From Micromonospora parathelypteridis (GTDB taxonomy: Bacteria; Actinomycetota; Actinomycetes; Mycobacteriales; Micromonosporaceae), in the NCBI RefSeq assembly GCF_014201145.1, contig NZ_JACHDP010000001.1:1488001-1552000 (forward strand): 64,000 bases of DNA, given 5' to 3'. The position numbers and the translations under genes are program-made. Positions 1 through 64,000 of this stretch are shown piece by piece. How positions within the stretch are numbered: the first letter of the stretch is position 1; every line of letters starts with the position of its first letter. Below the pieces are notes generated by a model. That model ran no database searches, was not told where the DNA came from, and was given only the letters and a program-made list of their open reading frames with translations.

Positions 1-1
1 A

Positions 2-541
2 CAGCACGGCGCGACCGCCCCGGTGCTGCTGCGCCTGGAACTGGACCCGGCGACCGACCCGGAGGCCGACTCGTTCCTCAGCCTGCGTCCGCCGGCCGGG
101 CACCGGGGGTCGGACGGGCGCTACTACGCGGCGGCCTGCGCGACCCTGTTCTCCGGGATCCAACCGGACGTGCGCTACGCCCGATCGGGTGACGCGATGA
201 GCCGGGCGGTCGCCACTGCCCGGGCGGCGCTGGGTGACGCGCGGGCCCGGTTCGTCGCGGGCCGTCTCCCAACGGAGTCGCAGCTGGTGGTCAAGTACGG
301 CCTGCCCGGCGACGACGGCCCGGAGTACGTCTGGGCCGGCGTCACCTCGTGGGAGACCGCGGAGCGGATCATCGGTGTGAGCGCCAGCGACGCCGCCACC
401 GACCCGAGCGTGCGGATCGGCGCTCCGGTGGTGGTGGAGGCGACCGAGGTGGTCGACTGGGCGGTCCTGGACGCCACCGGCGTCATCGAGGGCGGCTGGA
501 CCCAAGCCGTCCTGGACTCCGGCGAACCCCCAACCCCCTAA
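2..541 (+). CDS. DUF2314 domain protein, 5' truncated by window edge
   Basis: The reading frame is open back to base 2, so the first visible GTG (base 23) is probably internal and the true start lies outside the window. The C-terminal 100 residues resemble DUF2314: a basic FVAGRL segment, then VKYGL, a YVWAGVTSW block, and a DWAVLDATGVIEGGW ending typical of that family. The function of DUF2314 proteins is unknown. The gene converges on gcvT; its stop is followed by a C-rich stretch and a 23-bp perfect palindrome that probably forms the shared 3' end. Family assignment is by motif reading only. Confidence 0.6.
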   Translation, partial: QHGATAPVLLRLELDPATDPEADSFLSLRPPAGHRGSDGRYYAAACATLFSGIQPDVRYARSGDAMSRAVATARAALGDARARFVAGRLPTESQLVVKYGLPGDDGPEYVWAGVTSWETAERIIGVSASDAATDPSVRIGAPVVVEATEVVDWAVLDATGVIEGGWTQAVLDSGEPPTP

Positions 542-595
542 CCCCACCCCGGCCCACCCCGCCGGACCCCCGCCGGACCCCCGCCGGCCCCCCGC

Positions 596-656
596 GTTGA
601 TCATGAAGTTATTGCCACCGCCGTCGGCGTGTCGTGGCAATAACTTCATGATCAAC
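596..656. repeat. Perfect 23-bp intergenic palindrome (GATCATGA family)
   Basis: Arms 596-618 and 634-656 are exact inverted repeats of 23 bp around a 15-nt loop. The A+T-rich arm (core GATCATGAAGTTATTGCCAC) stands out in the GC-rich surroundings. It lies between the converging DUF2314 gene and gcvT, just after a C-rich tract on the plus strand (about 533-592). The core GATCATGA-GTT recurs at 32938-32995. It may act as a bidirectional terminator or mRNA 3' end. Confidence 0.9.
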
Positions 657-674
657 AGGGTTCTGGGGCGGGGG

Positions 675-1805
675 TTACTTCACTGAGGGGGTTACGAAGG
701 GGGGTTTGGTTAGCTTCAGGGGGGCTCGGCGGCCTCGGATGTCGATCTCGACCTCGTCGCCTTCGGACAGGTTGGCGTCGGTGTTCAGCAGGGCCAGCGC
801 GATGCCCTGCTTGCGGGTCGGGGAAAAGGTGCCGCTGGTTACCGTGCCGACCTGGGTGTCGCCCACGTGCAGGGTCATCCCGGGCCGCGGAATGGCCCGG
901 TCGACGGCTACCAGGCCGCGCAGCGTACGCCGGGGGCCGGCGGCCTTCTCGGCGAGCAGCGCGTCACGCCCCCAGAAGGCCGGCTTGTCCCAACCGACCG
1001 CCCAGCCGGAGCGGGCCTGCACCGGGGTGATGTCCAGGGAAAGGTCCTGCCCGTGCAGCGGGTAGCCCATCTCGGTACGCAGCGTGTCCCGGGCGGCCAG
1101 GCCGCAGGCCCGCAGTTCGAACGCCTTCCCGGTGGCGAAGAGCGCGTCCCAGACGGCCACCGCGTGCTCCGCCGGCACCACCAACTCGTAGCCCAACTCG
1201 CCCGTGTAGCCGGTACGGCAGACGGTCAGCTCCACCCCGGCCAGGCTCGCCGCGGAGAAGCTCATGTAGCCGTGCTCGGTGGGCAGGTCGAGAGCGGCCA
1301 GCAACTCGGCCGCGCGGGGGCCCTGCACGGCCAGCACGGCGTACGCCTCGTGCTCGTCGGTGACGGTGACCTGCGCGGGCGCCGCGGCGCGCAACCGGCG
1401 CACCACCTCACCGGTGTTCGCCGCGTTCGGGATGAGGAAGACGTGGTCGTCGGCGTACAGGTAGGCGATGATGTCGTCGACCACGCCGCCGGTGGCGTCG
1501 TCACAGCAGAGCGTGTACTGCGCCCGCCCCGGACCGATCCGGCCCAGGTCGTTGCTGAGGCAGGCGTTGACGAAGTCGGCAGCCCCGGGGCCGCTCACCC
1601 GGGCCTTGCCCAGATGCGACACGTCGAAGACCCCGACCGCGGTACGCACCGCGGTGTGCTCCTTGAGCACCCCGCCGCCGGCGTACTCCAGCGGCATCTC
1701 CCAGCCCCCGAACGGGGCGAACTTGGCGCCGGCGGCGATGTGCCGCTCGTGCAGCGGGGAACGGCGCAGCCGGGTCGCGGCGGCGTCGTAGGTCACGTCG
1801 GTCAT
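675..1805 (-). CDS. gcvT: Aminomethyltransferase (glycine cleavage T protein)
   Basis: GcvT transfers the methylene group from the aminomethyl-lipoyl arm of GcvH to tetrahydrofolate and releases ammonia. The 376-aa length fits the family. Recognisable blocks are the N-terminal [25 protein letters not shown] segment, [13 protein letters not shown], and a C-terminal domain with [11 protein letters not shown]. An upstream ATG at 1844 exists, but the start at 1805 is preferred because the conserved protein begins there and a TAAGTT hexamer sits 7 nt ahead, suggesting a leaderless message. The gene is divergent from pepA. No other gcv gene is in the window. Its cofactor supply links it to lipA and lipB downstream. 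Confidence 0.93.
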
Positions 1806-1812
1806 GGGTGGC

Positions 1813-1818
1813 AACTTA
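1813..1818 (-). promoter_or_regulatory. -10 hexamer TAAGTT of leaderless gcvT
   Basis: Read on the minus strand, TAAGTT is separated from the gcvT ATG by 7 nt. There is no Shine-Dalgarno sequence in between, so transcription probably starts at or next to the start codon. Confidence 0.5.
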
Positions 1819-1967
1819 CCGGGGGCAACGTCGCTGGTTAGCATCGGCGGGAGCCCGCTGGCCCTGTCGGCGGGACAACCATCACGTCCGGCGGGTACGT
1901 TCCGCCGGAGACCTTCACCGCTGGTACGCGACGCCGCGACCGGCCCGGCCCGCCCGGAGTAGCTTCA

Positions 1968-3542
1968 GTGACATCACCCCGCACCACCAACCTGAGCCTG
2001 GTCGACACCGACCCGGCCGAGCTCGCCGTCGACGCGATCGTGATCGGCGTGCACAGCCAGCCCGGAGAGCAGGGCGCCACCAGCGGCCTCGCCGGCACCC
2101 TGCTGCTCGCCAGCGGCGCGGAGAGCATTGCCGCCGCCTTCGACGGCAAGCTGACCGAGACGCTGGCGCTGCTCGGCGCGACCGGTGGGCCGGGCGAGGT
2201 CATCAAGCTGGCCACGCTGGGCACCGTGACCGCCCCGCTGGTGGCCGCGGTCGGGCTCGGCCCGGAGCCGTCGGGTGCCGCACCGGCTCCGGAGACGCTG
2301 CGCCGGGCCGCGGGTTCGGCGATCCGGGCTCTGGCGGGCGCGCCCAAGGTCGCGCTGGCTCTGCCGCTGCCGGACGACGCGGACGCGTCGGCGGAGCTGC
2401 GCGCGGTCGCCGAGGGCGCGCTGCTCGGCGGGTACCGGTTCGCCGGCTACAAGACCCGTCCCCAGCCGACCCGGCGGGAGCCGGTCGGCGAGGTGCTCGT
2501 CGCGGTGCCGGACGCCGGCGACGCGGGCGCTCAGGCGGAGGTCGTCCGGGCGCAGGTGGTGGCGGACGCGGTCCGGCTCACCCGGGACTGGGTGAACACC
2601 GCACCGAACGAGCTGCGTCCGCCGTCGTTCGCCGACGCGGTCGCCGACGCCGCCCGTGACGCGGGCCTCGGCGTCGAGGTGCTGGACGAGGCGGCGCTGG
2701 CCGCCGGCGGGTACGGCGGCATCGTCGCGGTCGGGCAGGGCTCGGAGGCTCCGCCGCGGCTGGTGAAGCTCACCTACACGCCGCAGGGCGGCGGTAACGG
2801 CAAGCGGGTCGCGCTGGTCGGCAAGGGGATCACCTTCGACACCGGCGGCATCTCGATCAAGCCCGCGCAGGGCATGTGGGAGATGAAGTCCGACATGGGC
2901 GGCGCGGCCGCGGTGGGCGCGGCCATGCTGGCGATCGCCGCGTTGAAGCCGACGGTGGCGGTCAGCGCCTACCTGCCGATGGCGGAGAACATGCCGTCGG
3001 GCACCAGTTACCGGCCGGGTGACGTGATCACCATGTTCAACGGCAAGCGGGTCGAGGTGCTCAACACCGACGCCGAGGGCCGGATGGTCCTGGGCGACGC
3101 CATCGCCCGCGCCTGCGCGGACGGCACCGACTACCTGTTCGAGACCTCGACCCTGACCGGCGGCCAGGTGGTCGCGCTGGGTAAGCGGGTGGCCGGTGTG
3201 ATGGGCACTCCGGAGCTGTGCGAGCGGGTCCAGGTGGTCGGCGACGCGGTTGGCGAGCCCGCCTGGCCGATGCCGCTGCCTGAGGACGTGCGTAAGGGCA
3301 TGGAGTCCGACGTGGCGGACATCTCGCAGGTCAACGCCGGGATGGACCGGGCCGGTCACATGCTGCAGGGCGGGGTGTTCCTGCGCGAGTTCGTGACCGA
3401 CGACGTGGCCTGGGCGCACATCGACATCGCCGGGCCGAGCTACCACTCCGGCGAGCCGACCGGTTACTGGACCAAGGGCGGCACCGGCGTGCCGGTCCGC
3501 ACGCTGGTGCAGCTCGTCGAGGACGTCGCGGCCAACGGCTGA
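1968..3542 (+). CDS. pepA: Leucyl aminopeptidase (M17)
   Basis: This is a cytosolic di-metal exopeptidase that removes N-terminal residues from peptides. The M17 signature NTDAEGRMVLGDAI is at about residue 365 and the metal/substrate block VGKGITFDTGGISIKP at about residue 284; MKSDMGGAAAV and the C-terminal AHIDIAGP also match. The 524-aa length is typical. The chosen GTG at 1968 has CCGGAG about 9 nt upstream. The gene is followed by a strong hairpin at 3555-3582. PepA next to lpdA and sucB is a common actinobacterial order. Confidence 0.95.
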   Translation: MTSPRTTNLSLVDTDPAELAVDAIVIGVHSQPGEQGATSGLAGTLLLASGAESIAAAFDGKLTETLALLGATGGPGEVIKLATLGTVTAPLVAAVGLGPEPSGAAPAPETLRRAAGSAIRALAGAPKVALALPLPDDADASAELRAVAEGALLGGYRFAGYKTRPQPTRREPVGEVLVAVPDAGDAGAQAEVVRAQVVADAVRLTRDWVNTAPNELRPPSFADAVADAARDAGLGVEVLDEAALAAGGYGGIVAVGQGSEAPPRLVKLTYTPQGGGNGKRVALVGKGITFDTGGISIKPAQGMWEMKSDMGGAAAVGAAMLAIAALKPTVAVSAYLPMAENMPSGTSYRPGDVITMFNGKRVEVLNTDAEGRMVLGDAIARACADGTDYLFETSTLTGGQVVALGKRVAGVMGTPELCERVQVVGDAVGEPAWPMPLPEDVRKGMESDVADISQVNAGMDRAGHMLQGGVFLREFVTDDVAWAHIDIAGPSYHSGEPTGYWTKGGTGVPVRTLVQLVEDVAANG

Positions 3543-3554
3543 CGGAAGTGATGC

Positions 3555-3582
3555 GGAGGGGTCCCCGGGTGGGGGCCCCTCC
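3555..3582. terminator. GC hairpin between pepA and the 109-aa gene
   Basis: Arms 3555-3566 and 3571-3582 are 12 bp with one mismatch around a 4-nt loop. It sits between two convergent stop codons and lacks a T-run, as is usual for actinobacterial terminators. Confidence 0.7.
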
Positions 3583-3589
3583 GTGCGTC

Positions 3590-3919
3590 TCAGCCCCGCT
3601 CGGGCCGACGCTTGCGGCGCTCGTTGAAGTCGCGCATCCGCTGCGGGTAGCCCATCAGCCGGACGTCGTACACCGGGATGCCCATCCGGTACGCGAAGCG
3701 TCGGGCGCCGTCCGGGCCGTCGATGCGCCGGCGGGTCCACTCTCCGTCGTCGGCGATCAGGATGACCGTGGTCTCCGTCACCGTCGTCCGGGGCTCGATG
3801 TAAGCCTCGACACCGCGCCGGCTCCGAATGAAATTCTCGAGATGGTCCAGGTCGCCCCGATCGGCGGCACGGTCATGACTCGGCACAGCCGCCTGTTTGC
3901 GGCGCCGGAACAACCCCAC
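3590..3919 (-). CDS. Conserved actinobacterial protein, 109 aa, beside lpdA
   Basis: This is a small basic protein of unknown function. It begins GLFRRRKQ and contains DRGDLDHLENFIRSRRGVEAY, a central strand-rich segment (TTVILIADDGEWTRRRI) and a C-terminal VYDVRLMGYPQRMRDFNERRKR. The GTG start at 3919 is supported by a strong purine-rich ribosome site (GGGGGAGAGG) 4 nt upstream; a longer frame back to 4135 has no such support and would add low-quality sequence. Homologues often sit between pepA and lpdA in actinomycetes and are sometimes labelled oxidoreductase without visible catalytic motifs. It is divergent from lpdA. Confidence 0.75.
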   Translation of the reverse strand: MGLFRRRKQAAVPSHDRAADRGDLDHLENFIRSRRGVEAYIEPRTTVTETTVILIADDGEWTRRRIDGPDGARRFAYRMGIPVYDVRLMGYPQRMRDFNERRKRRPERG

Positions 3920-4097
3920 CGGACCTCTCCCCCACGTTGTGTCATCGACGACGGTGCCAAGGGTACGTGTCGATGACGTGTCGTTGGGCACCTCGGTACG
4001 CACCCTGTGCCCGGTGGTGACAAGATGACCGAGGTGGGGTGTGTCTGTGTTACACCTCTGTGACCCCCGATGCAGCGACGCGACCTGGGAGTTGGAC

Positions 4098-5489
4098 GTG
4101 AGCGAGCCGAACGAAGCGACCTTCGACATCGTCATTCTCGGAGGTGGCAGCGGCGGCTACGCGACCGCGCTGCGCGCCGTCCAGCTGGGCCTGAAGGTCG
4201 CGCTGGTTGAGAAGGGCAAACTCGGCGGCACCTGCCTGCACAACGGCTGCATTCCGACGAAGGCCCTGCTGCACGCGGCCGAGATCGCCGACCAGGCCCG
4301 CGAGTCGGAGCAGTTCGGTGTGAAGGCCGAGCTGATCGGCATCGACATGGCCGGGGTCAACTCGTACAAGGACGGCGTTATCGCCCGCCTTTACAAGGGC
4401 CTGCAGGGCATGCTGAAGGGCAACAAGGGAATCACCATCGTCGAGGGCCACGGCAAGCTGGTCGGCAAGAACGTGGTCGAGGTCGACGGCAAGCGCTACA
4501 CCGGCCGCAACGTGGTCCTGGCCTCCGGCTCGTTCGCCAAGAGCCTGCCCGGCCTGGAGGTCGACGGCGAGCGGATCATCACCAGTGACCACGCGCTCAC
4601 GATGGACCGGGTGCCGTCGTCGGTGATCGTGCTCGGTGGTGGCGTGATCGGCGTCGAGTTCGCCAGTGTGTGGAAGTCCTTCGGCGTGGACGTGACGATC
4701 GTCGAGGCGCTGCCCCGACTGGTCGCCGCCGAGGACGAGGAGTCGTCGAAGGCGCTGGAGCGGGCGTTCCGCAAGCGGAAGATCAACTTCAAGGTCGGCA
4801 AGCCGTTCGAGAAGGTCGAGAAGACCGAGAGCGGCGTCAAGCTGACCATTCAGGGCGGCGAGACCGTCGAGGCCGAGCTGCTGCTGGTCGCCGTGGGTCG
4901 CGGCCCGAACACCGCCAACCTCGGGTACGAGGAGCAGGGCGTCAAGATGGACCGCGGCTACGTGCTGACCGACGAGCGGCTGCGCACCAGCGTGCCGAAC
5001 GTCTACGCGGTCGGTGACATCGTGCCCGGCCTCCAGCTCGCGCACCGGGGCTTCCAGCAGGGCATCTTCGTGGCCGAGGAGATCGCCGGGCAGACCCCGG
5101 CCGTGATCGACGAGGTCGGCATCCCGCGGGTGACCTACTGCGACCCGGAGCTGGCGTCGGTGGGTCTGACCGAGGCGAAGGCCAAGGAGCAGTACGGCGC
5201 CGACAAGGTCAAGACGTACAACTACAACCTGGGTGGCAACGGCAAGAGCCAGATCCTCAAGACCACCGGCTTCGTAAAGCTGGTCCGGGTGGAGGACGGC
5301 CCCGTCGTCGGCGTACACATGATCGGCGCCCGGGTGGGTGAGCTGATCGGTGAGGCGCAGCTCATCTACAACTGGGAGGCCTACCCGGCCGAGGTTGCCC
5401 AGCTCGTGCACGCCCACCCGACCCAGAACGAGGCCCTGGGCGAGGCGCACCTGGCCCTCGCCGGCAAGCCGCTGCACGCACACGCCTGA
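4098..5489 (+). CDS. lpdA: Dihydrolipoyl dehydrogenase (E3)
   Basis: This FAD-dependent E3 reoxidises dihydrolipoyl groups of 2-oxoacid dehydrogenase complexes and the glycine cleavage H protein. The N-terminal FAD site is ILGGGSGGY, the redox-active disulfide is in [13 protein letters not shown] (CxxxxC), a second dinucleotide fold is [11 protein letters not shown], and the dimer-interface catalytic His/Glu pair is in HAHPTQNEA. Start GTG 4098 gives 463 aa and has TGGGAG 5 nt upstream; a frame extending to 4041 is less likely. sucB follows 65 bp downstream on the same strand, so the two are probably co-transcribed. Confidence 0.96.
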
Positions 5490-5554
5490 TCATCCAACCG
5501 CGGCGTCCGGCGACGGGCGAAGATCCCACCAGGGGAATGAAGGAGTCTCAGAAA

Positions 5555-7399
5555 ATGCCGGTATCGGTCACCATGCCCCGGCTCGGCGAGAGCGTCACCG
5601 AGGGCACCGTCACGCGCTGGCTCAAGCAGGAGGGCGACACGGTCGAGGTCGACGAGCCCCTGCTCGAGGTCTCGACCGACAAGGTCGACACCGAGATCCC
5701 GTCGCCAGCGGCGGGCGTGCTGAGCCGGATCGTGGTCGGCGAGGACGAGACCGCCGAGGTCGGCAGCGAGCTCGCCGTCATCGCCGGTGAGGGCGAGTCG
5801 ACCGGTGGCGGCGAGGCCGCCCCGCAGGAGCAGCAGCAGGCCCCGGCCGCGGTCGAGCCGGTCACCGAGCCGACCGCCGCCGCCGAGGGCACCGCCGACG
5901 AGGTGGCGCAGGACGAGGCGCCGACCGAGGCGCCGGCTCCGGCCGCCGCCACGTCGGGCGAGGGCACCGCGGTGAAGATGCCGGCCCTGGGTGAGAGTGT
6001 CACCGAGGGCACGGTCACCCGCTGGCTCAAGCAGGTCGGCGAGACCATCGAGGTCGACGAGCCGCTGCTGGAGGTCTCCACCGACAAGGTGGACACCGAG
6101 ATCCCGTCGCCGGTCGCCGGCACCGTGCTGGAGATCAAGGTCGCCGAGGACGAGACCGCCGCGGTCGGCGCCGACCTGGCGATCATCGGCGTTGCCGGTG
6201 CGGCCCCCGCGCAGGCGAAGCCCGAGCCGAAGCCCGAGCCGAAGGCGGAGGCCGCGCCGGCGCCGAAGGCCGAGCCGAAGCCGGCCCCGAAGGTCGAGGA
6301 GCCGACGCCGGGCCTGTCGTACAACGAGCCGTCCGCGGAGACCGAGAGCTCGGCGCAACCGGCGAAGACCGAGCAGGCTTCGCAGCCGGCCGCGCCGACC
6401 TCGACGCCGCCGCGCCCGTCTGCCCCCGCGCAGGGTGGTGGCGAAGAGGCAGCCGGCTACGTCACCCCGCTGGTGCGCAAGCTCGCCAGCGAGCACGGCG
6501 TCGAACTGTCCTCGCTCAACGGCACCGGCGTTGGTGGCCGGATCCGCAAGCAGGACGTGCTCGACGCGGCCGAGAAGGCAAAGGCGGCCAAGGCCGCTCC
6601 CGCCGCCGCGCAGCCGGCCGCCGCGCCGTCGGCCGCCCCGGCCAAGCCGGCCGCGAAGCCGCAGCCGAGCGGCAAGCGGGGCACCACCGAGAAGCTCCCC
6701 CGCATCCGTAAGGCCATCGCCACGCGGATGCAGGAGTCGCTGCACGAGATGGCGCAGCTCACCACGGTGATCGAGGTGGACGTCACCCGGATCGCCAAGC
6801 TGCGGTCGCAGGCGAAGGACTCCTTCCTGCAGCGGCACGGCGTCAAGCTGTCCTTCCTGCCGTTCTTCGCCCTCGCCGCCGTCGAGGCGCTGCAGACGTA
6901 CCCGATCGTCAACGCCCGGATGGACCTGGCCGGCGGCACGATCACCTACCCGGAGGCCGAGCACCTCGGCATCGCGGTGGACACCGAGCGGGGCCTGCTG
7001 GTTCCGGTCATCCACAACGCCGGCGACCTCAACCTGGGCGGCATCGCCAAGCGGGTCGCGGACCTGGCCGAGCGGACCCGGACCAACAAGATCAGCCCGG
7101 ACGAGATCGCCGGGGCGACCTTCACGCTGACCAACACGGGCAGCCGGGGCGCGCTCTTCGACACCCCGATCGTGCCGTCGCCGCAGTCGGCGATGCTCGG
7201 CACCGGTGCCGTGGTCAAGCGTCCGGTCGTGGTCAACGACCCGGAGCTGGGCGAGGTCGTCGCGGTCCGGTCGATGGTCTACCTGGCCCTGTCCTACGAC
7301 CACCGGCTCATCGACGGCGCCGACGCGGCCCGCTTCCTGGCCGCGGTCAAGGAGCGGCTGGAGGCCGGCAACTTCGAGTCGGAGCTGGGCCTGGCCTGA
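5555..7399 (+). CDS. sucB: Dihydrolipoamide acyltransferase E2, two lipoyl domains
   Basis: This is the actinobacterial SucB/DlaT-type E2 core of 2-oxoacid dehydrogenase complexes. Two biotinyl-lipoyl domains carry the lipoylation motif [11 protein letters not shown], with acceptor lysines at about K43 and K178. Ala/Pro/Glu-rich linkers follow, then a peripheral-subunit-binding domain ([17 protein letters not shown]...GRIRKQDVL, about residues 305-345) and the catalytic domain ending in [16 protein letters not shown], which holds the catalytic His. An AGGAG 9 nt before ATG 5555 sets the start. Whether it serves the pyruvate or the 2-oxoglutarate complex, or both, cannot be decided from sequence. 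It lies downstream of lpdA and ends at a strong terminator. Confidence 0.95.
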
Positions 7400-7414
7400 T
7401 TCAGCACCAACGCC

Positions 7415-7449
7415 GAAGGGCGCCCCGGTCGTCGACCGGGGCGCCCTTC
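7415..7449. terminator. Terminator hairpin after sucB
   Basis: Arms 7415-7430 and 7434-7449 form a perfect 16-bp stem with a 3-nt loop, followed by a short T-containing tail. It lies between convergent sucB and the SDR gene and can serve both. Confidence 0.85.
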
Positions 7450-7461
7450 CGTTTGCGGTCC

Positions 7462-8397
7462 TCAGCCCTTCAGCAGGGCGGTCGAGACCTGCCAGAGCCG
7501 TTCGGCGGCCTCCGGGTCCAGCGCGTAGTCCGCGACACCGGTCCGTCCGCCGGGCTGGGCGGGGGCGGCCTGCTGACAGTCCTCGAAGTAGCGCCCGCCC
7601 ACGCCGTCGAGCAGCGGCGACGCGGCGACCAGCACCGAGGTGGCGGCACCCTGCTCGACGGTCTTCCAGGCCGCGGAATTGCCCGCGCGGATCCGGTTGA
7701 GCTCCTCCTCGCTGACGAAGCGCTGCAGGTTGGTCTGGATCGCTCCGGGCATCAGCGAGTTGGCCATGATGCCGTCGTCGGCCCAGCGGCGGCTCGCCTC
7801 CACGGCGAAGAGCACGTTGGCCGTCTTCGACTGCCCGTACGCCTGCCACGGCTCGTACTCCCGGCGCTCGTACTGGATGTCGTCGAAGACCACCGGTGAG
7901 CGCAGGTGGGCGGCGGAGCTGACCGAGACGATCCGCGCCGCACCGTCGGCGGCGAGCGCCGGCCGCAGCCCGGTGGCGAGCGCGAAGTGCCCCAGGTGGT
8001 TGGTGGCGAACTGCATCTCCCAACCCTGCGGCGTACGCATCTCCGGGGAGGCCATGATGCCGGCGTTGTTGACCAGGATGTGCAGCGGGCCGTCCCAGTT
8101 GGCCACGAAGTCGGCGACCGAACCCTGGTCGGCGAGGTCGAGCGGGGCGACCATGACCCGGTCGTTGCCGGTGGTGCCGGTGATGTCGTTGGCGGCCTTC
8201 TGGCCGGCGTCGGGGTTTCGGACGGCCAGGGTGACCTCCGCACCGGCGCTGGCCAGGGCACGGGCGGTCTCCACGCCGATGCCGGACGACCCGCCGGTGA
8301 CGATCGCCCGCCGCCCGACGAGGTCCACGCCCTTGATCACGTCCATGGCCGTGGAGGTATGGGCGAACGAAGTGGTGATCGGCTTGCTCGTCGTCAT
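7462..8397 (-). CDS. Short-chain dehydrogenase/reductase (retinol-dehydrogenase-like)
   Basis: This is a classical Rossmann oxidoreductase of 311 aa. TGGSSGIG binds NAD(P), NNAG lies after the fourth strand, and the catalytic YGQSK (YxxxK) is about 20 residues after a serine-rich strand (IVSVSSAAH). The substrate is unknown; the closest broad group by eye is the WW-domain oxidoreductase/retinol dehydrogenase type. Start ATG 8397 has AAGGA shortly upstream; the open frame extends to 8547 but the extra residues look non-coding. It diverges from ltrA across about 210 bp. Confidence 0.88.
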   Translation of the reverse strand: MTTSKPITTSFAHTSTAMDVIKGVDLVGRRAIVTGGSSGIGVETARALASAGAEVTLAVRNPDAGQKAANDITGTTGNDRVMVAPLDLADQGSVADFVANWDGPLHILVNNAGIMASPEMRTPQGWEMQFATNHLGHFALATGLRPALAADGAARIVSVSSAAHLRSPVVFDDIQYERREYEPWQAYGQSKTANVLFAVEASRRWADDGIMANSLMPGAIQTNLQRFVSEEELNRIRAGNSAAWKTVEQGAATSVLVAASPLLDGVGGRYFEDCQQAAPAQPGGRTGVADYALDPEAAERLWQVSTALLKG

Positions 8398-8609
8398 GAT
8401 CCATCCTTGTCCAGGGCGGGTCGGACCGACCGGCCCACTGCCGGAGGCCGTAGGCGGCCATGATTCGGCCTCCGCGCCGACAGGCGGCGCTCCGGACCGA
8501 ATGAAGGCCGGTCCCGGTGTTTTCCCGCCCCGGGCCGGAGGTAACACGCGGCACCGCCGCCATCGCCGTTCGGGCCTCCGACCAGTCCGGACGCTGCCAG
8601 AGTGGGACC

Positions 8610-9947
8610 GTGGGCGGCTACCGGCGGGGTGGGCAACTGGGCCCTGCCGTCCCGATCGCCCCCGGTGCCCGGGTGGACAAGTTCGAGGTCTTCTTCGACC
8701 TGGTCTTCGTCTTCTCGTTCTTCATCATCACCCGGGCGACCGCCGCGAACATCTCCGGCAAACAACTGCTGCATGCCGGTCTGGTGCTCGCCGTGCTCTG
8801 GTGGTGCTGGGTGGTGCACAGTCTGGTCGCCACCCGGGTCCGGCTCGGCGAGGGCTACGTCCCGGTGCTCATGGTGATCGCGATGGCCGCCCTGTTCGCG
8901 TTCGCGCTCGGGCTGCCGCAGGCGTTCAGTGACCCGAAGGGCAGCGCTGCCGGCCCGATGCTGGTGGCGATCAGCTACGTCGTGGTCCGCGCCGTCCACA
9001 TGATCCTCTACGCCCATGTGGTGCGCAACAGCCCACAGGAGCGCCGGCAACTGCGGCGCTTCGCCCCGGAGCTGGCGGTGAGCATCGTGCTGCTGCTGGC
9101 CGCTGCGCTGATCCCGCCGCAGATCGCCGACCCTGACCGGGCCGCCACGGTCCGCGACAGCCTGTGGATCGCCGTGGTGGTCGTGCAGTACGCCACCGGC
9201 TTCATCGTCGGCACCTGGGGCTGGGGGGTGACCAGCGCCGAACACTGGACGGAGCGCTACGACCTCATCTTGATCATCGCGCTGGGCGAGTCGGTGATCT
9301 CCACGGGCGTGGGCGGCAACCTGCTCGGCAAGCCGGTGACCTGGCCGGCGGTGGCGGCCGCCTCGCTCGGCATCGTGATCACGGCTGCCCTCTGGTGGGC
9401 GCATTTCGACTTCATCGGGCCCGCTGCCCGGATCGCCCTGCACTCGGCGGAGGGTGGCCCGCGGGTGGCGATGGCTCGCGACGCGTACGCCTACCTCTAC
9501 CTGCCGATGATCGCCGGAGTGATCCTCTTCTCCATCGGCAACGAGGAGATCCTCCACAAGATCACCGACCCGGCCGGTGGGATCGCCGAGAAGATCGAGG
9601 GACCGGGCGTACCGATGTTCTTCGGTGGGTTGATCTGCTATTTCGCCGTCAACATGCTGTTCCAACTGCGCACCCTGCACACCGTCAGCTGGTCCCGGGT
9701 CGGCGTCATCCTGGTGCTCACGGTGGCCCTGCCGATCGCCCAGCACCTGCCGGCGCTCGGCGCGCTCACCCTCGCGACCGTGATCTGCGTCGGGCTGGTG
9801 GCCGTGGAGGTGCTGGTGATGTCGAGTTCCCGGCACGCGCTGCGAGCCGCCGTCTTCGAGGAGCGCACCAGCCACGAGGCCCATGAGGCCGCCTGGCGTG
9901 CACGGTGGCACAACGTCGAGGAGACCGACGAGCCGACCACACCATGA
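8610..9947 (+). CDS. ltrA: Low-temperature-requirement A (LtrA) family membrane protein
   Basis: This is a polytopic membrane protein of 445 aa. The family hallmark KFEVFFDLVFVFSFF near the N-terminus is followed by roughly twelve hydrophobic segments, including a conserved WWAHFDFIGP block near residue 270 and RYDLILIIALGES about 40 residues earlier. LtrA proteins were named from a Listeria cold-growth phenotype, but their molecular function is not established. The GTG at 8610 (VGGYRRGGQ) is preferred over in-frame starts further upstream, which would add non-conserved residues. A weak -10-like CAGAGT lies 6 nt upstream. Confidence 0.85.
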   Translation: MGGYRRGGQLGPAVPIAPGARVDKFEVFFDLVFVFSFFIITRATAANISGKQLLHAGLVLAVLWWCWVVHSLVATRVRLGEGYVPVLMVIAMAALFAFALGLPQAFSDPKGSAAGPMLVAISYVVVRAVHMILYAHVVRNSPQERRQLRRFAPELAVSIVLLLAAALIPPQIADPDRAATVRDSLWIAVVVVQYATGFIVGTWGWGVTSAEHWTERYDLILIIALGESVISTGVGGNLLGKPVTWPAVAAASLGIVITAALWWAHFDFIGPAARIALHSAEGGPRVAMARDAYAYLYLPMIAGVILFSIGNEEILHKITDPAGGIAEKIEGPGVPMFFGGLICYFAVNMLFQLRTLHTVSWSRVGVILVLTVALPIAQHLPALGALTLATVICVGLVAVEVLVMSSSRHALRAAVFEERTSHEAHEAAWRARWHNVEETDEPTTP

Positions 9948-10002
9948 CCCACCCGTATAGACTCCGGCGCAGCGTCGCGGTGCACCCGGCACGAAGGCCG
10001 CC

Positions 10003-10548
10003 GTGGGCATGGAGGCGCGGGGACAGCATGGGACAAACGTGCACCCAACCGATTCACCGGCCGGCCGGCTCGCTGCCGTCGGCAACCAGATGATCGAGAT
10101 TCACCTCTGGCTCAGCACGGAACTCGCCCGCCTCAGGGCAAGCCTCGACCACGCGGGTGACGCCCGCCCGTCGCGGGACCTGCGGGCGCACTGCCTCACC
10201 TTCTGCTCCACACTCGGCCGGCACCACACCGGCGAGGACGGCGGCGCGTTTCGCGTCCTGGCCGAGCAGGTCCCTGAGCTGCGCCCGGTCATCGCGAACC
10301 TGATCACCGATCACGAGGTGGTGGCGGGGATCCTGGAGCGGGTCGAGGCGCTGCTGGCCGGCGACAGGGCGGCGCCGTTCGCCCAGGTGCGCGCCGAGCT
10401 GGACGGCCTGGCCGCGCTGCTGGAGTCGCACTTCCGCTACGAGGAGAAGCGGCTCGTCACCGCTCTGAACTCCCTCACCGGTCGACCCGGCACGGCCGAG
10501 GAACTCCTCGGCCTGACCGCGCCACCGACTGACGGGTATCCCGCCTAG
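10003..10548 (+). CDS. Hemerythrin (HHE) domain protein
   Basis: This is a helical non-heme di-iron binding protein. Iron-ligand histidines and acidic residues are visible in QMIEIHLWL, LGRHHTGEDGG, LITDHEVV and LLESHFRYEEKRL, the order expected of an HHE cation-binding fold. Members sense or bind oxygen or nitric oxide, but no ligand can be assigned here. The start is uncertain: GTG 10003 has GAAGG 5 nt upstream and GTG 10039 is an alternative. Its 3' end overlaps the convergent MerR gene by 4 bp. Free-standing, 181 aa at most. Confidence 0.8.
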   Translation: MGMEARGQHGTNVHPTDSPAGRLAAVGNQMIEIHLWLSTELARLRASLDHAGDARPSRDLRAHCLTFCSTLGRHHTGEDGGAFRVLAEQVPELRPVIANLITDHEVVAGILERVEALLAGDRAAPFAQVRAELDGLAALLESHFRYEEKRLVTALNSLTGRPGTAEELLGLTAPPTDGYPA

Positions 10549-10949
10549 GGACGGGTGGCTGTCCCGGCCTGCTCGACCTCCGGCACCGGGCCGGGCAGCC
10601 GCTCGTAGAACCGGATCTTCTCCCGAAGGTGGTCGTACTGCCGCTGGAGCAGACGCATCTGCTCCTCGACCTGCGTCGCGTGCCGTTGCAGCAGCTCGCG
10701 CCGCTCATCGGCGGTGTGATCGCCCTCGCGGGCCAGTTGCGCGTAACGGCACATCTGGGCGATCGGCATCCCGGTGTCGCGCAGGCAGCGGAACAGCACC
10801 AGCCAGCCGAGGTCGTCATCGGTGAAGACCCGCTGCCCGCCCGCCGTCCGCTCCACGTCGGCGAGCAGGCCGATCTTCTCGTAGTACCGCAGGGTGTCCA
10901 GGCTGAAGCCGCTGCGGCGGGCGGCCTCCGAGGGGGCGTATCCGCTCAT
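10545..10949 (-). CDS. MerR family transcriptional regulator
   Basis: The N-terminal winged helix begins GYAPSEAARRSGFSLDTLRYYEKIGLL, the diagnostic MerR start. A middle helix and a long C-terminal dimerisation coiled coil (QRHATQVEEQMRLLQRQYDHLREKI) follow. No metal-binding cysteine pair is present in the effector region (apart from a single Cys in MCRYAQL), so a small organic or redox signal is more likely than a metal. The ATG at 10949 has TAACAT 8 nt upstream and is probably leaderless. It is divergent from the aldo-keto reductase, with a MerR operator between them, so it very likely regulates that gene and itself. 134 aa. Confidence 0.9.
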   Translation of the reverse strand: MSGYAPSEAARRSGFSLDTLRYYEKIGLLADVERTAGGQRVFTDDDLGWLVLFRCLRDTGMPIAQMCRYAQLAREGDHTADERRELLQRHATQVEEQMRLLQRQYDHLREKIRFYERLPGPVPEVEQAGTATRP

Positions 10950-10957
10950 GGCCCGAG

Positions 10958-10963
10958 ATGTTA
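10958..10963 (-). promoter_or_regulatory. -10 hexamer TAACAT of leaderless merR gene
   Basis: On the minus strand, TAACAT lies 8 nt before the MerR-family ATG with no ribosome site. It sits immediately beside the divergent operator, so the regulator would also control itself. Confidence 0.5.
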
Positions 10964-10966
10964 GTC

Positions 10967-10990
10967 CTTGACCTGGAGCGCACTCCAGGT
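10967..10990 (+). promoter_or_regulatory. MerR-type operator/promoter of the aldo-keto reductase
   Basis: ACCTGGAG (10971-10978), CGCA, CTCCAGGT (10983-10990) is a perfect 8-4-8 dyad overlapping a -35 element CTTGAC (10967-10972). A dyad lying directly after the -35 in an elongated spacer is the hallmark of MerR-activated promoters. It lies between the divergent MerR gene and the reductase start at 11006. Confidence 0.85.
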
Positions 10991-11005
10991 TGGAGGCTGA
11001 GCCGC

Positions 11006-12004
11006 ATGACGACGACACGGACGCTGGGACGCAGCGGCATCAAGGTGAGCGCGATCGGGATGGGATGCTGGGCGATCGGCGGGCCGCTCTGGGGTGACGA
11101 CGGGCAGCCGTTCGGCTGGGGCGAGGTGGACGACGACGAGTCGATCCGCACCATCCACCGCGCGCTCGACCTCGGGGTGACCCTGTTCGACACGGCCAGC
11201 AACTACGGCGCGGGGCACAGCGAACGGATCCTCGGTCGTGCCCTGGCCGGCCGGCGGGACAGCGCGGTGATCGCCACCAAGTTCGGCAACGTCAGCGGGG
11301 AGGCCACCCGGCGGGCGCTCGGCACCGACGCCAGCCCGGCGTTCGCGGTCCGCAGCCTGGAAGACTCGCTGCGCCGGCTCGGCACCGACTACGTCGACCT
11401 CTACCAGCTGCACATCAACGAGCTGCCGGTGCCCGCCGCGCTCGACCTGATCGGCACCCTGGAGGACCTGGTCGACCAGGGCAAGATTCGCGCGTACGGC
11501 TGGAGCACCGACGACCCTGCCTCGGCGGAGGCGTTCGCGGCTGCCGGCCCGCACTGCGCCGCCATCCAGCACGACGAGTCGGTGCTGCGCGACAACGCGG
11601 CGGTGCTGGCGGTCTGCGACAACCACGACCTGGCCAGCCTCAACCGCGGGCCGTTGGCGATGGGGCTGCTCACCGGGTCGACCCGGGCGGTCGGCGCGGA
11701 CGACGTCCGCGGGCGGGCGCCCGAGTGGCTGCAGTGGTTCACCGACGGCCGGCCGACGCCACGCTGGGCGGCCCGGGTCGAGCAGGTCCGCGCGGCGCTC
11801 ACCGCCGACGGGCGAACGCTCGCGCAGGGTGCGCTGGGCTGGCTGCTCGCACGCAGTCCGCGTACGGTGCCGATCCCCGGCCTGCGCACGGTGACGCAAG
11901 CAGAGGAGAACCTGGCCACCCTGACCCAGGGCCCGCTGAGCCCCGCCTCCTACGCCGAAGTGGAGCGCCTCCTGGCAGACCTACGCCCAGCCCTCAAGCC
12001 CTAA
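11006..12004 (+). CDS. Aldo/keto reductase
   Basis: This is a 332-aa TIM-barrel NADPH-dependent oxidoreductase. The N-terminus RTLGRSGIKVSAIGMGCWAIGG, LFDTASNYGAGHSERILGRAL (catalytic Asp and Tyr), KFGNVSGEA (catalytic Lys), VDLYQLHI (catalytic His) and the C-terminal IPGLRTVTQAEEN cofactor loop are all in place. ATG 11006 has GGAGG about 8 nt upstream. The promoter carries a MerR operator, so induction by the divergent regulator's ligand is expected. The substrate is unknown. It ends in a C-rich tract followed by a palindromic repeat. Confidence 0.92.
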   Translation: MTTTRTLGRSGIKVSAIGMGCWAIGGPLWGDDGQPFGWGEVDDDESIRTIHRALDLGVTLFDTASNYGAGHSERILGRALAGRRDSAVIATKFGNVSGEATRRALGTDASPAFAVRSLEDSLRRLGTDYVDLYQLHINELPVPAALDLIGTLEDLVDQGKIRAYGWSTDDPASAEAFAAAGPHCAAIQHDESVLRDNAAVLAVCDNHDLASLNRGPLAMGLLTGSTRAVGADDVRGRAPEWLQWFTDGRPTPRWAARVEQVRAALTADGRTLAQGALGWLLARSPRTVPIPGLRTVTQAEENLATLTQGPLSPASYAEVERLLADLRPALKP

Positions 12005-12039
12005 CCCCCACCCCGCCCCGCCCCCGCCCCCACCCCCCG

Positions 12040-12119
12040 CCCGCCGATCTTGCACTTGCTGTCCCGACAGAACGGACGTGGTTGGGCAGAACGGCGACCC
12101 TAAGTGCAAGATCGGCGGG
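12040..12119. repeat. 18-bp intergenic palindrome with 44-nt loop
   Basis: Arms 12040-12057 and 12102-12119 (core CCGATCTTGCACTT) are exact inverted repeats. The left arm directly follows a C-rich, G-poor tract starting at the stop codon of the aldo-keto reductase. Unlike the other long palindromes here, it lies between two genes on the same strand, about 50 bp before the epimerase start. Confidence 0.85.
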
Positions 12120-12169
12120 TAGCGGGGTGGGGGCGCATCCGTGGGGGGTGTATTGGGCGAAGATGGGGT

Positions 12170-13069
12170 ATGCGGATCCTTCTGGCCGGCGCGTCCGGCT
12201 TTCTCGGCACCCGGCTGGGCGACCGGCTTGCGACGGACGGGCACCAGGTCACCCGGTTGGTCCGTCGTACGCCGCGTGAGCCGCAGGAGCGACAGTGGGA
12301 CCCGGCTGCCGGCCAGCTCGACCCGGCGGCGGTCGCGGAGGCGGACGCGGTCGTCAACCTGGCCGGCGCGGGCGTCGGCGACAAGCGGTGGAACGACGAC
12401 TACCGGCGGTTGATCCGCACCAGCCGGGTGGACAGCACCACCACGCTGGCGACGACTCTCGCCGGGCTCCCCGCCGCCGACCGACCCCGGGCGCTGCTCA
12501 ACTCCTCGGCCGTGGGTTGGTACGGCAACACCGGCGACCGGGTGGTCGAGGAGGACTCGCCGGCTGGCGAGGGCTTCCTGGCCGACGTCTGCCGGGTGTG
12601 GGAGGCCGCGACCCGGCCGGCCGAGGACGCCGGGGTACGCGTCGTACGACTGCGCACCGGGCTGCCACTGCACCGCGACGGTGGGCTGCTCAAGCCACAA
12701 CTGCTGCCGTTCAAGCTGGGCATCGCCGGGCGGTTGGGCAGCGGTCGGCAGTGGCTGCCATGGATGTCGTTGGTCGACTGGCTGGACGCGATCTGCTTCC
12801 TGCTCGACCACGACGACATCGCCGGCCCGGTCAACGTGGTGGGGCCGAACCCGGTCACCAACGCCGAGTTCACCCGCGAGTTGGCCCGGCAACTGCACCG
12901 GCCGGCGATCATCCCGATTCCCGCGCTGGCGCTCAAGGTGGCCCTCGGCGGCTTCGCCCACGAGGCCCTCACCAGCACCAGAGTCCTGCCCGGCGTCCTC
13001 ACCCGAGCCAAGTTCCCGTACCGCCACCCCGACCTGCCCGGCGCGCTCCACGCCGCCCTCGACGACTGA
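12170..13069 (+). CDS. TIGR01777 family epimerase (SDR39U1/YfcH-like)
   Basis: This is a 299-aa extended-SDR protein. The N-terminal Rossmann motif is RILLAGASGFLG and VVNLAGAGVGDKRW is the family-specific block. Downstream motifs are LLNSSAVGWYGNTGD, EEDSPAGEGFLADVCRVWE and the C-terminal FAHEALTSTRVLP segment. Members are called nucleoside-diphosphate-sugar epimerases, but no reaction is proven for most. ATG 12170 is chosen as the first residue of the nucleotide-binding strand; longer frames read into the palindrome. It ends at a 14-bp terminator stem. Confidence 0.88.
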   Translation: MRILLAGASGFLGTRLGDRLATDGHQVTRLVRRTPREPQERQWDPAAGQLDPAAVAEADAVVNLAGAGVGDKRWNDDYRRLIRTSRVDSTTTLATTLAGLPAADRPRALLNSSAVGWYGNTGDRVVEEDSPAGEGFLADVCRVWEAATRPAEDAGVRVVRLRTGLPLHRDGGLLKPQLLPFKLGIAGRLGSGRQWLPWMSLVDWLDAICFLLDHDDIAGPVNVVGPNPVTNAEFTRELARQLHRPAIIPIPALALKVALGGFAHEALTSTRVLPGVLTRAKFPYRHPDLPGALHAALDD

Positions 13070-13075
13070 CGAGTT

Positions 13076-13109
13076 GAGGGCCCCTCCCGTCGGGTCGGGA
13101 GGGGCCCTC
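13076..13109. terminator. Bidirectional terminator hairpin
   Basis: Arms 13076-13089 and 13096-13109 form a perfect 14-bp GC stem with a 6-nt loop between the convergent epimerase and esterase genes. Confidence 0.85.
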
Positions 13110-13123
13110 GCGCGGGGGCGGGA

Positions 13124-14359
13124 TCAGCAGCCGATGACCCAGTAGTTGGGGCCGGTCTGCTTGAGGGCGCTGGTGTAGAAGGTGTTGTAGAGGCCCATTC
13201 GCTGGTTGGAGCCGTTCGCGTAGGCGTAGCCACCCGACTGGTACGCCCGACCGGCGGCGACGTGCGCGTAGTTGCTCGCCGTTACGCAGGTCGGCGGCGT
13301 GGTCGGGGTGGGGGTCGGGGTCGGCGTGGCCGTTGGGGTGGGGGTGGGGGTCGCCGTGGGGGTGGGGGTCGGGGTGGTGCCGCCGTTGTTCAGGCCGAAG
13401 AAGAGCGCGTCACGGTACGTCGAGCAGATGGTGTCCAGGAAGTAGGCGCCAGCGGTGCCACACTGTTCGGCCCCCGAGCCCGGGTCGACCGGGGTGCCGT
13501 GCCCCATCCCGGAGACCCGGTAGAGCCGCACGTCGTCGTTGCCGTACACCTCCAGGCTCGTGTTGCCAGGCAGCGACGAGGTGCTGGTCGGGGTCTGCGA
13601 GACGCCGCGCACGTTGGTCCACTGGTCGCGGGACTCGGTGCCGTTGAGCGGTGCGACCGTCGTGTCCGAGGTGCCGTGCCAGATGGCCACTCGCGGCCTC
13701 GGGCCGGCGTAACCGGAGTACGCGCCCCGAACCAGGTCGCCCCAGGCCGCGGGGGTCCTGTCCGAGCCCGGGTTCATGCAGCTGAACGCGTTGACCATGC
13801 TGGTGGCGCAGCGGTACGGGATGCCCGCGATGATCGATCCGGCGGCGAAGACCTCCGGGTAGGTGGCGAGCATGACCGCGCTCATCGCCCCGCCCGCGGA
13901 GAGACCGCTGACGAAGACCCGGGAGCCGTTCACCCCGAAGTTCGCCTTGGCGTGGTCGACCATCTGCTTGATCGACAGCGCCTCACCCTGCCCCCGGGTG
14001 GTGTCCCCCGACTCGAAGAAGTTGAAGCAGGAGTTGGCGTTGTTGCCGGAGGGCTGCTGGGCGACGATCAGGGCGAACTTCCACTGGTCGGCGTACTTCT
14101 GCCAGCCCGAGTTCGCGAAGTATCCGGAGGCGTTCTGGGTGCAGCCGTGCAGCAGGACCACGGCCGGGGAGTTGGCGGGCAGGTTGTCCGGCCGGTAGGC
14201 GTACATGGCGAGGTTGCCCGGGTTGGAGCCGAACCCGGTGACCTGGGTGAGGGTGGCGGCCTGGGCGGGTGCGGCGACGGCGACCGCGCCGGCCACGGCG
14301 AGGACGAGCCCGGCGCCGGCACCGATCAGGCGGGTGAGGATGGACGAGGAGCGGCGCAC
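13124..14359 (-). CDS. Secreted PHB-depolymerase-type esterase with C-terminal binding domain
   Basis: This is an extracellular alpha/beta hydrolase of 411 aa. A Sec signal peptide (RRSSSILTRLIG followed by a hydrophobic stretch and APAQA) is followed by the esterase domain with LLHGCTQNA (oxyanion hole), the nucleophile elbow GLSAGG, the acid in WHGTSDTTV and the catalytic His in GMGHGTPV. A Thr-Pro linker of about 28 residues leads to a 55-residue C-terminal module (CVTASNYAHV...YWVIGC) with a terminal cysteine pair, which I infer to be substrate-binding. GTG 14359 has AGGAGG 6 nt upstream. Substrate could be short-chain polyhydroxyalkanoate or ester-substituted polysaccharide. Confidence 0.88.
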   Translation of the reverse strand: MRRSSSILTRLIGAGAGLVLAVAGAVAVAAPAQAATLTQVTGFGSNPGNLAMYAYRPDNLPANSPAVVLLHGCTQNASGYFANSGWQKYADQWKFALIVAQQPSGNNANSCFNFFESGDTTRGQGEALSIKQMVDHAKANFGVNGSRVFVSGLSAGGAMSAVMLATYPEVFAAGSIIAGIPYRCATSMVNAFSCMNPGSDRTPAAWGDLVRGAYSGYAGPRPRVAIWHGTSDTTVAPLNGTESRDQWTNVRGVSQTPTSTSSLPGNTSLEVYGNDDVRLYRVSGMGHGTPVDPGSGAEQCGTAGAYFLDTICSTYRDALFFGLNNGGTTPTPTPTATPTPTPTATPTPTPTPTTPPTCVTASNYAHVAAGRAYQSGGYAYANGSNQRMGLYNTFYTSALKQTGPNYWVIGC

Positions 14360-14580
14360 GGCGGCCTCCTGAGGGGGCGAACTGTGAACTGGGTCACGGT
14401 CGAATTGCCGAGACGTTACGACGATGTGACGCCGCCATGACATGGGGCACACCTACACATTTACGGCGACCACTGTGTACGTCGAACCATCGACTGACGC
14501 GAGGGGATCCCTCCTCTACCCCAGGCGATAACAGGGGTCCCCTCCTTGCATGTATGACCGGCCCGTCCAGGTCCGGTTGG

Positions 14581-14586
14581 TAACGT
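14581..14586 (+). promoter_or_regulatory. -10 hexamer TAACGT of a leaderless gene
   Basis: TAACGT is 7 nt before the GTG at 14594 and no ribosome site intervenes. Confidence 0.5.
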
Positions 14587-14593
14587 CCGCTGC

Positions 14594-16426
14594 GTGCCCT
14601 CCTCCCCGTCGCTGGCCACCGGGCCCGCACCCGCGTCACCACCGCGCGTCGTCCGGGACCGCCGGGCCGACCTGATCGTCGTGCTGGTGGCGCTCGCGCT
14701 CGCCGTCTGGGTGACCAGTGGGCTGTGGCGGGACCCGAACGCGCGCACCGTCACCGTCAACTCCAGCGACCAGGCGCTCTTCGAGTGGCTGCTGGCCTTC
14801 GGCGGTCACGCGGTCACCCACGGGGACAACCCGCTCTTCACGTACCTGATCAACGTCCCGGACGGCGTGAACCTCGCGGTCAACACCTCGATCACGGTGT
14901 ACGCGGTGGTCTTCGCCCCGCTCACGTACCTGATCGGGCCGCCGGCCACGTTCCTGGTGATCCTCACCCTGAACCTGCTCGCCACCGCGCTGGCCTGGTA
15001 CTGGCTGCTCTCCCGGCACCTGGTCCGCAGCCGGCTGGCCGCCGGGGTCGGTGGCCTGTTCATCGCCTACTCCCCCGGCATGGTGTCGCATGCCAACGCG
15101 CACCTGAACTGGACCGCTGGTTGGCTGGTGCCGCTGCTGATCTGGCGGCTGTTCGCTCTGCGCCGCCCCGGGCACTGGCTCCGCGACGGGGTGATCCTCG
15201 GCGTGCTGGTGGCGGTGGCCTTCTCGATCGCCGCCGAGGGGCTCTTCTTCACGGCGGTGGCGCTCGGGTTGTTCGTCGCCATCTGGGCGCTGCACCCGGT
15301 CAACCGGGCCGAGGCGCGCGCGGCGCTGCCCACCTTCCTGCGCGGGCTCGGGGTGACCGCCGTGACGGCCGGCGTGCTGCTGTCGTATCCGCTGTGGCTG
15401 CACTTCGCCGGGCCGCAACGGTTCCACGGCACCGGCTTCGACCCGGTGATCCACTCCGAGGACATCGCCGCCTTCGCCGCCTTCCCGCGCCGCTCACTGG
15501 CCGGCGAGGCAGGGCTGGGCACCTCGCTGGCACCGAACCCGACCGAGGAGAACTCGTTCTTCGGCATCCCGCTGCTGGTGCTCACCGTGGTCTGCTTCGT
15601 CGCGCTCTGGCGGCGGGCTGACGCCAGCCGCCGCGCCACGCTCTGGGCGCTGGGCGCCCTCGCGCTGATCTTCACGGTGCTCTCCTTCGGGCCGGTCGCC
15701 AAGGTCGACGGGCAGCGCACCGACCTGCCCATGCCGTTCGACCTGCTCGGACAACTGCCGGTGGTGAACGCCGCGCTGCCGGCCCGGCTGGCCCTGGTGG
15801 TCGCGCCGGTGATCGGGCTGCTGCTGGCGTACGCCGTCGACCAACTGCGCGCCGCACCTCCCCGACACCGGTCCACGGAGTTGGTCTGGCTGGTCGGGTT
15901 CGCGGTGGCCCTGCTGCCGCTGCTGCCCACCCCGCTGCTCACCGACGAGCGGGAGCCCATCCCGCGGTTCATCACCTCAGGCACCTGGCGGGACTACGTC
16001 TCACCGGACGGGGTGCTCACCCCGGTGCCGCTGACCGTCGACATCTACCCGGACGGCCAGCGCTGGCAGGCGTACGCGTTGTCGCACCGGCAGGGCGAGT
16101 TCGAGATTCCGGGCGGCTTCTTCCTCGGCCCCGGCGGGCCGGACGGGCGCGGCCGGATCGGCCCGGTGCCGCGGACTCTGAGCGCGCTGATGGACCAGGC
16201 GGGCCGTACCGGGTTGGTGCCGATCGTCACCGACGGAACGATCCGAGAGGTCAACTCCGACCTGCGGCACTGGCGGATCGAGACGGTGGTGCTCGCCGAC
16301 CAGGTGCACGGCGCGAAGTTCGAGGTCGACGAGGAGGCGCTCCGACGTACCGCCACCGCCCTCTTCGGCGAGCCGCAGCGGGTCGACGACGTCTGGCTCT
16401 GGCGCATCCCGCCGGTTGACCAGTAG
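14594..16426 (+). CDS. Polytopic membrane protein, GT-C glycosyltransferase-like
   Basis: This is a 610-aa membrane protein with about 11-12 hydrophobic segments in the first 430 residues and a soluble C-terminal part of about 170 residues (from REPIPRFI). The first extracytoplasmic loop holds SSDQALFEWLLAFGGHAV, reminiscent of the acidic loop of GT-C enzymes that use polyprenyl-phosphate sugars. Actinobacterial homologues are usually annotated as hypothetical or glycosyltransferase. No acceptor can be named. Transcription is probably leaderless from GTG 14594. The beta-propeller protein 57 bp downstream may be co-expressed. Confidence 0.7.
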   Translation: MPSSPSLATGPAPASPPRVVRDRRADLIVVLVALALAVWVTSGLWRDPNARTVTVNSSDQALFEWLLAFGGHAVTHGDNPLFTYLINVPDGVNLAVNTSITVYAVVFAPLTYLIGPPATFLVILTLNLLATALAWYWLLSRHLVRSRLAAGVGGLFIAYSPGMVSHANAHLNWTAGWLVPLLIWRLFALRRPGHWLRDGVILGVLVAVAFSIAAEGLFFTAVALGLFVAIWALHPVNRAEARAALPTFLRGLGVTAVTAGVLLSYPLWLHFAGPQRFHGTGFDPVIHSEDIAAFAAFPRRSLAGEAGLGTSLAPNPTEENSFFGIPLLVLTVVCFVALWRRADASRRATLWALGALALIFTVLSFGPVAKVDGQRTDLPMPFDLLGQLPVVNAALPARLALVVAPVIGLLLAYAVDQLRAAPPRHRSTELVWLVGFAVALLPLLPTPLLTDEREPIPRFITSGTWRDYVSPDGVLTPVPLTVDIYPDGQRWQAYALSHRQGEFEIPGGFFLGPGGPDGRGRIGPVPRTLSALMDQAGRTGLVPIVTDGTIREVNSDLRHWRIETVVLADQVHGAKFEVDEEALRRTATALFGEPQRVDDVWLWRIPPVDQ

Positions 16427-16483
16427 GCAGCGGCCCGACCGACCGGGGCATCGTGATCGGCCTTCGGCCGGTCTAATGGGGCG

Positions 16484-17740
16484 ATGCGAAGGACCGGCAG
16501 GAGACTCCGACGCGGCGCCGCGGTCTGCCTCGGGCTGGCGCTCGTGGCGCTCAGCGCGCCGGCCGCCACCGGCACGGCCCCGGACAGCACAGCCGCGGAC
16601 CGTTGGGGCGGCTCGGTGCCGACCAGGGTGCACAACCCGTGGCTGTGGCAGGCCACCGTCGGGCAGAGCCCGGCCGGCCCGGCTTCGCTGGTCTTCTTCA
16701 CCCCACGCACCCGCTACCTGGAGTCGACAGGCGTGCTGGTCGGCCGGGACGGCGGTTACCGGCTGATCCCGCTGCAGGTCGCGGAGGACCACGGGCTGCT
16801 CTCCCCCGATGGGCGCCACTACCTGCGGCCGTCCGGTGAGCTGTTGGATCTCACCACCGGCCGGCAGCGCCGCACGCTCCACACCTGGATGCAGCCGCTG
16901 GCCTGGTCGCCGGACCTGCAACGGGTCCTGGTCACCCGCAGCAACAACGACTCGGTGATCAGCTTCGGCCCGGACAACCAGCAGCTCAATGACCCGGAGA
17001 AGCCCGACGACGTGCTCGTCGTCGACCCGTACCGGGGCACCGAGCAGGTCGTCGCGGCCGGCACCTCCGCCGCGTTCGCCGCGGGGGCCTGGTCGCCCGA
17101 CGGTGACCTGGTGGCGGTGGCCGGACCGCCGGACCCGGCCGCGCTGGTCGCCGAGCGGCAGCGGCTGGTGGTCGTCGACCCGGCCGGCGGCAGCATTCGG
17201 TGGCAGGTCGACCTGGGCGATCGGCGGAGGCTCGCCGGCCCGGCCGCCTGGCACCCGGACGGCCGACGCATCGCGCTGCTCGCCTTCGACGGATGCGCCG
17301 GCCCCGGCTGCACGCCGGAGCAGACGGCAGCGCGCACCCGCCGGATCGAGTTCCTGGACGCCGGCACCGGCCAAGCGGTCGGTCAGCCGCTGCCGGTCTC
17401 GGCCTCGACGTCGAACATCGTCGGCTGGCGCGGCGACGACCCGATCGTGCAGCAGTCGATGGCGGCGGACCGGGGCGAGGATCGGGGGGCCATCCTCGCC
17501 GCGCTGTCGACCGATGGTGGCCGCGACGTGCTGGTGACCGCGCCGGCCGGGTCCACCGACCTGGCGGTGCCGGGCGACCTGCTGACCCGGGCCGCGTTCG
17601 GTGGTCCGGAGCGGCGGCCGTCGCCGTTCGCCGCCCCGCTCTGGTTCTACCTGACCCTGACCGTGCCGGCGCTCCTCGCGGTCGCCCTGCTCGTCCGCCG
17701 GTGGCGCCGCCGCGAATCCCGCCCGGCGGCGAGCGCCTGA
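16484..17740 (+). CDS. Predicted exported beta-propeller protein with C-terminal membrane anchor
   Basis: This is a 418-aa protein not assigned to a named family. An N-terminal basic/hydrophobic signal (RRLRRGAAVCLGLALVALSAPAAT) is followed by WD40/TolB-like repeats with recurrent SPDG or HPDG turns (LLSPDGRHYL, AWSPDGDLVAVAG, AWHPDGRRIALL) and a single C-terminal hydrophobic helix (FYLTLTVPALLAVALLV) followed by arginines. The predicted topology is an extracytoplasmic propeller tethered to the membrane by its C-terminus. A cysteine pair (DGCAGPGCTP) may form a disulfide. It lies downstream of the GT-C-like gene and upstream of lipB. Confidence 0.7.
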   Translation: MRRTGRRLRRGAAVCLGLALVALSAPAATGTAPDSTAADRWGGSVPTRVHNPWLWQATVGQSPAGPASLVFFTPRTRYLESTGVLVGRDGGYRLIPLQVAEDHGLLSPDGRHYLRPSGELLDLTTGRQRRTLHTWMQPLAWSPDLQRVLVTRSNNDSVISFGPDNQQLNDPEKPDDVLVVDPYRGTEQVVAAGTSAAFAAGAWSPDGDLVAVAGPPDPAALVAERQRLVVVDPAGGSIRWQVDLGDRRRLAGPAAWHPDGRRIALLAFDGCAGPGCTPEQTAARTRRIEFLDAGTGQAVGQPLPVSASTSNIVGWRGDDPIVQQSMAADRGEDRGAILAALSTDGGRDVLVTAPAGSTDLAVPGDLLTRAAFGGPERRPSPFAAPLWFYLTLTVPALLAVALLVRRWRRRESRPAASA

Positions 17741-17765
17741 AGCCCGCGGCAGCGCGGCCGCCGGG

Positions 17766-17789
17766 CCCTGGTGAGGCGGCTCACCAGGG
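17766..17789. terminator. Hairpin between propeller gene and lipB
   Basis: Arms 17766-17775 and 17780-17789 make a perfect 10-bp stem with a GCGG loop, 20 bp upstream of the lipB -10 hexamer. It is plausibly the terminator of the upstream gene. Confidence 0.6.
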
Positions 17790-17809
17790 AAGATCGCCGG
17801 TAGCGGGAC

Positions 17810-17815
17810 TAGGCT
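17810..17815 (+). promoter_or_regulatory. -10 hexamer TAGGCT of leaderless lipB
   Basis: TAGGCT lies 7 nt before the lipB GTG. The same hexamer and spacing occur before lipA at 22009, so the two lipoate genes share promoter architecture. Confidence 0.55.
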
Positions 17816-17822
17816 GGACGCC

Positions 17823-18464
17823 GTGACAACGACGACCTCCGGCCTGACGGCCGTCCGTGCCGGCCTGCTCGACTACCAGGCCGCCTGGGACGAGCAGCGA
17901 CGCCTGCACGAGTCGGTGGTGGCCGGTGAGCGTGGCGACACCGTGCTGCTGCTGGAGCACCCGAGCGTCTACACCGCGGGCAAGCGCACCGAACCGTGGG
18001 ACCGGCCCGAGGACGGCACCCCGGTCGTCGACGTGGACCGCGGCGGCAAGATCACCTGGCACGGGCCGGGGCAGCTCGTCGGTTACCCGATCCTGCGGCT
18101 GCCGGACCCGGTGGACGTGGTCGCCTACGTACGCCGGACCGAAGAGCTGCTGATCGACGTGTGCGCCGAGTTCGGGCTGGCCGCCGGCCGGGTCGAGGGG
18201 CGCAGCGGGGTCTGGGTGCCCGAGGACGACCGGGGGCCGGCCCGCAAGGTGGCCGCCATCGGCATCCGGGTGGCCCGGGGCGTCACCCTGCACGGCTTCT
18301 CGATCAACTGCGACTGCGACCTCACGTACTTCGACCGGATCGTGCCCTGCGGCATCCGCGACGCCGGCGTCACCTCGCTCACCGCCGAGCTGGGCCGCCC
18401 GATCACCGTCGCCGACGTGCTGCCGGTGGTCGAGCGCCGACTCTCCACCCTCGTCGAGGTCTGA
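17823..18464 (+). CDS. lipB: Lipoyl(octanoyl) transferase
   Basis: LipB moves octanoate from acyl-carrier protein to lipoyl domains such as those of SucB or GcvH. The LipB signature [17 protein letters not shown] is at about residues 73-89, the catalytic lysine is in RKVAAIGI (K142), and the acyl-accepting cysteine is in IVPCGI (C176). The 213-aa length is standard. GTG 17823 has no ribosome site and a TAGGCT hexamer 7 nt upstream. lipA, which finishes the cofactor by sulfur insertion, is about 3.6 kb further on, separated by the sigma-factor and aspS genes. Confidence 0.96.
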
Positions 18465-18623
18465 GCCCCACGTCGCTGCCGAGACGTCGCCGGCAAGAAA
18501 TTCTCCGCACCAAGTGTCCCGTGGGACGTCCGGTCGATCGTCCCTATGGTGGAGTCGGCGACCGGCGTCGGCTCGACACCTGAGGCCGGCGCCCACTGCC
18601 CGGCCCGGACGCGAGGAGCGGAC

Positions 18624-18968
18624 ATGCCCACCTACATCGCGCTGACCTACACCGCGGACGTCGACTGGAGCAGCCCCGAGCAGGCTTCCGAGATGGCGGA
18701 GTACCGGGAGTTCGGTGCGGCCGCCCGCGCGGTGATCCGCGGCGGCAGCGCGCTCTACCCGACGGCGACGGCGACCACCGTGCGGGTCTCCGGCGGCAAG
18801 GGTGGTGACGTGCTCACCACCGACGGCCCGTACGCCGAGACCAAGGAAGCCCTGACCGGCTTCTACCTGCTGGAATGCGCGGACCTGGACGAAGCCGTGT
18901 CGACGGTCGCGAAGATGCCCGCGGCCTGGAACGGCGCGGTCGAGGTACGCCCCGTCATTCCGCTCTGA
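18624..18968 (+). CDS. DGPF/YCII domain protein paired with ECF42-like sigma factor
   Basis: This is a 114-aa cytosolic protein of the YCII/DGPF family. The diagnostic DGPYAETKEALTGFYLLE is at about residues 71-88, after the ferredoxin-like start PTYIALTYTADVD. GAGG upstream of ATG 18624 fixes the start. DGPF genes are typical neighbours and regulatory targets of ECF42 sigma factors, and such a sigma factor begins 4 bp after this stop codon, so the two form an operon. The biochemical role of DGPF proteins is not settled. Confidence 0.88.
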   Translation: MPTYIALTYTADVDWSSPEQASEMAEYREFGAAARAVIRGGSALYPTATATTVRVSGGKGGDVLTTDGPYAETKEALTGFYLLECADLDEAVSTVAKMPAAWNGAVEVRPVIPL

Positions 18969-18972
18969 TCCG

Positions 18973-20217
18973 ATGCTGACCGGTGACGCGGCAAGGCGCC
19001 AGGACCGGGCCGCCGACGCGGCGGCGCAGGTGATCCGGGCGGAACGGTCCCGGATTCTCGCCACGCTGATCCGCGTCACCGGCAACGTCGACCTGGCCGA
19101 GGACGCCACGCAGGACGCGGTCGTCCGCGCCCTGCAGACCTGGCCGCGCGACGGCGTACCTGACAACCCGCGCGGCTGGCTGTTGGTCGTGGCACGGCGG
19201 CGGGCGGTCGACGTGATCCGCCGAGAAGCCCACCGCGCCGGGAAGGAGGCCGAGGCCGTGGCACTGCTCGATCCCGCACCCGACTCGCCCGAGGCCGTCC
19301 GGGACGACCTGCTCCGGCTGGTCTTCACCTGCTGCCATCCGGCGCTGTCACTGGACGCGCAGGTGGCCCTGGCGCTGCGCACCCTCGGCGGACTGGCCAC
19401 CGCCGAGGTGGCTCGCGCCCTGGTGGTGCCCGAGGCGACGATGGCCAAGCGGCTCATCCGAGCAAAACAGAAGATCACGCGCGCGGGCATCCCATATCGG
19501 ATACCGCCGGCCGAGGAACTGCCTGGCCGGCTGGCGGGGGTCGCCGCCACCGTCTACCTGATCTTCAACGAGGGTTACGCGGCCGGCACCGGCGACGATG
19601 TGGTCCGGGTCGGGTTGGCGGACGAGGGCCTCCGGCTGGCGCGGCTGCTGGTCGAGCTGATGCCGGACGAACCGACCGTGCTCGGCCTGCTGGCCCTGCT
19701 CCTGCTGCAGGACTCCCGGCGGCTGGCCCGGGTCGACGACGACAGCCGGCCGCTGCTCCTCGCCGAGCAGGACCGCTCGCTCTGGGATCGGGCGGCGATC
19801 ACCACCGGGGTCGCGCTGGTCGGCGAGGCGCTGCGCCGCACCCCGGTCAATCCCGACCGGTACGTCGTCCAGGCCGCCATCGCGGCCTGCCACGCCCTCG
19901 CCCCGTCGTACCACCGGACACCTTGGGATGCGGTCATCTCCTGGTACGACGTGCTGCTCACCGTGCACGACACCCCGGTGGTGCGGCTGAACCGGGCGGC
20001 GGCGGTCGCCGAGCGGGACGGCCCCGCCGCCGGGCTGGCCCTGGTGGGAGCGATCGTCGGGCTGGCCGGCTACCCGTGGTTCCACGCCACCCGCGGCGAG
20101 CTGCTGCACCGCCTCGGCCGGGTCGACGAGGCCGCGACGGCGTACCGGGCGGCGCTCGCGCTCGACCTCAACGGCCCGCAGGCCGCCCGGCTGCGCGACC
20201 GGCTCGCCGAGTGTTGA
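18973..20217 (+). CDS. ECF sigma factor, ECF42-like with long C-terminal domain
   Basis: This is a 414-aa RNA polymerase sigma factor. Sigma region 2 (RILATLIRVTGNVDLAEDATQDAVVRALQTWP...NPRGWLLVVARRRAVDVIRR) and region 4 (ALRTLGGLATAEVARALVVPEATMAKRLIRAKQKI) occupy the first 170 residues. The remaining 240 residues are a helical TPR-like extension containing IFNEGYAAG, the hallmark of ECF42. In this group the extension, rather than an anti-sigma factor, is thought to control activity, and no anti-sigma gene is present. ATG 18973 is 4 bp after the DGPF stop. An autoregulated promoter upstream of the DGPF gene is expected. Confidence 0.9.
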   Translation: MLTGDAARRQDRAADAAAQVIRAERSRILATLIRVTGNVDLAEDATQDAVVRALQTWPRDGVPDNPRGWLLVVARRRAVDVIRREAHRAGKEAEAVALLDPAPDSPEAVRDDLLRLVFTCCHPALSLDAQVALALRTLGGLATAEVARALVVPEATMAKRLIRAKQKITRAGIPYRIPPAEELPGRLAGVAATVYLIFNEGYAAGTGDDVVRVGLADEGLRLARLLVELMPDEPTVLGLLALLLLQDSRRLARVDDDSRPLLLAEQDRSLWDRAAITTGVALVGEALRRTPVNPDRYVVQAAIAACHALAPSYHRTPWDAVISWYDVLLTVHDTPVVRLNRAAAVAERDGPAAGLALVGAIVGLAGYPWFHATRGELLHRLGRVDEAATAYRAALALDLNGPQAARLRDRLAEC

Positions 20218-20240
20218 CCGGGGCCTCACAAGTGCCCAGT

Positions 20241-20274
20241 GCACGGGCCGGCGCCGTCCGACGCCGGCCCGTGC
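20241..20274. terminator. Terminator between sigma factor and aspS
   Basis: Arms 20241-20253 and 20262-20274 form a perfect 13-bp GC stem with an 8-nt loop between convergent genes. Confidence 0.85.
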
Positions 20275-20280
20275 CTCCTC

Positions 20281-21567
20281 TTACGGAGTGAGGCGGTGCA
20301 GGTCGCGCGGGAACGCGGTGACCTCCCGGATGTTGGCCGCGCCGACCAGGCGGGCCACGAAACGCTCCAGGCCGATGGCGAAACCACCGTGCGGTGGCAT
20401 GCCGTGCCGGAACGCGTCCAGGTACCCGGCGTACGGCTCGACCGGCTCACCCCGCGCGGCCAACGCCGCCAGGTAGTCGGCGTGCCGGTGCAGCCGCTGC
20501 CCGCCGGTGACCAGCTCCAGACCACGGAAGAGCAGGTCAAAACCGTTCGAGTACGCCGGCCGCGCCGGGTCCGGGTGGGTGTAGAACGGCCGCTTCGCCA
20601 TCGGGTAGCCGGTGACGAAGAGGAAGTCCGAACCGTGTTCGCGGCGGGCCCACTCGCTCAACGCCCGTTCGTGGGCGGGCGCGAGGTCCGGCTCGTCGGC
20701 GGGCGCGCCCGCGATCGTCAGCGCCTCGGTGAAGTGCACCGCCGGGATCTCCGCCGGCACCAGCGGCGGTTCGACGCCGAGCGTCGCCAGGGCCGCGCCG
20801 GCCCGCTCGCCCACCGTGCCCAGCATCCCGGCCAGGGTGTCGCGCAGCACGCGCATCACGTCGCGGTGGTCGGCGACGAAGCCCAACTCCGCGTCGAGCG
20901 ACGTGTACTGCGCGAGGTGCCGCACGGTGTCGTGCGGCTCGGCCCGGAAGACCGGCCCCACCTCGTAGACCCGTTCGAAGACGCCGACCATCAGCTGCTT
21001 GTAGAACTGCGGCGACTGGGCCAGGTACGCGGGCCCGCCGAACCAGTCCAGCGCGAACACGTTCGCCCCGCTCTCGGTGCTGGAGCTGACCACCTTCGGC
21101 GTGTGGATCTCCACGAAGTCGTGGGCGTCGAGGGCTGCCCGGAACCCGGCCACCGCAGCCGCCGAGATCCGCAGCGCGGCCGACCGGGTGGGGTGCCGCA
21201 GCGCGGTCGGCGCGTTGTCGAGTTGGGTGGGCAGGCTCGCGGTGAGCGCCGGCCGGTACAGGTCGAACGGTGGCGGCACGGCGGGCGGCCCGAGCGGACG
21301 TACCGTCGGGTCGGTCAGCTCGACCCCGGCGGGCGCGGTTTCGTTCGCGGTGACCGTCGCGGTGACCTCGACGACCGTCTCCTCGGTGAGTTTCTCCAGT
21401 TCGGCGCGGACGGCCGGGTCGGTCACGACCACCTGGGCCAGGCCGGTGGCGTCCCGCACGATCAGGAACGCCACCGCCTTGAGCAGTCGGCGGCGGTGTA
21501 CCCAGCCGGCGATCCGCACGGTCGCGCCGACCTGGGTGGGCAGTTGGTGGGACAGGGTTCGTTGCAT
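20281..21567 (-). CDS. aspS: Archaeal-type aspartyl-tRNA synthetase (AspRS2, possibly non-discriminating)
   Basis: This class II synthetase charges tRNA-Asp, and possibly tRNA-Asn. An N-terminal OB-fold (GATVRIAGWVHRRR) precedes the class II core. Motif 2 reads VGPVFRAEPHDTVRHLAQYTSLDAE and motif 3 GMPPHGGFAIGLERFVARL. The 428-aa length and absence of the bacterial GAD insertion mark the archaeal/eukaryotic type. Start ATG 21567 has an AGGAG 9 nt upstream; a frame to 21684 only reads through the leader. The mRNA leader is a T-box. The usual bacterial AspRS was not seen in this window, so whether this copy is the only one is open. Confidence 0.9.
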   Translation of the reverse strand: MQRTLSHQLPTQVGATVRIAGWVHRRRLLKAVAFLIVRDATGLAQVVVTDPAVRAELEKLTEETVVEVTATVTANETAPAGVELTDPTVRPLGPPAVPPPFDLYRPALTASLPTQLDNAPTALRHPTRSAALRISAAAVAGFRAALDAHDFVEIHTPKVVSSSTESGANVFALDWFGGPAYLAQSPQFYKQLMVGVFERVYEVGPVFRAEPHDTVRHLAQYTSLDAELGFVADHRDVMRVLRDTLAGMLGTVGERAGAALATLGVEPPLVPAEIPAVHFTEALTIAGAPADEPDLAPAHERALSEWARREHGSDFLFVTGYPMAKRPFYTHPDPARPAYSNGFDLLFRGLELVTGGQRLHRHADYLAALAARGEPVEPYAGYLDAFRHGMPPHGGFAIGLERFVARLVGAANIREVTAFPRDLHRLTP

Positions 21568-21605
21568 GGCGGACTGCTCCTCGGTCGATCGCCACGCCTG
21601 CGCCG

Positions 21606-21848
21606 CCCTGGGGTGGCGAAGCGTCGCGTCAGCCCCAGGGAGGTGTGGGCGAGCGGGAACCTCGCGGTGCCACCACACCTTCACCCCCGCCGAAGCGGGG
21701 GCCTCGTTCGTCGCCTGATGACCGGGGCCAACCGGGCGGGCTCTACTGGGCGCGGGTGACCCGCAACCGTTCTTCCCGCAGCTCAGGAGGGTCTTCGCGC
21801 ACCGGCACCAGACCGCCTCTCAGCACCGGCGGCTCTCTGCGCTGGCGG
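21606..21848 (-). promoter_or_regulatory. T-box riboswitch leader of aspS, specifier GAC
   Basis: Read on the minus strand, the leader shows stem I with AGAGAGCCGCC (from about 21838) closing a GGTGCTGAGA loop with GGCGG, then GAA-GAC-CCTCCTGAGC, which puts an Asp codon GAC at 21793-21791 in the specifier position. The antiterminator spans 21680-21641: AGGTGTGG / 7-nt bulge TGGCACC / GCGAG, loop, CTCGC / CCACACCT, with both helices perfect. The bulge UGGC matches a tRNA ending GCCA, as expected for tRNA-Asp. A competing stem (21606-21613 with 21633-21640) follows and may be the terminator, though no U-run is present. Confidence 0.88.
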
Positions 21849-22008
21849 GTCCGGGGCGCTACTCGGCTCCGTCGTCGCTGTTGGCGGTGACCGTAGCACC
21901 CGGCAGCCCCGCGTATGACGCCCATTTTCGATAGACCGGTGTCCGGCGTCACAACGTCTGGGGCGTGACGCCGGTCGCCCGACGCACATAGACGCCTGCC
22001 GTCCGGCG

Positions 22009-22014
22009 TAGGCT
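22009..22014 (+). promoter_or_regulatory. -10 hexamer TAGGCT of leaderless lipA
   Basis: TAGGCT is 7 nt before the lipA GTG at 22022 with no ribosome site between them. Confidence 0.55.
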
Positions 22015-22021
22015 CATTTTC

Positions 22022-23017
22022 GTGACGATCGAGCACTCCGCGCCGACGACCGGCCAGCCAGCGCGCACCGCAACGGCCGCCCCCGAGGGGCGGCGTCTGC
22101 TGCGGATCGAGGCGCGCAACGCCGAAACGCCGATCGAGCGCAAACCGCCGTGGATCAAGGTCAAGGCCAAGATGGGCCCGGAGTACACCCAACTGCGCGG
22201 GCTCGTCTCGCGGGAAGGGCTGCACACCGTCTGCCAGGAGGCCGGCTGCCCCAACATCTACGAGTGTTGGGAGGACCGGGAGGCCACCTTCCTCATCGGT
22301 GGCGACCAATGCACCCGGCGCTGCGACTTCTGCCAGATCGACACCGGCAAGCCGGCCGAGTTCGATGCCGACGAGCCGCGCCGTGTGGCCGAGTCGGTGG
22401 TCTCGATGGGGCTGCGCTACGCCACCATCACCGGCGTCGCCCGTGACGACCTGCCCGACGGCGGCGCCTGGCTGTACGCCGAGACCGTTCGACAGATCCA
22501 CGCCCTGCAGCCCGGCTGCGGCGTCGAGCTGCTGATCCCGGACTTCAACGCCGTCCCCGAGCAGTTGGCCGAGGTGTTCGGCTCCCGCCCCGAGGTGCTG
22601 GCCCACAACGTGGAGACCGTGCCGCGCATCTTCAAGCGCATCCGGCCGGCGTTCCGCTACGACCGTTCCCTGGACGTGATCCGGCAGGCCCGCGCCGACG
22701 GCCTGGTCACCAAGAGCAACCTCATCCTGGGCATGGGCGAGGAACGCGCCGAGGTCTCGCAGGCGCTGCGCGACCTGCACGAGGCCGGCTGCGAGCTGAT
22801 CACCATCACGCAGTACCTGCGCCCCTCCCCCCGGCACCACCCGGTGACCCGCTGGGTCAAGCCGGAGGAGTTCGTGGAGCTGCGCGAGGAGGCCGAGGAG
22901 ATCGGCTTCGCCGGCGTGATGAGCGGGCCGCTGGTGCGTTCGTCGTACCGGGCCGGCCGGCTGTACCAGCAGGCTCTCGACGCCCGCGCCACCACCTCGG
23001 TCGCCACCACCGCCTGA
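22022..23017 (+). CDS. lipA: Lipoyl synthase
   Basis: This radical-SAM enzyme inserts two sulfurs into protein-bound octanoyl chains. The auxiliary cluster cysteines are in [12 protein letters not shown] (CxxxxCxxxxxC) and the radical-SAM cluster in CTRRCDFC (CxxxCxxC). The C-terminal RSSY serine, which ligates the auxiliary cluster, is in LVRSSYRAG. The 331-aa length is typical. It is divergent from the aspS leader, transcribed from a probable leaderless promoter like that of lipB, and works after LipB on GcvH and SucB. Confidence 0.97.
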
Positions 23018-23055
23018 TCCACACCGGCCCGGCGGCCGAATGTCATGATCGTGCG

Positions 23056-24789
23056 ATGACCGCCGGGGTACGCCAACAGCCGCGCGGAGCGGGCCAGCCC
23101 CGCTCCCGGCCTGGGGCGCACCCCGGCCTGGTCGCCTGGCTCACCGGGCTGGTCCTGCTCAGCGGGGTGGGTTACCGGCTCTGGCTGCTGGCCTACGCCG
23201 CGCCTCCGACGAACAGCGACGAGGCCACCATGGGGTTGGCCGCGCTGCACATCGCCCGGGGTGAGGGCTTTCCGGTCTGGTTCTACGGCCAGCAGTACAT
23301 GGGCGCCCTGGAGGCGTACCTGGCCGCGCCGGTGTTCGCCCTGGCCGGTGGGCCCTCGCTGCTTGGTCTGCGGCTGCCCACGCTCGCCCTGTACGTGCTG
23401 TTCCTGCTGCTGGCCTGGCGGTTGACGCTGCGGCTGACCGGGGACCGGTGGTTCGGGCTGCTGGTGGTGACGCTGCTGGCCCTCGGCTCCGACCGGATCA
23501 TCAAGAACCAGCTGATCGCCGGCGGCGGCTACCCCGAGATGAACGCGGCCGGGGTGGCGCTGGCCGTGCTCGCCGTGGATCTGGCCAGTGGACGGCCCGG
23601 CTGGCGGCCGACGCGCTGGGCGGTGTGGGGGTTCCTGGCCGGCCTGATGCTCTGGGTCGACCCGCTCGTGCTGCCGTACGTCGTGGCGACCGGCGCCGTG
23701 CTCGTCGCGTTCTGCCGCCGGGAGCTGCGCGGGGCGGCCGGGGCACTGCTCGGGGCGGCGGCCGTGCTCGGAGCGGCCCCGCTGCTGCTGCACAGCCTGC
23801 TGAACGGGCGGAACCCGCTGCAGGCGGTGCTCGCCGCCGGCGGTGCGAACGCCACCGCGGGCTGGGCGGACCGGCTGCACGGCGGCCTGCTGCTCGGCCC
23901 AGCGCTCGGCATGGGCTTCTGCGCTCCCGGGCAGTGCGCCACCTGGCAACTGTGGTGGGCGCTCGCCCTGCCGCTGCTGCTGGCCGCCACCGCCGCCACC
24001 GCCTGGCGGACCCTACGCCGGCCGTCGCCCGGCCCCGCCGCCCCCGGCGACTCTGCCGTCTCCGTCTCTGCGGCCTCCTCCGCTGCCTTCGGAGGCTCTG
24101 CCGGCGCTGCCGACCCTGCCAGCCCGGCCGGCGCTGGCCCGACGGACCGGGTCGCGGCGGCGATGCGGTTGGCGCTCGTGCTGGCCGCCGTGGGCACCCT
24201 CGGCGCGTACACGCTCAGCAGCTCCGCCGGGCTCACCCCGGTGGAGAGTTCCCGCTACCTGTCCTGCCTGCTCATCTCTCTGCCGGCGCTGCTCTGGCCA
24301 GTGTGGACACTGGCCCGGCACGGTCTGCGCCCATCGACGTCCGAGCGGCGCGGCACCGGGTGGACGCTGGCCCGGCCGGTCGCGCTGGTCGTGCTCGCCG
24401 CGACGATCGGCACCGCCGCCCATGCCACCTGGCGAGCGGCCCAGACCGTCCCGGCGACACGGGCCGCCGAGGCCCGGCACACCGAGTTGGTGGACACCCT
24501 GCGGAAGCTCGGCGTACGACACGTGCGGGCCGGCTACTGGACCTGCAACCGGCTCACCTTCGCCAGCGCCGAACAGGTGGTCTGCGCGGTCGTCGACGAC
24601 ACGTTGCGCCCCGGTTTCGACCGCTACCCCGCGTACCGCCGGGAGGTGGACCGGGCGACGGCGCCAGCCTGGGTCGCGGCGGCCGGCTCGCCGTTGGCGA
24701 ACGTGCTCGACGAGCGGCTGCGCGCCGCCCCGGGCAGCCTTGACCTGGTAACGATCGACGGCTGGCGGATCTACCTACCGCGTACCTGA
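23056..24789 (+). CDS. Polytopic membrane protein, GT-C/PMT-like glycosyltransferase
   Basis: This is a 577-aa membrane protein with about 11-12 hydrophobic segments. The first periplasmic loop has APPTNSDEATMGLAALHIARG with the acidic pair DE, then FPVWFYGQQYMGALEAYLAAP, matching the glycosyltransferase-39/ArnT-like arrangement that binds lipid-phosphate sugars. An Ala/Ser/Pro-rich cytoplasmic loop lies near residues 325-365, and a soluble tail of about 110 residues ends in IDGWRIYLPR. No acceptor can be assigned. The start ATG 23056 has CATGAT 6 nt ahead, a weaker leaderless-type -10. It is separated from lipA by 38 bp. Confidence 0.7.
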   Translation: MTAGVRQQPRGAGQPRSRPGAHPGLVAWLTGLVLLSGVGYRLWLLAYAAPPTNSDEATMGLAALHIARGEGFPVWFYGQQYMGALEAYLAAPVFALAGGPSLLGLRLPTLALYVLFLLLAWRLTLRLTGDRWFGLLVVTLLALGSDRIIKNQLIAGGGYPEMNAAGVALAVLAVDLASGRPGWRPTRWAVWGFLAGLMLWVDPLVLPYVVATGAVLVAFCRRELRGAAGALLGAAAVLGAAPLLLHSLLNGRNPLQAVLAAGGANATAGWADRLHGGLLLGPALGMGFCAPGQCATWQLWWALALPLLLAATAATAWRTLRRPSPGPAAPGDSAVSVSAASSAAFGGSAGAADPASPAGAGPTDRVAAAMRLALVLAAVGTLGAYTLSSSAGLTPVESSRYLSCLLISLPALLWPVWTLARHGLRPSTSERRGTGWTLARPVALVVLAATIGTAAHATWRAAQTVPATRAAEARHTELVDTLRKLGVRHVRAGYWTCNRLTFASAEQVVCAVVDDTLRPGFDRYPAYRREVDRATAPAWVAAAGSPLANVLDERLRAAPGSLDLVTIDGWRIYLPRT

Positions 24790-24805
24790 GGGCGGCCGGC
24801 CGCCC
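24790..24805. terminator. Short GC palindrome between convergent genes
   Basis: A 16-nt self-complementary run starts directly at the stop codon of the GT-C-like gene and faces the LuxR-family gene. It could be a minimal terminator, but it has no loop or T-tail, so this is tentative. Confidence 0.35.
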
Positions 24806-24844
24806 CCGGCCTGCTGCCGCCCGGGCCTGGCGTTTCCGCGCTCG

Positions 24845-27748
24845 TCAGCGGGGGGTTGCGGGCTCGGCGAGCAGGCCGAGGCGGTGGGCCAGGGCGGCGG
24901 CCTCCACCCGGTTGGTCACGCCCAGTTTCGCGATGATCCGGGAGACGTGCACGCTTGCCGTCTTCGGGGAGATGAACAACCGCTCGGCGATCCGGCTGTT
25001 GCTGTGCCCCTCGGCGACCAGCCGCAGCACCTCCCGCTCCCGGGCGGTCAACAGGTCGGCGCCGGCCCCGCCCTGACCCGCCCCGCGCAGGCCGACCCGC
25101 CGCGCCAGGGTTGCGGCCGTCTCGGCCAGCGGCGTCGCGCCCAGCCGCCGGGCGATCTCCGCCGCCTCGGTGACCGCCGCCGACACCTCGTCCCGCTCGC
25201 CCGCGGCGGCGGCCGACTCGGCCAGCGCCAGCAACGCCCGACCGAGCGGGTAGGGCTGCCCGTCGGCGCGCCACGCGTCCACCGCCACACGCCACGCCGG
25301 CAGGACCTGGTCGCCCACCGCGAGCAGGGCGGTGACCTGGGCGGCATGTGCCCGTGCCGCCGGATGCCGGGCCGGCAGGTCCGCGGCGAGCGCGGTGACG
25401 GCGGCGGCCAGCTCCCGGTCACCCACCCGGGCGGCGGTACGGGCGACGGCGCTGAGCACCGGCCAGCCCTCGCGGGGCAGCTGCGGCAGACGCTCGTCGG
25501 CCACCGCGACGCGGGCCGCCCGCACCGCCTCGACCTTGTCGTCGGCGGCCAACGCCGCCTCGATTCCCAGCTCGTGCAGGGGCAGCCGCAGGTTCGGCCA
25601 CAGGTAGGGCCGGCCGAGGAAGGCCAGCGCGCGGCCGACCAGCTCGTCGGCGCCCGGGTGCGCGCGGGCCAGCCGCAGCCCGGCACCCAACTGGAGCCAG
25701 TGCAGGCCGGTGACGCCCGACAGGTCGATCCGGGCGGCCTCCGCGCACACCGCCTCGGCGTCGTCCCACCGGCCCAACGCGATGAGCGCCTCGGCCCGGT
25801 TGGACAGCAGGTACGCCCCGGTCGAGCGGCTGATCCCCACCCGCCGCGCCTCGGCCACCCCGGCCTCGGCCGCCTCGGCGGACTCGGCGTAGCGGCCCAG
25901 CTCGCAGAGCAGGTCCGACTGGAACACCCTGGCGAGCACCAACGCTGGTGCGTCCCCGGCCGCGCGGGCGGTGGCCTCGGCCTCGGCCAGCTCGATCAGC
26001 CCACGCTCCAGATCCCGCTCGCCGTGGCAGAGCAGGGCGATCCGCGTCGGCAGCAGGACCAACTCCTCGCCGAGGGCCTCGGCGTCCGTACTCGCCTCGG
26101 CGGCCACCCGGGCGGCCTGCCCAGGATCGATCTTGACGAGGTGCGTGGCGATGTCGGCGAGCAGCCGGACCCGCTCCACGCCGGCCGGGCCACCGGCCGC
26201 GAGCCGGTACGCCTCACCCAGCTCTCGGCTGCCGTCACTCTTACCGAGCAGGGCCAGCAGTCGACCCCGCTGGTCCAACAGTCGGGCAGCGCGCAACGGC
26301 GCCGCGTCGGCGTCCACCTCGGCCAGCCCGGCCCGGGTCAGGGTGATCGCCCGGCTGAAGTCGCCGGCGGTGATCGCGGCGTCCAGGGTCTGCTCCAGCA
26401 ACGCCAGGTGATCCAGTTCGAGCAGGGCGGCGGCGTCGGGCACCAGCTCCCACAGCTCCAGCGCCCGTTCCAACAGCCGACGCTGCTCGGCGTACGCGTA
26501 CCGCTCGGCGGCGGCGCAGGCTGCGGCTCGCGCGGCGACGAGGGCGCGCGGGTGGTCGTGCGCGGCGTACCAGTGGTGGGCGATCTCGGCCGGGGAGCGA
26601 CCGGCGGCGACCAGGTGCGGCTGGGCCTCGATCGCCGCGGCGAAGCGGGCGTGCAGCCGGGCGTGCTCGCCGGGCAGCAACTCGTCGTGCACGGCCTCGC
26701 GGACGAGCGCGTGCCGGAACTCGTAGTCGCCGTCCGGGTCGGCCACCACCAGTTGGGCGGCGACGGCGGCGCGCAGAGCGTCCTCCAACTCGACCTCGGC
26801 CAGGCCGGCGACCTCGGCGAGCAGGTCGTGGGCGAACCGGGTGCCGCCGGCCGCGGCGATCCGCAGCACCCGCTGAGCGGGTTCAGGAAGCCGGTCCACC
26901 CGGGCCAGCAGCAGGTCACGCAGCGTCTCGGGGAGTGCCGCGCAGCCGATCGGGTCGCCGGCGACGGCCAGCTCCTCGATGAAGAAGGGGTTGCCCTGGG
27001 TGCGCTGGTGGACGTCGTCGACGGCCCGGGCGGGCGGCTCGGCGCCGAGCAGATCGGTGAGGATCGCGCCGGTGCCGTCGCGGTCCAGCCGGCCCAGCTC
27101 GACCCGCTCCACGCCGCGGACCCGGTCCAGCTCGGCCAGGAACGGGCGCAACGGGTGGCCGCGCTGCAACTCGTCCGTGCGGTAGCTGCAGATCAGCAGC
27201 AGCCGGCCCGGTCGGGCCGCCCGGACCAGGAAGCCGATCAGGTCGCGGGTGGAACGGTCCGCCCAGTGCAGGTCCTCGATGAGCAGCACCAACGGCCGGG
27301 CGTCGGCGAGTCGTTGGAACAGCTCGGCGACCAGGTCGAACAGGTAGCCGCGCGGGGCGTCGCCGACAGGGGCGGCGCTCGGCGCGGCCAACGCCACCCG
27401 GCCCAGCTCCGGCAGCAGCCGGGCGAACTCCGCCTCGTATCCGGCGAACACGTCGGGGCCGTCGACGCGCAGCACCGCGCGCAGTGCGGCGGCGAACGGG
27501 GCGAACGGCAGACCGGCCTCGCCCAACTCCAGGCACTGGCCGACCAGCACCCGCGCGCCGCCGTCGGTGGCCCAGCCGGCGAACTCCTCCAGCAGCCGGG
27601 TCTTACCCACGCCCGCCTCGCCGCCGACCAGCACGGTGGTGGGCTCCCCCGCCCGTGCCCGGCCCAGCGCGTCGCGCAGCGTCGTCAGCTCACGGTGGCG
27701 GCCGACAAGGACGGAACTGGCAGCACGTACGGTCACGGAAGCGAGCAT
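24845..27748 (-). CDS. Large LuxR-family regulator with N-terminal AAA ATPase
   Basis: This is a 967-aa LAL-type regulator. The N-terminal ATPase starts SSVLVGRHRELTTL, with Walker A GGEAGVGKTRLL and Walker B LVLLIEDLHWAD. The middle 500 residues are alpha-helical, TPR-like sensor repeats, and the C-terminus is a LuxR helix-turn-helix (LLTAREREVLRLVAEGHSNSRIAERLFISPKTASVHVSRI). ATG 27748 is placed just before the conserved VGRHREL. An alternative GTG at 27871 overlaps the upstream small gene's stop (GTGA) and would add a Pro/Ala-rich tail, so translational coupling is possible. Target and ligand are unknown. Confidence 0.88.
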   Translation of the reverse strand: MLASVTVRAASSVLVGRHRELTTLRDALGRARAGEPTTVLVGGEAGVGKTRLLEEFAGWATDGGARVLVGQCLELGEAGLPFAPFAAALRAVLRVDGPDVFAGYEAEFARLLPELGRVALAAPSAAPVGDAPRGYLFDLVAELFQRLADARPLVLLIEDLHWADRSTRDLIGFLVRAARPGRLLLICSYRTDELQRGHPLRPFLAELDRVRGVERVELGRLDRDGTGAILTDLLGAEPPARAVDDVHQRTQGNPFFIEELAVAGDPIGCAALPETLRDLLLARVDRLPEPAQRVLRIAAAGGTRFAHDLLAEVAGLAEVELEDALRAAVAAQLVVADPDGDYEFRHALVREAVHDELLPGEHARLHARFAAAIEAQPHLVAAGRSPAEIAHHWYAAHDHPRALVAARAAACAAAERYAYAEQRRLLERALELWELVPDAAALLELDHLALLEQTLDAAITAGDFSRAITLTRAGLAEVDADAAPLRAARLLDQRGRLLALLGKSDGSRELGEAYRLAAGGPAGVERVRLLADIATHLVKIDPGQAARVAAEASTDAEALGEELVLLPTRIALLCHGERDLERGLIELAEAEATARAAGDAPALVLARVFQSDLLCELGRYAESAEAAEAGVAEARRVGISRSTGAYLLSNRAEALIALGRWDDAEAVCAEAARIDLSGVTGLHWLQLGAGLRLARAHPGADELVGRALAFLGRPYLWPNLRLPLHELGIEAALAADDKVEAVRAARVAVADERLPQLPREGWPVLSAVARTAARVGDRELAAAVTALAADLPARHPAARAHAAQVTALLAVGDQVLPAWRVAVDAWRADGQPYPLGRALLALAESAAAAGERDEVSAAVTEAAEIARRLGATPLAETAATLARRVGLRGAGQGGAGADLLTAREREVLRLVAEGHSNSRIAERLFISPKTASVHVSRIIAKLGVTNRVEAAALAHRLGLLAEPATPR

Positions 27749-27867
27749 GCCATGACGGCCGCCAGCGCCGGCCCCGCCGACCGGCCGGTGACCGAGCGGC
27801 GGGGCGGGCTCCGGTCGACCGGCCAGCACGGCGGGTGCCGTGCGCGGCGCGGCCGGGGCGGGCGCGG

Positions 27868-28038
27868 TCACCGGCGGTCCTCGCCGGCGTGGCGGGCCTG
27901 CTGGCGGCGGCCCAGCCAGCTGCGACCGGGGCTGCGCGACACCGCGCGGGCGAGCCGGTCCGCGGCCACCTCGGCGCGCAGCTCGGCGGCGTGCGTACGG
28001 TGCAGGGTGAGCAGGAATTCAGCGTCGTTGCCGAACAT
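27868..28038 (-). CDS. Small conserved protein, 56 aa, upstream of LuxR gene
   Basis: This is a short basic helical protein starting MFGNDAEFLLTLHRTHAAEL and ending in an Arg/Gln-rich tail (RSWLGRRQQARHAGEDRR). AAGGAG upstream of ATG 28038 supports translation. I recognise no function; similar tiny proteins with an LHRxHAAELRAE core seem to be common in Micromonosporaceae. Its stop overlaps a possible GTG start of the LuxR-family gene, so the two are probably one transcript. Confidence 0.6.
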   Translation of the reverse strand: MFGNDAEFLLTLHRTHAAELRAEVAADRLARAVSRSPGRSWLGRRQQARHAGEDRR

Positions 28039-28232
28039 GTCGGGCTCCTTCGTGGCGTTGTCATCTTCTGCTGATGACTCTTCGCGCGAAGGCCCCACCC
28101 GGGCATGGGCACAGCGCCTCATCTTGCCGACCGCAGCCCTCCTTACCCGCCCGGTCCGGACGCGTACGGCGACGTAAGGTACTCAGCTACCCCGGCACCC
28201 GGACGCGGATCAACCGGGCGTGCGGCGACCAC

Positions 28233-28238
28233 TAGACT
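28233..28238 (+). promoter_or_regulatory. -10 hexamer TAGACT of leaderless DUF4191 gene
   Basis: TAGACT is 7 nt before ATG 28246 with no ribosome site. Confidence 0.55.
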
Positions 28239-28245
28239 CTGCGGC

Positions 28246-28932
28246 ATGGCAAAGCCCCAGGAGAAGGTCTCGTTCGGCCAGCGGCTGAAGCAGATCGGGA
28301 TGGTGTTCCAGTTCACCGCCAAGCAGGACCGGTGGTTCGCGCCGTTGGTCGCCGCCGCGGTGCTCATCCCGCTCGCCCTCACCGTGGTCGCGGTCATCCT
28401 CTGGAGCTGGATCTGGCTGCCGATCGGCATCCTGTTCGTCCTGCTCGCGGTGCTGATCGTGCTCAACCTCCGGTCCAACAAGGCGATGATGAACGCCGCC
28501 GAGGGGCAGCCCGGCGCGGCGGCGCAGATCATGGAGAACATGCGCGGCGACTGGCGGGTGACCCCGGCCGTCAGCTCGACCACCCAGATGGACATGATCC
28601 ACCTGGTGATCGGCCGCCCGGGCGTGATCCTGCTGGCCGAGGGCAACCCGCAGCGGGTGCGCAGCCTGCTCGGGCAGGAGAAGCGGCGGCTGTCGAAGGT
28701 GATCGGCTCCGCTCCCCTGCACGACTACGTGATCGGGCAGGACGAGGGCGAGCTGCCGATCCGTAAGCTGCGGACCACGCTGCTGCGCCTGCCCCGCGCG
28801 CTCTCCGGCAAGGACGTCAACTCGCTGGACAAGCGACTCAAGGCGCTCACCGCCCGGCCGCAGATGCCCAAGGGCGCGATCCCCAAGAACATGCGTCCGC
28901 CGGGTGCCTTCCGCCAGTCGCGGGGCCGCTGA
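28246..28932 (+). CDS. DUF4191 membrane protein
   Basis: This is a 228-aa actinobacterial protein. A basic N-terminus (AKPQEKVSFGQRLKQIGMVFQFT) leads to two adjacent transmembrane helices (about residues 38-80), followed by a soluble domain with RNGDW-like MRGDWRVTPAV, DMIHLVIGRPGVILLAEG and a basic tail containing PKNMRPPGAFRQSRGR. The family is conserved next to RDD and glnA genes in actinobacteria, as here, but its role is unknown. Leaderless transcription is predicted. It ends at a strong terminator and converges on the RDD gene. Confidence 0.85.
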   Translation: MAKPQEKVSFGQRLKQIGMVFQFTAKQDRWFAPLVAAAVLIPLALTVVAVILWSWIWLPIGILFVLLAVLIVLNLRSNKAMMNAAEGQPGAAAQIMENMRGDWRVTPAVSSTTQMDMIHLVIGRPGVILLAEGNPQRVRSLLGQEKRRLSKVIGSAPLHDYVIGQDEGELPIRKLRTTLLRLPRALSGKDVNSLDKRLKALTARPQMPKGAIPKNMRPPGAFRQSRGR

Positions 28933-28951
28933 CCCCTTAGCCGTACGCCGA

Positions 28952-28983
28952 AAAGAGCCGGACCCGCGCGGGTCCGGCTCTTT
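28952..28983. terminator. Classical terminator after DUF4191 gene
   Basis: Arms AAAGAGCCGGACCC (28952-28965) and its complement (28970-28983) form a perfect 14-bp stem with a GCGC loop, ending in TTT. Confidence 0.9.
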
Positions 28984-29042
28984 CGCGTCATCCCCACTGC
29001 GCCCGCCCCCGGTCGCTCTCGCCGCCCGGCGGCCTCGGAGGT

Positions 29043-29120
29043 CAAGATCGTGCTGGATCCAGGAAGTAGTGGCATCCGCAGCGCCCGAGGCCCCTACTTC
29101 CAGGATCGAGCACGATCTTG
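29043..29120. repeat. 30-bp imperfect palindrome, family A copy 1
   Basis: Arms 29043-29072 and 29091-29120 pair over 30 bp with three mismatches (core CAAGATCGTGCT-GATCC-GGAAGTAG). A second copy with the same consensus, including the loop-side GTGGCATCC, lies at 32845-32922. It sits between the DUF4191 terminator and the convergent RDD gene. Confidence 0.88.
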
Positions 29121-29160
29121 CGGATCCTGGCGGTCCAGGTCAGCCCCGAGGTTCGTCGGG

Positions 29161-29559
29161 TCAGCCTCGGGGGGCGTCGACGATCACCGAGTCGGCGAGC
29201 CGGTCGTGCAGGCCGCGGCGGTGCTCGTCCATGATCAGCGCGGGGACGACGAGCGCCAGCAGCAGGCCCCGGATCAGCCCCCGGAGCACGCCGATGCGAC
29301 CACCGTCGTGCCAGTTCACGCAGCGGACCTTCGTGATGTACATGCCCGGCGTCTGGGCGAACAGGCCGAGGAAGATGCCGTAGACCAGCACCAGCACCAG
29401 CACCGGCGCCCAGCCGTCGCGTACCGGGTCGGCGAAGAAGTTGGACACCAGCAGGCAGAGCACCCAGTCGATGATCAGCGCACCGAACCGCTTTCCGAGG
29501 CTCGGCGGGGTGAAGGTCGGGTCGGTGGCCGGCGCTGCCGGGGCGTGCGGATTGGTCAC
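29161..29559 (-). CDS. RDD family membrane protein
   Basis: This is a 132-aa integral membrane protein. A Pro/Ala-rich N-terminus precedes SLGKRFGALIIDWVLCLL (the family R and D of RDD), then two further helices and MYITKVRCVNWHDGGRIG. The C-terminal DEHRRGLHDRLADSVIV carries the second conserved Asp motif. RDD function is unknown; some are linked to ion exchange. GTG 29559 is preferred because TACCCT lies 8 nt upstream; the frame remains open for 1.6 kb further upstream (antisense to glnA) but without supporting signals. It is divergent from glnA. Confidence 0.85.
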   Translation of the reverse strand: MTNPHAPAAPATDPTFTPPSLGKRFGALIIDWVLCLLVSNFFADPVRDGWAPVLVLVLVYGIFLGLFAQTPGMYITKVRCVNWHDGGRIGVLRGLIRGLLLALVVPALIMDEHRRGLHDRLADSVIVDAPRG

Positions 29560-29567
29560 AGCGGTCA

Positions 29568-29573
29568 AGGGTA
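29568..29573 (-). promoter_or_regulatory. -10 hexamer TACCCT of leaderless RDD gene
   Basis: On the minus strand, TACCCT is 8 nt before the GTG at 29559. Confidence 0.45.
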
Positions 29574-29727
29574 TCCGCGCCGGGATGAGGGCTCGCCGGG
29601 GTGCCGCCGCCACGGTGTGCCGATTCAGGCCAAAGGCATCAGATGTCATTACACTGGCACAGTCGGTACCGCCTTCGCGGCGGGCCGAAGGCGTGGACAG
29701 GAGCGTCGCTGACGCTCCGCGAGGGAC

Positions 29728-29765
29728 GTAACACGGCAGAAACAACGGAGACATGGCCGGGCAAC
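29728..29765 (+). promoter_or_regulatory. GlnR-type box upstream of glnA
   Basis: GTAAC (29728-29732), 6 nt, GAAAC (29739-29743) is an exact match to the actinobacterial GlnR half-box pattern gTnAc-n6-GaAAc. Twenty-two bp downstream a weaker pair GACAT-n6-GCAAC (29750-29765) keeps the helical phase of a double site. It lies about 60-95 bp upstream of the glnA start. Confidence 0.7.
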
Positions 29766-29823
29766 CCCACGGCCATAGCGTCGCCAGAAGCCTAGCCACC
29801 CCGTGGACGTGCCAGGAGGATGT

Positions 29824-31248
<1,425 letters not shown>

Positions 31249-31265
31249 GCAGTCGCTTCACTACC

Positions 31266-31310
31266 GGCTCGGGCCGGCTCCGCGATCGCGGAGCCGGCCC
31301 GAGCCGTTTT
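31266..31310 (+). terminator. Terminator of glnA
   Basis: Arms 31266-31284 and 31287-31305 form a perfect 19-bp stem, followed by GTTTT, the most classical intrinsic terminator in the window. Confidence 0.93.
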
Positions 31311-31320
31311 GTAACGCCCC

Positions 31321-31347
31321 CCGATATACCTTCGTATCCGATATATT
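31321..31347 (+). promoter_or_regulatory. Promoter and probable PadR operator
   Basis: CCGATATA occurs twice (31321-31328 and 31338-31345) around the dyad ATAC-CTTC-GTAT (31326-31337). The -10 TATATT (31342-31347) is 6 nt before the GTG at 31354, so repressor binding would cover the promoter and the message would be leaderless. Confidence 0.6.
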
Positions 31348-31353
31348 GCGGCG

Positions 31354-31719
31354 GTGGACACACCACTGCGCGAACCCACCTTCCTGATCCTCACCGCGCT
31401 CGCCGTCGGGCCGATGCACGGCTACGGGCTGATCGGCGAGGTCGCCACCCTCTCCGACAATCGCGTGTCGCTGCGTCCCGGGACGCTCTACGGGGCGCTC
31501 GACCGACTGGTCGACGCCGGCCTCGTCGAGGTCGACGGCGAGGAGGTGGTGGACGGCCGGCTGCGCCGCTACTACCGCCTCTCCCCCGGCGGCGAGGCCA
31601 CCCTGAGCGCCGAGACCGAGCGGCTGCGGCGCAACGTCGAAGCCGCCACCACCCGGCTGTCCACGCGGACTCGCGCCGCCCGCCCGATCACCCCGCGCAC
31701 GGCGGGAGGGCTGGCATGA
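31354..31719 (+). CDS. PadR family transcriptional regulator
   Basis: This is a 121-aa winged-helix regulator. It has the PadR core FLILTALAVGPMHGYGLIGEV, the recognition segment VSLRPGTLYGALDRLVDAGLVEV and the wing GRLRRYYRLSPGGEATL. The stop overlaps the start of the following membrane-protein gene (ATGA), so the two are translationally coupled. PadR genes in this arrangement usually repress their own operon. GTG 31354 follows a TATATT hexamer embedded in inverted and direct repeats. Confidence 0.9.
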   Translation: MDTPLREPTFLILTALAVGPMHGYGLIGEVATLSDNRVSLRPGTLYGALDRLVDAGLVEVDGEEVVDGRLRRYYRLSPGGEATLSAETERLRRNVEAATTRLSTRTRAARPITPRTAGGLA

Positions 31720-32699
31720 ACGACCTGGAACGCCGGTACCTCCGGCTGCTGCGTGCGTACCCCGCCGACTACCGGCGCGCCCGAGGCGCTGAGATCGTCG
31801 GGACGTACCTCGATCTCGCCGGCCCGGGCCGACGCTGGCCCTCGCCGGCGGACGCCGCGGACCTGCTGCGCGGCGGCCTCCGCCAGCGGCTGCGGGCCGC
31901 GGGCGTCACCGACCTGATCCCCGGGGTACGCCTCGCGGCGCTGCTGGCGATGGTCACCGCGAGCGCTCTCGCCGGTGTCTGGGGCGTGGCGGAGCTGCAT
32001 CCGCCGCCCGTGGAGTGGGGCGTCCCCCATCTCGGCCCGTTCGTCTCGCTCGGTGTCGTCGCGTGGGCGGCGTGGCTGCTGACGGCGGTGGTGATCGCCG
32101 TCGCGCCGATCCGGATCGCCCGGCTGACCATCGTCCTGGCGCTCCTGCTCACGCTGGCGCTGCCGCCGGTGGCAGCGGCGCTCGACGCACCCCGACCACC
32201 GCTGCTGATGCTGCTGCCGCAGGCGGCGCTGGGCCTGTTGGGGCTCGCCCTGCCCGACCGGCCCTCCAGGGCGATCCGCCTCGCGCCGCTGCTGTCCGCA
32301 CTGTTGGCGGCGGCGACGACGGAATTCCTGGTAGGCCTGGAAACGGTTGGCACCTACTACGGCACCACTCCGACGATCTTCCTGCCTACCGTCGGCGGGC
32401 TGCTGCTGGTCGTCGCGGCCCTGCTAGCCATGGGTCTGGCACTGGGCGGGGACGCCCGCGGCGGCTGGGCGCTCGTCACACTGCTCACCCCTGCCGGTTT
32501 CCTGGCGGTGCCCGCCCTTGCCGGCGGCATCGGCGGGATACAGGGCGCCGTCACCTTCACGCAGCTGGCCGGGAGCGCCGTCGCCGTCGCGCTCGCCGGT
32601 CCCGCCGTGCTGCTCCTGACCATCCTCGCTCGCACCCGCCGAAACCCCGCCACCCAGCACACCGGCAAAGCCTGCCCCACCTGCGGCGCACAACCCTGA
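31716..32699 (+). CDS. PadR-coupled membrane protein with HAAS-like N-terminus
   Basis: This is a 327-aa protein. The first 65 residues (NDLERRYLRLLRAYPADYRRARGAEIVGTYLDL...) form a soluble helical region like the HAAS domain that commonly accompanies PadR. About eight hydrophobic helices follow, ending in a short tail with CPTCGAQP. Its start codon overlaps the PadR stop by 4 nt (ATGA). Members of such pairs are membrane or transport-stress proteins of unknown function. A similar PadR/membrane pair occurs at 56.4-57.7 kb. It faces the MptB-like gene across a repeat-rich 290-bp gap. Confidence 0.75.
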   Translation: MNDLERRYLRLLRAYPADYRRARGAEIVGTYLDLAGPGRRWPSPADAADLLRGGLRQRLRAAGVTDLIPGVRLAALLAMVTASALAGVWGVAELHPPPVEWGVPHLGPFVSLGVVAWAAWLLTAVVIAVAPIRIARLTIVLALLLTLALPPVAAALDAPRPPLLMLLPQAALGLLGLALPDRPSRAIRLAPLLSALLAAATTEFLVGLETVGTYYGTTPTIFLPTVGGLLLVVAALLAMGLALGGDARGGWALVTLLTPAGFLAVPALAGGIGGIQGAVTFTQLAGSAVAVALAGPAVLLLTILARTRRNPATQHTGKACPTCGAQP

Positions 32700-32720
32700 C
32701 CACACCCCGACGGCACGCCC

Positions 32721-32740
32721 GCCAACCTCATGATCAACGG
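32721..32740. repeat. Solo arm of GATCATGA-family palindrome
   Basis: The 20-nt GCCAACCTCATGATCAACGG matches the right arm of the palindrome at 32938-32995 (CAACCTCATGATC shared), but no partner lies close by. It can pair with the left arm of that element about 200 nt away, or it is a decayed copy. Confidence 0.6.
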
Positions 32741-32776
32741 AGTCTCCCCCGGCCCCGAGCCGCGCGGCCCCGCGCG

Positions 32777-32841
32777 GCCCCGCCCCGCCCCGCCCCGCCC
32801 CGCCACGCCACGCCACGCCACGCCCCGCCCCGCCCCGCCCG
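32777..32841. repeat. Pentanucleotide microsatellite GCCMC x13
   Basis: Thirteen consecutive 5-bp units run from 32777: five GCCCC, four GCCAC, three GCCCC and a terminal GCCCG. It directly precedes the family-A palindrome at 32845. The plus-strand transcript would be C-rich and G-poor. Confidence 0.9.
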
Positions 32842-32844
32842 CGC

Positions 32845-32922
32845 CAAGATCGTGCTCGATCCTGGATGTAGTGGCATCCTGCGCGCCTGACACCACTACA
32901 TCCATGTTCGAGCACGATCTTG
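32845..32922. repeat. 30-bp imperfect palindrome, family A copy 2
   Basis: Arms 32845-32874 and 32893-32922 pair over 30 bp with two or three mismatches (core CAAGATCGTGCTCGA...GGATGTAGTGG). It shares consensus and the loop-side GTGGCATCC with the copy at 29043-29120, 3.8 kb away, and lies between convergent genes. Confidence 0.88.
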
Positions 32923-32937
32923 ACCGCACCAGCTTGA

Positions 32938-32995
32938 CGATCATGAGGTTGCCCGGAGATTCCGTCCGTTTCGTCGCCCGTCAACCTCATGATCG
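32938..32995. repeat. GATCATGA-family palindrome overlapping a stop codon
   Basis: Arms 32938-32951 (CGATCATGAGGTTG) and 32982-32995 are exact complements around a 30-nt loop. The right arm contains the TGA stop (32989-32987) of the minus-strand MptB-like gene, so the last three residues of that protein are encoded by the repeat. Confidence 0.85.
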
Positions 32996-34552
32996 ACGGG
33001 TTGGACCCGCAGTCGCGCGGCGGCGGAGCACGAATGCGAGCGCGAGCAGGAACAGGAGCAGGGCGGTCATCGCCACGGCGCCGGGGGCCTTCGTGAAACG
33101 GGCCAGGTTGGTGCCGTCGGGCAGGGTCAGGAAGGCCGCCGCCGCTGCTGGCAGCACGAACCACGTCGTCCTCGTGGCGGTCAGCGCGAGCAGCGCCAGG
33201 GGCCAGGTCGCGTACCAGGGGTGGAAGACCGGGGACAGGACGACGGTGGCGACCAGCGCCAACGCCGCACCGTGCAGCGCCACCAAGGGCTGCGCCACCT
33301 CGACCCGCGCCACCAAGGGCTGCGCCACCTCGACCCGCGCCACCCGAGGCCGGTCGTCGTTCAACCCGCGCAGTGTCTGCCAGGCCCGCCACCAGAGCAC
33401 CACCAGCACCCCGGCCAGCAGCAGCAACGCGACCCCCCGGACCACCGGCACCGCCTGCGGGTCCCGGCCGACCAGCGCGCCCGCGTAGTCCACGACCAGG
33501 CCGACGGCGGTGGGCGGCGACGTCCACTGCTCCGAGTCACCGCTGTGGGTCAGCCCGCCCACCCAGCCGAACCCGAGGCCGGACAGCGCCGAGGTGACCA
33601 GCAACGCGGCGAGCAGCCCGCCAGCGAGCCAGCCGCCGTCGCGCAGCAGCGCCCGTACGGTGTGGCGGCCGTGCACGGCGGCCAGCGCGGCGAACGGCAC
33701 CACCACCACGGCGCTCGCCTTCACCGTCACCGCCAGCCCGAGCAGCACCCCGGCGAGCAGCAACGCCGACGGCCGACCCGGTCGGCGGACCACGATCAGC
33801 AGCCCGCACAGCAGCAGGCCCAGCATCACCGCGTCGTTGTGTGCCCCGGCCACCAGGTGTACCCCGACCAGCGGGCCGGCCAGCGCCAGCCAGGCCGCCC
33901 GGCGGGTCGGCACCCCGGCCGCCCGCGCCAATCCGGGCAGGCAGAACGCGGCCAGCAGCAGCCCCGCCACGGCGATCACGCGCAGCAGCACGACCGCGCC
34001 GGTGAGCCCGCCGCCGAGACTGACCGCGAGGGCCGCGAGCAGCACGAACACCGGCCCGTACGGCGCAGGGGTGTCCCGCCAGATCGGTGCCACCGTGTCC
34101 AGCCACGGGCAGCCCGCCGCCGCCACCGGAACGGCGTACGGGTCGACGCCGTGCGCGTACGTCCAGCCCTGGCAGGCGTACGAGTAGACGTCGCGACTGC
34201 CCAGCGGCGGCGCGACCAGAAGCGGCAACGTCCACAGTCCGGCGGTGGCGTACGCCCACCGGGTCGACGGGGCACCCGCGCGCAACGACCACCAGGCCCC
34301 GACCAGCAGCGCCGTTCCGGCCAGCCAGCAGGTCAGCGTCGCCGGGCCGTCCGGGGCTTGCCAGATCGACTCCGGTGTCGCGCCCAGCGGGGCGTCGGGC
34401 AGTGCCCCGCCGAGGTACCCGGCCACGGCGAGCAGGATCGCCCCGGCCAGCCCCGCATACCTGGCGAAGCAAGCCGACCGCCAACCAGCCGAAGACGGAC
34501 CAGCCGGCGGACCAGCCGTAGGCGGACCAGGAGGCGCGCCGGGAGCGGTCAC
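32987..34552 (-). CDS. MptB-like polyprenol-phosphomannose mannosyltransferase, copy B
   Basis: This is a 521-aa GT-C membrane enzyme of the alpha-1,6-mannosyltransferase (MptB) type, which extends cell-envelope mannans or lipoglycans using a polyprenyl-phosphate donor. About 12 helices are visible. The family hallmark loop PPLGSRDVYSYACQGW is followed by CPWLDTVAPIWRDTPAPYGP, then AHNDAVMLGLLL and SPVFHPWYATW. GTG 34552 lies 14 bp after the stop of the paralogous copy A. A 30-bp in-frame tandem duplication makes VARVEVAQPL occur twice in a cytoplasmic loop, and the stop codon lies inside a palindromic repeat. It is the last gene of the glnE operon. Confidence 0.87.
   Translation of the reverse strand: MTAPGAPPGPPTAGPPAGPSSAGWRSACFARYAGLAGAILLAVAGYLGGALPDAPLGATPESIWQAPDGPATLTCWLAGTALLVGAWWSLRAGAPSTRWAYATAGLWTLPLLVAPPLGSRDVYSYACQGWTYAHGVDPYAVPVAAAGCPWLDTVAPIWRDTPAPYGPVFVLLAALAVSLGGGLTGAVVLLRVIAVAGLLLAAFCLPGLARAAGVPTRRAAWLALAGPLVGVHLVAGAHNDAVMLGLLLCGLLIVVRRPGRPSALLLAGVLLGLAVTVKASAVVVVPFAALAAVHGRHTVRALLRDGGWLAGGLLAALLVTSALSGLGFGWVGGLTHSGDSEQWTSPPTAVGLVVDYAGALVGRDPQAVPVVRGVALLLLAGVLVVLWWRAWQTLRGLNDDRPRVARVEVAQPLVARVEVAQPLVALHGAALALVATVVLSPVFHPWYATWPLALLALTATRTTWFVLPAAAAAFLTLPDGTNLARFTKAPGAVAMTALLLFLLALAFVLRRRATAGPTRRS
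33277..33336. repeat. In-frame 30-bp tandem duplication inside mptB-like gene
   Basis: The units 33277-33306 and 33307-33336 are identical, encoding VARVEVAQPL twice in succession. The exact identity suggests a recent slippage event, or an assembly artefact. The paralogue at 34567-35976 has no such duplication. Confidence 0.95.
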
Positions 34553-34566
34553 CGGCGCACCTTCCC

Positions 34567-35976
34567 TCAGTCGGCGGCGACCGGCTGACGGGCCGCCCGA
34601 GCCGACCGTACCAACCGGACGACCAGCACGATCACCAACAGCGTCATCAGCGGCGCCCCGACCGTCTTGGTGTACCGGGGCAGCCCCGTGCCGTCGGGCA
34701 GCACCAGGAAGGACCCGACCAGGGCGACCACGATGAACCAGCCGGTCCGCCGGGCGGTCGCTGCCAACACGAACAACGGCCAGGTCCAGTACCAGGGGTG
34801 CACCACGGGCGAGAGCGCGACGGTGAGGGCGAGCGCGAGTCCGGCGTGGAACAGCGGGTCGCGGGTGCGGGCCCGCCACCAGAGCCAGACGAGCAGCACG
34901 GCCAGGAGCACCACGGCGATCCCGCGCGTCACGGGCAGCGCGTCGATGTGACCGCCGAACGGTGCCGCGACGTACCCGATCGTCTGTCCGACCGCGGTCG
35001 GCGGGGATGTCCAGGCGATGGCGGCGCCGCCCTGGGACAGCCCGCCGACCCAGCCGAAGTCCAGCCCACCGGCGATGGTCACTCCCACGACGGCGGCGGC
35101 GCCGCCGCCGACCACCCAGCCGCCGTCGCGGATCAGCGTTCGGATCCGGTACGGCCCCGCGGTGGCCGCCAGCGCGGCGAACGGGACCACCACCACGGCG
35201 GTGACCTTGATCGCCACCGCGACTCCGAGCAGCAAGCCGCCGACCAGCAGCATTCCGCGCCGACCCGGGTGCGACGCCACCACGGCCAACCCTCCGACCA
35301 GCGCGGCGAGCATCAGCACGTCGTTGTGGGGACCACCGATCAGGTGCGCCGCGACCAGCGGGGAGCCCAGCGCCAGCCACACCGCCCGCTTGGCCGGCAC
35401 TCCGGCCCGACGCGCCAGCACCGGCAGCGCCCACGCGGTCAACACGACGCCGAGCAGCGACAGCGCCCGGAACAGCACGATGCTGGCGTTCAGCGAGCCG
35501 CCGACCTTGACCACGGCGCCCGCGACAAGCACGAAGAGCGGTCCGTACGGCGCTGGGGTGTCCCGCCAGATGACGGAGACCGTGTCCAGCCAGGGACACG
35601 GCAGCGCGGAGACGCCGTGCTCGTACGGGCTGATGCCGCCGGTGAAGCTGGCGCCCTGGCAGGCGTACGCGTACACGTCCCGGCTGCCGAAGGGCGGTGC
35701 GACGAGCAACGGCAGCAGCCAGAGCCCCACGGTGACCAGGGCCCAGCGCGTCGACGGCCCTCCGTCGCGCAGAGCCCACCAGGCGTACGCCATCAGGCCC
35801 GTGCCGACCACCCAGGCGGCCAGGACCAGCGGGCCGTTGGCGCCCTGCCAGATGCTGACCGGGGTGCTGCGCAGGGGGCCGCTGGGGAACGCGCCTCCGA
35901 GGAAGGCGGACAGCGCGAGCAGCATCGAGCCGACCAGGCCGGTCCAGCGCGCGAGGTGGGAAGGCACGCCCGACAT
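34567..35976 (-). CDS. MptB-like polyprenol-phosphomannose mannosyltransferase, copy A
   Basis: This is a 469-aa paralogue of the following gene with the same order of motifs: IWQGANGPLVLAAWVVGT, PPFGSRDVYAYACQG, CPWLDTVSVIWRDTPAPYGP, GGPHNDVLMLAALVGG, DFGWVGGLSQGG and SPVVHPWYWTWP. ATG 35976 (SGVPSHLARW) is preferred over the frame extension to 36174, which would run into the upstream gene. Two different MptB-like enzymes in tandem suggest sequential or branch-specific mannose transfer, which is inference only. Confidence 0.87.
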   Translation of the reverse strand: MSGVPSHLARWTGLVGSMLLALSAFLGGAFPSGPLRSTPVSIWQGANGPLVLAAWVVGTGLMAYAWWALRDGGPSTRWALVTVGLWLLPLLVAPPFGSRDVYAYACQGASFTGGISPYEHGVSALPCPWLDTVSVIWRDTPAPYGPLFVLVAGAVVKVGGSLNASIVLFRALSLLGVVLTAWALPVLARRAGVPAKRAVWLALGSPLVAAHLIGGPHNDVLMLAALVGGLAVVASHPGRRGMLLVGGLLLGVAVAIKVTAVVVVPFAALAATAGPYRIRTLIRDGGWVVGGGAAAVVGVTIAGGLDFGWVGGLSQGGAAIAWTSPPTAVGQTIGYVAAPFGGHIDALPVTRGIAVVLLAVLLVWLWWRARTRDPLFHAGLALALTVALSPVVHPWYWTWPLFVLAATARRTGWFIVVALVGSFLVLPDGTGLPRYTKTVGAPLMTLLVIVLVVRLVRSARAARQPVAAD

Positions 35977-36038
35977 GCTGCCAGCCGGTTGGTCGGCGGC
36001 CGACGGCAGGCACCGGATCGAGGCGTGCCCCCGAACGG

Positions 36039-37670
36039 TCAGCAGTGGTTCGCGGGTACGAGGCCGCTCGAGATCGAGTAGTCGCCGGCGGCGCGAACTC
36101 GCACCTCGGTCCACCCGTCCGCGCCGGGTCGCACACAGCCGTCCGGGCCACTGAGCGACAGCCAGCGCGACCACCGCACCCGGACCGGCACGTCACCGGG
36201 CGTCGCGGTCAGCCGGACCGAGGCCCGGTCGGCGGTGACGAACCGGCCCGGGGCCCCGACCAGCGGCGTCGGATCGACCACCGCGTACATGCGCCAGGTC
36301 GGATCACTCCAGACCTCTTGCAGGTACGGCAGGCCGGCGCGGATCAGGGCGGCCTCGTCGCGGCCCCACCGGTCGACGGGGGCGTCCGGGGCGAGCACCA
36401 CATAGGTGACCGCCTCGTCGCGGAGCCACTGCTCGTAGGTCTGGGCGCTCAGCGTGCCGTCGTAGAACAGCGAGTTGCGATCCGTGTCGACCTGGCGTTC
36501 CCAGCCGCGGGCGAGCGGCACGGTCGGTGGCAGGTACGCGGACTCCCAGTGGTCCCGCAACGGCACCACCTCGATCCGCCCGACCGGCTGCCGCCGCTGG
36601 AGTTCCGCGACGAGCGGTTGGTGGAACCGCGCGGCGCTCTCCGCGGCCCCGGCTCGGGTGACGTCGCTCGTCATCACCGGGGACTGCCACCACACGGTCG
36701 CGGCGAGCAGGCCGGCCAGCCACGGCCCGGGCAGCGGCGCGTACCCGGCCAGCACGGGCAGCGCGAAGAGCAGCGGCAGGCGCAGCGCGTTGGACCCGAT
36801 CGGGCTGGGCACGTAGTAGGCCCCGACCAGGAGCAGCACGGTGAGCAGCGCGCCGACGCGCAGCACCCGGCGGCGACGGGGCAGCACGACCGCCACCAGC
36901 ACGGCGAGCGCGACGTTGATCCGCATCGACTCGGCGGAGTACGGCTGGGTGCCTCCGTTGCCGAAGAACAACGCGATCGGCGCCAACGTGACAGCGGGTG
37001 CCACGGCCAGGACGATCCCCTCGGCCAGTGGTCGCTCCAGGCGCCATCCACCCGGCAGGCGACGGCCGGGCCCGTCACCGCGACGCAGGGCGACCAGCAG
37101 CAGCGCCGCGCCCGCCAGCCCGGTGAACAGGCCGGCGACCGGGCTCGCCGCCGTTGCCAGGGCGGCGCAGCCGGCGGCGAGCGCCAGCCGGACCGGACGC
37201 GGCGGGCGTTGGGCGCTGACCGCGCAGAGCGCCAGCAGCCCCAGCGTCAGCCCGACGGCGAAGGTGATCCGGCCGCTCGCCAGATTGCCGACCAGCACCA
37301 CGGCGCCGAGGGCACCGGCCAGCAACGGCCGGCGCGCCCGGTTCCGGGTGAACAGCCAACCCAGCGCCGCCGCGCCGACCACGGCGGCGATGGCCCCCAG
37401 CGGACGCACCCCGATCAGTGCGCCCAAGCTGGCGGTGAAGAGGCTGTAGCCGTACTGGTTGACGCCGCCGTACCAGCCGAGGTCGACCGGCGTGACGCCG
37501 TAGCGGTCGGCGAACTCGGCACGGGCCACCTGGGCGGCGAGGTCGGTGCCCATCCGTGGCGCGAGCAGGAACGCGACGGCGAGCACCACCGCGACCCCGG
37601 TGGCCGCCGCCCAGCCGGTGCGCACGCCTGCGGCGCGCTGCCCGGTTGGGCGCGGCGACGCGTCAGGCAT
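36039..37670 (-). CDS. Polytopic membrane protein after glnE, glycosyltransferase-like
   Basis: This is a 543-aa protein with about 11 hydrophobic helices in the first 330 residues and a C-terminal extracytoplasmic domain of about 200 residues (from AGAAESAARFHQPLVAELQRR). The first loop reads ARAEFADRYGVTPVDLGWYGGVNQYGYSL, resembling the substrate loop of GT-C proteins. The start overlaps the 3' end of glnE by 8 bp, so translation is coupled. Together with the two mannosyltransferases downstream it suggests an envelope-glycan function. Not confidently assigned to a named family. Confidence 0.7.
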   Translation of the reverse strand: MPDASPRPTGQRAAGVRTGWAAATGVAVVLAVAFLLAPRMGTDLAAQVARAEFADRYGVTPVDLGWYGGVNQYGYSLFTASLGALIGVRPLGAIAAVVGAAALGWLFTRNRARRPLLAGALGAVVLVGNLASGRITFAVGLTLGLLALCAVSAQRPPRPVRLALAAGCAALATAASPVAGLFTGLAGAALLLVALRRGDGPGRRLPGGWRLERPLAEGIVLAVAPAVTLAPIALFFGNGGTQPYSAESMRINVALAVLVAVVLPRRRRVLRVGALLTVLLLVGAYYVPSPIGSNALRLPLLFALPVLAGYAPLPGPWLAGLLAATVWWQSPVMTSDVTRAGAAESAARFHQPLVAELQRRQPVGRIEVVPLRDHWESAYLPPTVPLARGWERQVDTDRNSLFYDGTLSAQTYEQWLRDEAVTYVVLAPDAPVDRWGRDEAALIRAGLPYLQEVWSDPTWRMYAVVDPTPLVGAPGRFVTADRASVRLTATPGDVPVRVRWSRWLSLSGPDGCVRPGADGWTEVRVRAAGDYSISSGLVPANHC

Positions 37671-40600
37671 TGAGGACGCGTTCCGTCGCGGCGCGCGAGC
37701 GGCGGCCGGTGCGCAGGTACTCGTCGAGGAACTCCCCCGGGTCGTCGCGGCCGAGCAGTCGGACCACGCCGGCCAACTCCACCCCGTGCCGGGGCAGTTG
37801 GTCGCCGGCCCGGCCCCGCACCAGCATCAACGCGTTGCGGACCTGCGCGGCCAGGGACCAGCCGGCGGCCATCTCCGCGGCGTCCGTCGGGTCGATCAGG
37901 CCGGCCCGCTCGGCGGCCGCGAGGGCATCGAGGGTACGCGTGCCGCGCAGCGCCGGATTCGCGCCAGCGTGCCGGAGCTGGACGAGTTGCACCGCCCACT
38001 CCACGTCGGCGAGCGCGCCGCGACCCAGCTTGGTGTGGGTGGCCGGGTCGGCCCCGCGCGGCAGCCGCTCGGTCTCCACCCGGGCCTTGATCCGGCGGAT
38101 CTCGACGACCTGCTCGCGGGTCAGCCCCTCGGCCGGGTACCGCACCGGGTCGATCATCGCCTCGAACTCGGCGCCCAGGTCGGCGTCGCCGCAGACGAAT
38201 CGGGCGCGCAGCAGTGCCTGCGCCTCCCACACCCGCGACCAGCGGGCGTAGTACGCGGCGTACGCGGCGAGGCTGCGAACCAGTGGACCCTGCCGGCCCT
38301 CCGGGCGCAGGTCGGCGTCCACGCCCAGCGGCGGATCGGGGGCGGGCACGCCGAGCAGTCGGCGCAGCTCCTCGGCGATCGCGTGCGCGGCGGCGCTGGC
38401 GGCGCTCTCGCTGGTGCCGGCGGGCGGGTCGTAGACGAAGAGCACGTCGGCGTCGGAGAGGTAGTTCGACTCGTACCCGCCGAGCCGGCCCATGCCGATC
38501 ACCGCGAACCGCAGCCCCGGTGGACCCGGCTGACTGGCCTGGGCGGCCCGCAGCGCGGCGGCGAGGGTGGCGTCGGTGACGTCGGCGAGCGCCGTGCCGA
38601 CGTCGGTGATGTCGCCCAGCCCGGGGGCGGGCCGGTTCGCGCCGTCCGGCCGGGTCGGGCTGGGTGCCAGCGCGCCCGCCCGGCAGAGCAGGTCGGCGCA
38701 GGCCACCCGGACCAGCTCCCGACGGCGCAGCGCGCGCACCGCGCGAGTGGCCTCGACCGGGTCGGTGTGCCGGGCCGCCGCCGCGAGGAACCCCTCCCGG
38801 AGCACCTCGCTGGAGCGCGGCGCCAGCTCGTTCTCCTCGGCCAGCAGCCGCAGCGCCTCCGGGTCGCGGGCGAGCAGATCGGCGACGTACCGGGACAGGG
38901 CGAGGACCCGGGCCAGCCGACGGGCGACCGGGCCGCCGTCGCGCAGCAGCCGCAGATACCAGGGGGTGCTGCCCAGCTTGTCGGAGACCTTGCGGTAGTT
39001 GAGCAGCCCCCGGTCCGGCTCCGGCGCGTCGGCGAACTCGCTGAGCAGCACCGGCAGCAGCGTCCGCTGGATGGCCGCCGTGCGACTCACCCCGCCGGTG
39101 AGCGCCTGCAGGTGGCGCAGCGCCCCGGCCGGGTCGGCGAAGCCGAGGATCTCCAGCCGGTGCCGGGCCGCCTCCGGGGTGAGCCGCAGCCCGTCGGCCG
39201 GTACCCGGGCCACCGACTCCAGCAGCGGCCGGTAGAGCAGTTTGGCGTGCAGCCGGCGTACCTCGGCGGCGTGGGTGACCCACTCGGCCCGGAAGCTCTC
39301 CACGGCGCTGCGCCCCGGCGCGGCCGTGAAGCCCAGCGCGGCGGCGAGCCAGCGCAGCGCGCCCGGCTCGGCGGGCACGGTGTGCGTACGGCGCAGGCCC
39401 TGCAGTTGGAGCCGGTGCTCGACGCTGCGCAGGAACCGGTAGCCGCGCAGCAGGGCCTCGCCGTCGGCCCGACCGACGTAGCCACCCGCGACGAGGGCGC
39501 GCAGCGCCGGGATGGTGCCGGGCGCTCGCAGCAGCTCGTCACCTCGGCCGTGCACGAGTTGCAGCAACTGGACGGCGAACTCGATGTCACGCAACCCGCC
39601 GGGGCCGCGCTTGATCTCGCGGTCCAGCTCCTTCGGCGGGATGTGGTCGATGATCCGGCGTCGCATGGCGCGGACGTCCTCGACCGCCTCGGGTCGTTCG
39701 GCCGCCCGCCACACCAGCGGCGCGAGCTGGTCGATCCACTCCTGGGCCAGTGGCAGGTCACCGGCGGCCGGGCGGGCCTTGAGCAGCGCCTGGAACTCCC
39801 AGGTGCGCGCCCACCGGCGGTAGTAGGCCAGGTGGCTGGCGAGGGTCCGCACCAGTGGTCCCCGGTTGCCCTCGGGGCGCAGCGCGGCGTCCACCGGCCA
39901 GGCGACCAGCCCACAGATGTGGATCAGCCGGGTCGCCACCAGGGTCGCGGCGGACAGGTCGGCGTCCTCGGCTGCCACGAAGATGACGTCCACGTCGGAG
40001 ACGTAGTTCAGCTCGCCGCCGCCGCACTTGCCCATCGCCACGACCGCGAGGCGGGGCCGCTCGGTGCCCGCCGCCAGCTCGGCGACGGCGATCTCGTACG
40101 CGGCGGCCAGCGTCGCGTCGGCCAGCGCGGACAGCGCGGCCATGGTCTGCTCCAGGCCGCGTCCGCCGGTCAGGTCGGCCGCCGCGATCCGCAGCAGCGC
40201 CAACCGGTACGCGGTCCGCAGCACCGCCACCGGGTTGCCACCGTCGGTCGGCTCCAGCCGCCCCTCGGCGGTCGGGGCGAGCCCGTCGGACGCGGTCCGC
40301 AGCGCCGCGCAGTGCTCGGGATGGGCCACCAGGTGATCGCCGAGCGCCGACGATGCGCCGAGCACCGCGATCAGCCGCCGCCGCAGCCCCGGGTCGGTGT
40401 GCAGCTCCGTCAACAACCGTGGCCCGGCGGTGACGCCGTCGGCGCGTCGTTCGGCGCTTCCGTCGGCGCGGCGCTCCGCCTCGACGATGCGGTGCAGCTG
40501 ACGCAGCGCCAGGTCCGGATCGGCGGCCCGGGACAGCGCGGCGAGCAGCTCGGCGGCCACCTCGTCGACCGGCTCCTGCTCGACCGGCTGCCACAGGCGC

Positions 40601-40707
40601 AGCCCGTCCGGGCCGAGCAGGTCCGCGGCGCGCGCGCCGCCGTCGCCTTCGGCGGTGCCGAACCCGTACCGGGCGAGCCGGCCCGGTGCCCTGGTCGGCC
40701 GGCTCAT
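37663..40707 (-). CDS. glnE: Bifunctional glutamine synthetase adenylyltransferase/deadenylyltransferase
   Basis: GlnE adds AMP to, or removes it from, the tyrosine of GlnA. The 1014-aa protein holds two nucleotidyltransferase halves: GKCGGGELNYVSDVDVIFV at about residue 225 and GMGRLGGYESNYLSDADVLFVY at about residue 735, each followed by a helical domain. The target tyrosine is present in GlnA of this window (Y402). ATG 40707 overlaps the stop of the GATase gene (TGATG), and the 3' end overlaps the next gene, so this is a coupled operon. A frame extension to 40944 is antisense to nothing conserved and was rejected. Confidence 0.96.
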   Translation of the reverse strand: MSRPTRAPGRLARYGFGTAEGDGGARAADLLGPDGLRLWQPVEQEPVDEVAAELLAALSRAADPDLALRQLHRIVEAERRADGSAERRADGVTAGPRLLTELHTDPGLRRRLIAVLGASSALGDHLVAHPEHCAALRTASDGLAPTAEGRLEPTDGGNPVAVLRTAYRLALLRIAAADLTGGRGLEQTMAALSALADATLAAAYEIAVAELAAGTERPRLAVVAMGKCGGGELNYVSDVDVIFVAAEDADLSAATLVATRLIHICGLVAWPVDAALRPEGNRGPLVRTLASHLAYYRRWARTWEFQALLKARPAAGDLPLAQEWIDQLAPLVWRAAERPEAVEDVRAMRRRIIDHIPPKELDREIKRGPGGLRDIEFAVQLLQLVHGRGDELLRAPGTIPALRALVAGGYVGRADGEALLRGYRFLRSVEHRLQLQGLRRTHTVPAEPGALRWLAAALGFTAAPGRSAVESFRAEWVTHAAEVRRLHAKLLYRPLLESVARVPADGLRLTPEAARHRLEILGFADPAGALRHLQALTGGVSRTAAIQRTLLPVLLSEFADAPEPDRGLLNYRKVSDKLGSTPWYLRLLRDGGPVARRLARVLALSRYVADLLARDPEALRLLAEENELAPRSSEVLREGFLAAAARHTDPVEATRAVRALRRRELVRVACADLLCRAGALAPSPTRPDGANRPAPGLGDITDVGTALADVTDATLAAALRAAQASQPGPPGLRFAVIGMGRLGGYESNYLSDADVLFVYDPPAGTSESAASAAAHAIAEELRRLLGVPAPDPPLGVDADLRPEGRQGPLVRSLAAYAAYYARWSRVWEAQALLRARFVCGDADLGAEFEAMIDPVRYPAEGLTREQVVEIRRIKARVETERLPRGADPATHTKLGRGALADVEWAVQLVQLRHAGANPALRGTRTLDALAAAERAGLIDPTDAAEMAAGWSLAAQVRNALMLVRGRAGDQLPRHGVELAGVVRLLGRDDPGEFLDEYLRTGRRSRAATERVLNA

Positions 40708-41474
40708 CAGTGCCCGAGCAGCGGCAGGCCGCGTCGCGTCGTGCTGTCGTCCAGCTCGCCGAGGGCCAGCGCGGCGAACCGGGCGGCGAACGGCTGCCAG
40801 ACCTCCTCGACGTCGGCCAGCACCGACGCGCAGGCCGCGACCACCAGCTCCGGGTCGTAGCCCAGCTCGGCGAGTTGGGTCGAGTCGGTGGCCCAGTCGG
40901 CGATCATCGCGGCGTCGCACTCGATGTGGAACTGCAGCCCCCACGCCCGGTCACCGAGCCGGAACGCCTGATGCGGGTAGCGGGTGGACGCGGCCAGCAG
41001 GGTGGCGCCCCGGGGCAGCTCGGTGATCTCGTCGGAGTGCCACTGCAGGACGTCCGGGATCAACGGCACGTACCGGAACAACGGGTCACCCTCGGCGGCG
41101 TCGCGCCGGCCGACCACGCCGGGGCCGATCTCCGGCCCGGACGGGCTCCGCTCGACCAGCCCGGCGTGCGCGGTGGCGAGCAGCTGCGCGCCCAGGCAGA
41201 CGGCCAGGGTCGGCACCCGGTACCGGACCGCCTTGCGCAGCAGGCCCTCCACGGCGGGAAACCAGGGTGCGCCGGGAGAGCCGTCCGGCAGCGGGTACGC
41301 CTGTTGGTCGCCGCCGAGCACCACCAGCGCCGCGTACCCCTCCAGGTCGGCGGGGAGCTCGTCGCCGGCGTGCGGGCGTACCACCCACAGCTCCAGCCCA
41401 GCCTCGGTCAGCCACTCACCCAGCCGGCGCGCGTCGTCCGTCGGGTCGTTCTCGATCACCAGCGCGGTTGCCAC
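40707..41474 (-). CDS. Class I glutamine amidotransferase-like protein
   Basis: This is a 255-aa stand-alone GATase1 domain. The nucleophile elbow is VCLGAQLL, the catalytic His/Glu pair is LQFHIECD, and LVVLGGDQQAYPLPD is the oxyanion region. Such proteins are often labelled GMP synthase-like; the acceptor partner is unknown. It is the first gene of the glnE operon; GTG 41474 has TAGCCT 6 nt upstream and no ribosome site, so the operon message is probably leaderless. Linkage to glnE hints at a glutamine-related role, but this is inference. Confidence 0.87.
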   Translation of the reverse strand: MATALVIENDPTDDARRLGEWLTEAGLELWVVRPHAGDELPADLEGYAALVVLGGDQQAYPLPDGSPGAPWFPAVEGLLRKAVRYRVPTLAVCLGAQLLATAHAGLVERSPSGPEIGPGVVGRRDAAEGDPLFRYVPLIPDVLQWHSDEITELPRGATLLAASTRYPHQAFRLGDRAWGLQFHIECDAAMIADWATDSTQLAELGYDPELVVAACASVLADVEEVWQPFAARFAALALGELDDSTTRRGLPLLGH

Positions 41475-41480
41475 CCGTCG

Positions 41481-41486
41481 AGGCTA
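41481..41486 (-). promoter_or_regulatory. -10 hexamer TAGCCT of the GATase-glnE operon
   Basis: On the minus strand, TAGCCT is 6 nt before the GTG at 41474. Confidence 0.5.
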
Positions 41487-41587
41487 GCCGGTGCACCGCG
41501 CGGCGCCACGCCCCGCCACAGCCTCGCGCCGCCGTCGCGCCGCCCGGTGGTGCCCACTGGCTGGCGGTCTGGACCTGGCGGGGTCGT

Positions 41588-41593
41588 TAGGCT
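41588..41593 (+). promoter_or_regulatory. -10 hexamer TAGGCT of leaderless S66 peptidase gene
   Basis: TAGGCT lies 8 nt before GTG 41602, with no ribosome site. Confidence 0.55.
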
Positions 41594-41601
41594 CTTCGGT
41601 T

Positions 41602-42537
41602 GTGATCAGCGAGGACACCGCCGCCGTCCGCCCGCCCGTACTGCGACCAGGTGACACGGTCCTTCTGGTGTCACCGTCCGGGCCGACCTCGCCGGAGCGG
41701 GTGGCCCGGGGCATGGAGTTGCTCATCGGTTGGGGCCTACGGCCGGTGCCGGCGCCGAACGCGTACGCCCGCCACGGCTACCTCGCCGGCACCGACGACC
41801 TGCGCGCCGCCGACCTGAACGCGGCGTTCGCCGACCCGCAGGTACGCGGGGTGATCTGCACTCGGGGCGGGTACGGCGCCCAGCGGATCGTGGACGCCAT
41901 CGACATGGCCGCCGTCCGCCGCGACCCGAAGGTGGTGGCCGGTTTCTCGGACATCACCGCGCTGCAGTTCGCGCTCTGGCGGAGTGCCCGGCTGGCCGGT
42001 GTGCACGGCCCGGGAGCGGCCTGGCGGGACGAGCGGACCCCGCTGCGCTCCGCCGAGTCCCTGCACGCCGCGCTCATGACAACCGAGCCGGTGTCGATCA
42101 CCGCGGTGCCCACCGAGGACACCTTCGGCGTACGCGTCCCGGGTCGCGCCACCGGCACCCTGCTCGGCGGCAACCTGTGTCTGATCGCCGCGTCGATCGG
42201 CACACCGGACCTGCCCGACCTGACCGGTGCGGTGCTGTTGATCGAGGACGTGCAGGAGCCCCCGTACAAGGTCGACCGGATGCTCACCCACCTGCGCCGG
42301 GCCGGCGCGCTGGACGGGCTGGCCGGGGTGGCGGTCGGGCAGTTCACCGACTGCGGGGACGGCTGGGACACCACGATCGTCGACGTGCTCACCGAACGCC
42401 TCGGCGACCTGGGCGTACCGGTGCTCGGCGGTCTGCCCATCGGTCACGGCCCCGGCCAGTTGACCGTCCCCCTTGGCACCACAGCCACCCTCGACGCCAC
42501 CACCGGCAACTTAAAGGCAGAACCAGCAGTGCAGTGA
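41602..42537 (+). CDS. LD-carboxypeptidase (peptidase S66)
   Basis: This 311-aa serine peptidase cleaves the L,D bond of the terminal D-Ala in muropeptides or related substrates (microcin-immunity MccF proteins share the fold). It has GDTVLLVSPSGP at the start, ICTRGGYGAQRI, the nucleophile serine in AGFSDITALQ, the glutamate in LLIEDVQEPPYKVDRML and the histidine in PIGHGPGQ. The GTG start is defined by the leaderless -10 hexamer. It is divergent from the GATase-glnE operon and ends in a CCCCA-rich tract and a palindrome. Confidence 0.9.
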   Translation: MISEDTAAVRPPVLRPGDTVLLVSPSGPTSPERVARGMELLIGWGLRPVPAPNAYARHGYLAGTDDLRAADLNAAFADPQVRGVICTRGGYGAQRIVDAIDMAAVRRDPKVVAGFSDITALQFALWRSARLAGVHGPGAAWRDERTPLRSAESLHAALMTTEPVSITAVPTEDTFGVRVPGRATGTLLGGNLCLIAASIGTPDLPDLTGAVLLIEDVQEPPYKVDRMLTHLRRAGALDGLAGVAVGQFTDCGDGWDTTIVDVLTERLGDLGVPVLGGLPIGHGPGQLTVPLGTTATLDATTGNLKAEPAVQ

Positions 42538-42570
42538 CCCCACCCACCCCACCCCACCCCACCCCACCCC
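42537..42570. repeat. ACCCC pentanucleotide tract at stop codon of S66 gene
   Basis: Seven tandem ACCC(C) units begin at the last base of the TGA stop. The tract directly precedes the palindrome at 42577-42636. It resembles the C-rich, G-poor RNA expected of a Rho loading site. Confidence 0.85.
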
Positions 42571-42576
42571 GGCTCT

Positions 42577-42636
42577 GGTGATCAAGAGGTTTGCGTCATT
42601 TCTGGGCGGGATCCTGACGCAAACCTCTTGATCACC
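42577..42636. repeat. Perfect 22-bp intergenic palindrome
   Basis: Arms 42577-42598 and 42615-42636 (GGTGATCAAGAGGTTTGCGT core) are exact complements around a 16-nt loop. It lies between convergent genes and ends 16 bp before the stop of the Vgb-like gene. The TGATCA-GAGGTT core resembles the GATCATGA family. Confidence 0.92.
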
Positions 42637-42652
42637 CAGGTCAGGTGGGGGG

Positions 42653-43540
42653 TTACCGGGTGGGGGTCAGGTGGGCTACCGCGCCGATCTCCAGGGCGGC
42701 CCAGACGCCGTCGGGGGTGAGTGCGATGCCGTGCGGTTCGGCGTCGGGGGTGGGCAGGTCGTAGCCGTCGATCCGGCCGGCTGGATCGATGTGACCGATC
42801 CGGTTCGCACCCCACTCGGTGAACCAGGCGCCACCGGCCGGATCCGCCACGATCGCGTGCGGACGGGCCGCCCGGTCCGGCAGCGGAAACTCGGCGATCC
42901 CGCCGTCCGGGTCGATCCGACCGAGCTGACCGGCTGCGATCTCCACGAACCAGATGGCACCGTCGCCGCCGACGGTGATGCCGACCGGGCCGGCGTTCTC
43001 GGTGGGCAACGGGTGCAGCGTCACCCTGCCGTCGAGGTCGATCCGGCCGATCGCGTTCGCCTGATTGAGGGTGAACCAGAGGGCGTCGTCCGCGCCGGCG
43101 GTGATCATCGAGGCGAACCCGCCGGTCAGCGGCAGCGGGAATGCGGTGACCGTGCCGCCGGTGTCCACCCGGCCGATCGTGTCCGAGGTCATCCCGGCGT
43201 ACCAGAGCGCGCCATCGGGGCCGGCGGCGATGCCGCCCGGCCCGGTGCCGGCCGGCAGGGCGATCGTGCGCTGCTCGCCGTCGACGGTGATCCGCCCGAT
43301 CCGGTCGTCCCCGGAGCGCGTGAACCAGAGGGCGCCGTCAGGCCCCGTGGTGATGATCAACGGGCGGCCACCGGCCGGATCCAACGGGTAGGTGCGGACC
43401 GCACCGTCAGCCCCCAAGCGGGCGATCTCACCGGCGTGGACCAGCGTCAGCCACAACGCGCCGTCGGGGCCGGCCGTGATGCCGTACGGGCCAGCGGCCG
43501 GCGCGGCCAGCGGAATCTCCCGAATCTCGATGGTCCTCAC
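42653..43540 (-). CDS. Virginiamycin B lyase (Vgb)-like beta-propeller protein
   Basis: This is a 295-aa propeller built of about seven repeats of the form AGPDGALWFT...IGRID (for example TTGPDGALWFTRSGDDRIGRI, AAGPDGALWYAGMTSDTIGRV). Segments corresponding to the Vgb active site are present: RPHAIVADPAGGAWFTEWGANRIGHID supplies a His, a Glu and a His in the expected last blades, and EPHGIALT follows. True Vgb linearises streptogramin B antibiotics, but many homologues have unknown substrates. GTG 43540 is preceded by GAAAGGA. There is no signal peptide, so it is cytosolic. Confidence 0.75.
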   Translation of the reverse strand: MRTIEIREIPLAAPAAGPYGITAGPDGALWLTLVHAGEIARLGADGAVRTYPLDPAGGRPLIITTGPDGALWFTRSGDDRIGRITVDGEQRTIALPAGTGPGGIAAGPDGALWYAGMTSDTIGRVDTGGTVTAFPLPLTGGFASMITAGADDALWFTLNQANAIGRIDLDGRVTLHPLPTENAGPVGITVGGDGAIWFVEIAAGQLGRIDPDGGIAEFPLPDRAARPHAIVADPAGGAWFTEWGANRIGHIDPAGRIDGYDLPTPDAEPHGIALTPDGVWAALEIGAVAHLTPTR

Positions 43541-43722
43541 AAGCTGCGTCCTTTCGCCGGTAGATCGACAACCCTGACCGCCCGTCCGGCAACGACGCAA
43601 CCGATTTCACCGCCCGCGCCTCGATTGCCAGCCCGCTGACAGGTTCGCCACGGGCCGCACCCAGACTCCCTCGTCACTGTCGGTAACGACATCGCACGAT
43701 GACCGAGTATCTGGAGGACAGC

Positions 43723-44214
43723 ATGTCCCGCACCATCCGTAGGAAGCACCTGCTGGCCGGCCTGGCCACCGCCGGCGTCCTCGGCGTCGGGATCGCGGCC
43801 CCGACGATCGCGTTCGCCGCGGACACCCCCACGCCGACACCGAGCGCCAGCACCGCCCCGGCTCCGGCTTCGGCTCCGGGAGCAAAGGCCGACCGGCAGG
43901 GTGCGTTCGCCGACGCCCTCGCCAAGGAGTTGGGTATCCCCGCCGACAAGGTGACCGCCGCGCTGGAGAAGATCCGCGACCAGCACCGGCCGGCCGACCG
44001 GCCGCAGCGCCCGTCCGCCGAGGATCGGCAGGCCGCGCTCAAGGAGCGGCTGGACCAGGCGGTCAAGGACGGCAAGCTCACCCAGGAGCAGGCCGACGCG
44101 ATCACCAAGGCCGTCGAGGCCGGCGTCTTCCCCGGCCCGGGTGGCCACCGCGGTCCGGGCGGCCACGGCGCTCCGGGCGACCACGGCGCTCCCGCCGGTA
44201 CGCCCGGCAAGTGA
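43723..44214 (+). CDS. Secreted small helical protein with His/Gly-rich tail
   Basis: This is a 163-aa exported protein. A twin-arginine-like or Sec signal (RTIRRKHLLAGLATAGVLGVGIAAPTIAFAA) is followed by a Thr-Pro/Ala-Pro spacer, a helical region with two similar segments (ADALAKELGIPADKVTAALEKI and ERLDQAVKDGKLTQEQADAI) and a tail of HGAPGDHG-type repeats. The helical segments recur in many actinobacterial exported proteins of unknown role, and the His/Gly tail could bind metal. GGAGGA upstream of ATG 43723 sets the start. Confidence 0.75.
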   Translation: MSRTIRRKHLLAGLATAGVLGVGIAAPTIAFAADTPTPTPSASTAPAPASAPGAKADRQGAFADALAKELGIPADKVTAALEKIRDQHRPADRPQRPSAEDRQAALKERLDQAVKDGKLTQEQADAITKAVEAGVFPGPGGHRGPGGHGAPGDHGAPAGTPGK

Positions 44215-44267
44215 CCCCGTAAGGCCGACCACGGCGCCGCAGGGCCGTCGGGCCGGCGGGGGCGGCT

Positions 44268-44343
44268 TGATCCACTCAATGTCGGCGATGTGGCGGCATC
44301 CGGGCACTCGGATACCGCCACATCGCTGATCTGGAGTCGATCA
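44268..44343. repeat. 34-bp imperfect palindrome, family B copy 1
   Basis: Arms 44268-44301 and 44310-44343 pair over 34 bp with a few mismatches (core GCGATGTGGCGG-ATCC). A near-identical element is at 50709-50784. It lies between the convergent secreted-protein and VOC genes. Confidence 0.9.
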
Positions 44344-44399
44344 CCGCCCCCGAGGCGCGCCGGCCAGCCCGGCCCGGGCCATGAGGCCGGCTCGGGGGG

Positions 44400-44777
44400 T
44401 CAGCCCTGCTCGGGCGGGGGCGCGAAGACGCCCAGGTGATTGCCGGCCGGGTCGAGTAGGTGGGCCAGCGTGAGCCCGCTCGGTGCCGTGCGCGCCGGCA
44501 CCAGCACCCGGCCGCCGGCGGCCTCGGCCTGCCGGCAGGTCTCCGCCACGTCGGCGACCTCGGCGTAGAACACCGCGTAGTTCGGCGACGTCCCGTCGGT
44601 GGCCCGGATCGCCCCGCCGATCCCGGTGTCGCCACCGGCCCCGGTCACGCGGTACGACCCGCCGTTGGCCGAGCCCTGCTCCTCGAAGGTCCAGCCGAAC
44701 AGCTCTCCGTAGAAGCGCTCCGCCGCCTCCGGCTGGTCGGTGCCGATCTCGAACCACGTGATGGGTGTCGTGGACAT
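44400..44777 (-). CDS. VOC family (glyoxalase-fold) protein
   Basis: This is a 125-aa single-module protein with two beta-alpha-beta-beta-beta units. It begins TTPITWFEIGTDQPEAAERFYGELFGWTFEEQ and ends LTLAHLLDPAGNHLGVFAPP, the usual VOC ends. The metal ligands are incompletely conserved and the reaction is unknown. CTGGAGG upstream of ATG 44777 supports the start. It follows the WYL-type regulator on the same strand after a 154-bp gap, so control by that regulator is possible but not shown. Confidence 0.85.
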   Translation of the reverse strand: MSTTPITWFEIGTDQPEAAERFYGELFGWTFEEQGSANGGSYRVTGAGGDTGIGGAIRATDGTSPNYAVFYAEVADVAETCRQAEAAGGRVLVPARTAPSGLTLAHLLDPAGNHLGVFAPPPEQG

Positions 44778-44931
44778 CTACTGCCTCCAGAGTTTCCCGT
44801 GCCGGCCGTACGGCCGTCGTCTGGAGCAGTCTCGGAGGCGTCCGCGACACCGTCCTGTCGGTGTTTCCGGATCACCCCGGCGGATTTGGTGGCGGGCCGG
44901 CCCGGCACGTTCGGAGCCGCGCCGACTCGTT

Positions 44932-45624
44932 TCAGACCAGGCTCAACGAGCGGACCCGTCCGTGCGGGATGTCGAGATCCGTCGGGCGGAACTCCCGGAC
45001 CACCACGTCGGGCAGCGCTCGGACGCTCCGGATCCGGTCGGTGCGAAAGCAGCGCAGCTCGTCGCGCATCCGGCACCAGGCCAGCAGGTACCAGTGTCGG
45101 GGGTTGCCGAGGTAGCCGAGCGGCTCGACGTCACGGATCGAGTCGGCGCCGGCGCGATCTGCGTACCCGATGCGCAGCACCCGCCGCGCGGCGACCGCGT
45201 CGGCGACGGTGGCCGGGACGGGCGTGGCCGGCCCGTCGCCGATCAGGTGCACGCGGCCGGCGAGACGGTGTGCCTCGGCGGCGTCGGCCGCTGGCAGCAC
45301 CGCCACCAGCTTGCGTAGCGCGGTGGCGCCCGGCCCGGCGAACGGCGTGCCGGCGAGTCGGTGCAGCGCCACGGCCATCGCCACGGCCTCGGCGGCGGTC
45401 AGGTTGACCGGGGGCAGCGTGCGGGCGCGGTCCAGCGCGTAGCCGCCGGTGCGCCCGGGCTCGGCCCAGATCGGCACCCCGGCTTCCTGCAGCGCGCCGA
45501 TGTCCCGTTCGATGGTCCGGCTGCTCACCTCGAAGCGCGCGGCCAGCCAGCGGGCGCTGCGCGGCCGCGGCGACACCGCCCGCAACTCCTCGACCAGGGC
45601 GTAGAGGCGGTCCGTGCGGTTCAT
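44932..45624 (-). CDS. YafY-type regulator with HTH and WYL domain
   Basis: This is a 230-aa transcription factor. The N-terminal HTH_11 is NRTDRLYALVEELRAVSPRPRSARWLAARFEVSSRTIERDI; the WYL part contains VLRIGYADR, DVEPLGYLGNPRHWYLLAWCRMRDELRCFRTDRIRSV. Such proteins respond to small ligands or nucleic acids. ATG 45624 is supported by TAGCGT 7 nt upstream (leaderless). It probably regulates the downstream VOC gene or itself. Confidence 0.88.
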   Translation of the reverse strand: MNRTDRLYALVEELRAVSPRPRSARWLAARFEVSSRTIERDIGALQEAGVPIWAEPGRTGGYALDRARTLPPVNLTAAEAVAMAVALHRLAGTPFAGPGATALRKLVAVLPAADAAEAHRLAGRVHLIGDGPATPVPATVADAVAARRVLRIGYADRAGADSIRDVEPLGYLGNPRHWYLLAWCRMRDELRCFRTDRIRSVRALPDVVVREFRPTDLDIPHGRVRSLSLV

Positions 45625-45631
45625 GCCCGGC

Positions 45632-45637
45632 ACGCTA
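45632..45637 (-). promoter_or_regulatory. -10 hexamer TAGCGT of leaderless WYL regulator
   Basis: On the minus strand, TAGCGT is 7 nt before ATG 45624. Confidence 0.5.
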
Positions 45638-45716
45638 CGGCCGGGGTACGACGCCCTTCAGCGACCACCCAGAGGCGAGGCAGGCGACCGCCCACCGGCG
45701 AGGCAGGCGACCGCGC

Positions 45717-46142
45717 TCAGGCGATGCAGGCGCAGACGATCAGCGCGGCGCCGAAGTGCGTGGCGGCACTGACCCGGGCCGCCGGATGCGGCTCGGGCGA
45801 GCAGATGACCTCGCCGAGCTTGCCCGGAGTGAGCAGGTCGAGCACCACGAAGGCCAACGCCATGATGGCCAGACCGACCAGCCCGAACACCACCGTGGAG
45901 GCGATCCCCTTGCCGAAGTCGCTGTAGCTGGTCAGGATCGCGGTGAACACGATCCCGGCGATGCCGAGCTGGTTGGCGGCGAGCAGCAGCCCGGCGTTGG
46001 TGTTGCGCTCGACCCAGATCAGGTCCCGCAGCCGACCCGGGGTCAGCAGGTCGACCAGCACGAACCCGGCCGCCATGAGCCCCACGCCCACGATCCCGAA
46101 CACGACGCTCTGCCAGGCACCGCTGAGCAGATCCTCCAGCAC
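45717..46142 (-). CDS. DUF350 membrane protein downstream of glnA2
   Basis: This is a 141-aa protein with four transmembrane helices arranged as two similar halves: SVVFGIVGVGLMAAGFVLVDLLTPGRL and STVVFGLVGLAIMALAFVVLDLLTPGKL. The repeated VDLLTPG/LDLLTPG motif is the DUF350 hallmark. Function is unknown. GTG 46142 has GGGAGG 7 nt upstream. It lies 89 bp after glnA2 on the same strand. The open frame continues far upstream through glnA2 and nadE antisense sequence, which is not coding. Confidence 0.87.
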   Translation of the reverse strand: MLEDLLSGAWQSVVFGIVGVGLMAAGFVLVDLLTPGRLRDLIWVERNTNAGLLLAANQLGIAGIVFTAILTSYSDFGKGIASTVVFGLVGLAIMALAFVVLDLLTPGKLGEVICSPEPHPAARVSAATHFGAALIVCACIA

Positions 46143-46231
46143 CGACTGCCTCCCGATTCTCCGCCCGGAGGGGGTACCGGCGCGGTGATCGAGACGATAG
46201 CGGCAGCGCGCAAGCCCGTCAGCCCCTGCGG

Positions 46232-47581
46232 TTACAGCGCCAGGTAGCGCTGCCGCTCGTACGGGGTGACCTCGCGGCGGTACTGCTCCCACTCGGCCCG
46301 CTTGTTGCGCAGGAAGAAGTCGAAGACGTGCTCGCCGAGCACCTCGGCGACCAGTTCGGAGCCGGCCATCACGTCGATCGCCTCGGCGAGGTTCTCCGGC
46401 AGCGCTTCGTAGCCCATGGCGCGCCGCTCCGCGCTGGTCAGCGACCAGACGTCGTCCTCGGCGCCCGGCGGCAGCTCGTACCCCTCCTCGATGCCCTTCA
46501 TGCCGGCGCCGAGCAGCACCGCGAAGGCCAGGTACGGGTTGGCCGCCGAGTCCAGCGAGCGGACCTCGACCCGGGCCGAGTTGGGCTTGCCGTACGCGGG
46601 GACCCGGACCAGCGCGGACCGGTTGAGGTGACCCCAGCAGACGTACGCGGGGCTCTCGGTGATCCGGTCCGGCAGTGCCTGCGGGAAGAGCCGCTTGTAC
46701 GAGTTGACCCACTGGTTGGTGACCGCCGTGTACTCCCGGGCGTGCACCAGCAGGCCGGCGATGAACGACTTCGCCACCTTGGACAGCTTCATCGGGTCGC
46801 CACCGTCGTGGAAGGCGTTGCGCTCCCCCTCGAACAGCGACAGGTGGGTGTGCATCCCACTGCCCGGCTGGTCGGTGAATGGCTTCGGCATGAAGCTGGC
46901 CTGCACACCGGTGGAGAGCGCCACCTCCTTGACCACGTGCCGGAAGGTCATGATGTTGTCGGCGGTGGTCAGCGCGTCGGCGTAGCGCAGGTCGATCTCC
47001 TGCTGGCCGGGCGCGACCTCGTGGTGGCTGAACTCCACCGAGATGCCGATCCGCTCCAGCGCCAGCACGCCCTGGCGGCGGAAGTCCCGAGCCACGGCGT
47101 GCGTGGTGTGCTCGAAGTAGCCTCCGGTGTCGACCGGGGTGGGCACCGAGCCGTCCTGGGGGCCGTTCTCCAGCAGGAAGAACTCGATCTCGGGGTGGGT
47201 GTAGAAGGTGAAGCCCTTCTCGGCGGCCTTGGACAGCGCGCGGCGCAGCACGTGTCGGGGGTCGGCCCAGGAGGGCCCACCGTCGGGCAGCAGGATGTCG
47301 CAGAACATCCGGGCGCTTTCGCCGCTGACCCCGCCCTCGAAGGGGAACACCTGGAAGGTGGTCGGGTCGGGCATGGCCACCATGTCCGATTCGAAGACCC
47401 GGGCGAAGCCCTCGATCGCCGAACCGTCGAAGCCGATGCCCTCTTCGAAGGCCGCCTCCAACTCGGCGGGCGCCACCGAGACGCTCTTGAGCGTGCCCAG
47501 CACGTCGGTGAACCACAGCCGGACGAACCGGATGTCCCGCTCTTCCAGCGTCCGGAGGACGAACTCCTGCTGACGGTCCAC
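46232..47581 (-). CDS. glnA2: Type I glutamine synthetase homologue GlnA2
   Basis: This is a 449-aa GS-fold ligase. GFDGSAIEGF, HPEIEFFLLENGP, FSHHEVAPGQQEIDLRYADAL, FMPKPFTDQPGSGMHTHLS and NRSALVRVPAY are present. Where GlnA1 has the adenylylation Tyr, this protein reads DDVWSLT, so control by GlnE is unlikely. The Streptomyces GlnA2 has been described as a gamma-glutamylpolyamine synthetase, so glutamine synthesis should not be assumed. GTG 47581 follows a G-rich ribosome site, and a GlnR-like pair of GTAAC boxes lies about 80 bp upstream. It shares its direction with the DUF350 gene. Confidence 0.9.
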   Translation of the reverse strand: MDRQQEFVLRTLEERDIRFVRLWFTDVLGTLKSVSVAPAELEAAFEEGIGFDGSAIEGFARVFESDMVAMPDPTTFQVFPFEGGVSGESARMFCDILLPDGGPSWADPRHVLRRALSKAAEKGFTFYTHPEIEFFLLENGPQDGSVPTPVDTGGYFEHTTHAVARDFRRQGVLALERIGISVEFSHHEVAPGQQEIDLRYADALTTADNIMTFRHVVKEVALSTGVQASFMPKPFTDQPGSGMHTHLSLFEGERNAFHDGGDPMKLSKVAKSFIAGLLVHAREYTAVTNQWVNSYKRLFPQALPDRITESPAYVCWGHLNRSALVRVPAYGKPNSARVEVRSLDSAANPYLAFAVLLGAGMKGIEEGYELPPGAEDDVWSLTSAERRAMGYEALPENLAEAIDVMAGSELVAEVLGEHVFDFFLRNKRAEWEQYRREVTPYERQRYLAL

Positions 47582-47661
47582 TTCCCCAACCCCTCGCGAC
47601 ACTCTTTTGTCCGCCTTGGTCGGGCTGCACCCGACCTGATCGCCCAGTGTTCCCGGGCCTG

Positions 47662-47677
47662 GTTACGCAGACGTTAC
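47662..47677 (-). promoter_or_regulatory. Candidate GlnR box upstream of glnA2
   Basis: On the minus strand, GTAAC-n6-GTAAC (47677-47662) has the spacing of a GlnR half-box, with the second element one base off GaAAc. It lies about 80 bp upstream of the glnA2 GTG. Weaker than the glnA site. Confidence 0.5.
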
Positions 47678-47819
47678 GCGAACTGTCGCCGGTCGTCCCC
47701 TCGCGTCTCGCCCGGCGAGCGCGTGCCCCTGCCCCCGGCGAGCGCGCACCGCCGCGGCGTGGCGGCCATCTCGTCCGAGGGTACGGATTCTCCCCGGGAG
47801 GCTGGGGCAAGATGAGGAC

Positions 47820-49577
47820 ATGCCCACCCTGCGTCTCGCCCTGTCCCAGGTCAACCCGAGCGTCGGCGACCTCGCCGGAAACGCCGACCTGGTCCGCAGC
47901 TGGACCCGCCAGGCCGCCGATGCCGGTGCCCAGTTGGTGCTCTTCCCGGAGATGATGGTGACCGGATACCCGGTCGAGGACCTGGTCTTCCGGCGTTCCT
48001 TCGTCGCCGCGTCCCGGGCCGCCGTCGAGCGGCTCGCCGCCGACCTCGCCGCCGACGGCCTCGGCGAGCTGCCGGTGGTGGTCGGTTATCTGGACGCCGA
48101 CGGGCCGCCGCAGGTCAGCGGGGACGCCGAGCCCGGCCGGGGCGCCCGCAACGCCGCCGCGCTGCTGCACCGCGGCGTCGTGGCCGCCCGCTACTTCAAG
48201 CACCACCTGCCCAACTACGGGGTCTTCGACGAGGACCGCTACTTCGTTCCCGGCGACACCCTGACCGTGGTGCGGATCGGCGGCGTGGACGTCGCGCTGA
48301 CCATCTGCGAGGACCTGTGGCAGGCCGGCGGCCCGTTCGCCGCCGCCGGGCAGGCCGGCGTCGGCCTGGTGGTCAACATCAACGGCTCGCCGTACGAGCT
48401 GAACAAGGACGACATCCGGCTGCCGCTGGTCCGCCGCCGGGCCGTCGAGACGGGCGCCACCATCGCGTACGTCAACATGACCGGCGGTCAGGACGAGCTC
48501 GTCTTCGAGGGCGACTCGATGATCGTGGGCGCCGACGGTGAGCTGCTCACCCGGGCCCCGCAGTTCGTCGAGCACCTGCTCGTGCACGACGTCGAGCTGC
48601 CGGCCGCCACCGAACCGCCCGCCACGGAGATCGTCGCGGACGGCATGCGGGTCGTACGCAGCGCGCTGGACGGCATCCCGCCCACGCCGTCCGGCCCGGC
48701 CGCGACCGGCGGGATGATCGAGCCGGTGGCCGACGAGGCCGAGGTGTGGCAGGCGCTGGTGCTCGGCCTGCGCGACTACGTCAACAAGAACCGTTTCCCG
48801 TCGGTGGTGCTCGGTCTCTCCGGCGGCATCGACTCGGCGGTGGTGGCCGCGCTGGCCGTCGACGCGCTGGGACCGGAGCGGGTGGTCGGGGTGTCGCTGC
48901 CCAGCCAGCACTCCTCCGAGCACTCCCGGGAGGACGCGGCCGACCTGGCCAAGCGCACCGGCCTGGACTACCGCGTCGAGCCCATCCAGCCGATGGTGGA
49001 CGGTTTCCTGGCCAACCTGTCGCTGTCCGGGGTGGCCGTGGAGAACCTGCAGGCCCGGGTTCGCGGCGTGATCCTGATGGCGCTGTCGAACCAGGAGGGG
49101 CACCTGGTGCTGACCACCGGCAACAAGAGTGAGCTGGCGGTCGGTTACTCCACCCTCTACGGCGACTCGGTGGGCGGCTTCAACCCGGTCAAGGACGTCT
49201 GGAAGACGCTGATCTGGCGGCTCGCGAAGTGGCGCAACACGGACGCGGATCGGCGCGGTGAGGCCGCCCCGATCCCGGAGAACTCGATCGGCAAGCCGCC
49301 GAGCGCCGAGCTGAGCCCGGGCCAACTGGACAGCGACAACCTGCCCGACTACGACGTACTGGACCCGATCCTGATCGGGTACGTCGACGGCGACCTCGGC
49401 CGCGACGGGCTGGTCGAGTCGGGTCACGACCCGGCGGTGGTGGACAAGGTGCTGCGGCTGGTGGATACCGCCGAGTACAAGCGACGGCAGTCGGCGCCGG
49501 GCACGAAGATCTCCATGAAGGCGTTCGGCCGGGACCGCCGTCTGCCGATCACCAACCGGTGGCGCGAGCACGGCTGA
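47820..49577 (+). CDS. nadE: Glutamine-dependent NAD+ synthetase
   Basis: NadE converts deamido-NAD to NAD+, using ammonia released from glutamine by its own N-terminal nitrilase domain. The glutaminase triad is E44 ([11 protein letters not shown]), K127 ([15 protein letters not shown]) and C163 (LTICEDLW). The synthetase P-loop [14 protein letters not shown] starts near residue 330, and [19 protein letters not shown] and the C-terminal [23 protein letters not shown] follow. At 585 aa it is the long, glutamine-dependent type. GAGG lies 4 nt before ATG 47820. It is divergent from glnA2, so a second glutamine-linked enzyme shares this intergenic region. Confidence 0.96.
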
Positions 49578-49777
49578 GCCGTACCCGTGGGCGTCGGGTC
49601 GGTTGGACGGCCCGGCGCCGTCCCCCGGCCCGGCGCTGTCGCGGCGCGGTGCTTTCGCGGCGGCCTCGCCGTGGAGTGACATCTCGCACTGGGCTCTGCC
49701 GTCACCCCGTCCCGCGGTGCGACGATCGCGACAGAACCCGGGGACCGCGCAGGCGGCCTCGAGGAAGGGAGACAGAG

Positions 49778-50623
49778 ATGGTGGAGTCCACTCCGAACGA
49801 GGTGACCGCGCTGTACGGCGGACCGGCCACCCGTCGGGTCCGCACCCGCGACCTGATCGCCGCCAAGGAGCGCGGCGAACGGTGGCCGATGCTCACCTCG
49901 TACGACCAGTACACGGCGTCGATCTTCGACCAGGCCGGCGTCCCGGTGCTGCTGGTCGGCGACTCGGCCGCGAACAACGTCTTCGGCTACGAGACGACCC
50001 TGCCGGTGACCGCCGACGAACTGCTTCCGCTGGTACGGGCCGTGGTACGCGCGACCCGGCAGGCACTGATCGTCGGTGACCTGCCGTTCGGCTCGTACGA
50101 GGAGGGTCCGGCCCAGGCGCTGCGCACCGCCGTCCGGTTCATGAAGGAGGGTGGCTGCCACGCGGTGAAACTGGAGGGTGGTCGCCGCTGCGCCGCGCAG
50201 ATCGCCGCGATCGTCGGTGCCGGCATTCCGGTGATGGCGCACATCGGATTCACCCCGCAGAGCGAGCACACCCTGGGCGGCTACCGCGTGCAGGGCCGGG
50301 GCGACACGGCCGACGAGGTGCTCGCCGACGCACGGGCGGTGACGGAGGCGGGCGCGTTCGCGGTGGTGCTGGAAATGGTGCCCGGCGAGGTGGCCAAGCG
50401 GATCACGCACGAACTGCCGATCCCCACGGTCGGCATCGGCGCCGGCCCGGACACCGATGCGCAGGTGCTGGTCTGGCAGGACATGGCCGGACTGCGCACC
50501 GGCAAGGCGCCACGCTTCGTCAAGCGGTACGCGGACCTGGCCGGCACCCTCACCGACGCCACCCGCCGTTTCGCCGACGAGGTCCGAGGCGGCGAGTTCC
50601 CGACCGCCGAGCACACCTTCTAG
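49778..50623 (+). CDS. panB: 3-methyl-2-oxobutanoate hydroxymethyltransferase
   Basis: PanB makes ketopantoate from ketoisovalerate and methylenetetrahydrofolate, the first step of pantothenate and CoA synthesis. It has [58 protein letters not shown] (metal/substrate region) and [10 protein letters not shown], then [30 protein letters not shown] upstream of ATG 49778 fixes the start (281 aa). It follows nadE after 200 bp and converges on the F420-reductase gene with a family-B palindrome between. Confidence 0.96.
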
Positions 50624-50708
50624 AGCTGCAGCGGCGGGGCCGCCGGCCACGCGGTTCGCCGGCCGGCCCCGCCGCCACAGCGACTGGACCGTCCGGCCCG
50701 GCGGGCGT

Positions 50709-50784
50709 TGATCCACTCCGCTTCGCCGATGTGGCGGCATCCGCCCTTGGGGATACCGCCACATCGGCGATCTGGAGTCGACCG
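50709..50784. repeat. 34-bp imperfect palindrome, family B copy 2
   Basis: Arms 50709-50742 and 50751-50784 pair over 34 bp (core GCCGATGTGGCGG-ATCC). It is nearly the same sequence as 44268-44343, including TGATCCACTC at the left end and TCTGGAGTCGA at the right end. Confidence 0.9.
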
Positions 50785-50834
50785 GGTCGGGCCGCCGAGC
50801 CCGCGCGCGGGAATCCAACCGAGCCGCGAGTTGG

Positions 50835-51533
50835 TCAGATGTCGGTGACGCGGACGCCGGCGTGTGCCTTGTAGCGCTTGTTGATGGCGATCAGGTTGGC
50901 GGTGAAGGCCTCGATCTGGTGGGCGTTGCGCAACCGGCCGGCGTAGATGCCGCGCATCCCGGGGATCCGGGCGGCGAGCGCGCCGACGATGTCGACCAAC
51001 TCGCGGTCCTCGGTGCAGATCAGCACGTCCAGGTCGATCCGGTCGATCTCGGGGTCGGCGAGCAGCGGTGCGCTGACGTGGTTGAACGCCGCGCAGACCC
51101 GGGAGTCGGGTAGCAACGCGGCGGCCTGCTGCACGGCGCTGCCCTCGGCGACGGTCAACGCGTACGGGCCCTGCTTGTCGAAGCCCAGCGGGTTGACGCA
51201 GTCGACGACGATCCGGCCGGCGAGCGGCTCGGCAAGGGCGGCGACGGTGGCGGCGTGCCCGTCCCACGGCACCGCGATGATCACCACGTCGCTTCGGCGG
51301 GCCACCTCGTCGTTGGCCGCACCGGTGACGCTGCCGTCGGCCGGGATCCCGGGCAGGGCGGCGATCTCGGCTGCGGACTCGGCGGCCCGCTCGGCGGACC
51401 GGGAGCCGATCAGCACCGTGTGACCGGCCCGCGCGAACCGGTAGGCGAGTCCGCGCCCCTGGTCGCCGGTGCCACCGATGATGCCGACCGTCAGTTCAGA
51501 CACGTCGGGCAGCGTGCTCGCGTCGTATGCCAT
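50835..51533 (-). CDS. npdG: NADPH-dependent F420 reductase
   Basis: This enzyme transfers hydride between NADPH and the deazaflavin F420. The 232-aa protein has the NADP site LTVGIIGGTGDQGRGLAYRFARAGHTVLIGSRSAERA, then DVVIIAVPWDGH, VVDCVNPLGFDKQGPYAL and the C-terminal GMRGIYAGRLRNAHQIEAFTANLIAIN, matching the Fno/NpdG group. ATG 51533 has GAGGATG about 8 nt upstream; an extension to 51740 is low-complexity. It indicates an F420-using host. It is separated from the RNB gene by about 110 bp on the same strand. Confidence 0.92.
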   Translation of the reverse strand: MAYDASTLPDVSELTVGIIGGTGDQGRGLAYRFARAGHTVLIGSRSAERAAESAAEIAALPGIPADGSVTGAANDEVARRSDVVIIAVPWDGHAATVAALAEPLAGRIVVDCVNPLGFDKQGPYALTVAEGSAVQQAAALLPDSRVCAAFNHVSAPLLADPEIDRIDLDVLICTEDRELVDIVGALAARIPGMRGIYAGRLRNAHQIEAFTANLIAINKRYKAHAGVRVTDI

Positions 51534-51646
51534 GGGTTCATCCTCGCAAACCACCAGCTCGGCAGGAGCGCCCAGCGCTGTGACAATCCCCGCTGCCCCC
51601 GAGTGGGCCGACAGTGCCCCGACCAGCGGCGGGAAAAGCGGCCGGG

Positions 51647-53077
51647 TCAGGCCAGCTCGAACAGGACCGTGCGGGCTGCCGGGTCGGCGGTGACCAGTCG
51701 GACCCGGACCCGTTCGCCGAGCGGCAGTTGGCCGAGGCATCGGCCGCGTACCGGCGGAGCGTCCAGCGCCACCGTGCCGCCGGGCGGTCGGGGGCGGGAC
51801 CGGCCGTTGGGCGGGGCGTCGACGTCCAGCACCGCCGCGTCGAAGGTCTCGCCCTCCCGGTGCGCCAGCAGCACCGCCTCGGCCAGCTCGACGGCGCCCC
51901 GGGCGGCCGCCGAGGCGGTCCGGTCGGTGCTCGCCATCACCTCGGGCAGCCGGGGCAGCGCCGCGTGGGCCCAGTCGGGCACCGGCCGGCCCGCGTGCAG
52001 GGCCAGGCAGACCTCTGTGGCGTACCGGTCGGCCAGGCGCCGCAAGGGCGCCGTGACGTGGGCGTACGCGGCTGCCACCCCGCCGTGCTCCGGGTGCTCC
52101 GGAATCGTCCCGTCGAATGCGGTGTACGCGGCGCCGCGCATCAGCTCGGCCGCCTGGTCGATGAACGCGGCGGCGCGCGGCTGGGCTGCGTCCAGGTTGG
52201 CGATGACCTGCCCCGGGTGGACACCGTCCGGCCAGTGCACGCCCAGCGGTGCGGCGGCGGCGCGGAGCCGCTGCACCGCCTCCGGTTTCGGCGCCGGCAT
52301 GGTCCGCAGCACACCGACCCGGCCGGCCAGCATGATGTCGGCGGCGGCCATCCCGGTCAGCAGGGAGATCTGGGCGTTGTGTTCCTCCATCGGCTCCGGC
52401 GCGCGCAGCACGAGCCGCCAGCCCTCGCCGTCGGGCTCCAGATCCTGCTCGGGAAGCGGAAGGTTGATAGCGCCCCGCCGCAGCCCTCGGGCCGTGAGTC
52501 GGTCGCCGATCTCGGGCAGCAGCGCGATCGGGTCGGGTAGCCGACCGGCGTCGGCTGCGGCCTGCACCCCGGTGTAGTCGAGTTTGGCCCGGCTGCGGAC
52601 CAGGGCGCGTTCCAGCTCCACGGCCACCGTGCCGCCGTCGGCGTCCAGGTCGATGGTCCAGATCACCGCGGCCCGGTCGTCGTCGGGCAGCAGGCTGGCG
52701 GCGCCCTCGCTGAGGGTCCGTGGATGCAGCGGGATGTTCCCGTCGGGCAGGTAGATGGTCTGCCCTCGCCGCCAGGTCTCCGCCTCCAGGGCGCCGCCCG
52801 GGGTGACGTGGGCGGCGACGTCGGCGATCGCGTACCGCACGCGGTAGCCGCCACCCGGACGGCGGGAGAGGTGCATCGCCTGGTCCAGGTCCCGGGAGGT
52901 GGCCGGATCGACCGTGACGAACGGTACGTCCGTGCGGTCGACGGGCGGCCGCGGCGGTGCCGCGGCAGCCTCGTCGGCCTCACGCTGCGCGTCGGTCGGG
53001 AAACCCTCGGGCAGGCCGAGCTCGCGGCGCAGCGCGCCGAAGTCGATGCGGGGCGCGAGTACGCGTCGGATGACCAC
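51647..53077 (-). CDS. RNB-domain (RNase II family) ribonuclease
   Basis: This is a 476-aa 3'-5' exoribonuclease-like protein. The metal-binding signature FVTVDPATSRDLDQAMHLSR (DxxxxxDLD) and VRYAIADVAAHV are at about residues 55-90; HPRTLSEGAASLLPDDDRAAV and YAHVTAPLRRLADRYATEVCLAL are the downstream RNB blocks. It lacks the long N-terminal cold-shock domains of E. coli RNase R, as is usual for the short actinobacterial type, and has a small S1-like C-terminal end. GTG 53077 is chosen with AGGA about 8 nt upstream; the frame can extend to 53146. Confidence 0.88.
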   Translation of the reverse strand: MVIRRVLAPRIDFGALRRELGLPEGFPTDAQREADEAAAAPPRPPVDRTDVPFVTVDPATSRDLDQAMHLSRRPGGGYRVRYAIADVAAHVTPGGALEAETWRRGQTIYLPDGNIPLHPRTLSEGAASLLPDDDRAAVIWTIDLDADGGTVAVELERALVRSRAKLDYTGVQAAADAGRLPDPIALLPEIGDRLTARGLRRGAINLPLPEQDLEPDGEGWRLVLRAPEPMEEHNAQISLLTGMAAADIMLAGRVGVLRTMPAPKPEAVQRLRAAAAPLGVHWPDGVHPGQVIANLDAAQPRAAAFIDQAAELMRGAAYTAFDGTIPEHPEHGGVAAAYAHVTAPLRRLADRYATEVCLALHAGRPVPDWAHAALPRLPEVMASTDRTASAAARGAVELAEAVLLAHREGETFDAAVLDVDAPPNGRSRPRPPGGTVALDAPPVRGRCLGQLPLGERVRVRLVTADPAARTVLFELA

Positions 53078-53177
53078 GGGGTCAATCCTGACAGCGCCGC
53101 GGGTGATCCGCTTCCGGTGACCGGCCGAGAAATCCGGCCGGCCCACCAGACCGGGCGGGTGGATGTGACCCGCTCTC

Positions 53178-54077
53178 TCAGCCAGTCGCCTTCCGGGCGG
53201 CGCTGCGCGTACTCCGGGGGGCGGTGGCCCGTGCGGCGACCGGGCGGGCCGGCGACTTGCGCGCGGTCACCTTGCGGGCGGGCGCCTTGGCCGCGACGGT
53301 CTTCTTCGCCGGGGCCTTCTTCGCCGCCGCCTTGCGCGCGGTGGTCGAGGAGGTGCCTGTCACCCTCGCGGCCGGGGCCTTCTTCGCCGGCGCCTTGCGC
53401 GCGCCGCCGCTGGGGCGGGTGGACGCGGTCTTCTTCGCCGGCGCCTTCTTTGCCGGGGCCTTCTTGGCGGCCGTCTTCGTCGCGGTCGTCTTCTTCGCCG
53501 CTGTCCGCTTGACGGTGGACGCCTTGGTCGCGGTCTTACGCGCCGGCGCCTTCGCCGCGGCGGTGGTCTTCTTCGCCGCCGAGGTCGTGGTCTTCTTCGC
53601 GGCGCTCGCGGTCTTCTTCGCGGCGCTGGTGGTCTTCTTCGCCGCAGCGGTGGACTTTCGCGTCGCGGACGCTGGGGGTCGCGTCGCCGCGACGGTGCTC
53701 TTGCGTGTCGCCGGAGCCCGCTTCGCGGCGACGGTCGTCGTGCGGGTGGTGGTCTTCTTCGCCGGGGCCTTCTTCGCCGCCGTGGTGGTCTTGGTCGTGG
53801 TCTTCTTCGCGGGGGCCTTCTTCGCCGCCGTGGTGGTCTTGGTCGTGGCCTTCTTCGCGGGGGCCTTCTTGGCCGCCGTGGCGGTCTTCTTCGCCGGGGC
53901 GCGCCCCGCGCCGCCGGCAGCCTTCCTGGCCGGGGCCTTCGCCGCCTTCGCGCCCGCGGTGGACTTGCGGACGGGGGTGGTCCGGCTCGCCGCCGTGTTC
54001 CGCTCCGCCGCGGCGGTCTTCTTCGCGGTGGTGCGTCGGGCGGCCGGGCGCTTGGTGGCCTGCTGTGTCTCGGCCAT
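53178..54077 (-). CDS. Histone H1-like Lys/Ala/Pro-rich protein
   Basis: This is a 299-aa, highly basic, low-complexity protein. After AETQQATKRPAARRTTAKK it consists almost entirely of AAKK, KKAPAKK, KKTT and ARK units without hydrophobic segments. Such proteins resemble eukaryotic histone H1 tails and are found in actinobacteria as presumed nucleoid- or RNA-binding proteins. No folded N-terminal HU or Lsr2 domain is present, so DNA binding is inferred only from charge. ATG 54077 has GGAGGG upstream. Internal repeats make copy number prone to slippage and assembly error. The antisense frame is also open over the full gene. Confidence 0.8.
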   Translation of the reverse strand: MAETQQATKRPAARRTTAKKTAAAERNTAASRTTPVRKSTAGAKAAKAPARKAAGGAGRAPAKKTATAAKKAPAKKATTKTTTAAKKAPAKKTTTKTTTAAKKAPAKKTTTRTTTVAAKRAPATRKSTVAATRPPASATRKSTAAAKKTTSAAKKTASAAKKTTTSAAKKTTAAAKAPARKTATKASTVKRTAAKKTTATKTAAKKAPAKKAPAKKTASTRPSGGARKAPAKKAPAARVTGTSSTTARKAAAKKAPAKKTVAAKAPARKVTARKSPARPVAARATAPRSTRSAARKATG

Positions 54078-54160
54078 CGTGGTTCCCTCCTTGGGGGACG
54101 TGCTCTCGCGTGCGTCCTCGCGGAGCACGAAGTACCTCGGCGCGAGCCGTCCCGCGCCGC

Positions 54161-54364
54161 CTATCTGTCTTCCCCGGCCCAACGAGCGTCCTCGGCATCC
54201 CACGCCTCGTTCCGCTCCTGCACTCGTTGCAGGGCGTTCTCCGCGTCGGCCGCCGAGTCGTACGGGCCGAGGACGTGCTTCGCCGGACACACGTTGGCGT
54301 CCGTCTCGACCCGGTGATGCCGGGTGCACCAGTAGAACTGCCCACCACGTCCGCTGTCGCTCAT
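54161..54364 (-). CDS. Small conserved protein with CxxH...C motif, 67 aa
   Basis: The sequence runs FYWCTRHHRVETDANVCPAKHVLGPYDSAADAENALQRVQERNEAWDAEDARW. The cysteines and histidines at the start could bind zinc, and the LGPYDSAADAENAL segment is reminiscent of SPOR-like proteins that are common as small actinobacterial genes. Function unknown. ATG 54364 is chosen from homology; ribosome-binding sequence is weak and a CACAGT hexamer is 7 nt upstream. It lies 83 bp before the histone H1-like gene on the same strand. Confidence 0.7.
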   Translation of the reverse strand: MSDSGRGGQFYWCTRHHRVETDANVCPAKHVLGPYDSAADAENALQRVQERNEAWDAEDARWAGEDR

Positions 54365-54530
54365 GGGAATCACTGTGCACCGCGATCCGGCCGGCCGCCA
54401 CCGGATCGCACAAGTCGCCGACGATCTCCACAGTAGATATGCATACGGTTCGTCGGGCCGGAATGCGGAAATAGGGTCGGACGAACAGCCAGTTCCTGCG
54501 CAATCCGGGGCTGAGGCATGATCTGCGCTC

Positions 54531-55805
54531 GTGATCAATACGGTGACCGGCACGGGGGCGTGCCCGGGGTGTGGGGCGACAACGGCATCGGTACGAGACG
54601 CGGTGCCGTGGTGTCCCGGCTGCGAGTGGAATCTGGACGCCTACGACCCGGCACGACGTCGACGTGAGTTCGGTTGGCGCTGGGTCGACCGGTGGACCTA
54701 CCGAATGGCGTTCCGAGCGACCAGTCGGCAATTCACCCAACTGGCCGGGCGACCGCTGGGCACCAACGGATCGGAAACCGCGCGGACGCTCACCGCGGCC
54801 GCGTCGCTGACACTTGTCGCCGCGGTGCTCGCACTCGCGGGCGTCGGCGTGTGGTTGATCGTGGCGTTCCCGTTTCCCAACCTGGCGATCGTGCCGGGTG
54901 TGGCCATGGTCGGCCTCGCGATCGCGTTGCGGCCCCGATTCGGTCGACTCGACTCGGAACTGGAGGTGCTCACCCGCGACCAGGCGCCGGAGCTGTTCGG
55001 CCTGATCGACGAGGTGGCCGCGGCCATCGGGGCGCCGACGCCGGACGTGGTGGGCGTGGATGGTGCCATCAACGCGTACGCCGGTGCGGTCGGGTTGCGA
55101 CGTCGCAGGGTGCTCGGTCTCGGGCTTCCGCTGTGGGGTTCGCTTCCCGCCGGTGGTCGGGTGGCGCTGCTCGGGCACGAACTCGGTCACTTCGTCAACG
55201 GTGACCCGCGCCGGGGCCTGCTCACCCAGCCCGCGTTCGACATGCTCGCCTCGGCCGCCGACCTGTTCCGGCCGGTGCGGACCACCGTCGGCGCGGGGCT
55301 GGTGGAGATGCTGGGCGACGCCCTGGGCCGCGCGTTCCAGTGGGTGGTGTCGCGGGTGCTTTTCGTCGCGTACCTGCTGTTGGTGGCGGTGGCGTTGCGG
55401 GACAGCCAGCGCGCCGAGTACCTCGCCGACGAACTCTCCGCCCGGGTGGCCGGCACGGCTGCCGCGACCGATCTCCTTGACGCCACGCTCGCGGCCGAGT
55501 CGATGGCGCTGGCGGTGCGCCGGGAGACCCGGGCGGGGCACGGCCCGGATCGGTGGCGTTCGGCCTTGGCCGAGGCCCGCGCCGCGAGCGCCGATCGACT
55601 GCCGCTGCTGCGCCAACTGTCGGTTCGAGACGAGGCGTCGCTGTTCGCCGCCCACCCACCGACCGGACTGCGCCGCCAGATGCTCGCAGGACGCGCGTGG
55701 CAGGACCCGGCGGTGGTGCTCACTCCCGCCCGGATGGAACGGATCGACGCCGAGTTGGCCAGGGAATACGACCGCTTCCGCCGTACCGTCGCCTGGGCGG
55801 GCTGA
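54531..55805 (+). CDS. M48 metallopeptidase with N-terminal zinc ribbon
   Basis: This is a 424-aa membrane protease. An N-terminal zinc ribbon (CPGCGATT...WCPGCEWN) precedes two transmembrane helices (about residues 85-130), the M48 zinc motif LLGHELGHFVNGD (HExxH) and the third ligand glutamate in RAEYLADELSARVAG. A further pair of helices follows the active site. Its HtpX-like arrangement with a zinc ribbon before the first helix is unusual. GTG 54531 has CATGAT 8 nt upstream. Substrate is unknown; membrane-protein quality control is typical of M48. Confidence 0.87.
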   Translation: MINTVTGTGACPGCGATTASVRDAVPWCPGCEWNLDAYDPARRRREFGWRWVDRWTYRMAFRATSRQFTQLAGRPLGTNGSETARTLTAAASLTLVAAVLALAGVGVWLIVAFPFPNLAIVPGVAMVGLAIALRPRFGRLDSELEVLTRDQAPELFGLIDEVAAAIGAPTPDVVGVDGAINAYAGAVGLRRRRVLGLGLPLWGSLPAGGRVALLGHELGHFVNGDPRRGLLTQPAFDMLASAADLFRPVRTTVGAGLVEMLGDALGRAFQWVVSRVLFVAYLLLVAVALRDSQRAEYLADELSARVAGTAAATDLLDATLAAESMALAVRRETRAGHGPDRWRSALAEARAASADRLPLLRQLSVRDEASLFAAHPPTGLRRQMLAGRAWQDPAVVLTPARMERIDAELAREYDRFRRTVAWAG

Positions 55806-55814
55806 CCTCGCGAG

Positions 55815-55834
55815 GCGCCGGCGCGCGCCGGCGC
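55815..55834. terminator. GC palindrome between M48 and NUDIX genes
   Basis: A 20-nt perfect self-complementary run of G and C lies 10 bp after the M48 stop and 20 bp before the -10 hexamer of the NUDIX gene. It may be a short terminator. Confidence 0.5.
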
Positions 55835-55853
55835 AGGCCGTGGGGTCGCGGCC

Positions 55854-55859
55854 TATGAT
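55854..55859 (+). promoter_or_regulatory. -10 hexamer TATGAT of leaderless NUDIX gene
   Basis: TATGAT, close to the consensus TATAAT, is 6 nt before ATG 55866 without a ribosome site. Confidence 0.6.
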
Positions 55860-55865
55860 CGCCGG

Positions 55866-56363
55866 ATGGCGGTACCGGACTACATCTTGGGAATGCGCAA
55901 GCACGTCGGTCACGACCTGCTTTGGCTGCCGAGCGTCAGCGCGGTGGTCCGCAACGACGCCGGGGAGCTGCTGCTCGGTCAGCGTGCCGACGACGGGCGC
56001 TGGTCGGTGATCAGCGGCTTCGTCGAGCCGGGCGAGCAGCCGGCCACCGCGCTGGTTCGCGAGGTGCGGGAGGAGACGGGTCTGGACGTGGTGCCGGTGC
56101 GGATGTCCAGCGCCGTCTCGCACCCGCACACCTACCCCAATGGGGACCGTTGCGAGTACCTCAATCTGGGTTTCCTGTGCCGACTGGTGGCCGGCACCGC
56201 CCGGGTGAACGACGACGAGTCGCTGGCCGTGGGGTGGTTCCCGTTGGACCGGCTGCCCGAGTTGGACAAGCACGCGCTGCTGGTCATCGCCTACGCGCTG
56301 CGGGAGAACCAGTTGGTTGGGTACCTGGAGCCGGGCGCGACGTGGGACGACGTGCCCGACTGA
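55866..56363 (+). CDS. NUDIX hydrolase
   Basis: This is a 165-aa pyrophosphohydrolase. The Nudix box GFVEPGEQPATALVREVREETG (GX5EX7REUXEEXG) is complete at about residues 51-72. The N-terminus DYILGMRKHVGHDLLWLPSVSAVV resembles proteins that hydrolyse NUDP-sugar or ADP-ribose, but the substrate cannot be told. It faces the membrane-protein gene with only 10 bp between stops, so the 3' ends almost abut. Leaderless transcription is predicted. Confidence 0.9.
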   Translation: MAVPDYILGMRKHVGHDLLWLPSVSAVVRNDAGELLLGQRADDGRWSVISGFVEPGEQPATALVREVREETGLDVVPVRMSSAVSHPHTYPNGDRCEYLNLGFLCRLVAGTARVNDDESLAVGWFPLDRLPELDKHALLVIAYALRENQLVGYLEPGATWDDVPD

Positions 56364-56373
56364 GCTACGCGGA

Positions 56374-57339
56374 TCAGACCGGGGTTGGTGCTAGGGCGAC
56401 CGGCGCGGCGGGCGCCGACCGGCCCGCCCGGATGGCGTACGCGAGCGCGTAGGGCGTACACGCCAGGTAGAGCATCGGTTCCACCAGCACCTGGTTGGTG
56501 ATGATCTGGAAGATCCCCCAGGGGATGGTGGGCCGCGTTAGGCCGATGTTCCAGTCCGTCCAGGCGACGAAGAGCCACAGCGGCGCGGAGATGCGGTCGA
56601 CGCTGCCCAACGGCTGCGCACCGATGACCGGGCCAGCGCCAACGCCCGCCGAGACGGCGTCGACGACGGCGAGGATCACCGCGAGGTCGGCGGCGGCGAG
56701 CGCGCCGAGGACGCCCACCCACCAGGCCGCGCGGAGTCGGTTCCGGGCGGCGAGGCTCGCCGCGGCCCAGAGCGCCAGCGTCAGACCGGCCAACCAGAGC
56801 AGCAGACCGGGTACGGCGCGGGGCAGGTCGTCCGGGTAGATGACGTACAGGAGCGGGACCGCGACCGCACCGATGGGGAGCACCACGCCGAGCGCGATGC
56901 GCAGCGGACCGTCGAGTGCGGTGTGCCGGGCCCATCGGGCGGCGAACACCGCCAGCAGCACCGCCATCGCCACGGTGATCGCCGTCCAGTTCAGCGTCTG
57001 CGCCTGGTCCGACCAGTTCGCGCCCGTCAGCCAGACCTGCATCCGGTACAGGGCGGCCGCGCTGCCGACCACGATTCCGACGCAGGCGATCGGAGACAGC
57101 AGCAACGCAGCCGCGGTGCGGCGAGCCCGCCGATGCAGCAGGCTGCGGTCGACCAGCGGGGCGCCAGCCCGGCTGACGGCGAGGCTCACCGCGAAGCCGA
57201 CCATCTTCGTCCGACTTCCGCCCTCGGCGAGCACGTGCAACTCGGCGGCCCACTCGCGGCGCAGGTCGTCTCGAAGGTCGGCGGGCCAGCGGCGCGCGGC
57301 CAGCTCCAACAACAGTTCGGCGGCCCGGCGGGTCACCAT
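56374..57339 (-). CDS. PadR-coupled polytopic membrane protein
   Basis: This is a 321-aa protein. The N-terminal soluble helical part (VTRRAAELLLELAARRWPADLRDDLRREWAAELHVLAEG) resembles the HAAS-like start of the protein at 31716, followed by about seven helices. The start overlaps the PadR stop (ATG at 57339, or GTG at 57336 within GTGA). With the AraC and PadR genes upstream it is probably the effector of this operon. Function unknown. Confidence 0.7.
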   Translation of the reverse strand: MVTRRAAELLLELAARRWPADLRDDLRREWAAELHVLAEGGSRTKMVGFAVSLAVSRAGAPLVDRSLLHRRARRTAAALLLSPIACVGIVVGSAAALYRMQVWLTGANWSDQAQTLNWTAITVAMAVLLAVFAARWARHTALDGPLRIALGVVLPIGAVAVPLLYVIYPDDLPRAVPGLLLWLAGLTLALWAAASLAARNRLRAAWWVGVLGALAAADLAVILAVVDAVSAGVGAGPVIGAQPLGSVDRISAPLWLFVAWTDWNIGLTRPTIPWGIFQIITNQVLVEPMLYLACTPYALAYAIRAGRSAPAAPVALAPTPV

Positions 57340-57665
57340 GCCGGTGCCCCGGTGGGCTCGGCGCCGCCCCACGAGGGACGGCCGTCGGGGATCGCGGCCC
57401 GCAGGTCGGCGAGTGCCCTGCGGGCCTGCGCCGCGCCAACGGCGGTGAGTTGGTAGTAGCGGCGGGCCGGCCGCCCGGCCGCAACCGGGTCGATCGCCTC
57501 CCAGTCGGCGGCCAGCCAGCCGGCCCCGCTCAGCCGGTGCAGCACCGGATAGAGGGTGCCGCTGGGCAGGCCGGTCAACCGCATCAGGTCCAGCCCGTAG
57601 CGCTGCGCGTCGGGCTCGGCGAGCAGCGCCGCGAGCACCTTCGCGACCGGAATGGTGATCCGCAT
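57333..57665 (-). CDS. PadR family transcriptional regulator
   Basis: This is a 110-aa winged-helix protein starting RITIPVAKVLAALLAEPDAQRYGLDLMRLTGLPSGTLYPVLHRLSGAGWL and with a wing region GRPARRYYQLTAVG. ATG 57665 is defined by TACAGT 6 nt upstream; the frame extends antisense further but is unsupported. The operator TGTA-n9-TACA covers that -10 element and overlaps the AraC stop codon. Its gene is followed by a coupled membrane protein. Confidence 0.88.
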   Translation of the reverse strand: MRITIPVAKVLAALLAEPDAQRYGLDLMRLTGLPSGTLYPVLHRLSGAGWLAADWEAIDPVAAGRPARRYYQLTAVGAAQARRALADLRAAIPDGRPSWGGAEPTGAPAW

Positions 57666-57671
57666 CCGGGC

Positions 57672-57690
57672 ACTGTATCGGAACTCTACA
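57672..57690 (-). promoter_or_regulatory. PadR promoter/operator overlapping the araC-type stop
   Basis: TGTA (57674-57677) and TACA (57687-57690) form an inverted repeat with a 9-nt centre. The minus-strand -10 TACAGT (57677-57672) overlaps one arm. The AraC-family TAG stop (57688-57686) lies in the other arm. Confidence 0.65.
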
Positions 57691-58558
57691 TAGGGGTGGG
57701 GACCCTCTCGACGGGGATCCACAACTCGGCGTCCGCCTCGGTGCCGTCCGCGGACACCCGGACCCGGGAGATCTCCGGTCCAGGTCGGCTGCGGTACGGG
57801 TTCGACGGGAACCACTGGGTGAACACGTCGCGCCACAGGAACTGCACCGCCTGTGGGAACGCACCGGAGGTGGTGAACACCGCCCACGTCCCGGCCGATA
57901 CCGGCAGCCCGTCCAGGTCCTCCGGCGGCGTGGCACCCGTGACCACCCCGTGCCAGTAGTCCAGTTCGGTGCCCTCCGCCCGGCTGTCGGCGAGGTTGTC
58001 GCTGACGTTGACGATCCCGACCGGCTCCTGATCCGAGAGCGCCTCGATCCGCGAGGTCGTCTCCTTGTCGATGCTCCGGATGAAGGCGACGATCGCCGGG
58101 TTCATCCCCTCGTGCACCAGCGGGACGCGGGCCTTGCGTCCCACCAGAGTGAACGCGTCCTTGCTGACGATTCGGTACTCCATGCTGCCGCTCCCTTCGA
58201 CGGTGAGTCGGAAGGACATCCGGGGCTGGGCGCGCAACGCTGCCCCCGTACGCCGAGCCTCTCCGGGCCCCACGCCGTGCACGGCGTGGAACGCCCGGGC
58301 GAACGCCTCCGCCGACCCGTAGCCGTAGTGGACCGCGATGTCGAGCAACGTCCGCTCCCCCGCCAGCACGTCCGCGCCAGCGACGGTGAGCCGACGCCGA
58401 CGGATGTACTCCGACAGCGGCACGCCGGCCAGCGCGGAGAACAGCCGCCGGAAGTGGTACTCCGACGTCAGCGCGATCCGCGCCAGATCGGCCACCTCGA
58501 TCCGCTGGTCGAGGTGCCGCTCGATGTACGCCATGGCTTCGTTGAGCCGCTCCAGCAC
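57686..58558 (-). CDS. AraC family regulator with GyrI-like effector domain
   Basis: This is a 290-aa protein. The N-terminal AraC double helix-turn-helix (RLNEAMAYIERHLDQRIEVADLARIALTSEYHFRRLFSALAGVPLSEYIRRRRL...DIAVHYGYGSAEAFARAFHAVHG) is followed by a GyrI/SOUL-like ligand-binding domain (EYRIVSKDAFTLVGRKARVPLVHEG...AWVPVERV-like end). GTG 58558 lies after AAGGGGAA. It is the first gene of the AraC-PadR-membrane set; an organic ligand, as in Rob/SoxS-like multidrug regulators, is expected. Confidence 0.88.
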   Translation of the reverse strand: MLERLNEAMAYIERHLDQRIEVADLARIALTSEYHFRRLFSALAGVPLSEYIRRRRLTVAGADVLAGERTLLDIAVHYGYGSAEAFARAFHAVHGVGPGEARRTGAALRAQPRMSFRLTVEGSGSMEYRIVSKDAFTLVGRKARVPLVHEGMNPAIVAFIRSIDKETTSRIEALSDQEPVGIVNVSDNLADSRAEGTELDYWHGVVTGATPPEDLDGLPVSAGTWAVFTTSGAFPQAVQFLWRDVFTQWFPSNPYRSRPGPEISRVRVSADGTEADAELWIPVERVPTPM

Positions 58559-58643
58559 CCGGTTCCCCTTCCCTTTCAAGCAGTCACGCTAGGCGGCAGG
58601 GGCAGGGGCTCACCCGACATCCGGTGCCCGCAACGATCGGGTC

Positions 58644-59231
58644 TCAGCGCGGCGACTGCTGCATGATCCAGGTGGGCACGGGCTCCGACAGGGAACCCAC
58701 CACCTCCCAGCCGGCGCGACGGTACAGCTCAACGTTGCCCGGGTTGCTGGTCTCCAGGATCGCCGGCAGGCCTTCTTCGGCGGCGCGATCCAGCCCGGCT
58801 CTCATGACGGCGCGACCCCAACCACGCCCGGCGCTGTCGGGGTGGGTGCCGAGGACGCCGAGATACCAGAACGGGAAGGTCGGCAGCGCGGCGTGCACGG
58901 CCTCGTCGTAGCCCTGAACCCGAGCCAGCACATCGTCGGGATATCGAGCTTCCTCCGGCGACCCGTGCCCAGCGGCCGGTGGCCCGGCCGACAGCTCGGC
59001 TGGTGGCTCCCAGATGGCCACGGACGCGCCGCCCCCGATCGTCCAGATCGATGACCGGTGCACCCGCTTGTCGAAGAGGCGCCCGAAGAAGGTGGCGGCG
59101 TACCGCGGGTAGGTTTCCTCGTCCGGGAACAGGTACCGCAGCACGGGGTCCTTGACGAACGCAGCGACCAGTGAACCTATTACCGCGTCGCGGTCCGTCG
59201 GCGTGGCGATGGTGATCTCGGGCGTTGTCAC
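58644..59231 (-). CDS. GNAT family N-acetyltransferase
   Basis: This is a 195-aa acyl-CoA-dependent transferase. TPEITIATPTDRDAVIGSLVAAFVKDP begins the fold, LGTHPDSAGRGWGRAVM holds the pyrophosphate-binding RGxGxA-like signature, and EGLPAILETSNPGNVELYRRAGWEVV is the typical last motif. Substrate unknown. GTG 59231 has TAGTGT 8 nt upstream and looks leaderless. It is divergent from the transglutaminase-like gene across 66 bp. Confidence 0.85.
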   Translation of the reverse strand: MTTPEITIATPTDRDAVIGSLVAAFVKDPVLRYLFPDEETYPRYAATFFGRLFDKRVHRSSIWTIGGGASVAIWEPPAELSAGPPAAGHGSPEEARYPDDVLARVQGYDEAVHAALPTFPFWYLGVLGTHPDSAGRGWGRAVMRAGLDRAAEEGLPAILETSNPGNVELYRRAGWEVVGSLSEPVPTWIMQQSPR

Positions 59232-59239
59232 AACAGCCG

Positions 59240-59245
59240 ACACTA
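59240..59245 (-). promoter_or_regulatory. -10 hexamer TAGTGT of leaderless GNAT gene
   Basis: On the minus strand, TAGTGT is 8 nt before GTG 59231. Confidence 0.45.
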
Positions 59246-59260
59246 TCCCGAAAAAGCACC

Positions 59261-59291
59261 TTGACCCTGACACGGTGGTGGACCGCAGACT
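59261..59291 (+). promoter_or_regulatory. Candidate promoter of transglutaminase-like gene
   Basis: TTGACC (59261-59266) and CAGACT (59286-59291) are separated by 19 bp, with ATG 59298 only 6 nt after the -10, so a leaderless transcript is possible. The long spacer and weak -10 keep this tentative. Confidence 0.4.
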
Positions 59292-59297
59292 CGTCTC

Positions 59298-60182
59298 ATG
59301 GACCTCGATGACTACCGGGGACACTCCCCCTACAGCGACCCCGGTCGGCACGGCGGACTCCTCGACGCCGTACCGACCGACATCCCCACCGTGGCGGCGA
59401 CCGCCCGCAACGTGATCGTCCACTACCGGGCCGGCGGCGTCGAGCTGCCCGACGACCGGCTGGACGAGGTGAACTGCCGCTGGGTGGACCGCATCCTCGA
59501 CACCGACCAATCCCGATTTCCCCTACCCCTCGCCGCCGAGCGTCCGGCCATCGACCGGGTGGCGGGCTGTTGCCGGGACCACACGCTTCTCTCGGTCGCG
59601 GTGCTCCGCCAGCACGGCATTCCCAGCCGCAGCCGGGTCGGTTTCGCCTCGTACTTCGTGCCCGGTTGGCACCACGATCACGTGCTGATGGAGTACTGGA
59701 ACGGTCATCGGTGGGTCTGGGTCGACCCGGAGCTCGACCCGGCCGGCGACTGGGGGTTCGACGGCTACGACATCGACCCGACGGCAGGGCTGTTCGACTC
59801 GCCAGCGCGGGTGTGGTCGGCGTACCGAGCGGGGGCGATCAACCCCGAGGTCTACGGCGTCAGCCCGGAATTGCCGATCCGCGGTGCCTGGTTCATCCAC
59901 GACTACGTCCTACAGGAGCTCGCCCACCGACAGAAGGACGAGTTGCTGTTGTGGGACAGGTTCGGCGCGATGACCGACGACCTCGCCACCGCCGACCTCG
60001 CGCTCGTGGACGAGATCGCCGCATTACTGCTCGCCGCCGACGACGGCGACGAGACCGCGGAGAAGGCACTCGCCGACCGGTACGCGACAGACAGCCGTCT
60101 GCGTCCCGGCGCTCAGGTCCGCAGCATCTCACCGGTCTCCGGCACGGTGAGCACGGTCGATCTGCGCGTCAGCCGAACGTGA
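59298..60182 (+). CDS. Transglutaminase-like domain protein
   Basis: This is a 294-aa cysteine-protease-fold protein. The catalytic triad Cys-His-Asp fits CCRDHTLLSVAVLRQHGIPSRSRVGFASYF, then WHHDHVLMEYWNGHRWVWVDPELD. Bacterial proteins of this type act as peptidases or amide hydrolases rather than cross-linkers, and the target is unknown. Cytosolic: no signal peptide. The 3' end overlaps the convergent redoxin gene by 14 bp. Confidence 0.82.
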   Translation: MDLDDYRGHSPYSDPGRHGGLLDAVPTDIPTVAATARNVIVHYRAGGVELPDDRLDEVNCRWVDRILDTDQSRFPLPLAAERPAIDRVAGCCRDHTLLSVAVLRQHGIPSRSRVGFASYFVPGWHHDHVLMEYWNGHRWVWVDPELDPAGDWGFDGYDIDPTAGLFDSPARVWSAYRAGAINPEVYGVSPELPIRGAWFIHDYVLQELAHRQKDELLLWDRFGAMTDDLATADLALVDEIAALLLAADDGDETAEKALADRYATDSRLRPGAQVRSISPVSGTVSTVDLRVSRT

Positions 60183-61122
60183 AGGCGTACGCGGCGGCGC
60201 CGGGCTCGCCGAACGTGATCTCCAGGGTTCGCTCACGGACCGCGTCCTGCTGGCGTACGAGCTGGTAGAGGCGGCCGTCCTCCAGGACGCCATTGCCGTC
60301 TTCGTCGACATCGACGCCGTGTGACGGGCCGGGAGCCGCACCGTCGAGAAGCACACGGAACGGGATCGGCTGTCCCGACCCCGGCGCCAGCACGAGATGC
60401 GCGTCGCGGGCGTGGAACCGGAAGGCGATGCTGCCGCCGGCGTCGTCGAGCACGACGCTCTCCGACCCGATCCTCCACGCGCCCGCCAGTGCCCACTGGT
60501 TGAGGCCCAGGCTCTCGGGCAGTTCGTAGACGCGGCGTTCGTCGAGCGCGGCGCCGTTCGGCGACGCGAAGTGTTCGCCGCGACTGAAACCGAGGTACGT
60601 CTCGGGCGTACGCAGGTTGTCCCAGTCGGCCTCTGCCTCCGGCCCGAAACCCTCGACGGGTACGAGGTCGCGCTCGATGCCGAGCAGTTGCTGCAGAACA
60701 CGCTCGGACTGCTCGTAGCGCCCCTCGCCGAAGTGCTCGTCGCGGATGAGACCGTCGGTGTCGACGAAGTAGAGCGCCGGCCAGTACTGGTTGCCGACGG
60801 CCCGCCAGATCGCGTAGCCGTTGTCGACCGCGACCGGGTAGTCGATCGATCGCGCCGCGACGGCCCGTCGCACCCCGTCGACCTCGTGCTCGAACGAGAA
60901 CTCCGGCGTGTGCACCCCGACGACGACCAGCCCGTCGCCGCGGTAGGCCTGCGACCAGGCACGGACGTACGGCTCCTGGCGCAGCCAGTTGATGCACGTC
61001 AGCGTCCAGAAGTTCACGAGGACGACGCGACCGCGCAGGTCGGCGGGGCCGAGTGGCTCGGAGTTGAGCCACTCGGCCGCCCCGTCGAGCGGGGGCAGGT
61101 GCGGACGCCCGAAAACGGCCAT
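60169..61122 (-). CDS. Redoxin-like protein lacking the resolving cysteine (CxxW)
   Basis: This is a 317-aa protein. The N-terminal thioredoxin/AhpC-like domain has VVLVNFWTLTCINWLRQEPYVRAW, but the second cysteine of the usual CxxC is Trp (C43, W46). A C-terminal DipZ-like region includes TPETYLGFSRGEHFASP, WALAGAWRIGSESVVL and DGAAPGPSHGVDVDEDGNGVL. DipZ-family proteins usually have a membrane CcdA part, absent here. The ATG follows directly after the epoxide-hydrolase stop (TAGATG), so the two are coupled. It may be a thiol peroxidase or mixed-disulfide sensor; this is inferred only. Confidence 0.8.
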   Translation of the reverse strand: MAVFGRPHLPPLDGAAEWLNSEPLGPADLRGRVVLVNFWTLTCINWLRQEPYVRAWSQAYRGDGLVVVGVHTPEFSFEHEVDGVRRAVAARSIDYPVAVDNGYAIWRAVGNQYWPALYFVDTDGLIRDEHFGEGRYEQSERVLQQLLGIERDLVPVEGFGPEAEADWDNLRTPETYLGFSRGEHFASPNGAALDERRVYELPESLGLNQWALAGAWRIGSESVVLDDAGGSIAFRFHARDAHLVLAPGSGQPIPFRVLLDGAAPGPSHGVDVDEDGNGVLEDGRLYQLVRQQDAVRERTLEITFGEPGAAAYAFTFG

Positions 61123-62349
61123 CTAGCGAAGCGACCGGAAGGCGGTGCGAAGCTCTTCGGAGAAGATCTTCGGCTGTTCCCAGGCCGCGAAGTGCCCGCC
61201 CTTGTCGAGCTTGTTGAAGTAGATGAGGTTGGGGTACGCCTGCTCGGCCCAACTCTGCGGTGCCTCGTAGAGCTCGTCGGGAAAGACGCTCACGGCGACT
61301 GGGACGTTGACGCCCTTGGCGGCGAAGAACGAGAGCTTGTTCTCCGCGTACAGCCGGGACGCGGAGATCGCGGTGTTCGTCAGCCAGTAGAGCGAGATGT
61401 TGTCCAGGATGTCGTCGCGGGTGAGGCCCGCCTTGGCCCCGTCGAAGACCTGCGCGATCAGGGCCAGGCTCTTCGCGTCGTGGTCGAGCAGGAAGGACGC
61501 CAGGCCGACCGGAGAGTCCGCCAGCCCGGTCAGCGTCTGGGGACGCGTGGCCATCATGAGGGCGTAGGCGACGTGCTTCCAGACGTAGTCCAACTCCGTG
61601 GCCGCACGCATCTCGTCGTCGGACAGACCGGAGGGCAGCGAACCCATGGCGTTGTTCGCGGCGGTGACGTCGCCCTGGAACAGGTTGTCGATTTCCGGTG
61701 GGACCGCGCCCGCCATGTTGGTGTGAATGCCGAGCAGTTCCGGCGGTGCCTGCACCCCCATCTGATCCACGATGACCGCACCCCAGTCGCCGCCCTGCGC
61801 GACGAACCGGGAGTAGCCGAGTCGCTTCATCAACTCGGTCCAGGCCGTCGCGATCTTCTCCGGGTTCCAGCCCGACATGGTGGGCCTGCCCGAGAAACCG
61901 TGGCCGGGCAGCGATGGGATCACCAGGTGGAAGGCGTCCGACGCGTTCCCGCCGTGCGCCGTGGGGTCGGTGAGCGGCTCGATGATCTTCATCTGCTCGA
62001 TCACGGATCCGGGCCAACCATGGCTGACGATGAGCGGCAGCGCGTCCTCGTGCTTCGAGCGCACGTGGATGAAATGGATGTCCACCCCGTCGATCGTGGT
62101 CATGAACTGCGGTACGGCGTTCAGCCGTGCCTCGACCTTGCGCCAGTCGTACTCGTTCTCCCAATAGCGCGCGACGGCCTGAATCGTCGCGAGTGGCACG
62201 CCCTGCGACTGGTCGTTCACCGTTTCCTTGTCCGGCCAGCGGGTGGCCTTGATGCGCCTCTTCAGGTCATCGAGGTCGGCCTGCGGAATGTCGACCGAGA
62301 ACGGTCGAATCTCCGTGGTGCCCGGACGAGTCTTGGTTTTGACAGCCAT
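61123..62349 (-). CDS. Epoxide hydrolase (alpha/beta hydrolase, EHN domain)
   Basis: This is a 408-aa enzyme that opens epoxides to diols. The N-terminal EHN domain (IRPFSVDIPQADLDDLKRRIKATRWPD) is followed by SHGWPGSVIE (oxyanion loop), the nucleophile aspartate in AQGGDWGAVI, and the catalytic His in DKGGHFAAWEQP. Two tyrosines of the lid are in the expected region. GAGAGGA upstream of ATG 62349 gives the start. It is coupled to the redoxin gene, which suggests handling of reactive oxidised lipids or xenobiotics. Confidence 0.9.
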   Translation of the reverse strand: MAVKTKTRPGTTEIRPFSVDIPQADLDDLKRRIKATRWPDKETVNDQSQGVPLATIQAVARYWENEYDWRKVEARLNAVPQFMTTIDGVDIHFIHVRSKHEDALPLIVSHGWPGSVIEQMKIIEPLTDPTAHGGNASDAFHLVIPSLPGHGFSGRPTMSGWNPEKIATAWTELMKRLGYSRFVAQGGDWGAVIVDQMGVQAPPELLGIHTNMAGAVPPEIDNLFQGDVTAANNAMGSLPSGLSDDEMRAATELDYVWKHVAYALMMATRPQTLTGLADSPVGLASFLLDHDAKSLALIAQVFDGAKAGLTRDDILDNISLYWLTNTAISASRLYAENKLSFFAAKGVNVPVAVSVFPDELYEAPQSWAEQAYPNLIYFNKLDKGGHFAAWEQPKIFSEELRTAFRSLR

Positions 62350-62506
62350 GCGTGTTTCCTCTCCGTCTAGGTTTGCGCCTCGCGAGGAGAAATCATGGGG
62401 TGAAGACACTGCCCGGACTTATGTGCCAATTCGATTTGGGCACGCCGCCGCCATATCTCGGAGCCTAGAACGCCGCGCCCCGGGCTCGTGGCGATACGAG
62501 GAGTCC

Positions 62507-63367
62507 CTACTGGTCATGTCCGGGGGCCGCGACGGCCTGCTCGGCGGCTCGGCTGACCTGCTCCCAGCGCGCCCAGGTGTCCATTCGTCGGCGGGAGACG
62601 TCGAACGCCAGGTCGTACACCATGCTGCCGAGCAGGAGCCGCAGCGGCGGGTCGTCGCTGTCGACCAGTTGCAGCAGCGCCTCGGCCGCCAGCCGTGGCT
62701 GGCTGTCGATCGAGCCTTCCGCCCACTGTCGCTCCAGTTCGGCGCGCAGCGGCGCGTAGGCCTCCAGCGGGGTGGTGGCGCTCAGACTGGTGTAGAGGTC
62801 GGTCCAGTACCCGCCCGGCTGCACGATGCTGAGCTTGACGTCGAAGGCCGCCGCCTCCATGGCCAGGGCCTCACTCATGCCTTCCAGGGCGAACTTGCTC
62901 GCGCTGTACATGCCGGTGCTCGGGAAGCCACCGAGCGCGGCGATGCTGGAGACCTGCACGATGTGACCGGACCGTTGGGCGCGCAGGTGCGGCAGCACGG
63001 CCTGACTGACCCAGAGCGCGCCGAAGAGGTTGACCTCGAACTGGGCTCGCGCCTCGGCCTCGGTGAACTCTTCGATCATGCCCATGGACAGGGTGCCGGC
63101 GTTGTTGACGACGATGTCGAGCCGTCCGAAGTGCTCGACGGCGGTGGCCACGGCAGCGACGACCGCCGCCCGGTCGGTCACGTCGAGGGTCAGGGCAAGC
63201 AGCCGGTCCGCGTGCCGCTCGTCGAAGTCGTCCCGGGCGATGGTCCGGGCGGCGGCGACCACCCGGTCACCACGTTCCAGCGCGGCGTCGGCGAAGGCGC
63301 GGCCGAGGCCGCGGCTGGCGCCGGTGATGAACCAGGTCCGGGGGGCGGCGTGGGATGAGGTGCGCAT
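62507..63367 (-). CDS. Short-chain dehydrogenase/reductase under TetR control
   Basis: This is a 286-aa Rossmann enzyme. It has FITGASRGLGRAFADAAL (NAD(P) site), VVNNAGTLSMG, VQVSSIAALGG and the catalytic YSASK. It resembles the oxidoreductases that commonly lie beside TetR genes. The promoter region carries two identical 17-bp palindromes, which lie between it and the divergent TetR-family gene. Substrate is unknown. Confidence 0.9.
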   Translation of the reverse strand: MRTSSHAAPRTWFITGASRGLGRAFADAALERGDRVVAAARTIARDDFDERHADRLLALTLDVTDRAAVVAAVATAVEHFGRLDIVVNNAGTLSMGMIEEFTEAEARAQFEVNLFGALWVSQAVLPHLRAQRSGHIVQVSSIAALGGFPSTGMYSASKFALEGMSEALAMEAAAFDVKLSIVQPGGYWTDLYTSLSATTPLEAYAPLRAELERQWAEGSIDSQPRLAAEALLQLVDSDDPPLRLLLGSMVYDLAFDVSRRRMDTWARWEQVSRAAEQAVAAPGHDQ

Positions 63368-63396
63368 GGTGGCGTCTCCGCTTCGTTGATACGAGA

Positions 63397-63413
63397 CGAG
63401 ACGGTTCGTCTCG
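63397..63413. promoter_or_regulatory. TetR operator O1
   Basis: CGAGAC-GGTTC-GTCTCG is a perfect 6-5-6 dyad, 30 bp upstream of the SDR start. An identical copy lies 59 bp away at 63456-63472. Confidence 0.85.
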
Positions 63414-63455
63414 TTGTAGGGAGGAGATTAGGCCACCGTGCGTTCACCGTCAAGA

Positions 63456-63472
63456 CGAGACGGTTCGTCTCG
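63456..63472. promoter_or_regulatory. TetR operator O2
   Basis: This is an identical copy of O1, 22 bp before the TetR-family ATG and abutting its -10 TAGGGT (63480-63485). Occupation would repress both divergent promoters. Confidence 0.85.
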
Positions 63473-63479
63473 TTGGTGG

Positions 63480-63485
63480 TAGGGT
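63480..63485 (+). promoter_or_regulatory. -10 hexamer TAGGGT of leaderless tetR gene
   Basis: TAGGGT lies 8 nt before ATG 63494. Confidence 0.5.
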
Positions 63486-63493
63486 GCTCGTTC

Positions 63494-64000
63494 ATGACGC
63501 CCAACACGGCACGCCGGCGAGAGACCTCCCGACGCGCCATCCTCACCGCGGCCTTCGAGCTACTGCAGGAGATCGGGTACGCGAAGGTCAGCATCGAGGG
63601 CATCGCCGCGCGCGCCGGAGTCGGCAAGCAGACCATCTACCGCTGGTGGCCGTCGAAGGGCGCGGTCATCTTCGACGCTTTCCTCATGCTCAGCGAGGGC
63701 ACCGAGGGTGAGCCGCCGACGTTGCCGGACACCGGTGACCTGGCGGCGGACCTGACCCTGGTGCTTCGCGCCACGGTCGAGGAGATGAACGATCCCCGCT
63801 ACGAGCAACCGATGCGCGCGCTGGCCACCGAGATAGCGCTCGACCCCGAGTTGGCCGCGGCCTACGCCGAACGGTTGGACGGGCCGCTGAAGGAGGCCAA
63901 GCGGCAGCGCCTGCGCAGCGCCCAGCAGGCGGGGCAACTCGCCGAGGGCATCGACCTCGGCGTGGCGGTGGACATGATCTGGGGGCCGGTCCTCAACCGA
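63494..64000 (+). CDS. TetR family repressor, 3' truncated by window edge
   Basis: 169 codons are visible. The HTH is SRRAILTAAFELLQEIGYAKVSIEGIAARAGVGKQTIYRWWPSKGAVIFDAF, followed by a helical ligand domain (DLAADLTLVLRATVEEMNDPRYEQPMRALATEIALDPELAAAY). The C-terminus is beyond the window. It is divergent from the SDR gene with two identical operators between them, so it probably represses itself and that reductase. Confidence 0.9.
   Translation, partial: MTPNTARRRETSRRAILTAAFELLQEIGYAKVSIEGIAARAGVGKQTIYRWWPSKGAVIFDAFLMLSEGTEGEPPTLPDTGDLAADLTLVLRATVEEMNDPRYEQPMRALATEIALDPELAAAYAERLDGPLKEAKRQRLRSAQQAGQLAEGIDLGVAVDMIWGPVLNR

What the first reader, a model, noticed from the sequence alone, without database searches (positions are those of the whole stretch)
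596..50784. Seven long intergenic palindromes in recurring sequence families, mostly at convergent gene ends
Seen directly: 596-656 (23-bp perfect arms), 12040-12119 (18 bp), 29043-29120 and 32845-32922 (family A, about 30 bp each, same consensus), 32938-32995 (14 bp), 42577-42636 (22 bp perfect), 44268-44343 and 50709-50784 (family B, 34 bp each, near-identical). Six occupy the gap between convergent genes; only 12040 is between same-strand genes. Where one is present there is usually no classical short GC terminator (28952-28983 is the exception). Families A and B share a loop-side GGCATCC, and 596 and 32938 share GATCATGA-GTT. Inference: a mobile or gene-conversion-spread element family that acts as a bidirectional transcription end, transcript-collision barrier or mRNA-stabilising 3' structure.
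Basis: partly seen in the sequence, partly recalled or inferred. Interest (0 to 1): 0.8.

Follow-up and report, generated by a model that had tools for sequence, protein, structure and literature searches.

The report
GATC-capped palindromes between converging genes
A Micromonospora soil bacterium scatters many look-alike DNA palindromes, most with GATC near their ends, into the gaps after genes, above all where two genes run towards each other; they may form hairpins that end messages in both directions, though neither that role nor what spreads them has been shown.

Summary
All eight listed palindromes (the title says seven) are present: seven in six convergent gaps, one between same-strand genes. 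They belong to dispersed families: at least 61 copies of A, at least 75 of B, and 83 matches of a GATC-capped superfamily pattern (kin of 596, 32938, 42577 and 12040). In 1.66 Mb of this genome, 65 gap copies split convergent 37, tandem 24, divergent 4 (1.04, 0.19, 0.06 per kb of gap); tandem copies sit mostly behind the upstream stop.

New here: 43 of 49 long palindromes carry GATC near their outer ends whatever their inner arms, and GATCWWG..CWWGATC elements fall almost only at spans 47-49, 54-56 and 67-70 nt. At one orthologous gap (15 distinct sequences) the arms covary strongly. Families A and B covary only weakly. The strict superfamily pattern is in 58 of 150 family genomes (19 of 44 genera) and 2 of 396 phylum genomes, both Micromonospora.

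No Y1 (RAYT) gene, target duplication, U-tract or accepted Rfam match was found. Best reading: REP-like dispersed elements kept as bidirectional 3'-end hairpins (0.45); main rival: a passively tolerated selfish element (0.33). No RNA data. Convergent enrichment is shown without bias only in this genome. New variant of a known kind.

The parts
596..656 (.). C-type GATC-capped palindrome (GATCATGAAGTTATTGCC arms), convergent gap 541/675
   Evidence: RNA fold -41.4 kcal/mol on both strands
12040..12119 (.). E-type GATC-capped palindrome (GATCTTGCACTT arms), between same-strand genes, 35 nt after the upstream stop
28952..28983 (+). classical G+C-rich hairpin behind the DUF4191 gene, kept in many relatives with or without the palindrome
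29043..29120 (.). family A palindrome, convergent gap DUF4191 / RDD gene
32845..32922 (.). family A palindrome, convergent gap 32699/32987; loop inverted relative to M. arborensis
32938..32995 (.). short GATC-capped palindrome (GATCATGAGGTTG arms), overlapping the end of gene 32987-34426 (-)
42577..42636 (.). D-type GATC-capped palindrome (GATCAAGAGGTTTGCGTCA arms), convergent gap S66 peptidase / Vgb lyase; orthologous site S3
44268..44343 (.). family B palindrome, convergent gap 44214/44400 (glyoxalase gene)
50625..50681 (+). G+C-rich hairpin directly behind panB
50709..50784 (.). family B palindrome, convergent gap panB / F420-type oxidoreductase gene

Best explanation
These are dispersed, non-coding, REP-like palindromic elements. 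SHOWN: many copies; near-fixed spans; GATC near the outer ends in most long palindromes; a strong place at gene 3' ends in this genome; arm complementarity kept through compensatory change in the GATC superfamily; arms nearly unchanged in three elements shared with M. arborensis; patchy spread among genomes. INFERRED: each copy folds, in the RNA made from either strand, into a hairpin of about 14-35 bp that fixes the 3' end of both converging transcripts. With no U-tract it would act either as a U-less (I-shaped) terminator or as the block at which 3'-5' exonucleases stop after Rho-dependent termination. Copies spread by an unidentified mobilising activity and persist mainly where such a 3'-end hairpin is useful or harmless.
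For: Position: 37/24/4 convergent/tandem/divergent of 65 copies, odds ratio 9.9, P 3e-16 (approximate: it compares copies with gaps of >=60 bp, and some gaps hold two copies); 19 of 24 tandem copies nearer the upstream stop, median 52.5 against 164 nt. Structure: at site S3, 15 distinct sequences (this genome and 14 relatives) have 96.1% of cells paired against 83.9% shuffled, 33 cells changed on both sides against 11.6, covariation 0.341 against 0.127, 0 of 500 shuffles as high. Over 107 distinct superfamily elements picked by their ends alone, inner positions 8-18 match 8.97 of 11, against 5.96 with arms swapped between elements. Substitution: convergent gaps with an element hold another short hairpin in 14 of 40, against 21.2 expected for length-matched gaps, P 0.01. 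Constraint against M. arborensis: arms 58/60, 42/44, 65/68 identical in three elements. Hairpins without U-tract are a recognised class of 3' ends in Streptomyces clavuligerus Term-seq (PMC8269248; passages seen).
Against: No RNA data. In tandem gaps short hairpins are equally common with and without an element (3/17 against 110/618). At S1 a classical terminator coexists with the element and stays where the element is absent; at S3 nine of 11 relatives scored empty have gaps of 0-25 nt and so no replacement hairpin. In families A and B pairing hardly exceeds what independent arms give, so part of the constraint is on sequence, not pairing. The S3 set shares ancestry, and my script required GATC at both ends and at least 13 of 18 paired positions, so its GATC invariance is by construction and its covariation is inflated. 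Outside this genome the convergent preference is not independently shown: most of the relatives' loci were fetched around the very gaps of the window, and in 100 kb of same-genus genome G092 none of 4 long palindromes is convergent.
Confidence: 0.45

Rival explanations
1. Selfish short interspersed elements (REP or MITE type) with no host role. They insert widely, and selection removes them from coding and promoter DNA, so that survivors sit between gene ends. Arm complementarity is kept for the element's own mobilisation.
For: Patchy copy numbers between related genomes: family E in 35 of 121 genomes, 34 of them with either >=27 or <=4 hits (40 scored per genome, strict filters); superfamily pattern in 58 of 150 genomes, 1 to 171 copies. 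Turnover between species: of 8 own elements with both anchors in M. arborensis, 4 kept the same family, 1 is degenerate and 3 are absent. Different families occupy the same orthologous gap. Depleted in divergent gaps.
Against: Fewer other hairpins in occupied convergent gaps; 5-fold excess per kb in convergent over tandem gaps, though tandem gaps also hold promoters; no Y1 (RAYT-type) transposase; no target duplication of 3 bp or more.
Confidence: 0.33
2. DNA-level dyads: paired binding sites for a family-specific protein (nucleoid, domain-boundary or supercoiling factor) placed between converging genes.
For: Spans are quantised in the superfamily and nearly constant in A and B model matches although their loops differ. 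In A and B each arm is conserved as a degenerate motif with little covariation. GATC recurs at the ends: 43 of 49 long palindromes here; at S3, 13 of the 14 palindromes found de novo in relatives have it at both ends, the 14th (L132) at one (read).
Against: Inner arms change completely between subfamilies while complementarity is kept, which points to the hairpin rather than one read sequence. No candidate protein was sought.
Confidence: 0.12
3. Ordinary intrinsic terminators that merely look alike.
For: Hairpins at gene ends with strong folds.
Against: No T-run after the hairpin on either strand of the window copies; about 8% T in the 20-nt downstream flank of 37 convergent copies. Shared caps and fixed spans in dozens of copies are not expected of independently arisen terminators.
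Confidence: 0.06

Closest known systems
REP (repetitive extragenic palindromic) sequences and BIMEs
   Same: Short, palindromic, extragenic, many copies; REPs are said to lie often between convergent genes (PMC1525189, passages seen).
   Different: 54-80 nt mostly, against 21-65 given there; GATC near the ends; quantised spans; no Y1/RAYT gene in this genome.
HS-U-lack transcript ends / I-shaped terminators of high-GC bacteria
   Same: Strong hairpin without U-tract at gene ends (PMC8269248, passages seen).
   Different: These are sequence families with shared ends, not independently arisen hairpins; no RNA ends mapped here.
Bidirectional transcript ends (Bi-TEPs)
   Same: Ends on both strands over one stretch (PMC8269248 counts 55 in S. 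clavuligerus, passages seen).
   Different: The passages seen do not describe a dispersed repeat family.
MITE-like repeats such as RUP (recalled; only a search listing and abstract start seen)
   Same: Inverted ends, small fixed size, no coding.
   Different: No target duplication seen here.

Membership tests
REP sequences (broad sense) | many palindromic copies in extragenic space | tested here: met
REP sequences (broad sense) | length 21-65 nt (PMC1525189, passage) | tested here: inconclusive
   the 47-49 and 54-56 nt classes fit; the 67-70 nt class, A (nearly all 78-80) and B (nearly all 75-77) exceed it
REP/RAYT system | RAYT gene (Y1 transposase, PF01797) in the genome | tested here: not met
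   0 matches in own genome; control rings in 5 of 14 reference genomes
Intrinsic terminator | hairpin followed by U-tract | tested here: not met
   no T-run after the window copies; flank composition of 65 copies
I-shaped / U-less terminator | RNA 3' end directly behind the hairpin | not testable with these tools
   no RNA data
MITE (DDE transposon derived) | target site duplication | tested here: not met
   110 flank pairs, lengths 2-9 at offsets 0-5: only a 2-bp excess (0.127 against 0.044) passed the print threshold of twice expectation plus 0.03; A and B not tested
Rfam families | score above gathering threshold | tested here: not met
   0 in the window; with a lax threshold on 28900-33050 only, the element at 32845 matches a miRNA hairpin model, 30.9 bits against a gathering score of 100

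The most novel reading that the evidence does not exclude
GATC-capped palindromes are a new class of size-quantised mobile hairpin of the Micromonosporaceae. The GATC cap, a fixed span and a structured loop would be what an unknown, non-RAYT enzyme recognises, while the freely changing but complementary inner stem is what the host keeps as a bidirectional 3'-end signal.
Probability: 0.25. Interest if true: 0.8.

Novelty: new variant of a known kind. Interest (0 to 1): 0.6.

Why it matters
If the hairpins set 3' ends, Micromonospora and relatives (known antibiotic makers; recalled) end many converging transcripts with interchangeable repeat cassettes, which would change operon and terminator annotation in these genomes. 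The family also offers natural series for testing, in one system, how a dispersed repeat becomes a regulatory part: same site with and without it, same ends with different stems, same span with different loops. The mobilising enzyme, if there is one, is unknown.

Tried and rejected
RAYT-driven REPs: no Y1 transposase. Known RNA: none accepted. Target duplication: none of 3 bp or more in the superfamily. A gene carried between paired A copies: the genes between three close pairs differ in orientation and size, and A copies are only mildly clustered (3 gaps under 2 kb against 1.05 expected; 8 under 10 kb against 5.1); a Pfam look at one of them failed and was not repeated. Rho rut-like C-rich 3' UTR: C over C+G upstream of elements is 0.62 against 0.515 in control convergent gaps but is mirrored downstream in tandem gaps, so it belongs to the element or its site, not to the transcript; no weight is put on it. 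Per-end comparison of short hairpins (10/62 against 121/312) counts a shared hairpin twice in empty gaps, so the gap-level matched test was used (14/40 against 21.2, P 0.01; 11/40 against 16.6, P 0.035, at the stricter threshold); Fisher tests over residual lengths 60-400 nt gave P 0.11 and 0.10. GATC avoidance in the genome: none, observed/expected 1.01. I saw listings and abstract starts only; none of the listed titles or abstract starts describes these elements, and many hits were not listed. Six 12-mers of the arms hit 22 papers, 15 listed, none of them on these bacteria by title. Nothing wider is claimed about absence in print. Of papers, only passages of PMC8269248 and PMC1525189 were read. 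On checking this report I corrected: GATC invariance at S3 is by construction; the superfamily's spread is patchy rather than all-or-none; convergent preference is shown without bias only in this genome.
Full report
WHAT WAS CHECKED. The window is G000:C1:1488001-1552000 of a 7,014,531-bp single-contig genome, 72% G+C. Its GlnE is 99% identical (best segment) to that of Micromonospora arborensis NRRL 8041, and most of the 80 best named loci are Micromonospora. At score >=20 there are 39 in convergent gaps (35.7 kb), 27 in tandem gaps (126.2 kb), 6 in divergent gaps (64.0 kb) and 2 in coding DNA (1.43 Mb); a Markov control gives 0.0 in each. That set includes ordinary terminators, so families were then treated separately.

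FAMILIES. BLAST with nine queries of seven families found 66 places in the 1.66 Mb (20 A, 20 B, 5 C, 4 D, 11 E, 4 F, 2 G). Over the whole genome there are 61 distinct non-overlapping A places (124 strand matches), at least 75 B places (150 strand matches, which is the number scored) and 83 places matching GATCWWGNASTT-N25..50-AASTNCWWGATC, with 0 for the reversed control pattern. Independently of any pattern, of 49 long de novo palindromes in own gaps 43 have GATC in the outer end of an arm (39 in both), against 10 of 79 short hairpins; in loci of relatives 52 of 72, where many are orthologues of each other.

PLACE. Of the 66 places, 65 lie in gaps (one F copy lies in a called gene): convergent 37, tandem 24, divergent 4, that is 1.04, 0.19 and 0.06 per kb of gap; convergent against the rest, odds ratio 9.9, P 3e-16, approximate because some gaps hold two copies. 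In tandem gaps 19 of 24 are nearer the upstream stop (median 52.5 nt) than the downstream start (164 nt). Orientation in tandem gaps is mixed (A 3+/5-, B 5+/4-, C 3+/0-, E 0+/2-, F 1+, G 1+). Superfamily elements with complementary arms, identical ones counted once, lie in own sequence convergent 20, tandem 11, divergent 1, coding 2, edge 2; in other sources convergent 33, tandem 12, divergent 1, coding 8, edge 4. The second set is biased, since most of those loci were fetched around the window's own gaps; seven of its coding cases fall at one syntenic spot and may be gene-calling errors. In unbiased 100-kb samples of four other genomes, long palindromes were 0 of 4 convergent in same-genus G092 (though it has 137 pattern copies), 2 of 3 in G011, 3 of 7 in G020 and 0 of 2 in G014, mostly not of this superfamily. 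Long palindromes number 6.9 per 100 kb in the Micromonospora loci, 0 in 115 kb of Salinispora and 1.75 in other genera, in glnE-region loci.

ANATOMY. Superfamily elements picked only by their ends (GATCWWG..CWWGATC, 54-75 nt) number 110 (107 distinct) in 4.61 Mb of held sequence, against 0 for two control patterns. Scanning spans 36-159, those with complementary inner arms fall at 43 (1), 47-49 (7), 54-56 (56), 67-70 (41), 127 and 138 (1 each), with nothing at 50-53 or 57-66 (orthologues and some repeats of one locus are included). A model matches span nearly all 78-80 nt and B nearly all 75-77 nt, although their loops are not alike; full-model matching favours this. Thirteen of 39 elements of 55 nt have a loop motif CGACACGCCG. 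Outward, the ends read C-rich, G, K, Y, GATC on both sides, and no direct repeat of 3 bp or more stood out. RNA folds of the window copies run from -26.2 to -59.4 kcal/mol. No T-run follows the window copies.

COVARIATION. It differs between families. In the superfamily it is strong: 8.97 of 11 inner positions match, against 5.96 with arms swapped between elements. At one orthologous gap (S3, S66 peptidase / Vgb lyase), 15 distinct sequences give 96.1% paired cells against 83.9% shuffled, nine of 19 pairs with double changes, covariation 0.341 against 0.127, no shuffle of 500 as high. Caveats: shared ancestry; the set required GATC at both ends and at least 13 of 18 paired positions, so the invariance of GATC there is by construction. 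Without that rule, 14 of 26 relatives show a palindrome at S3 in the de novo scan, 13 with GATC at both ends and one (L132) at one end (read). In A and B covariation is weak: 82.8 against 81.0% and 81.6 against 79.0% paired; score 0.117 against 0.088 (4/500) and 0.137 against 0.112 (8/500). There each arm looks like a degenerate motif of its own, with the same alternatives at the same places. A and B may obey a different rule from the superfamily.

TURNOVER. At S3, 15 of 26 relatives with both flanking genes hold a 54-55 nt element by the strict rule, in at least three stem versions; of 11 scored empty, nine have gaps of 0-25 nt, L120 has 91 nt without one, and L132 holds a copy with one end base changed. 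At S1 the DUF4191 terminator stays in many species that lack the palindrome, and A, B-like, E or C-like palindromes occupy the gap in different species. At S4 three relatives without an element (L102, L113, L152) have a G+C hairpin in the gap (read). Against M. arborensis (89.9-97.1% nucleotide identity in aligned blocks), of 8 own elements with both anchors 4 keep the same family, 1 is degenerate and 3 are absent (the script counted 5 present because another element shares that gap); in the other direction 4 of 6 keep the same family (script: 5). In three shared elements arms are 58/60, 42/44 and 65/68 identical and loops 10/18, 13/16 and 8/8; the first loop, that of 32845, matches 16 of 18 as reverse complement, so it is inverted.

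DISTRIBUTION. Family A: 8 of 121 Micromonosporaceae genomes, own included, with strict filters. Family E model: 35 of 121, 16 of 44 genera, 34 of the 35 with >=27 or <=4 hits, 40 scored per genome. Family B: 3 of 10 named genomes (M. arborensis, M. lupini, M. avicenniae; none at E 1e-7 in Salinispora oceanensis, two Actinoplanes, Phytohabitans maris, Asanoa iriomotensis, M. pattaloongensis or Micromonospora sp. PLK6-60). Superfamily pattern, no mismatch allowed: 58 of 150 family genomes (19 of 44 genera, 1 to 171 copies; 15 of 16 same-genus genomes), control 0 in every row; and 2 of 396 phylum genomes, both Micromonospora. Several genomes without E hits have the pattern (for example G020: 25, G126: 23), so part of the patchiness is change of subfamily. 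In a class-wide scan the E model matched 9 of 296 genomes, six outside the family with 1-3 weak hits each; of three of these fetched, two are GATCTTG-capped palindromes in convergent gaps with different stems and one is a different repeat. That is thin evidence beyond the family.

FUNCTION. For a 3'-end role: place, structure, constraint, and fewer other hairpins in occupied convergent gaps (14 of 40 against 21.2 matched, P 0.01; stricter threshold 11 against 16.6, P 0.035). Against: no such effect in tandem gaps, facultative presence, coexistence with classical terminators, abutting genes where absent. No U-tract means no canonical intrinsic terminator. U-less stem-loop ends are recognised in Streptomyces clavuligerus, where the authors relate them to I-shaped terminators or trimmed Rho-dependent ends (PMC8269248, passages). 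I therefore commit to a bidirectional 3'-end hairpin at 0.45, with a passively tolerated selfish element at 0.33; the two are compatible.

KNOWN KIND. REPs are the nearest kind and are reported to favour gaps between convergent genes (PMC1525189, passages). The RAYT test fails, so these are REP-like, not members of a REP/RAYT system. GATC ends, quantised spans and patchy spread in one actinobacterial family did not turn up in the nine answered searches (listings only).

Noticed in passing
window 32719-32740 (about): A lone arm, GCCAACCTCATGATCAACGG, without its partner nearby (read by eye): perhaps a relic of a GATC-capped element in the same gap as 32845 and 32938.
   Followed up: no
L044:14019-14090, L028:12863-12922, L039:3193-3232, L048:11764-11822: Family F: G+C-rich arms; three copies share the loop GCAGGGATCAAGCCTGACCGCCCGGA (or its near reverse complement); the L048 copy lies inside a called gene.
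   Followed up: partly
L151, L222:150, L222:6190, L223:13704: Another hairpin family, AGGAAGGGCCCCTT arms, three of the four copies seen with the same loop ACAGAAAGCG, in Plantactinospora and an unnamed genus (g10); no GATC cap.
   Followed up: no
L162 (Phytohabitans maris): Five long palindromes in gaps called convergent, with GATC near an end but other arms (GATCGAAGCTCCC, GATCGTGGTACTTGGG and the like), outside the superfamily pattern.
   Followed up: no
   Followed up: no
M. arborensis G001:C130:213078-213604; C125:78328-78504: Family B copies in small clusters about 100-235 bp apart.
   Followed up: no
S3 orthologues L107, L113, L119, L130: The stop codon of the Vgb lyase gene lies inside the GATC end (TGATCA) of the element.
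   Followed up: partly
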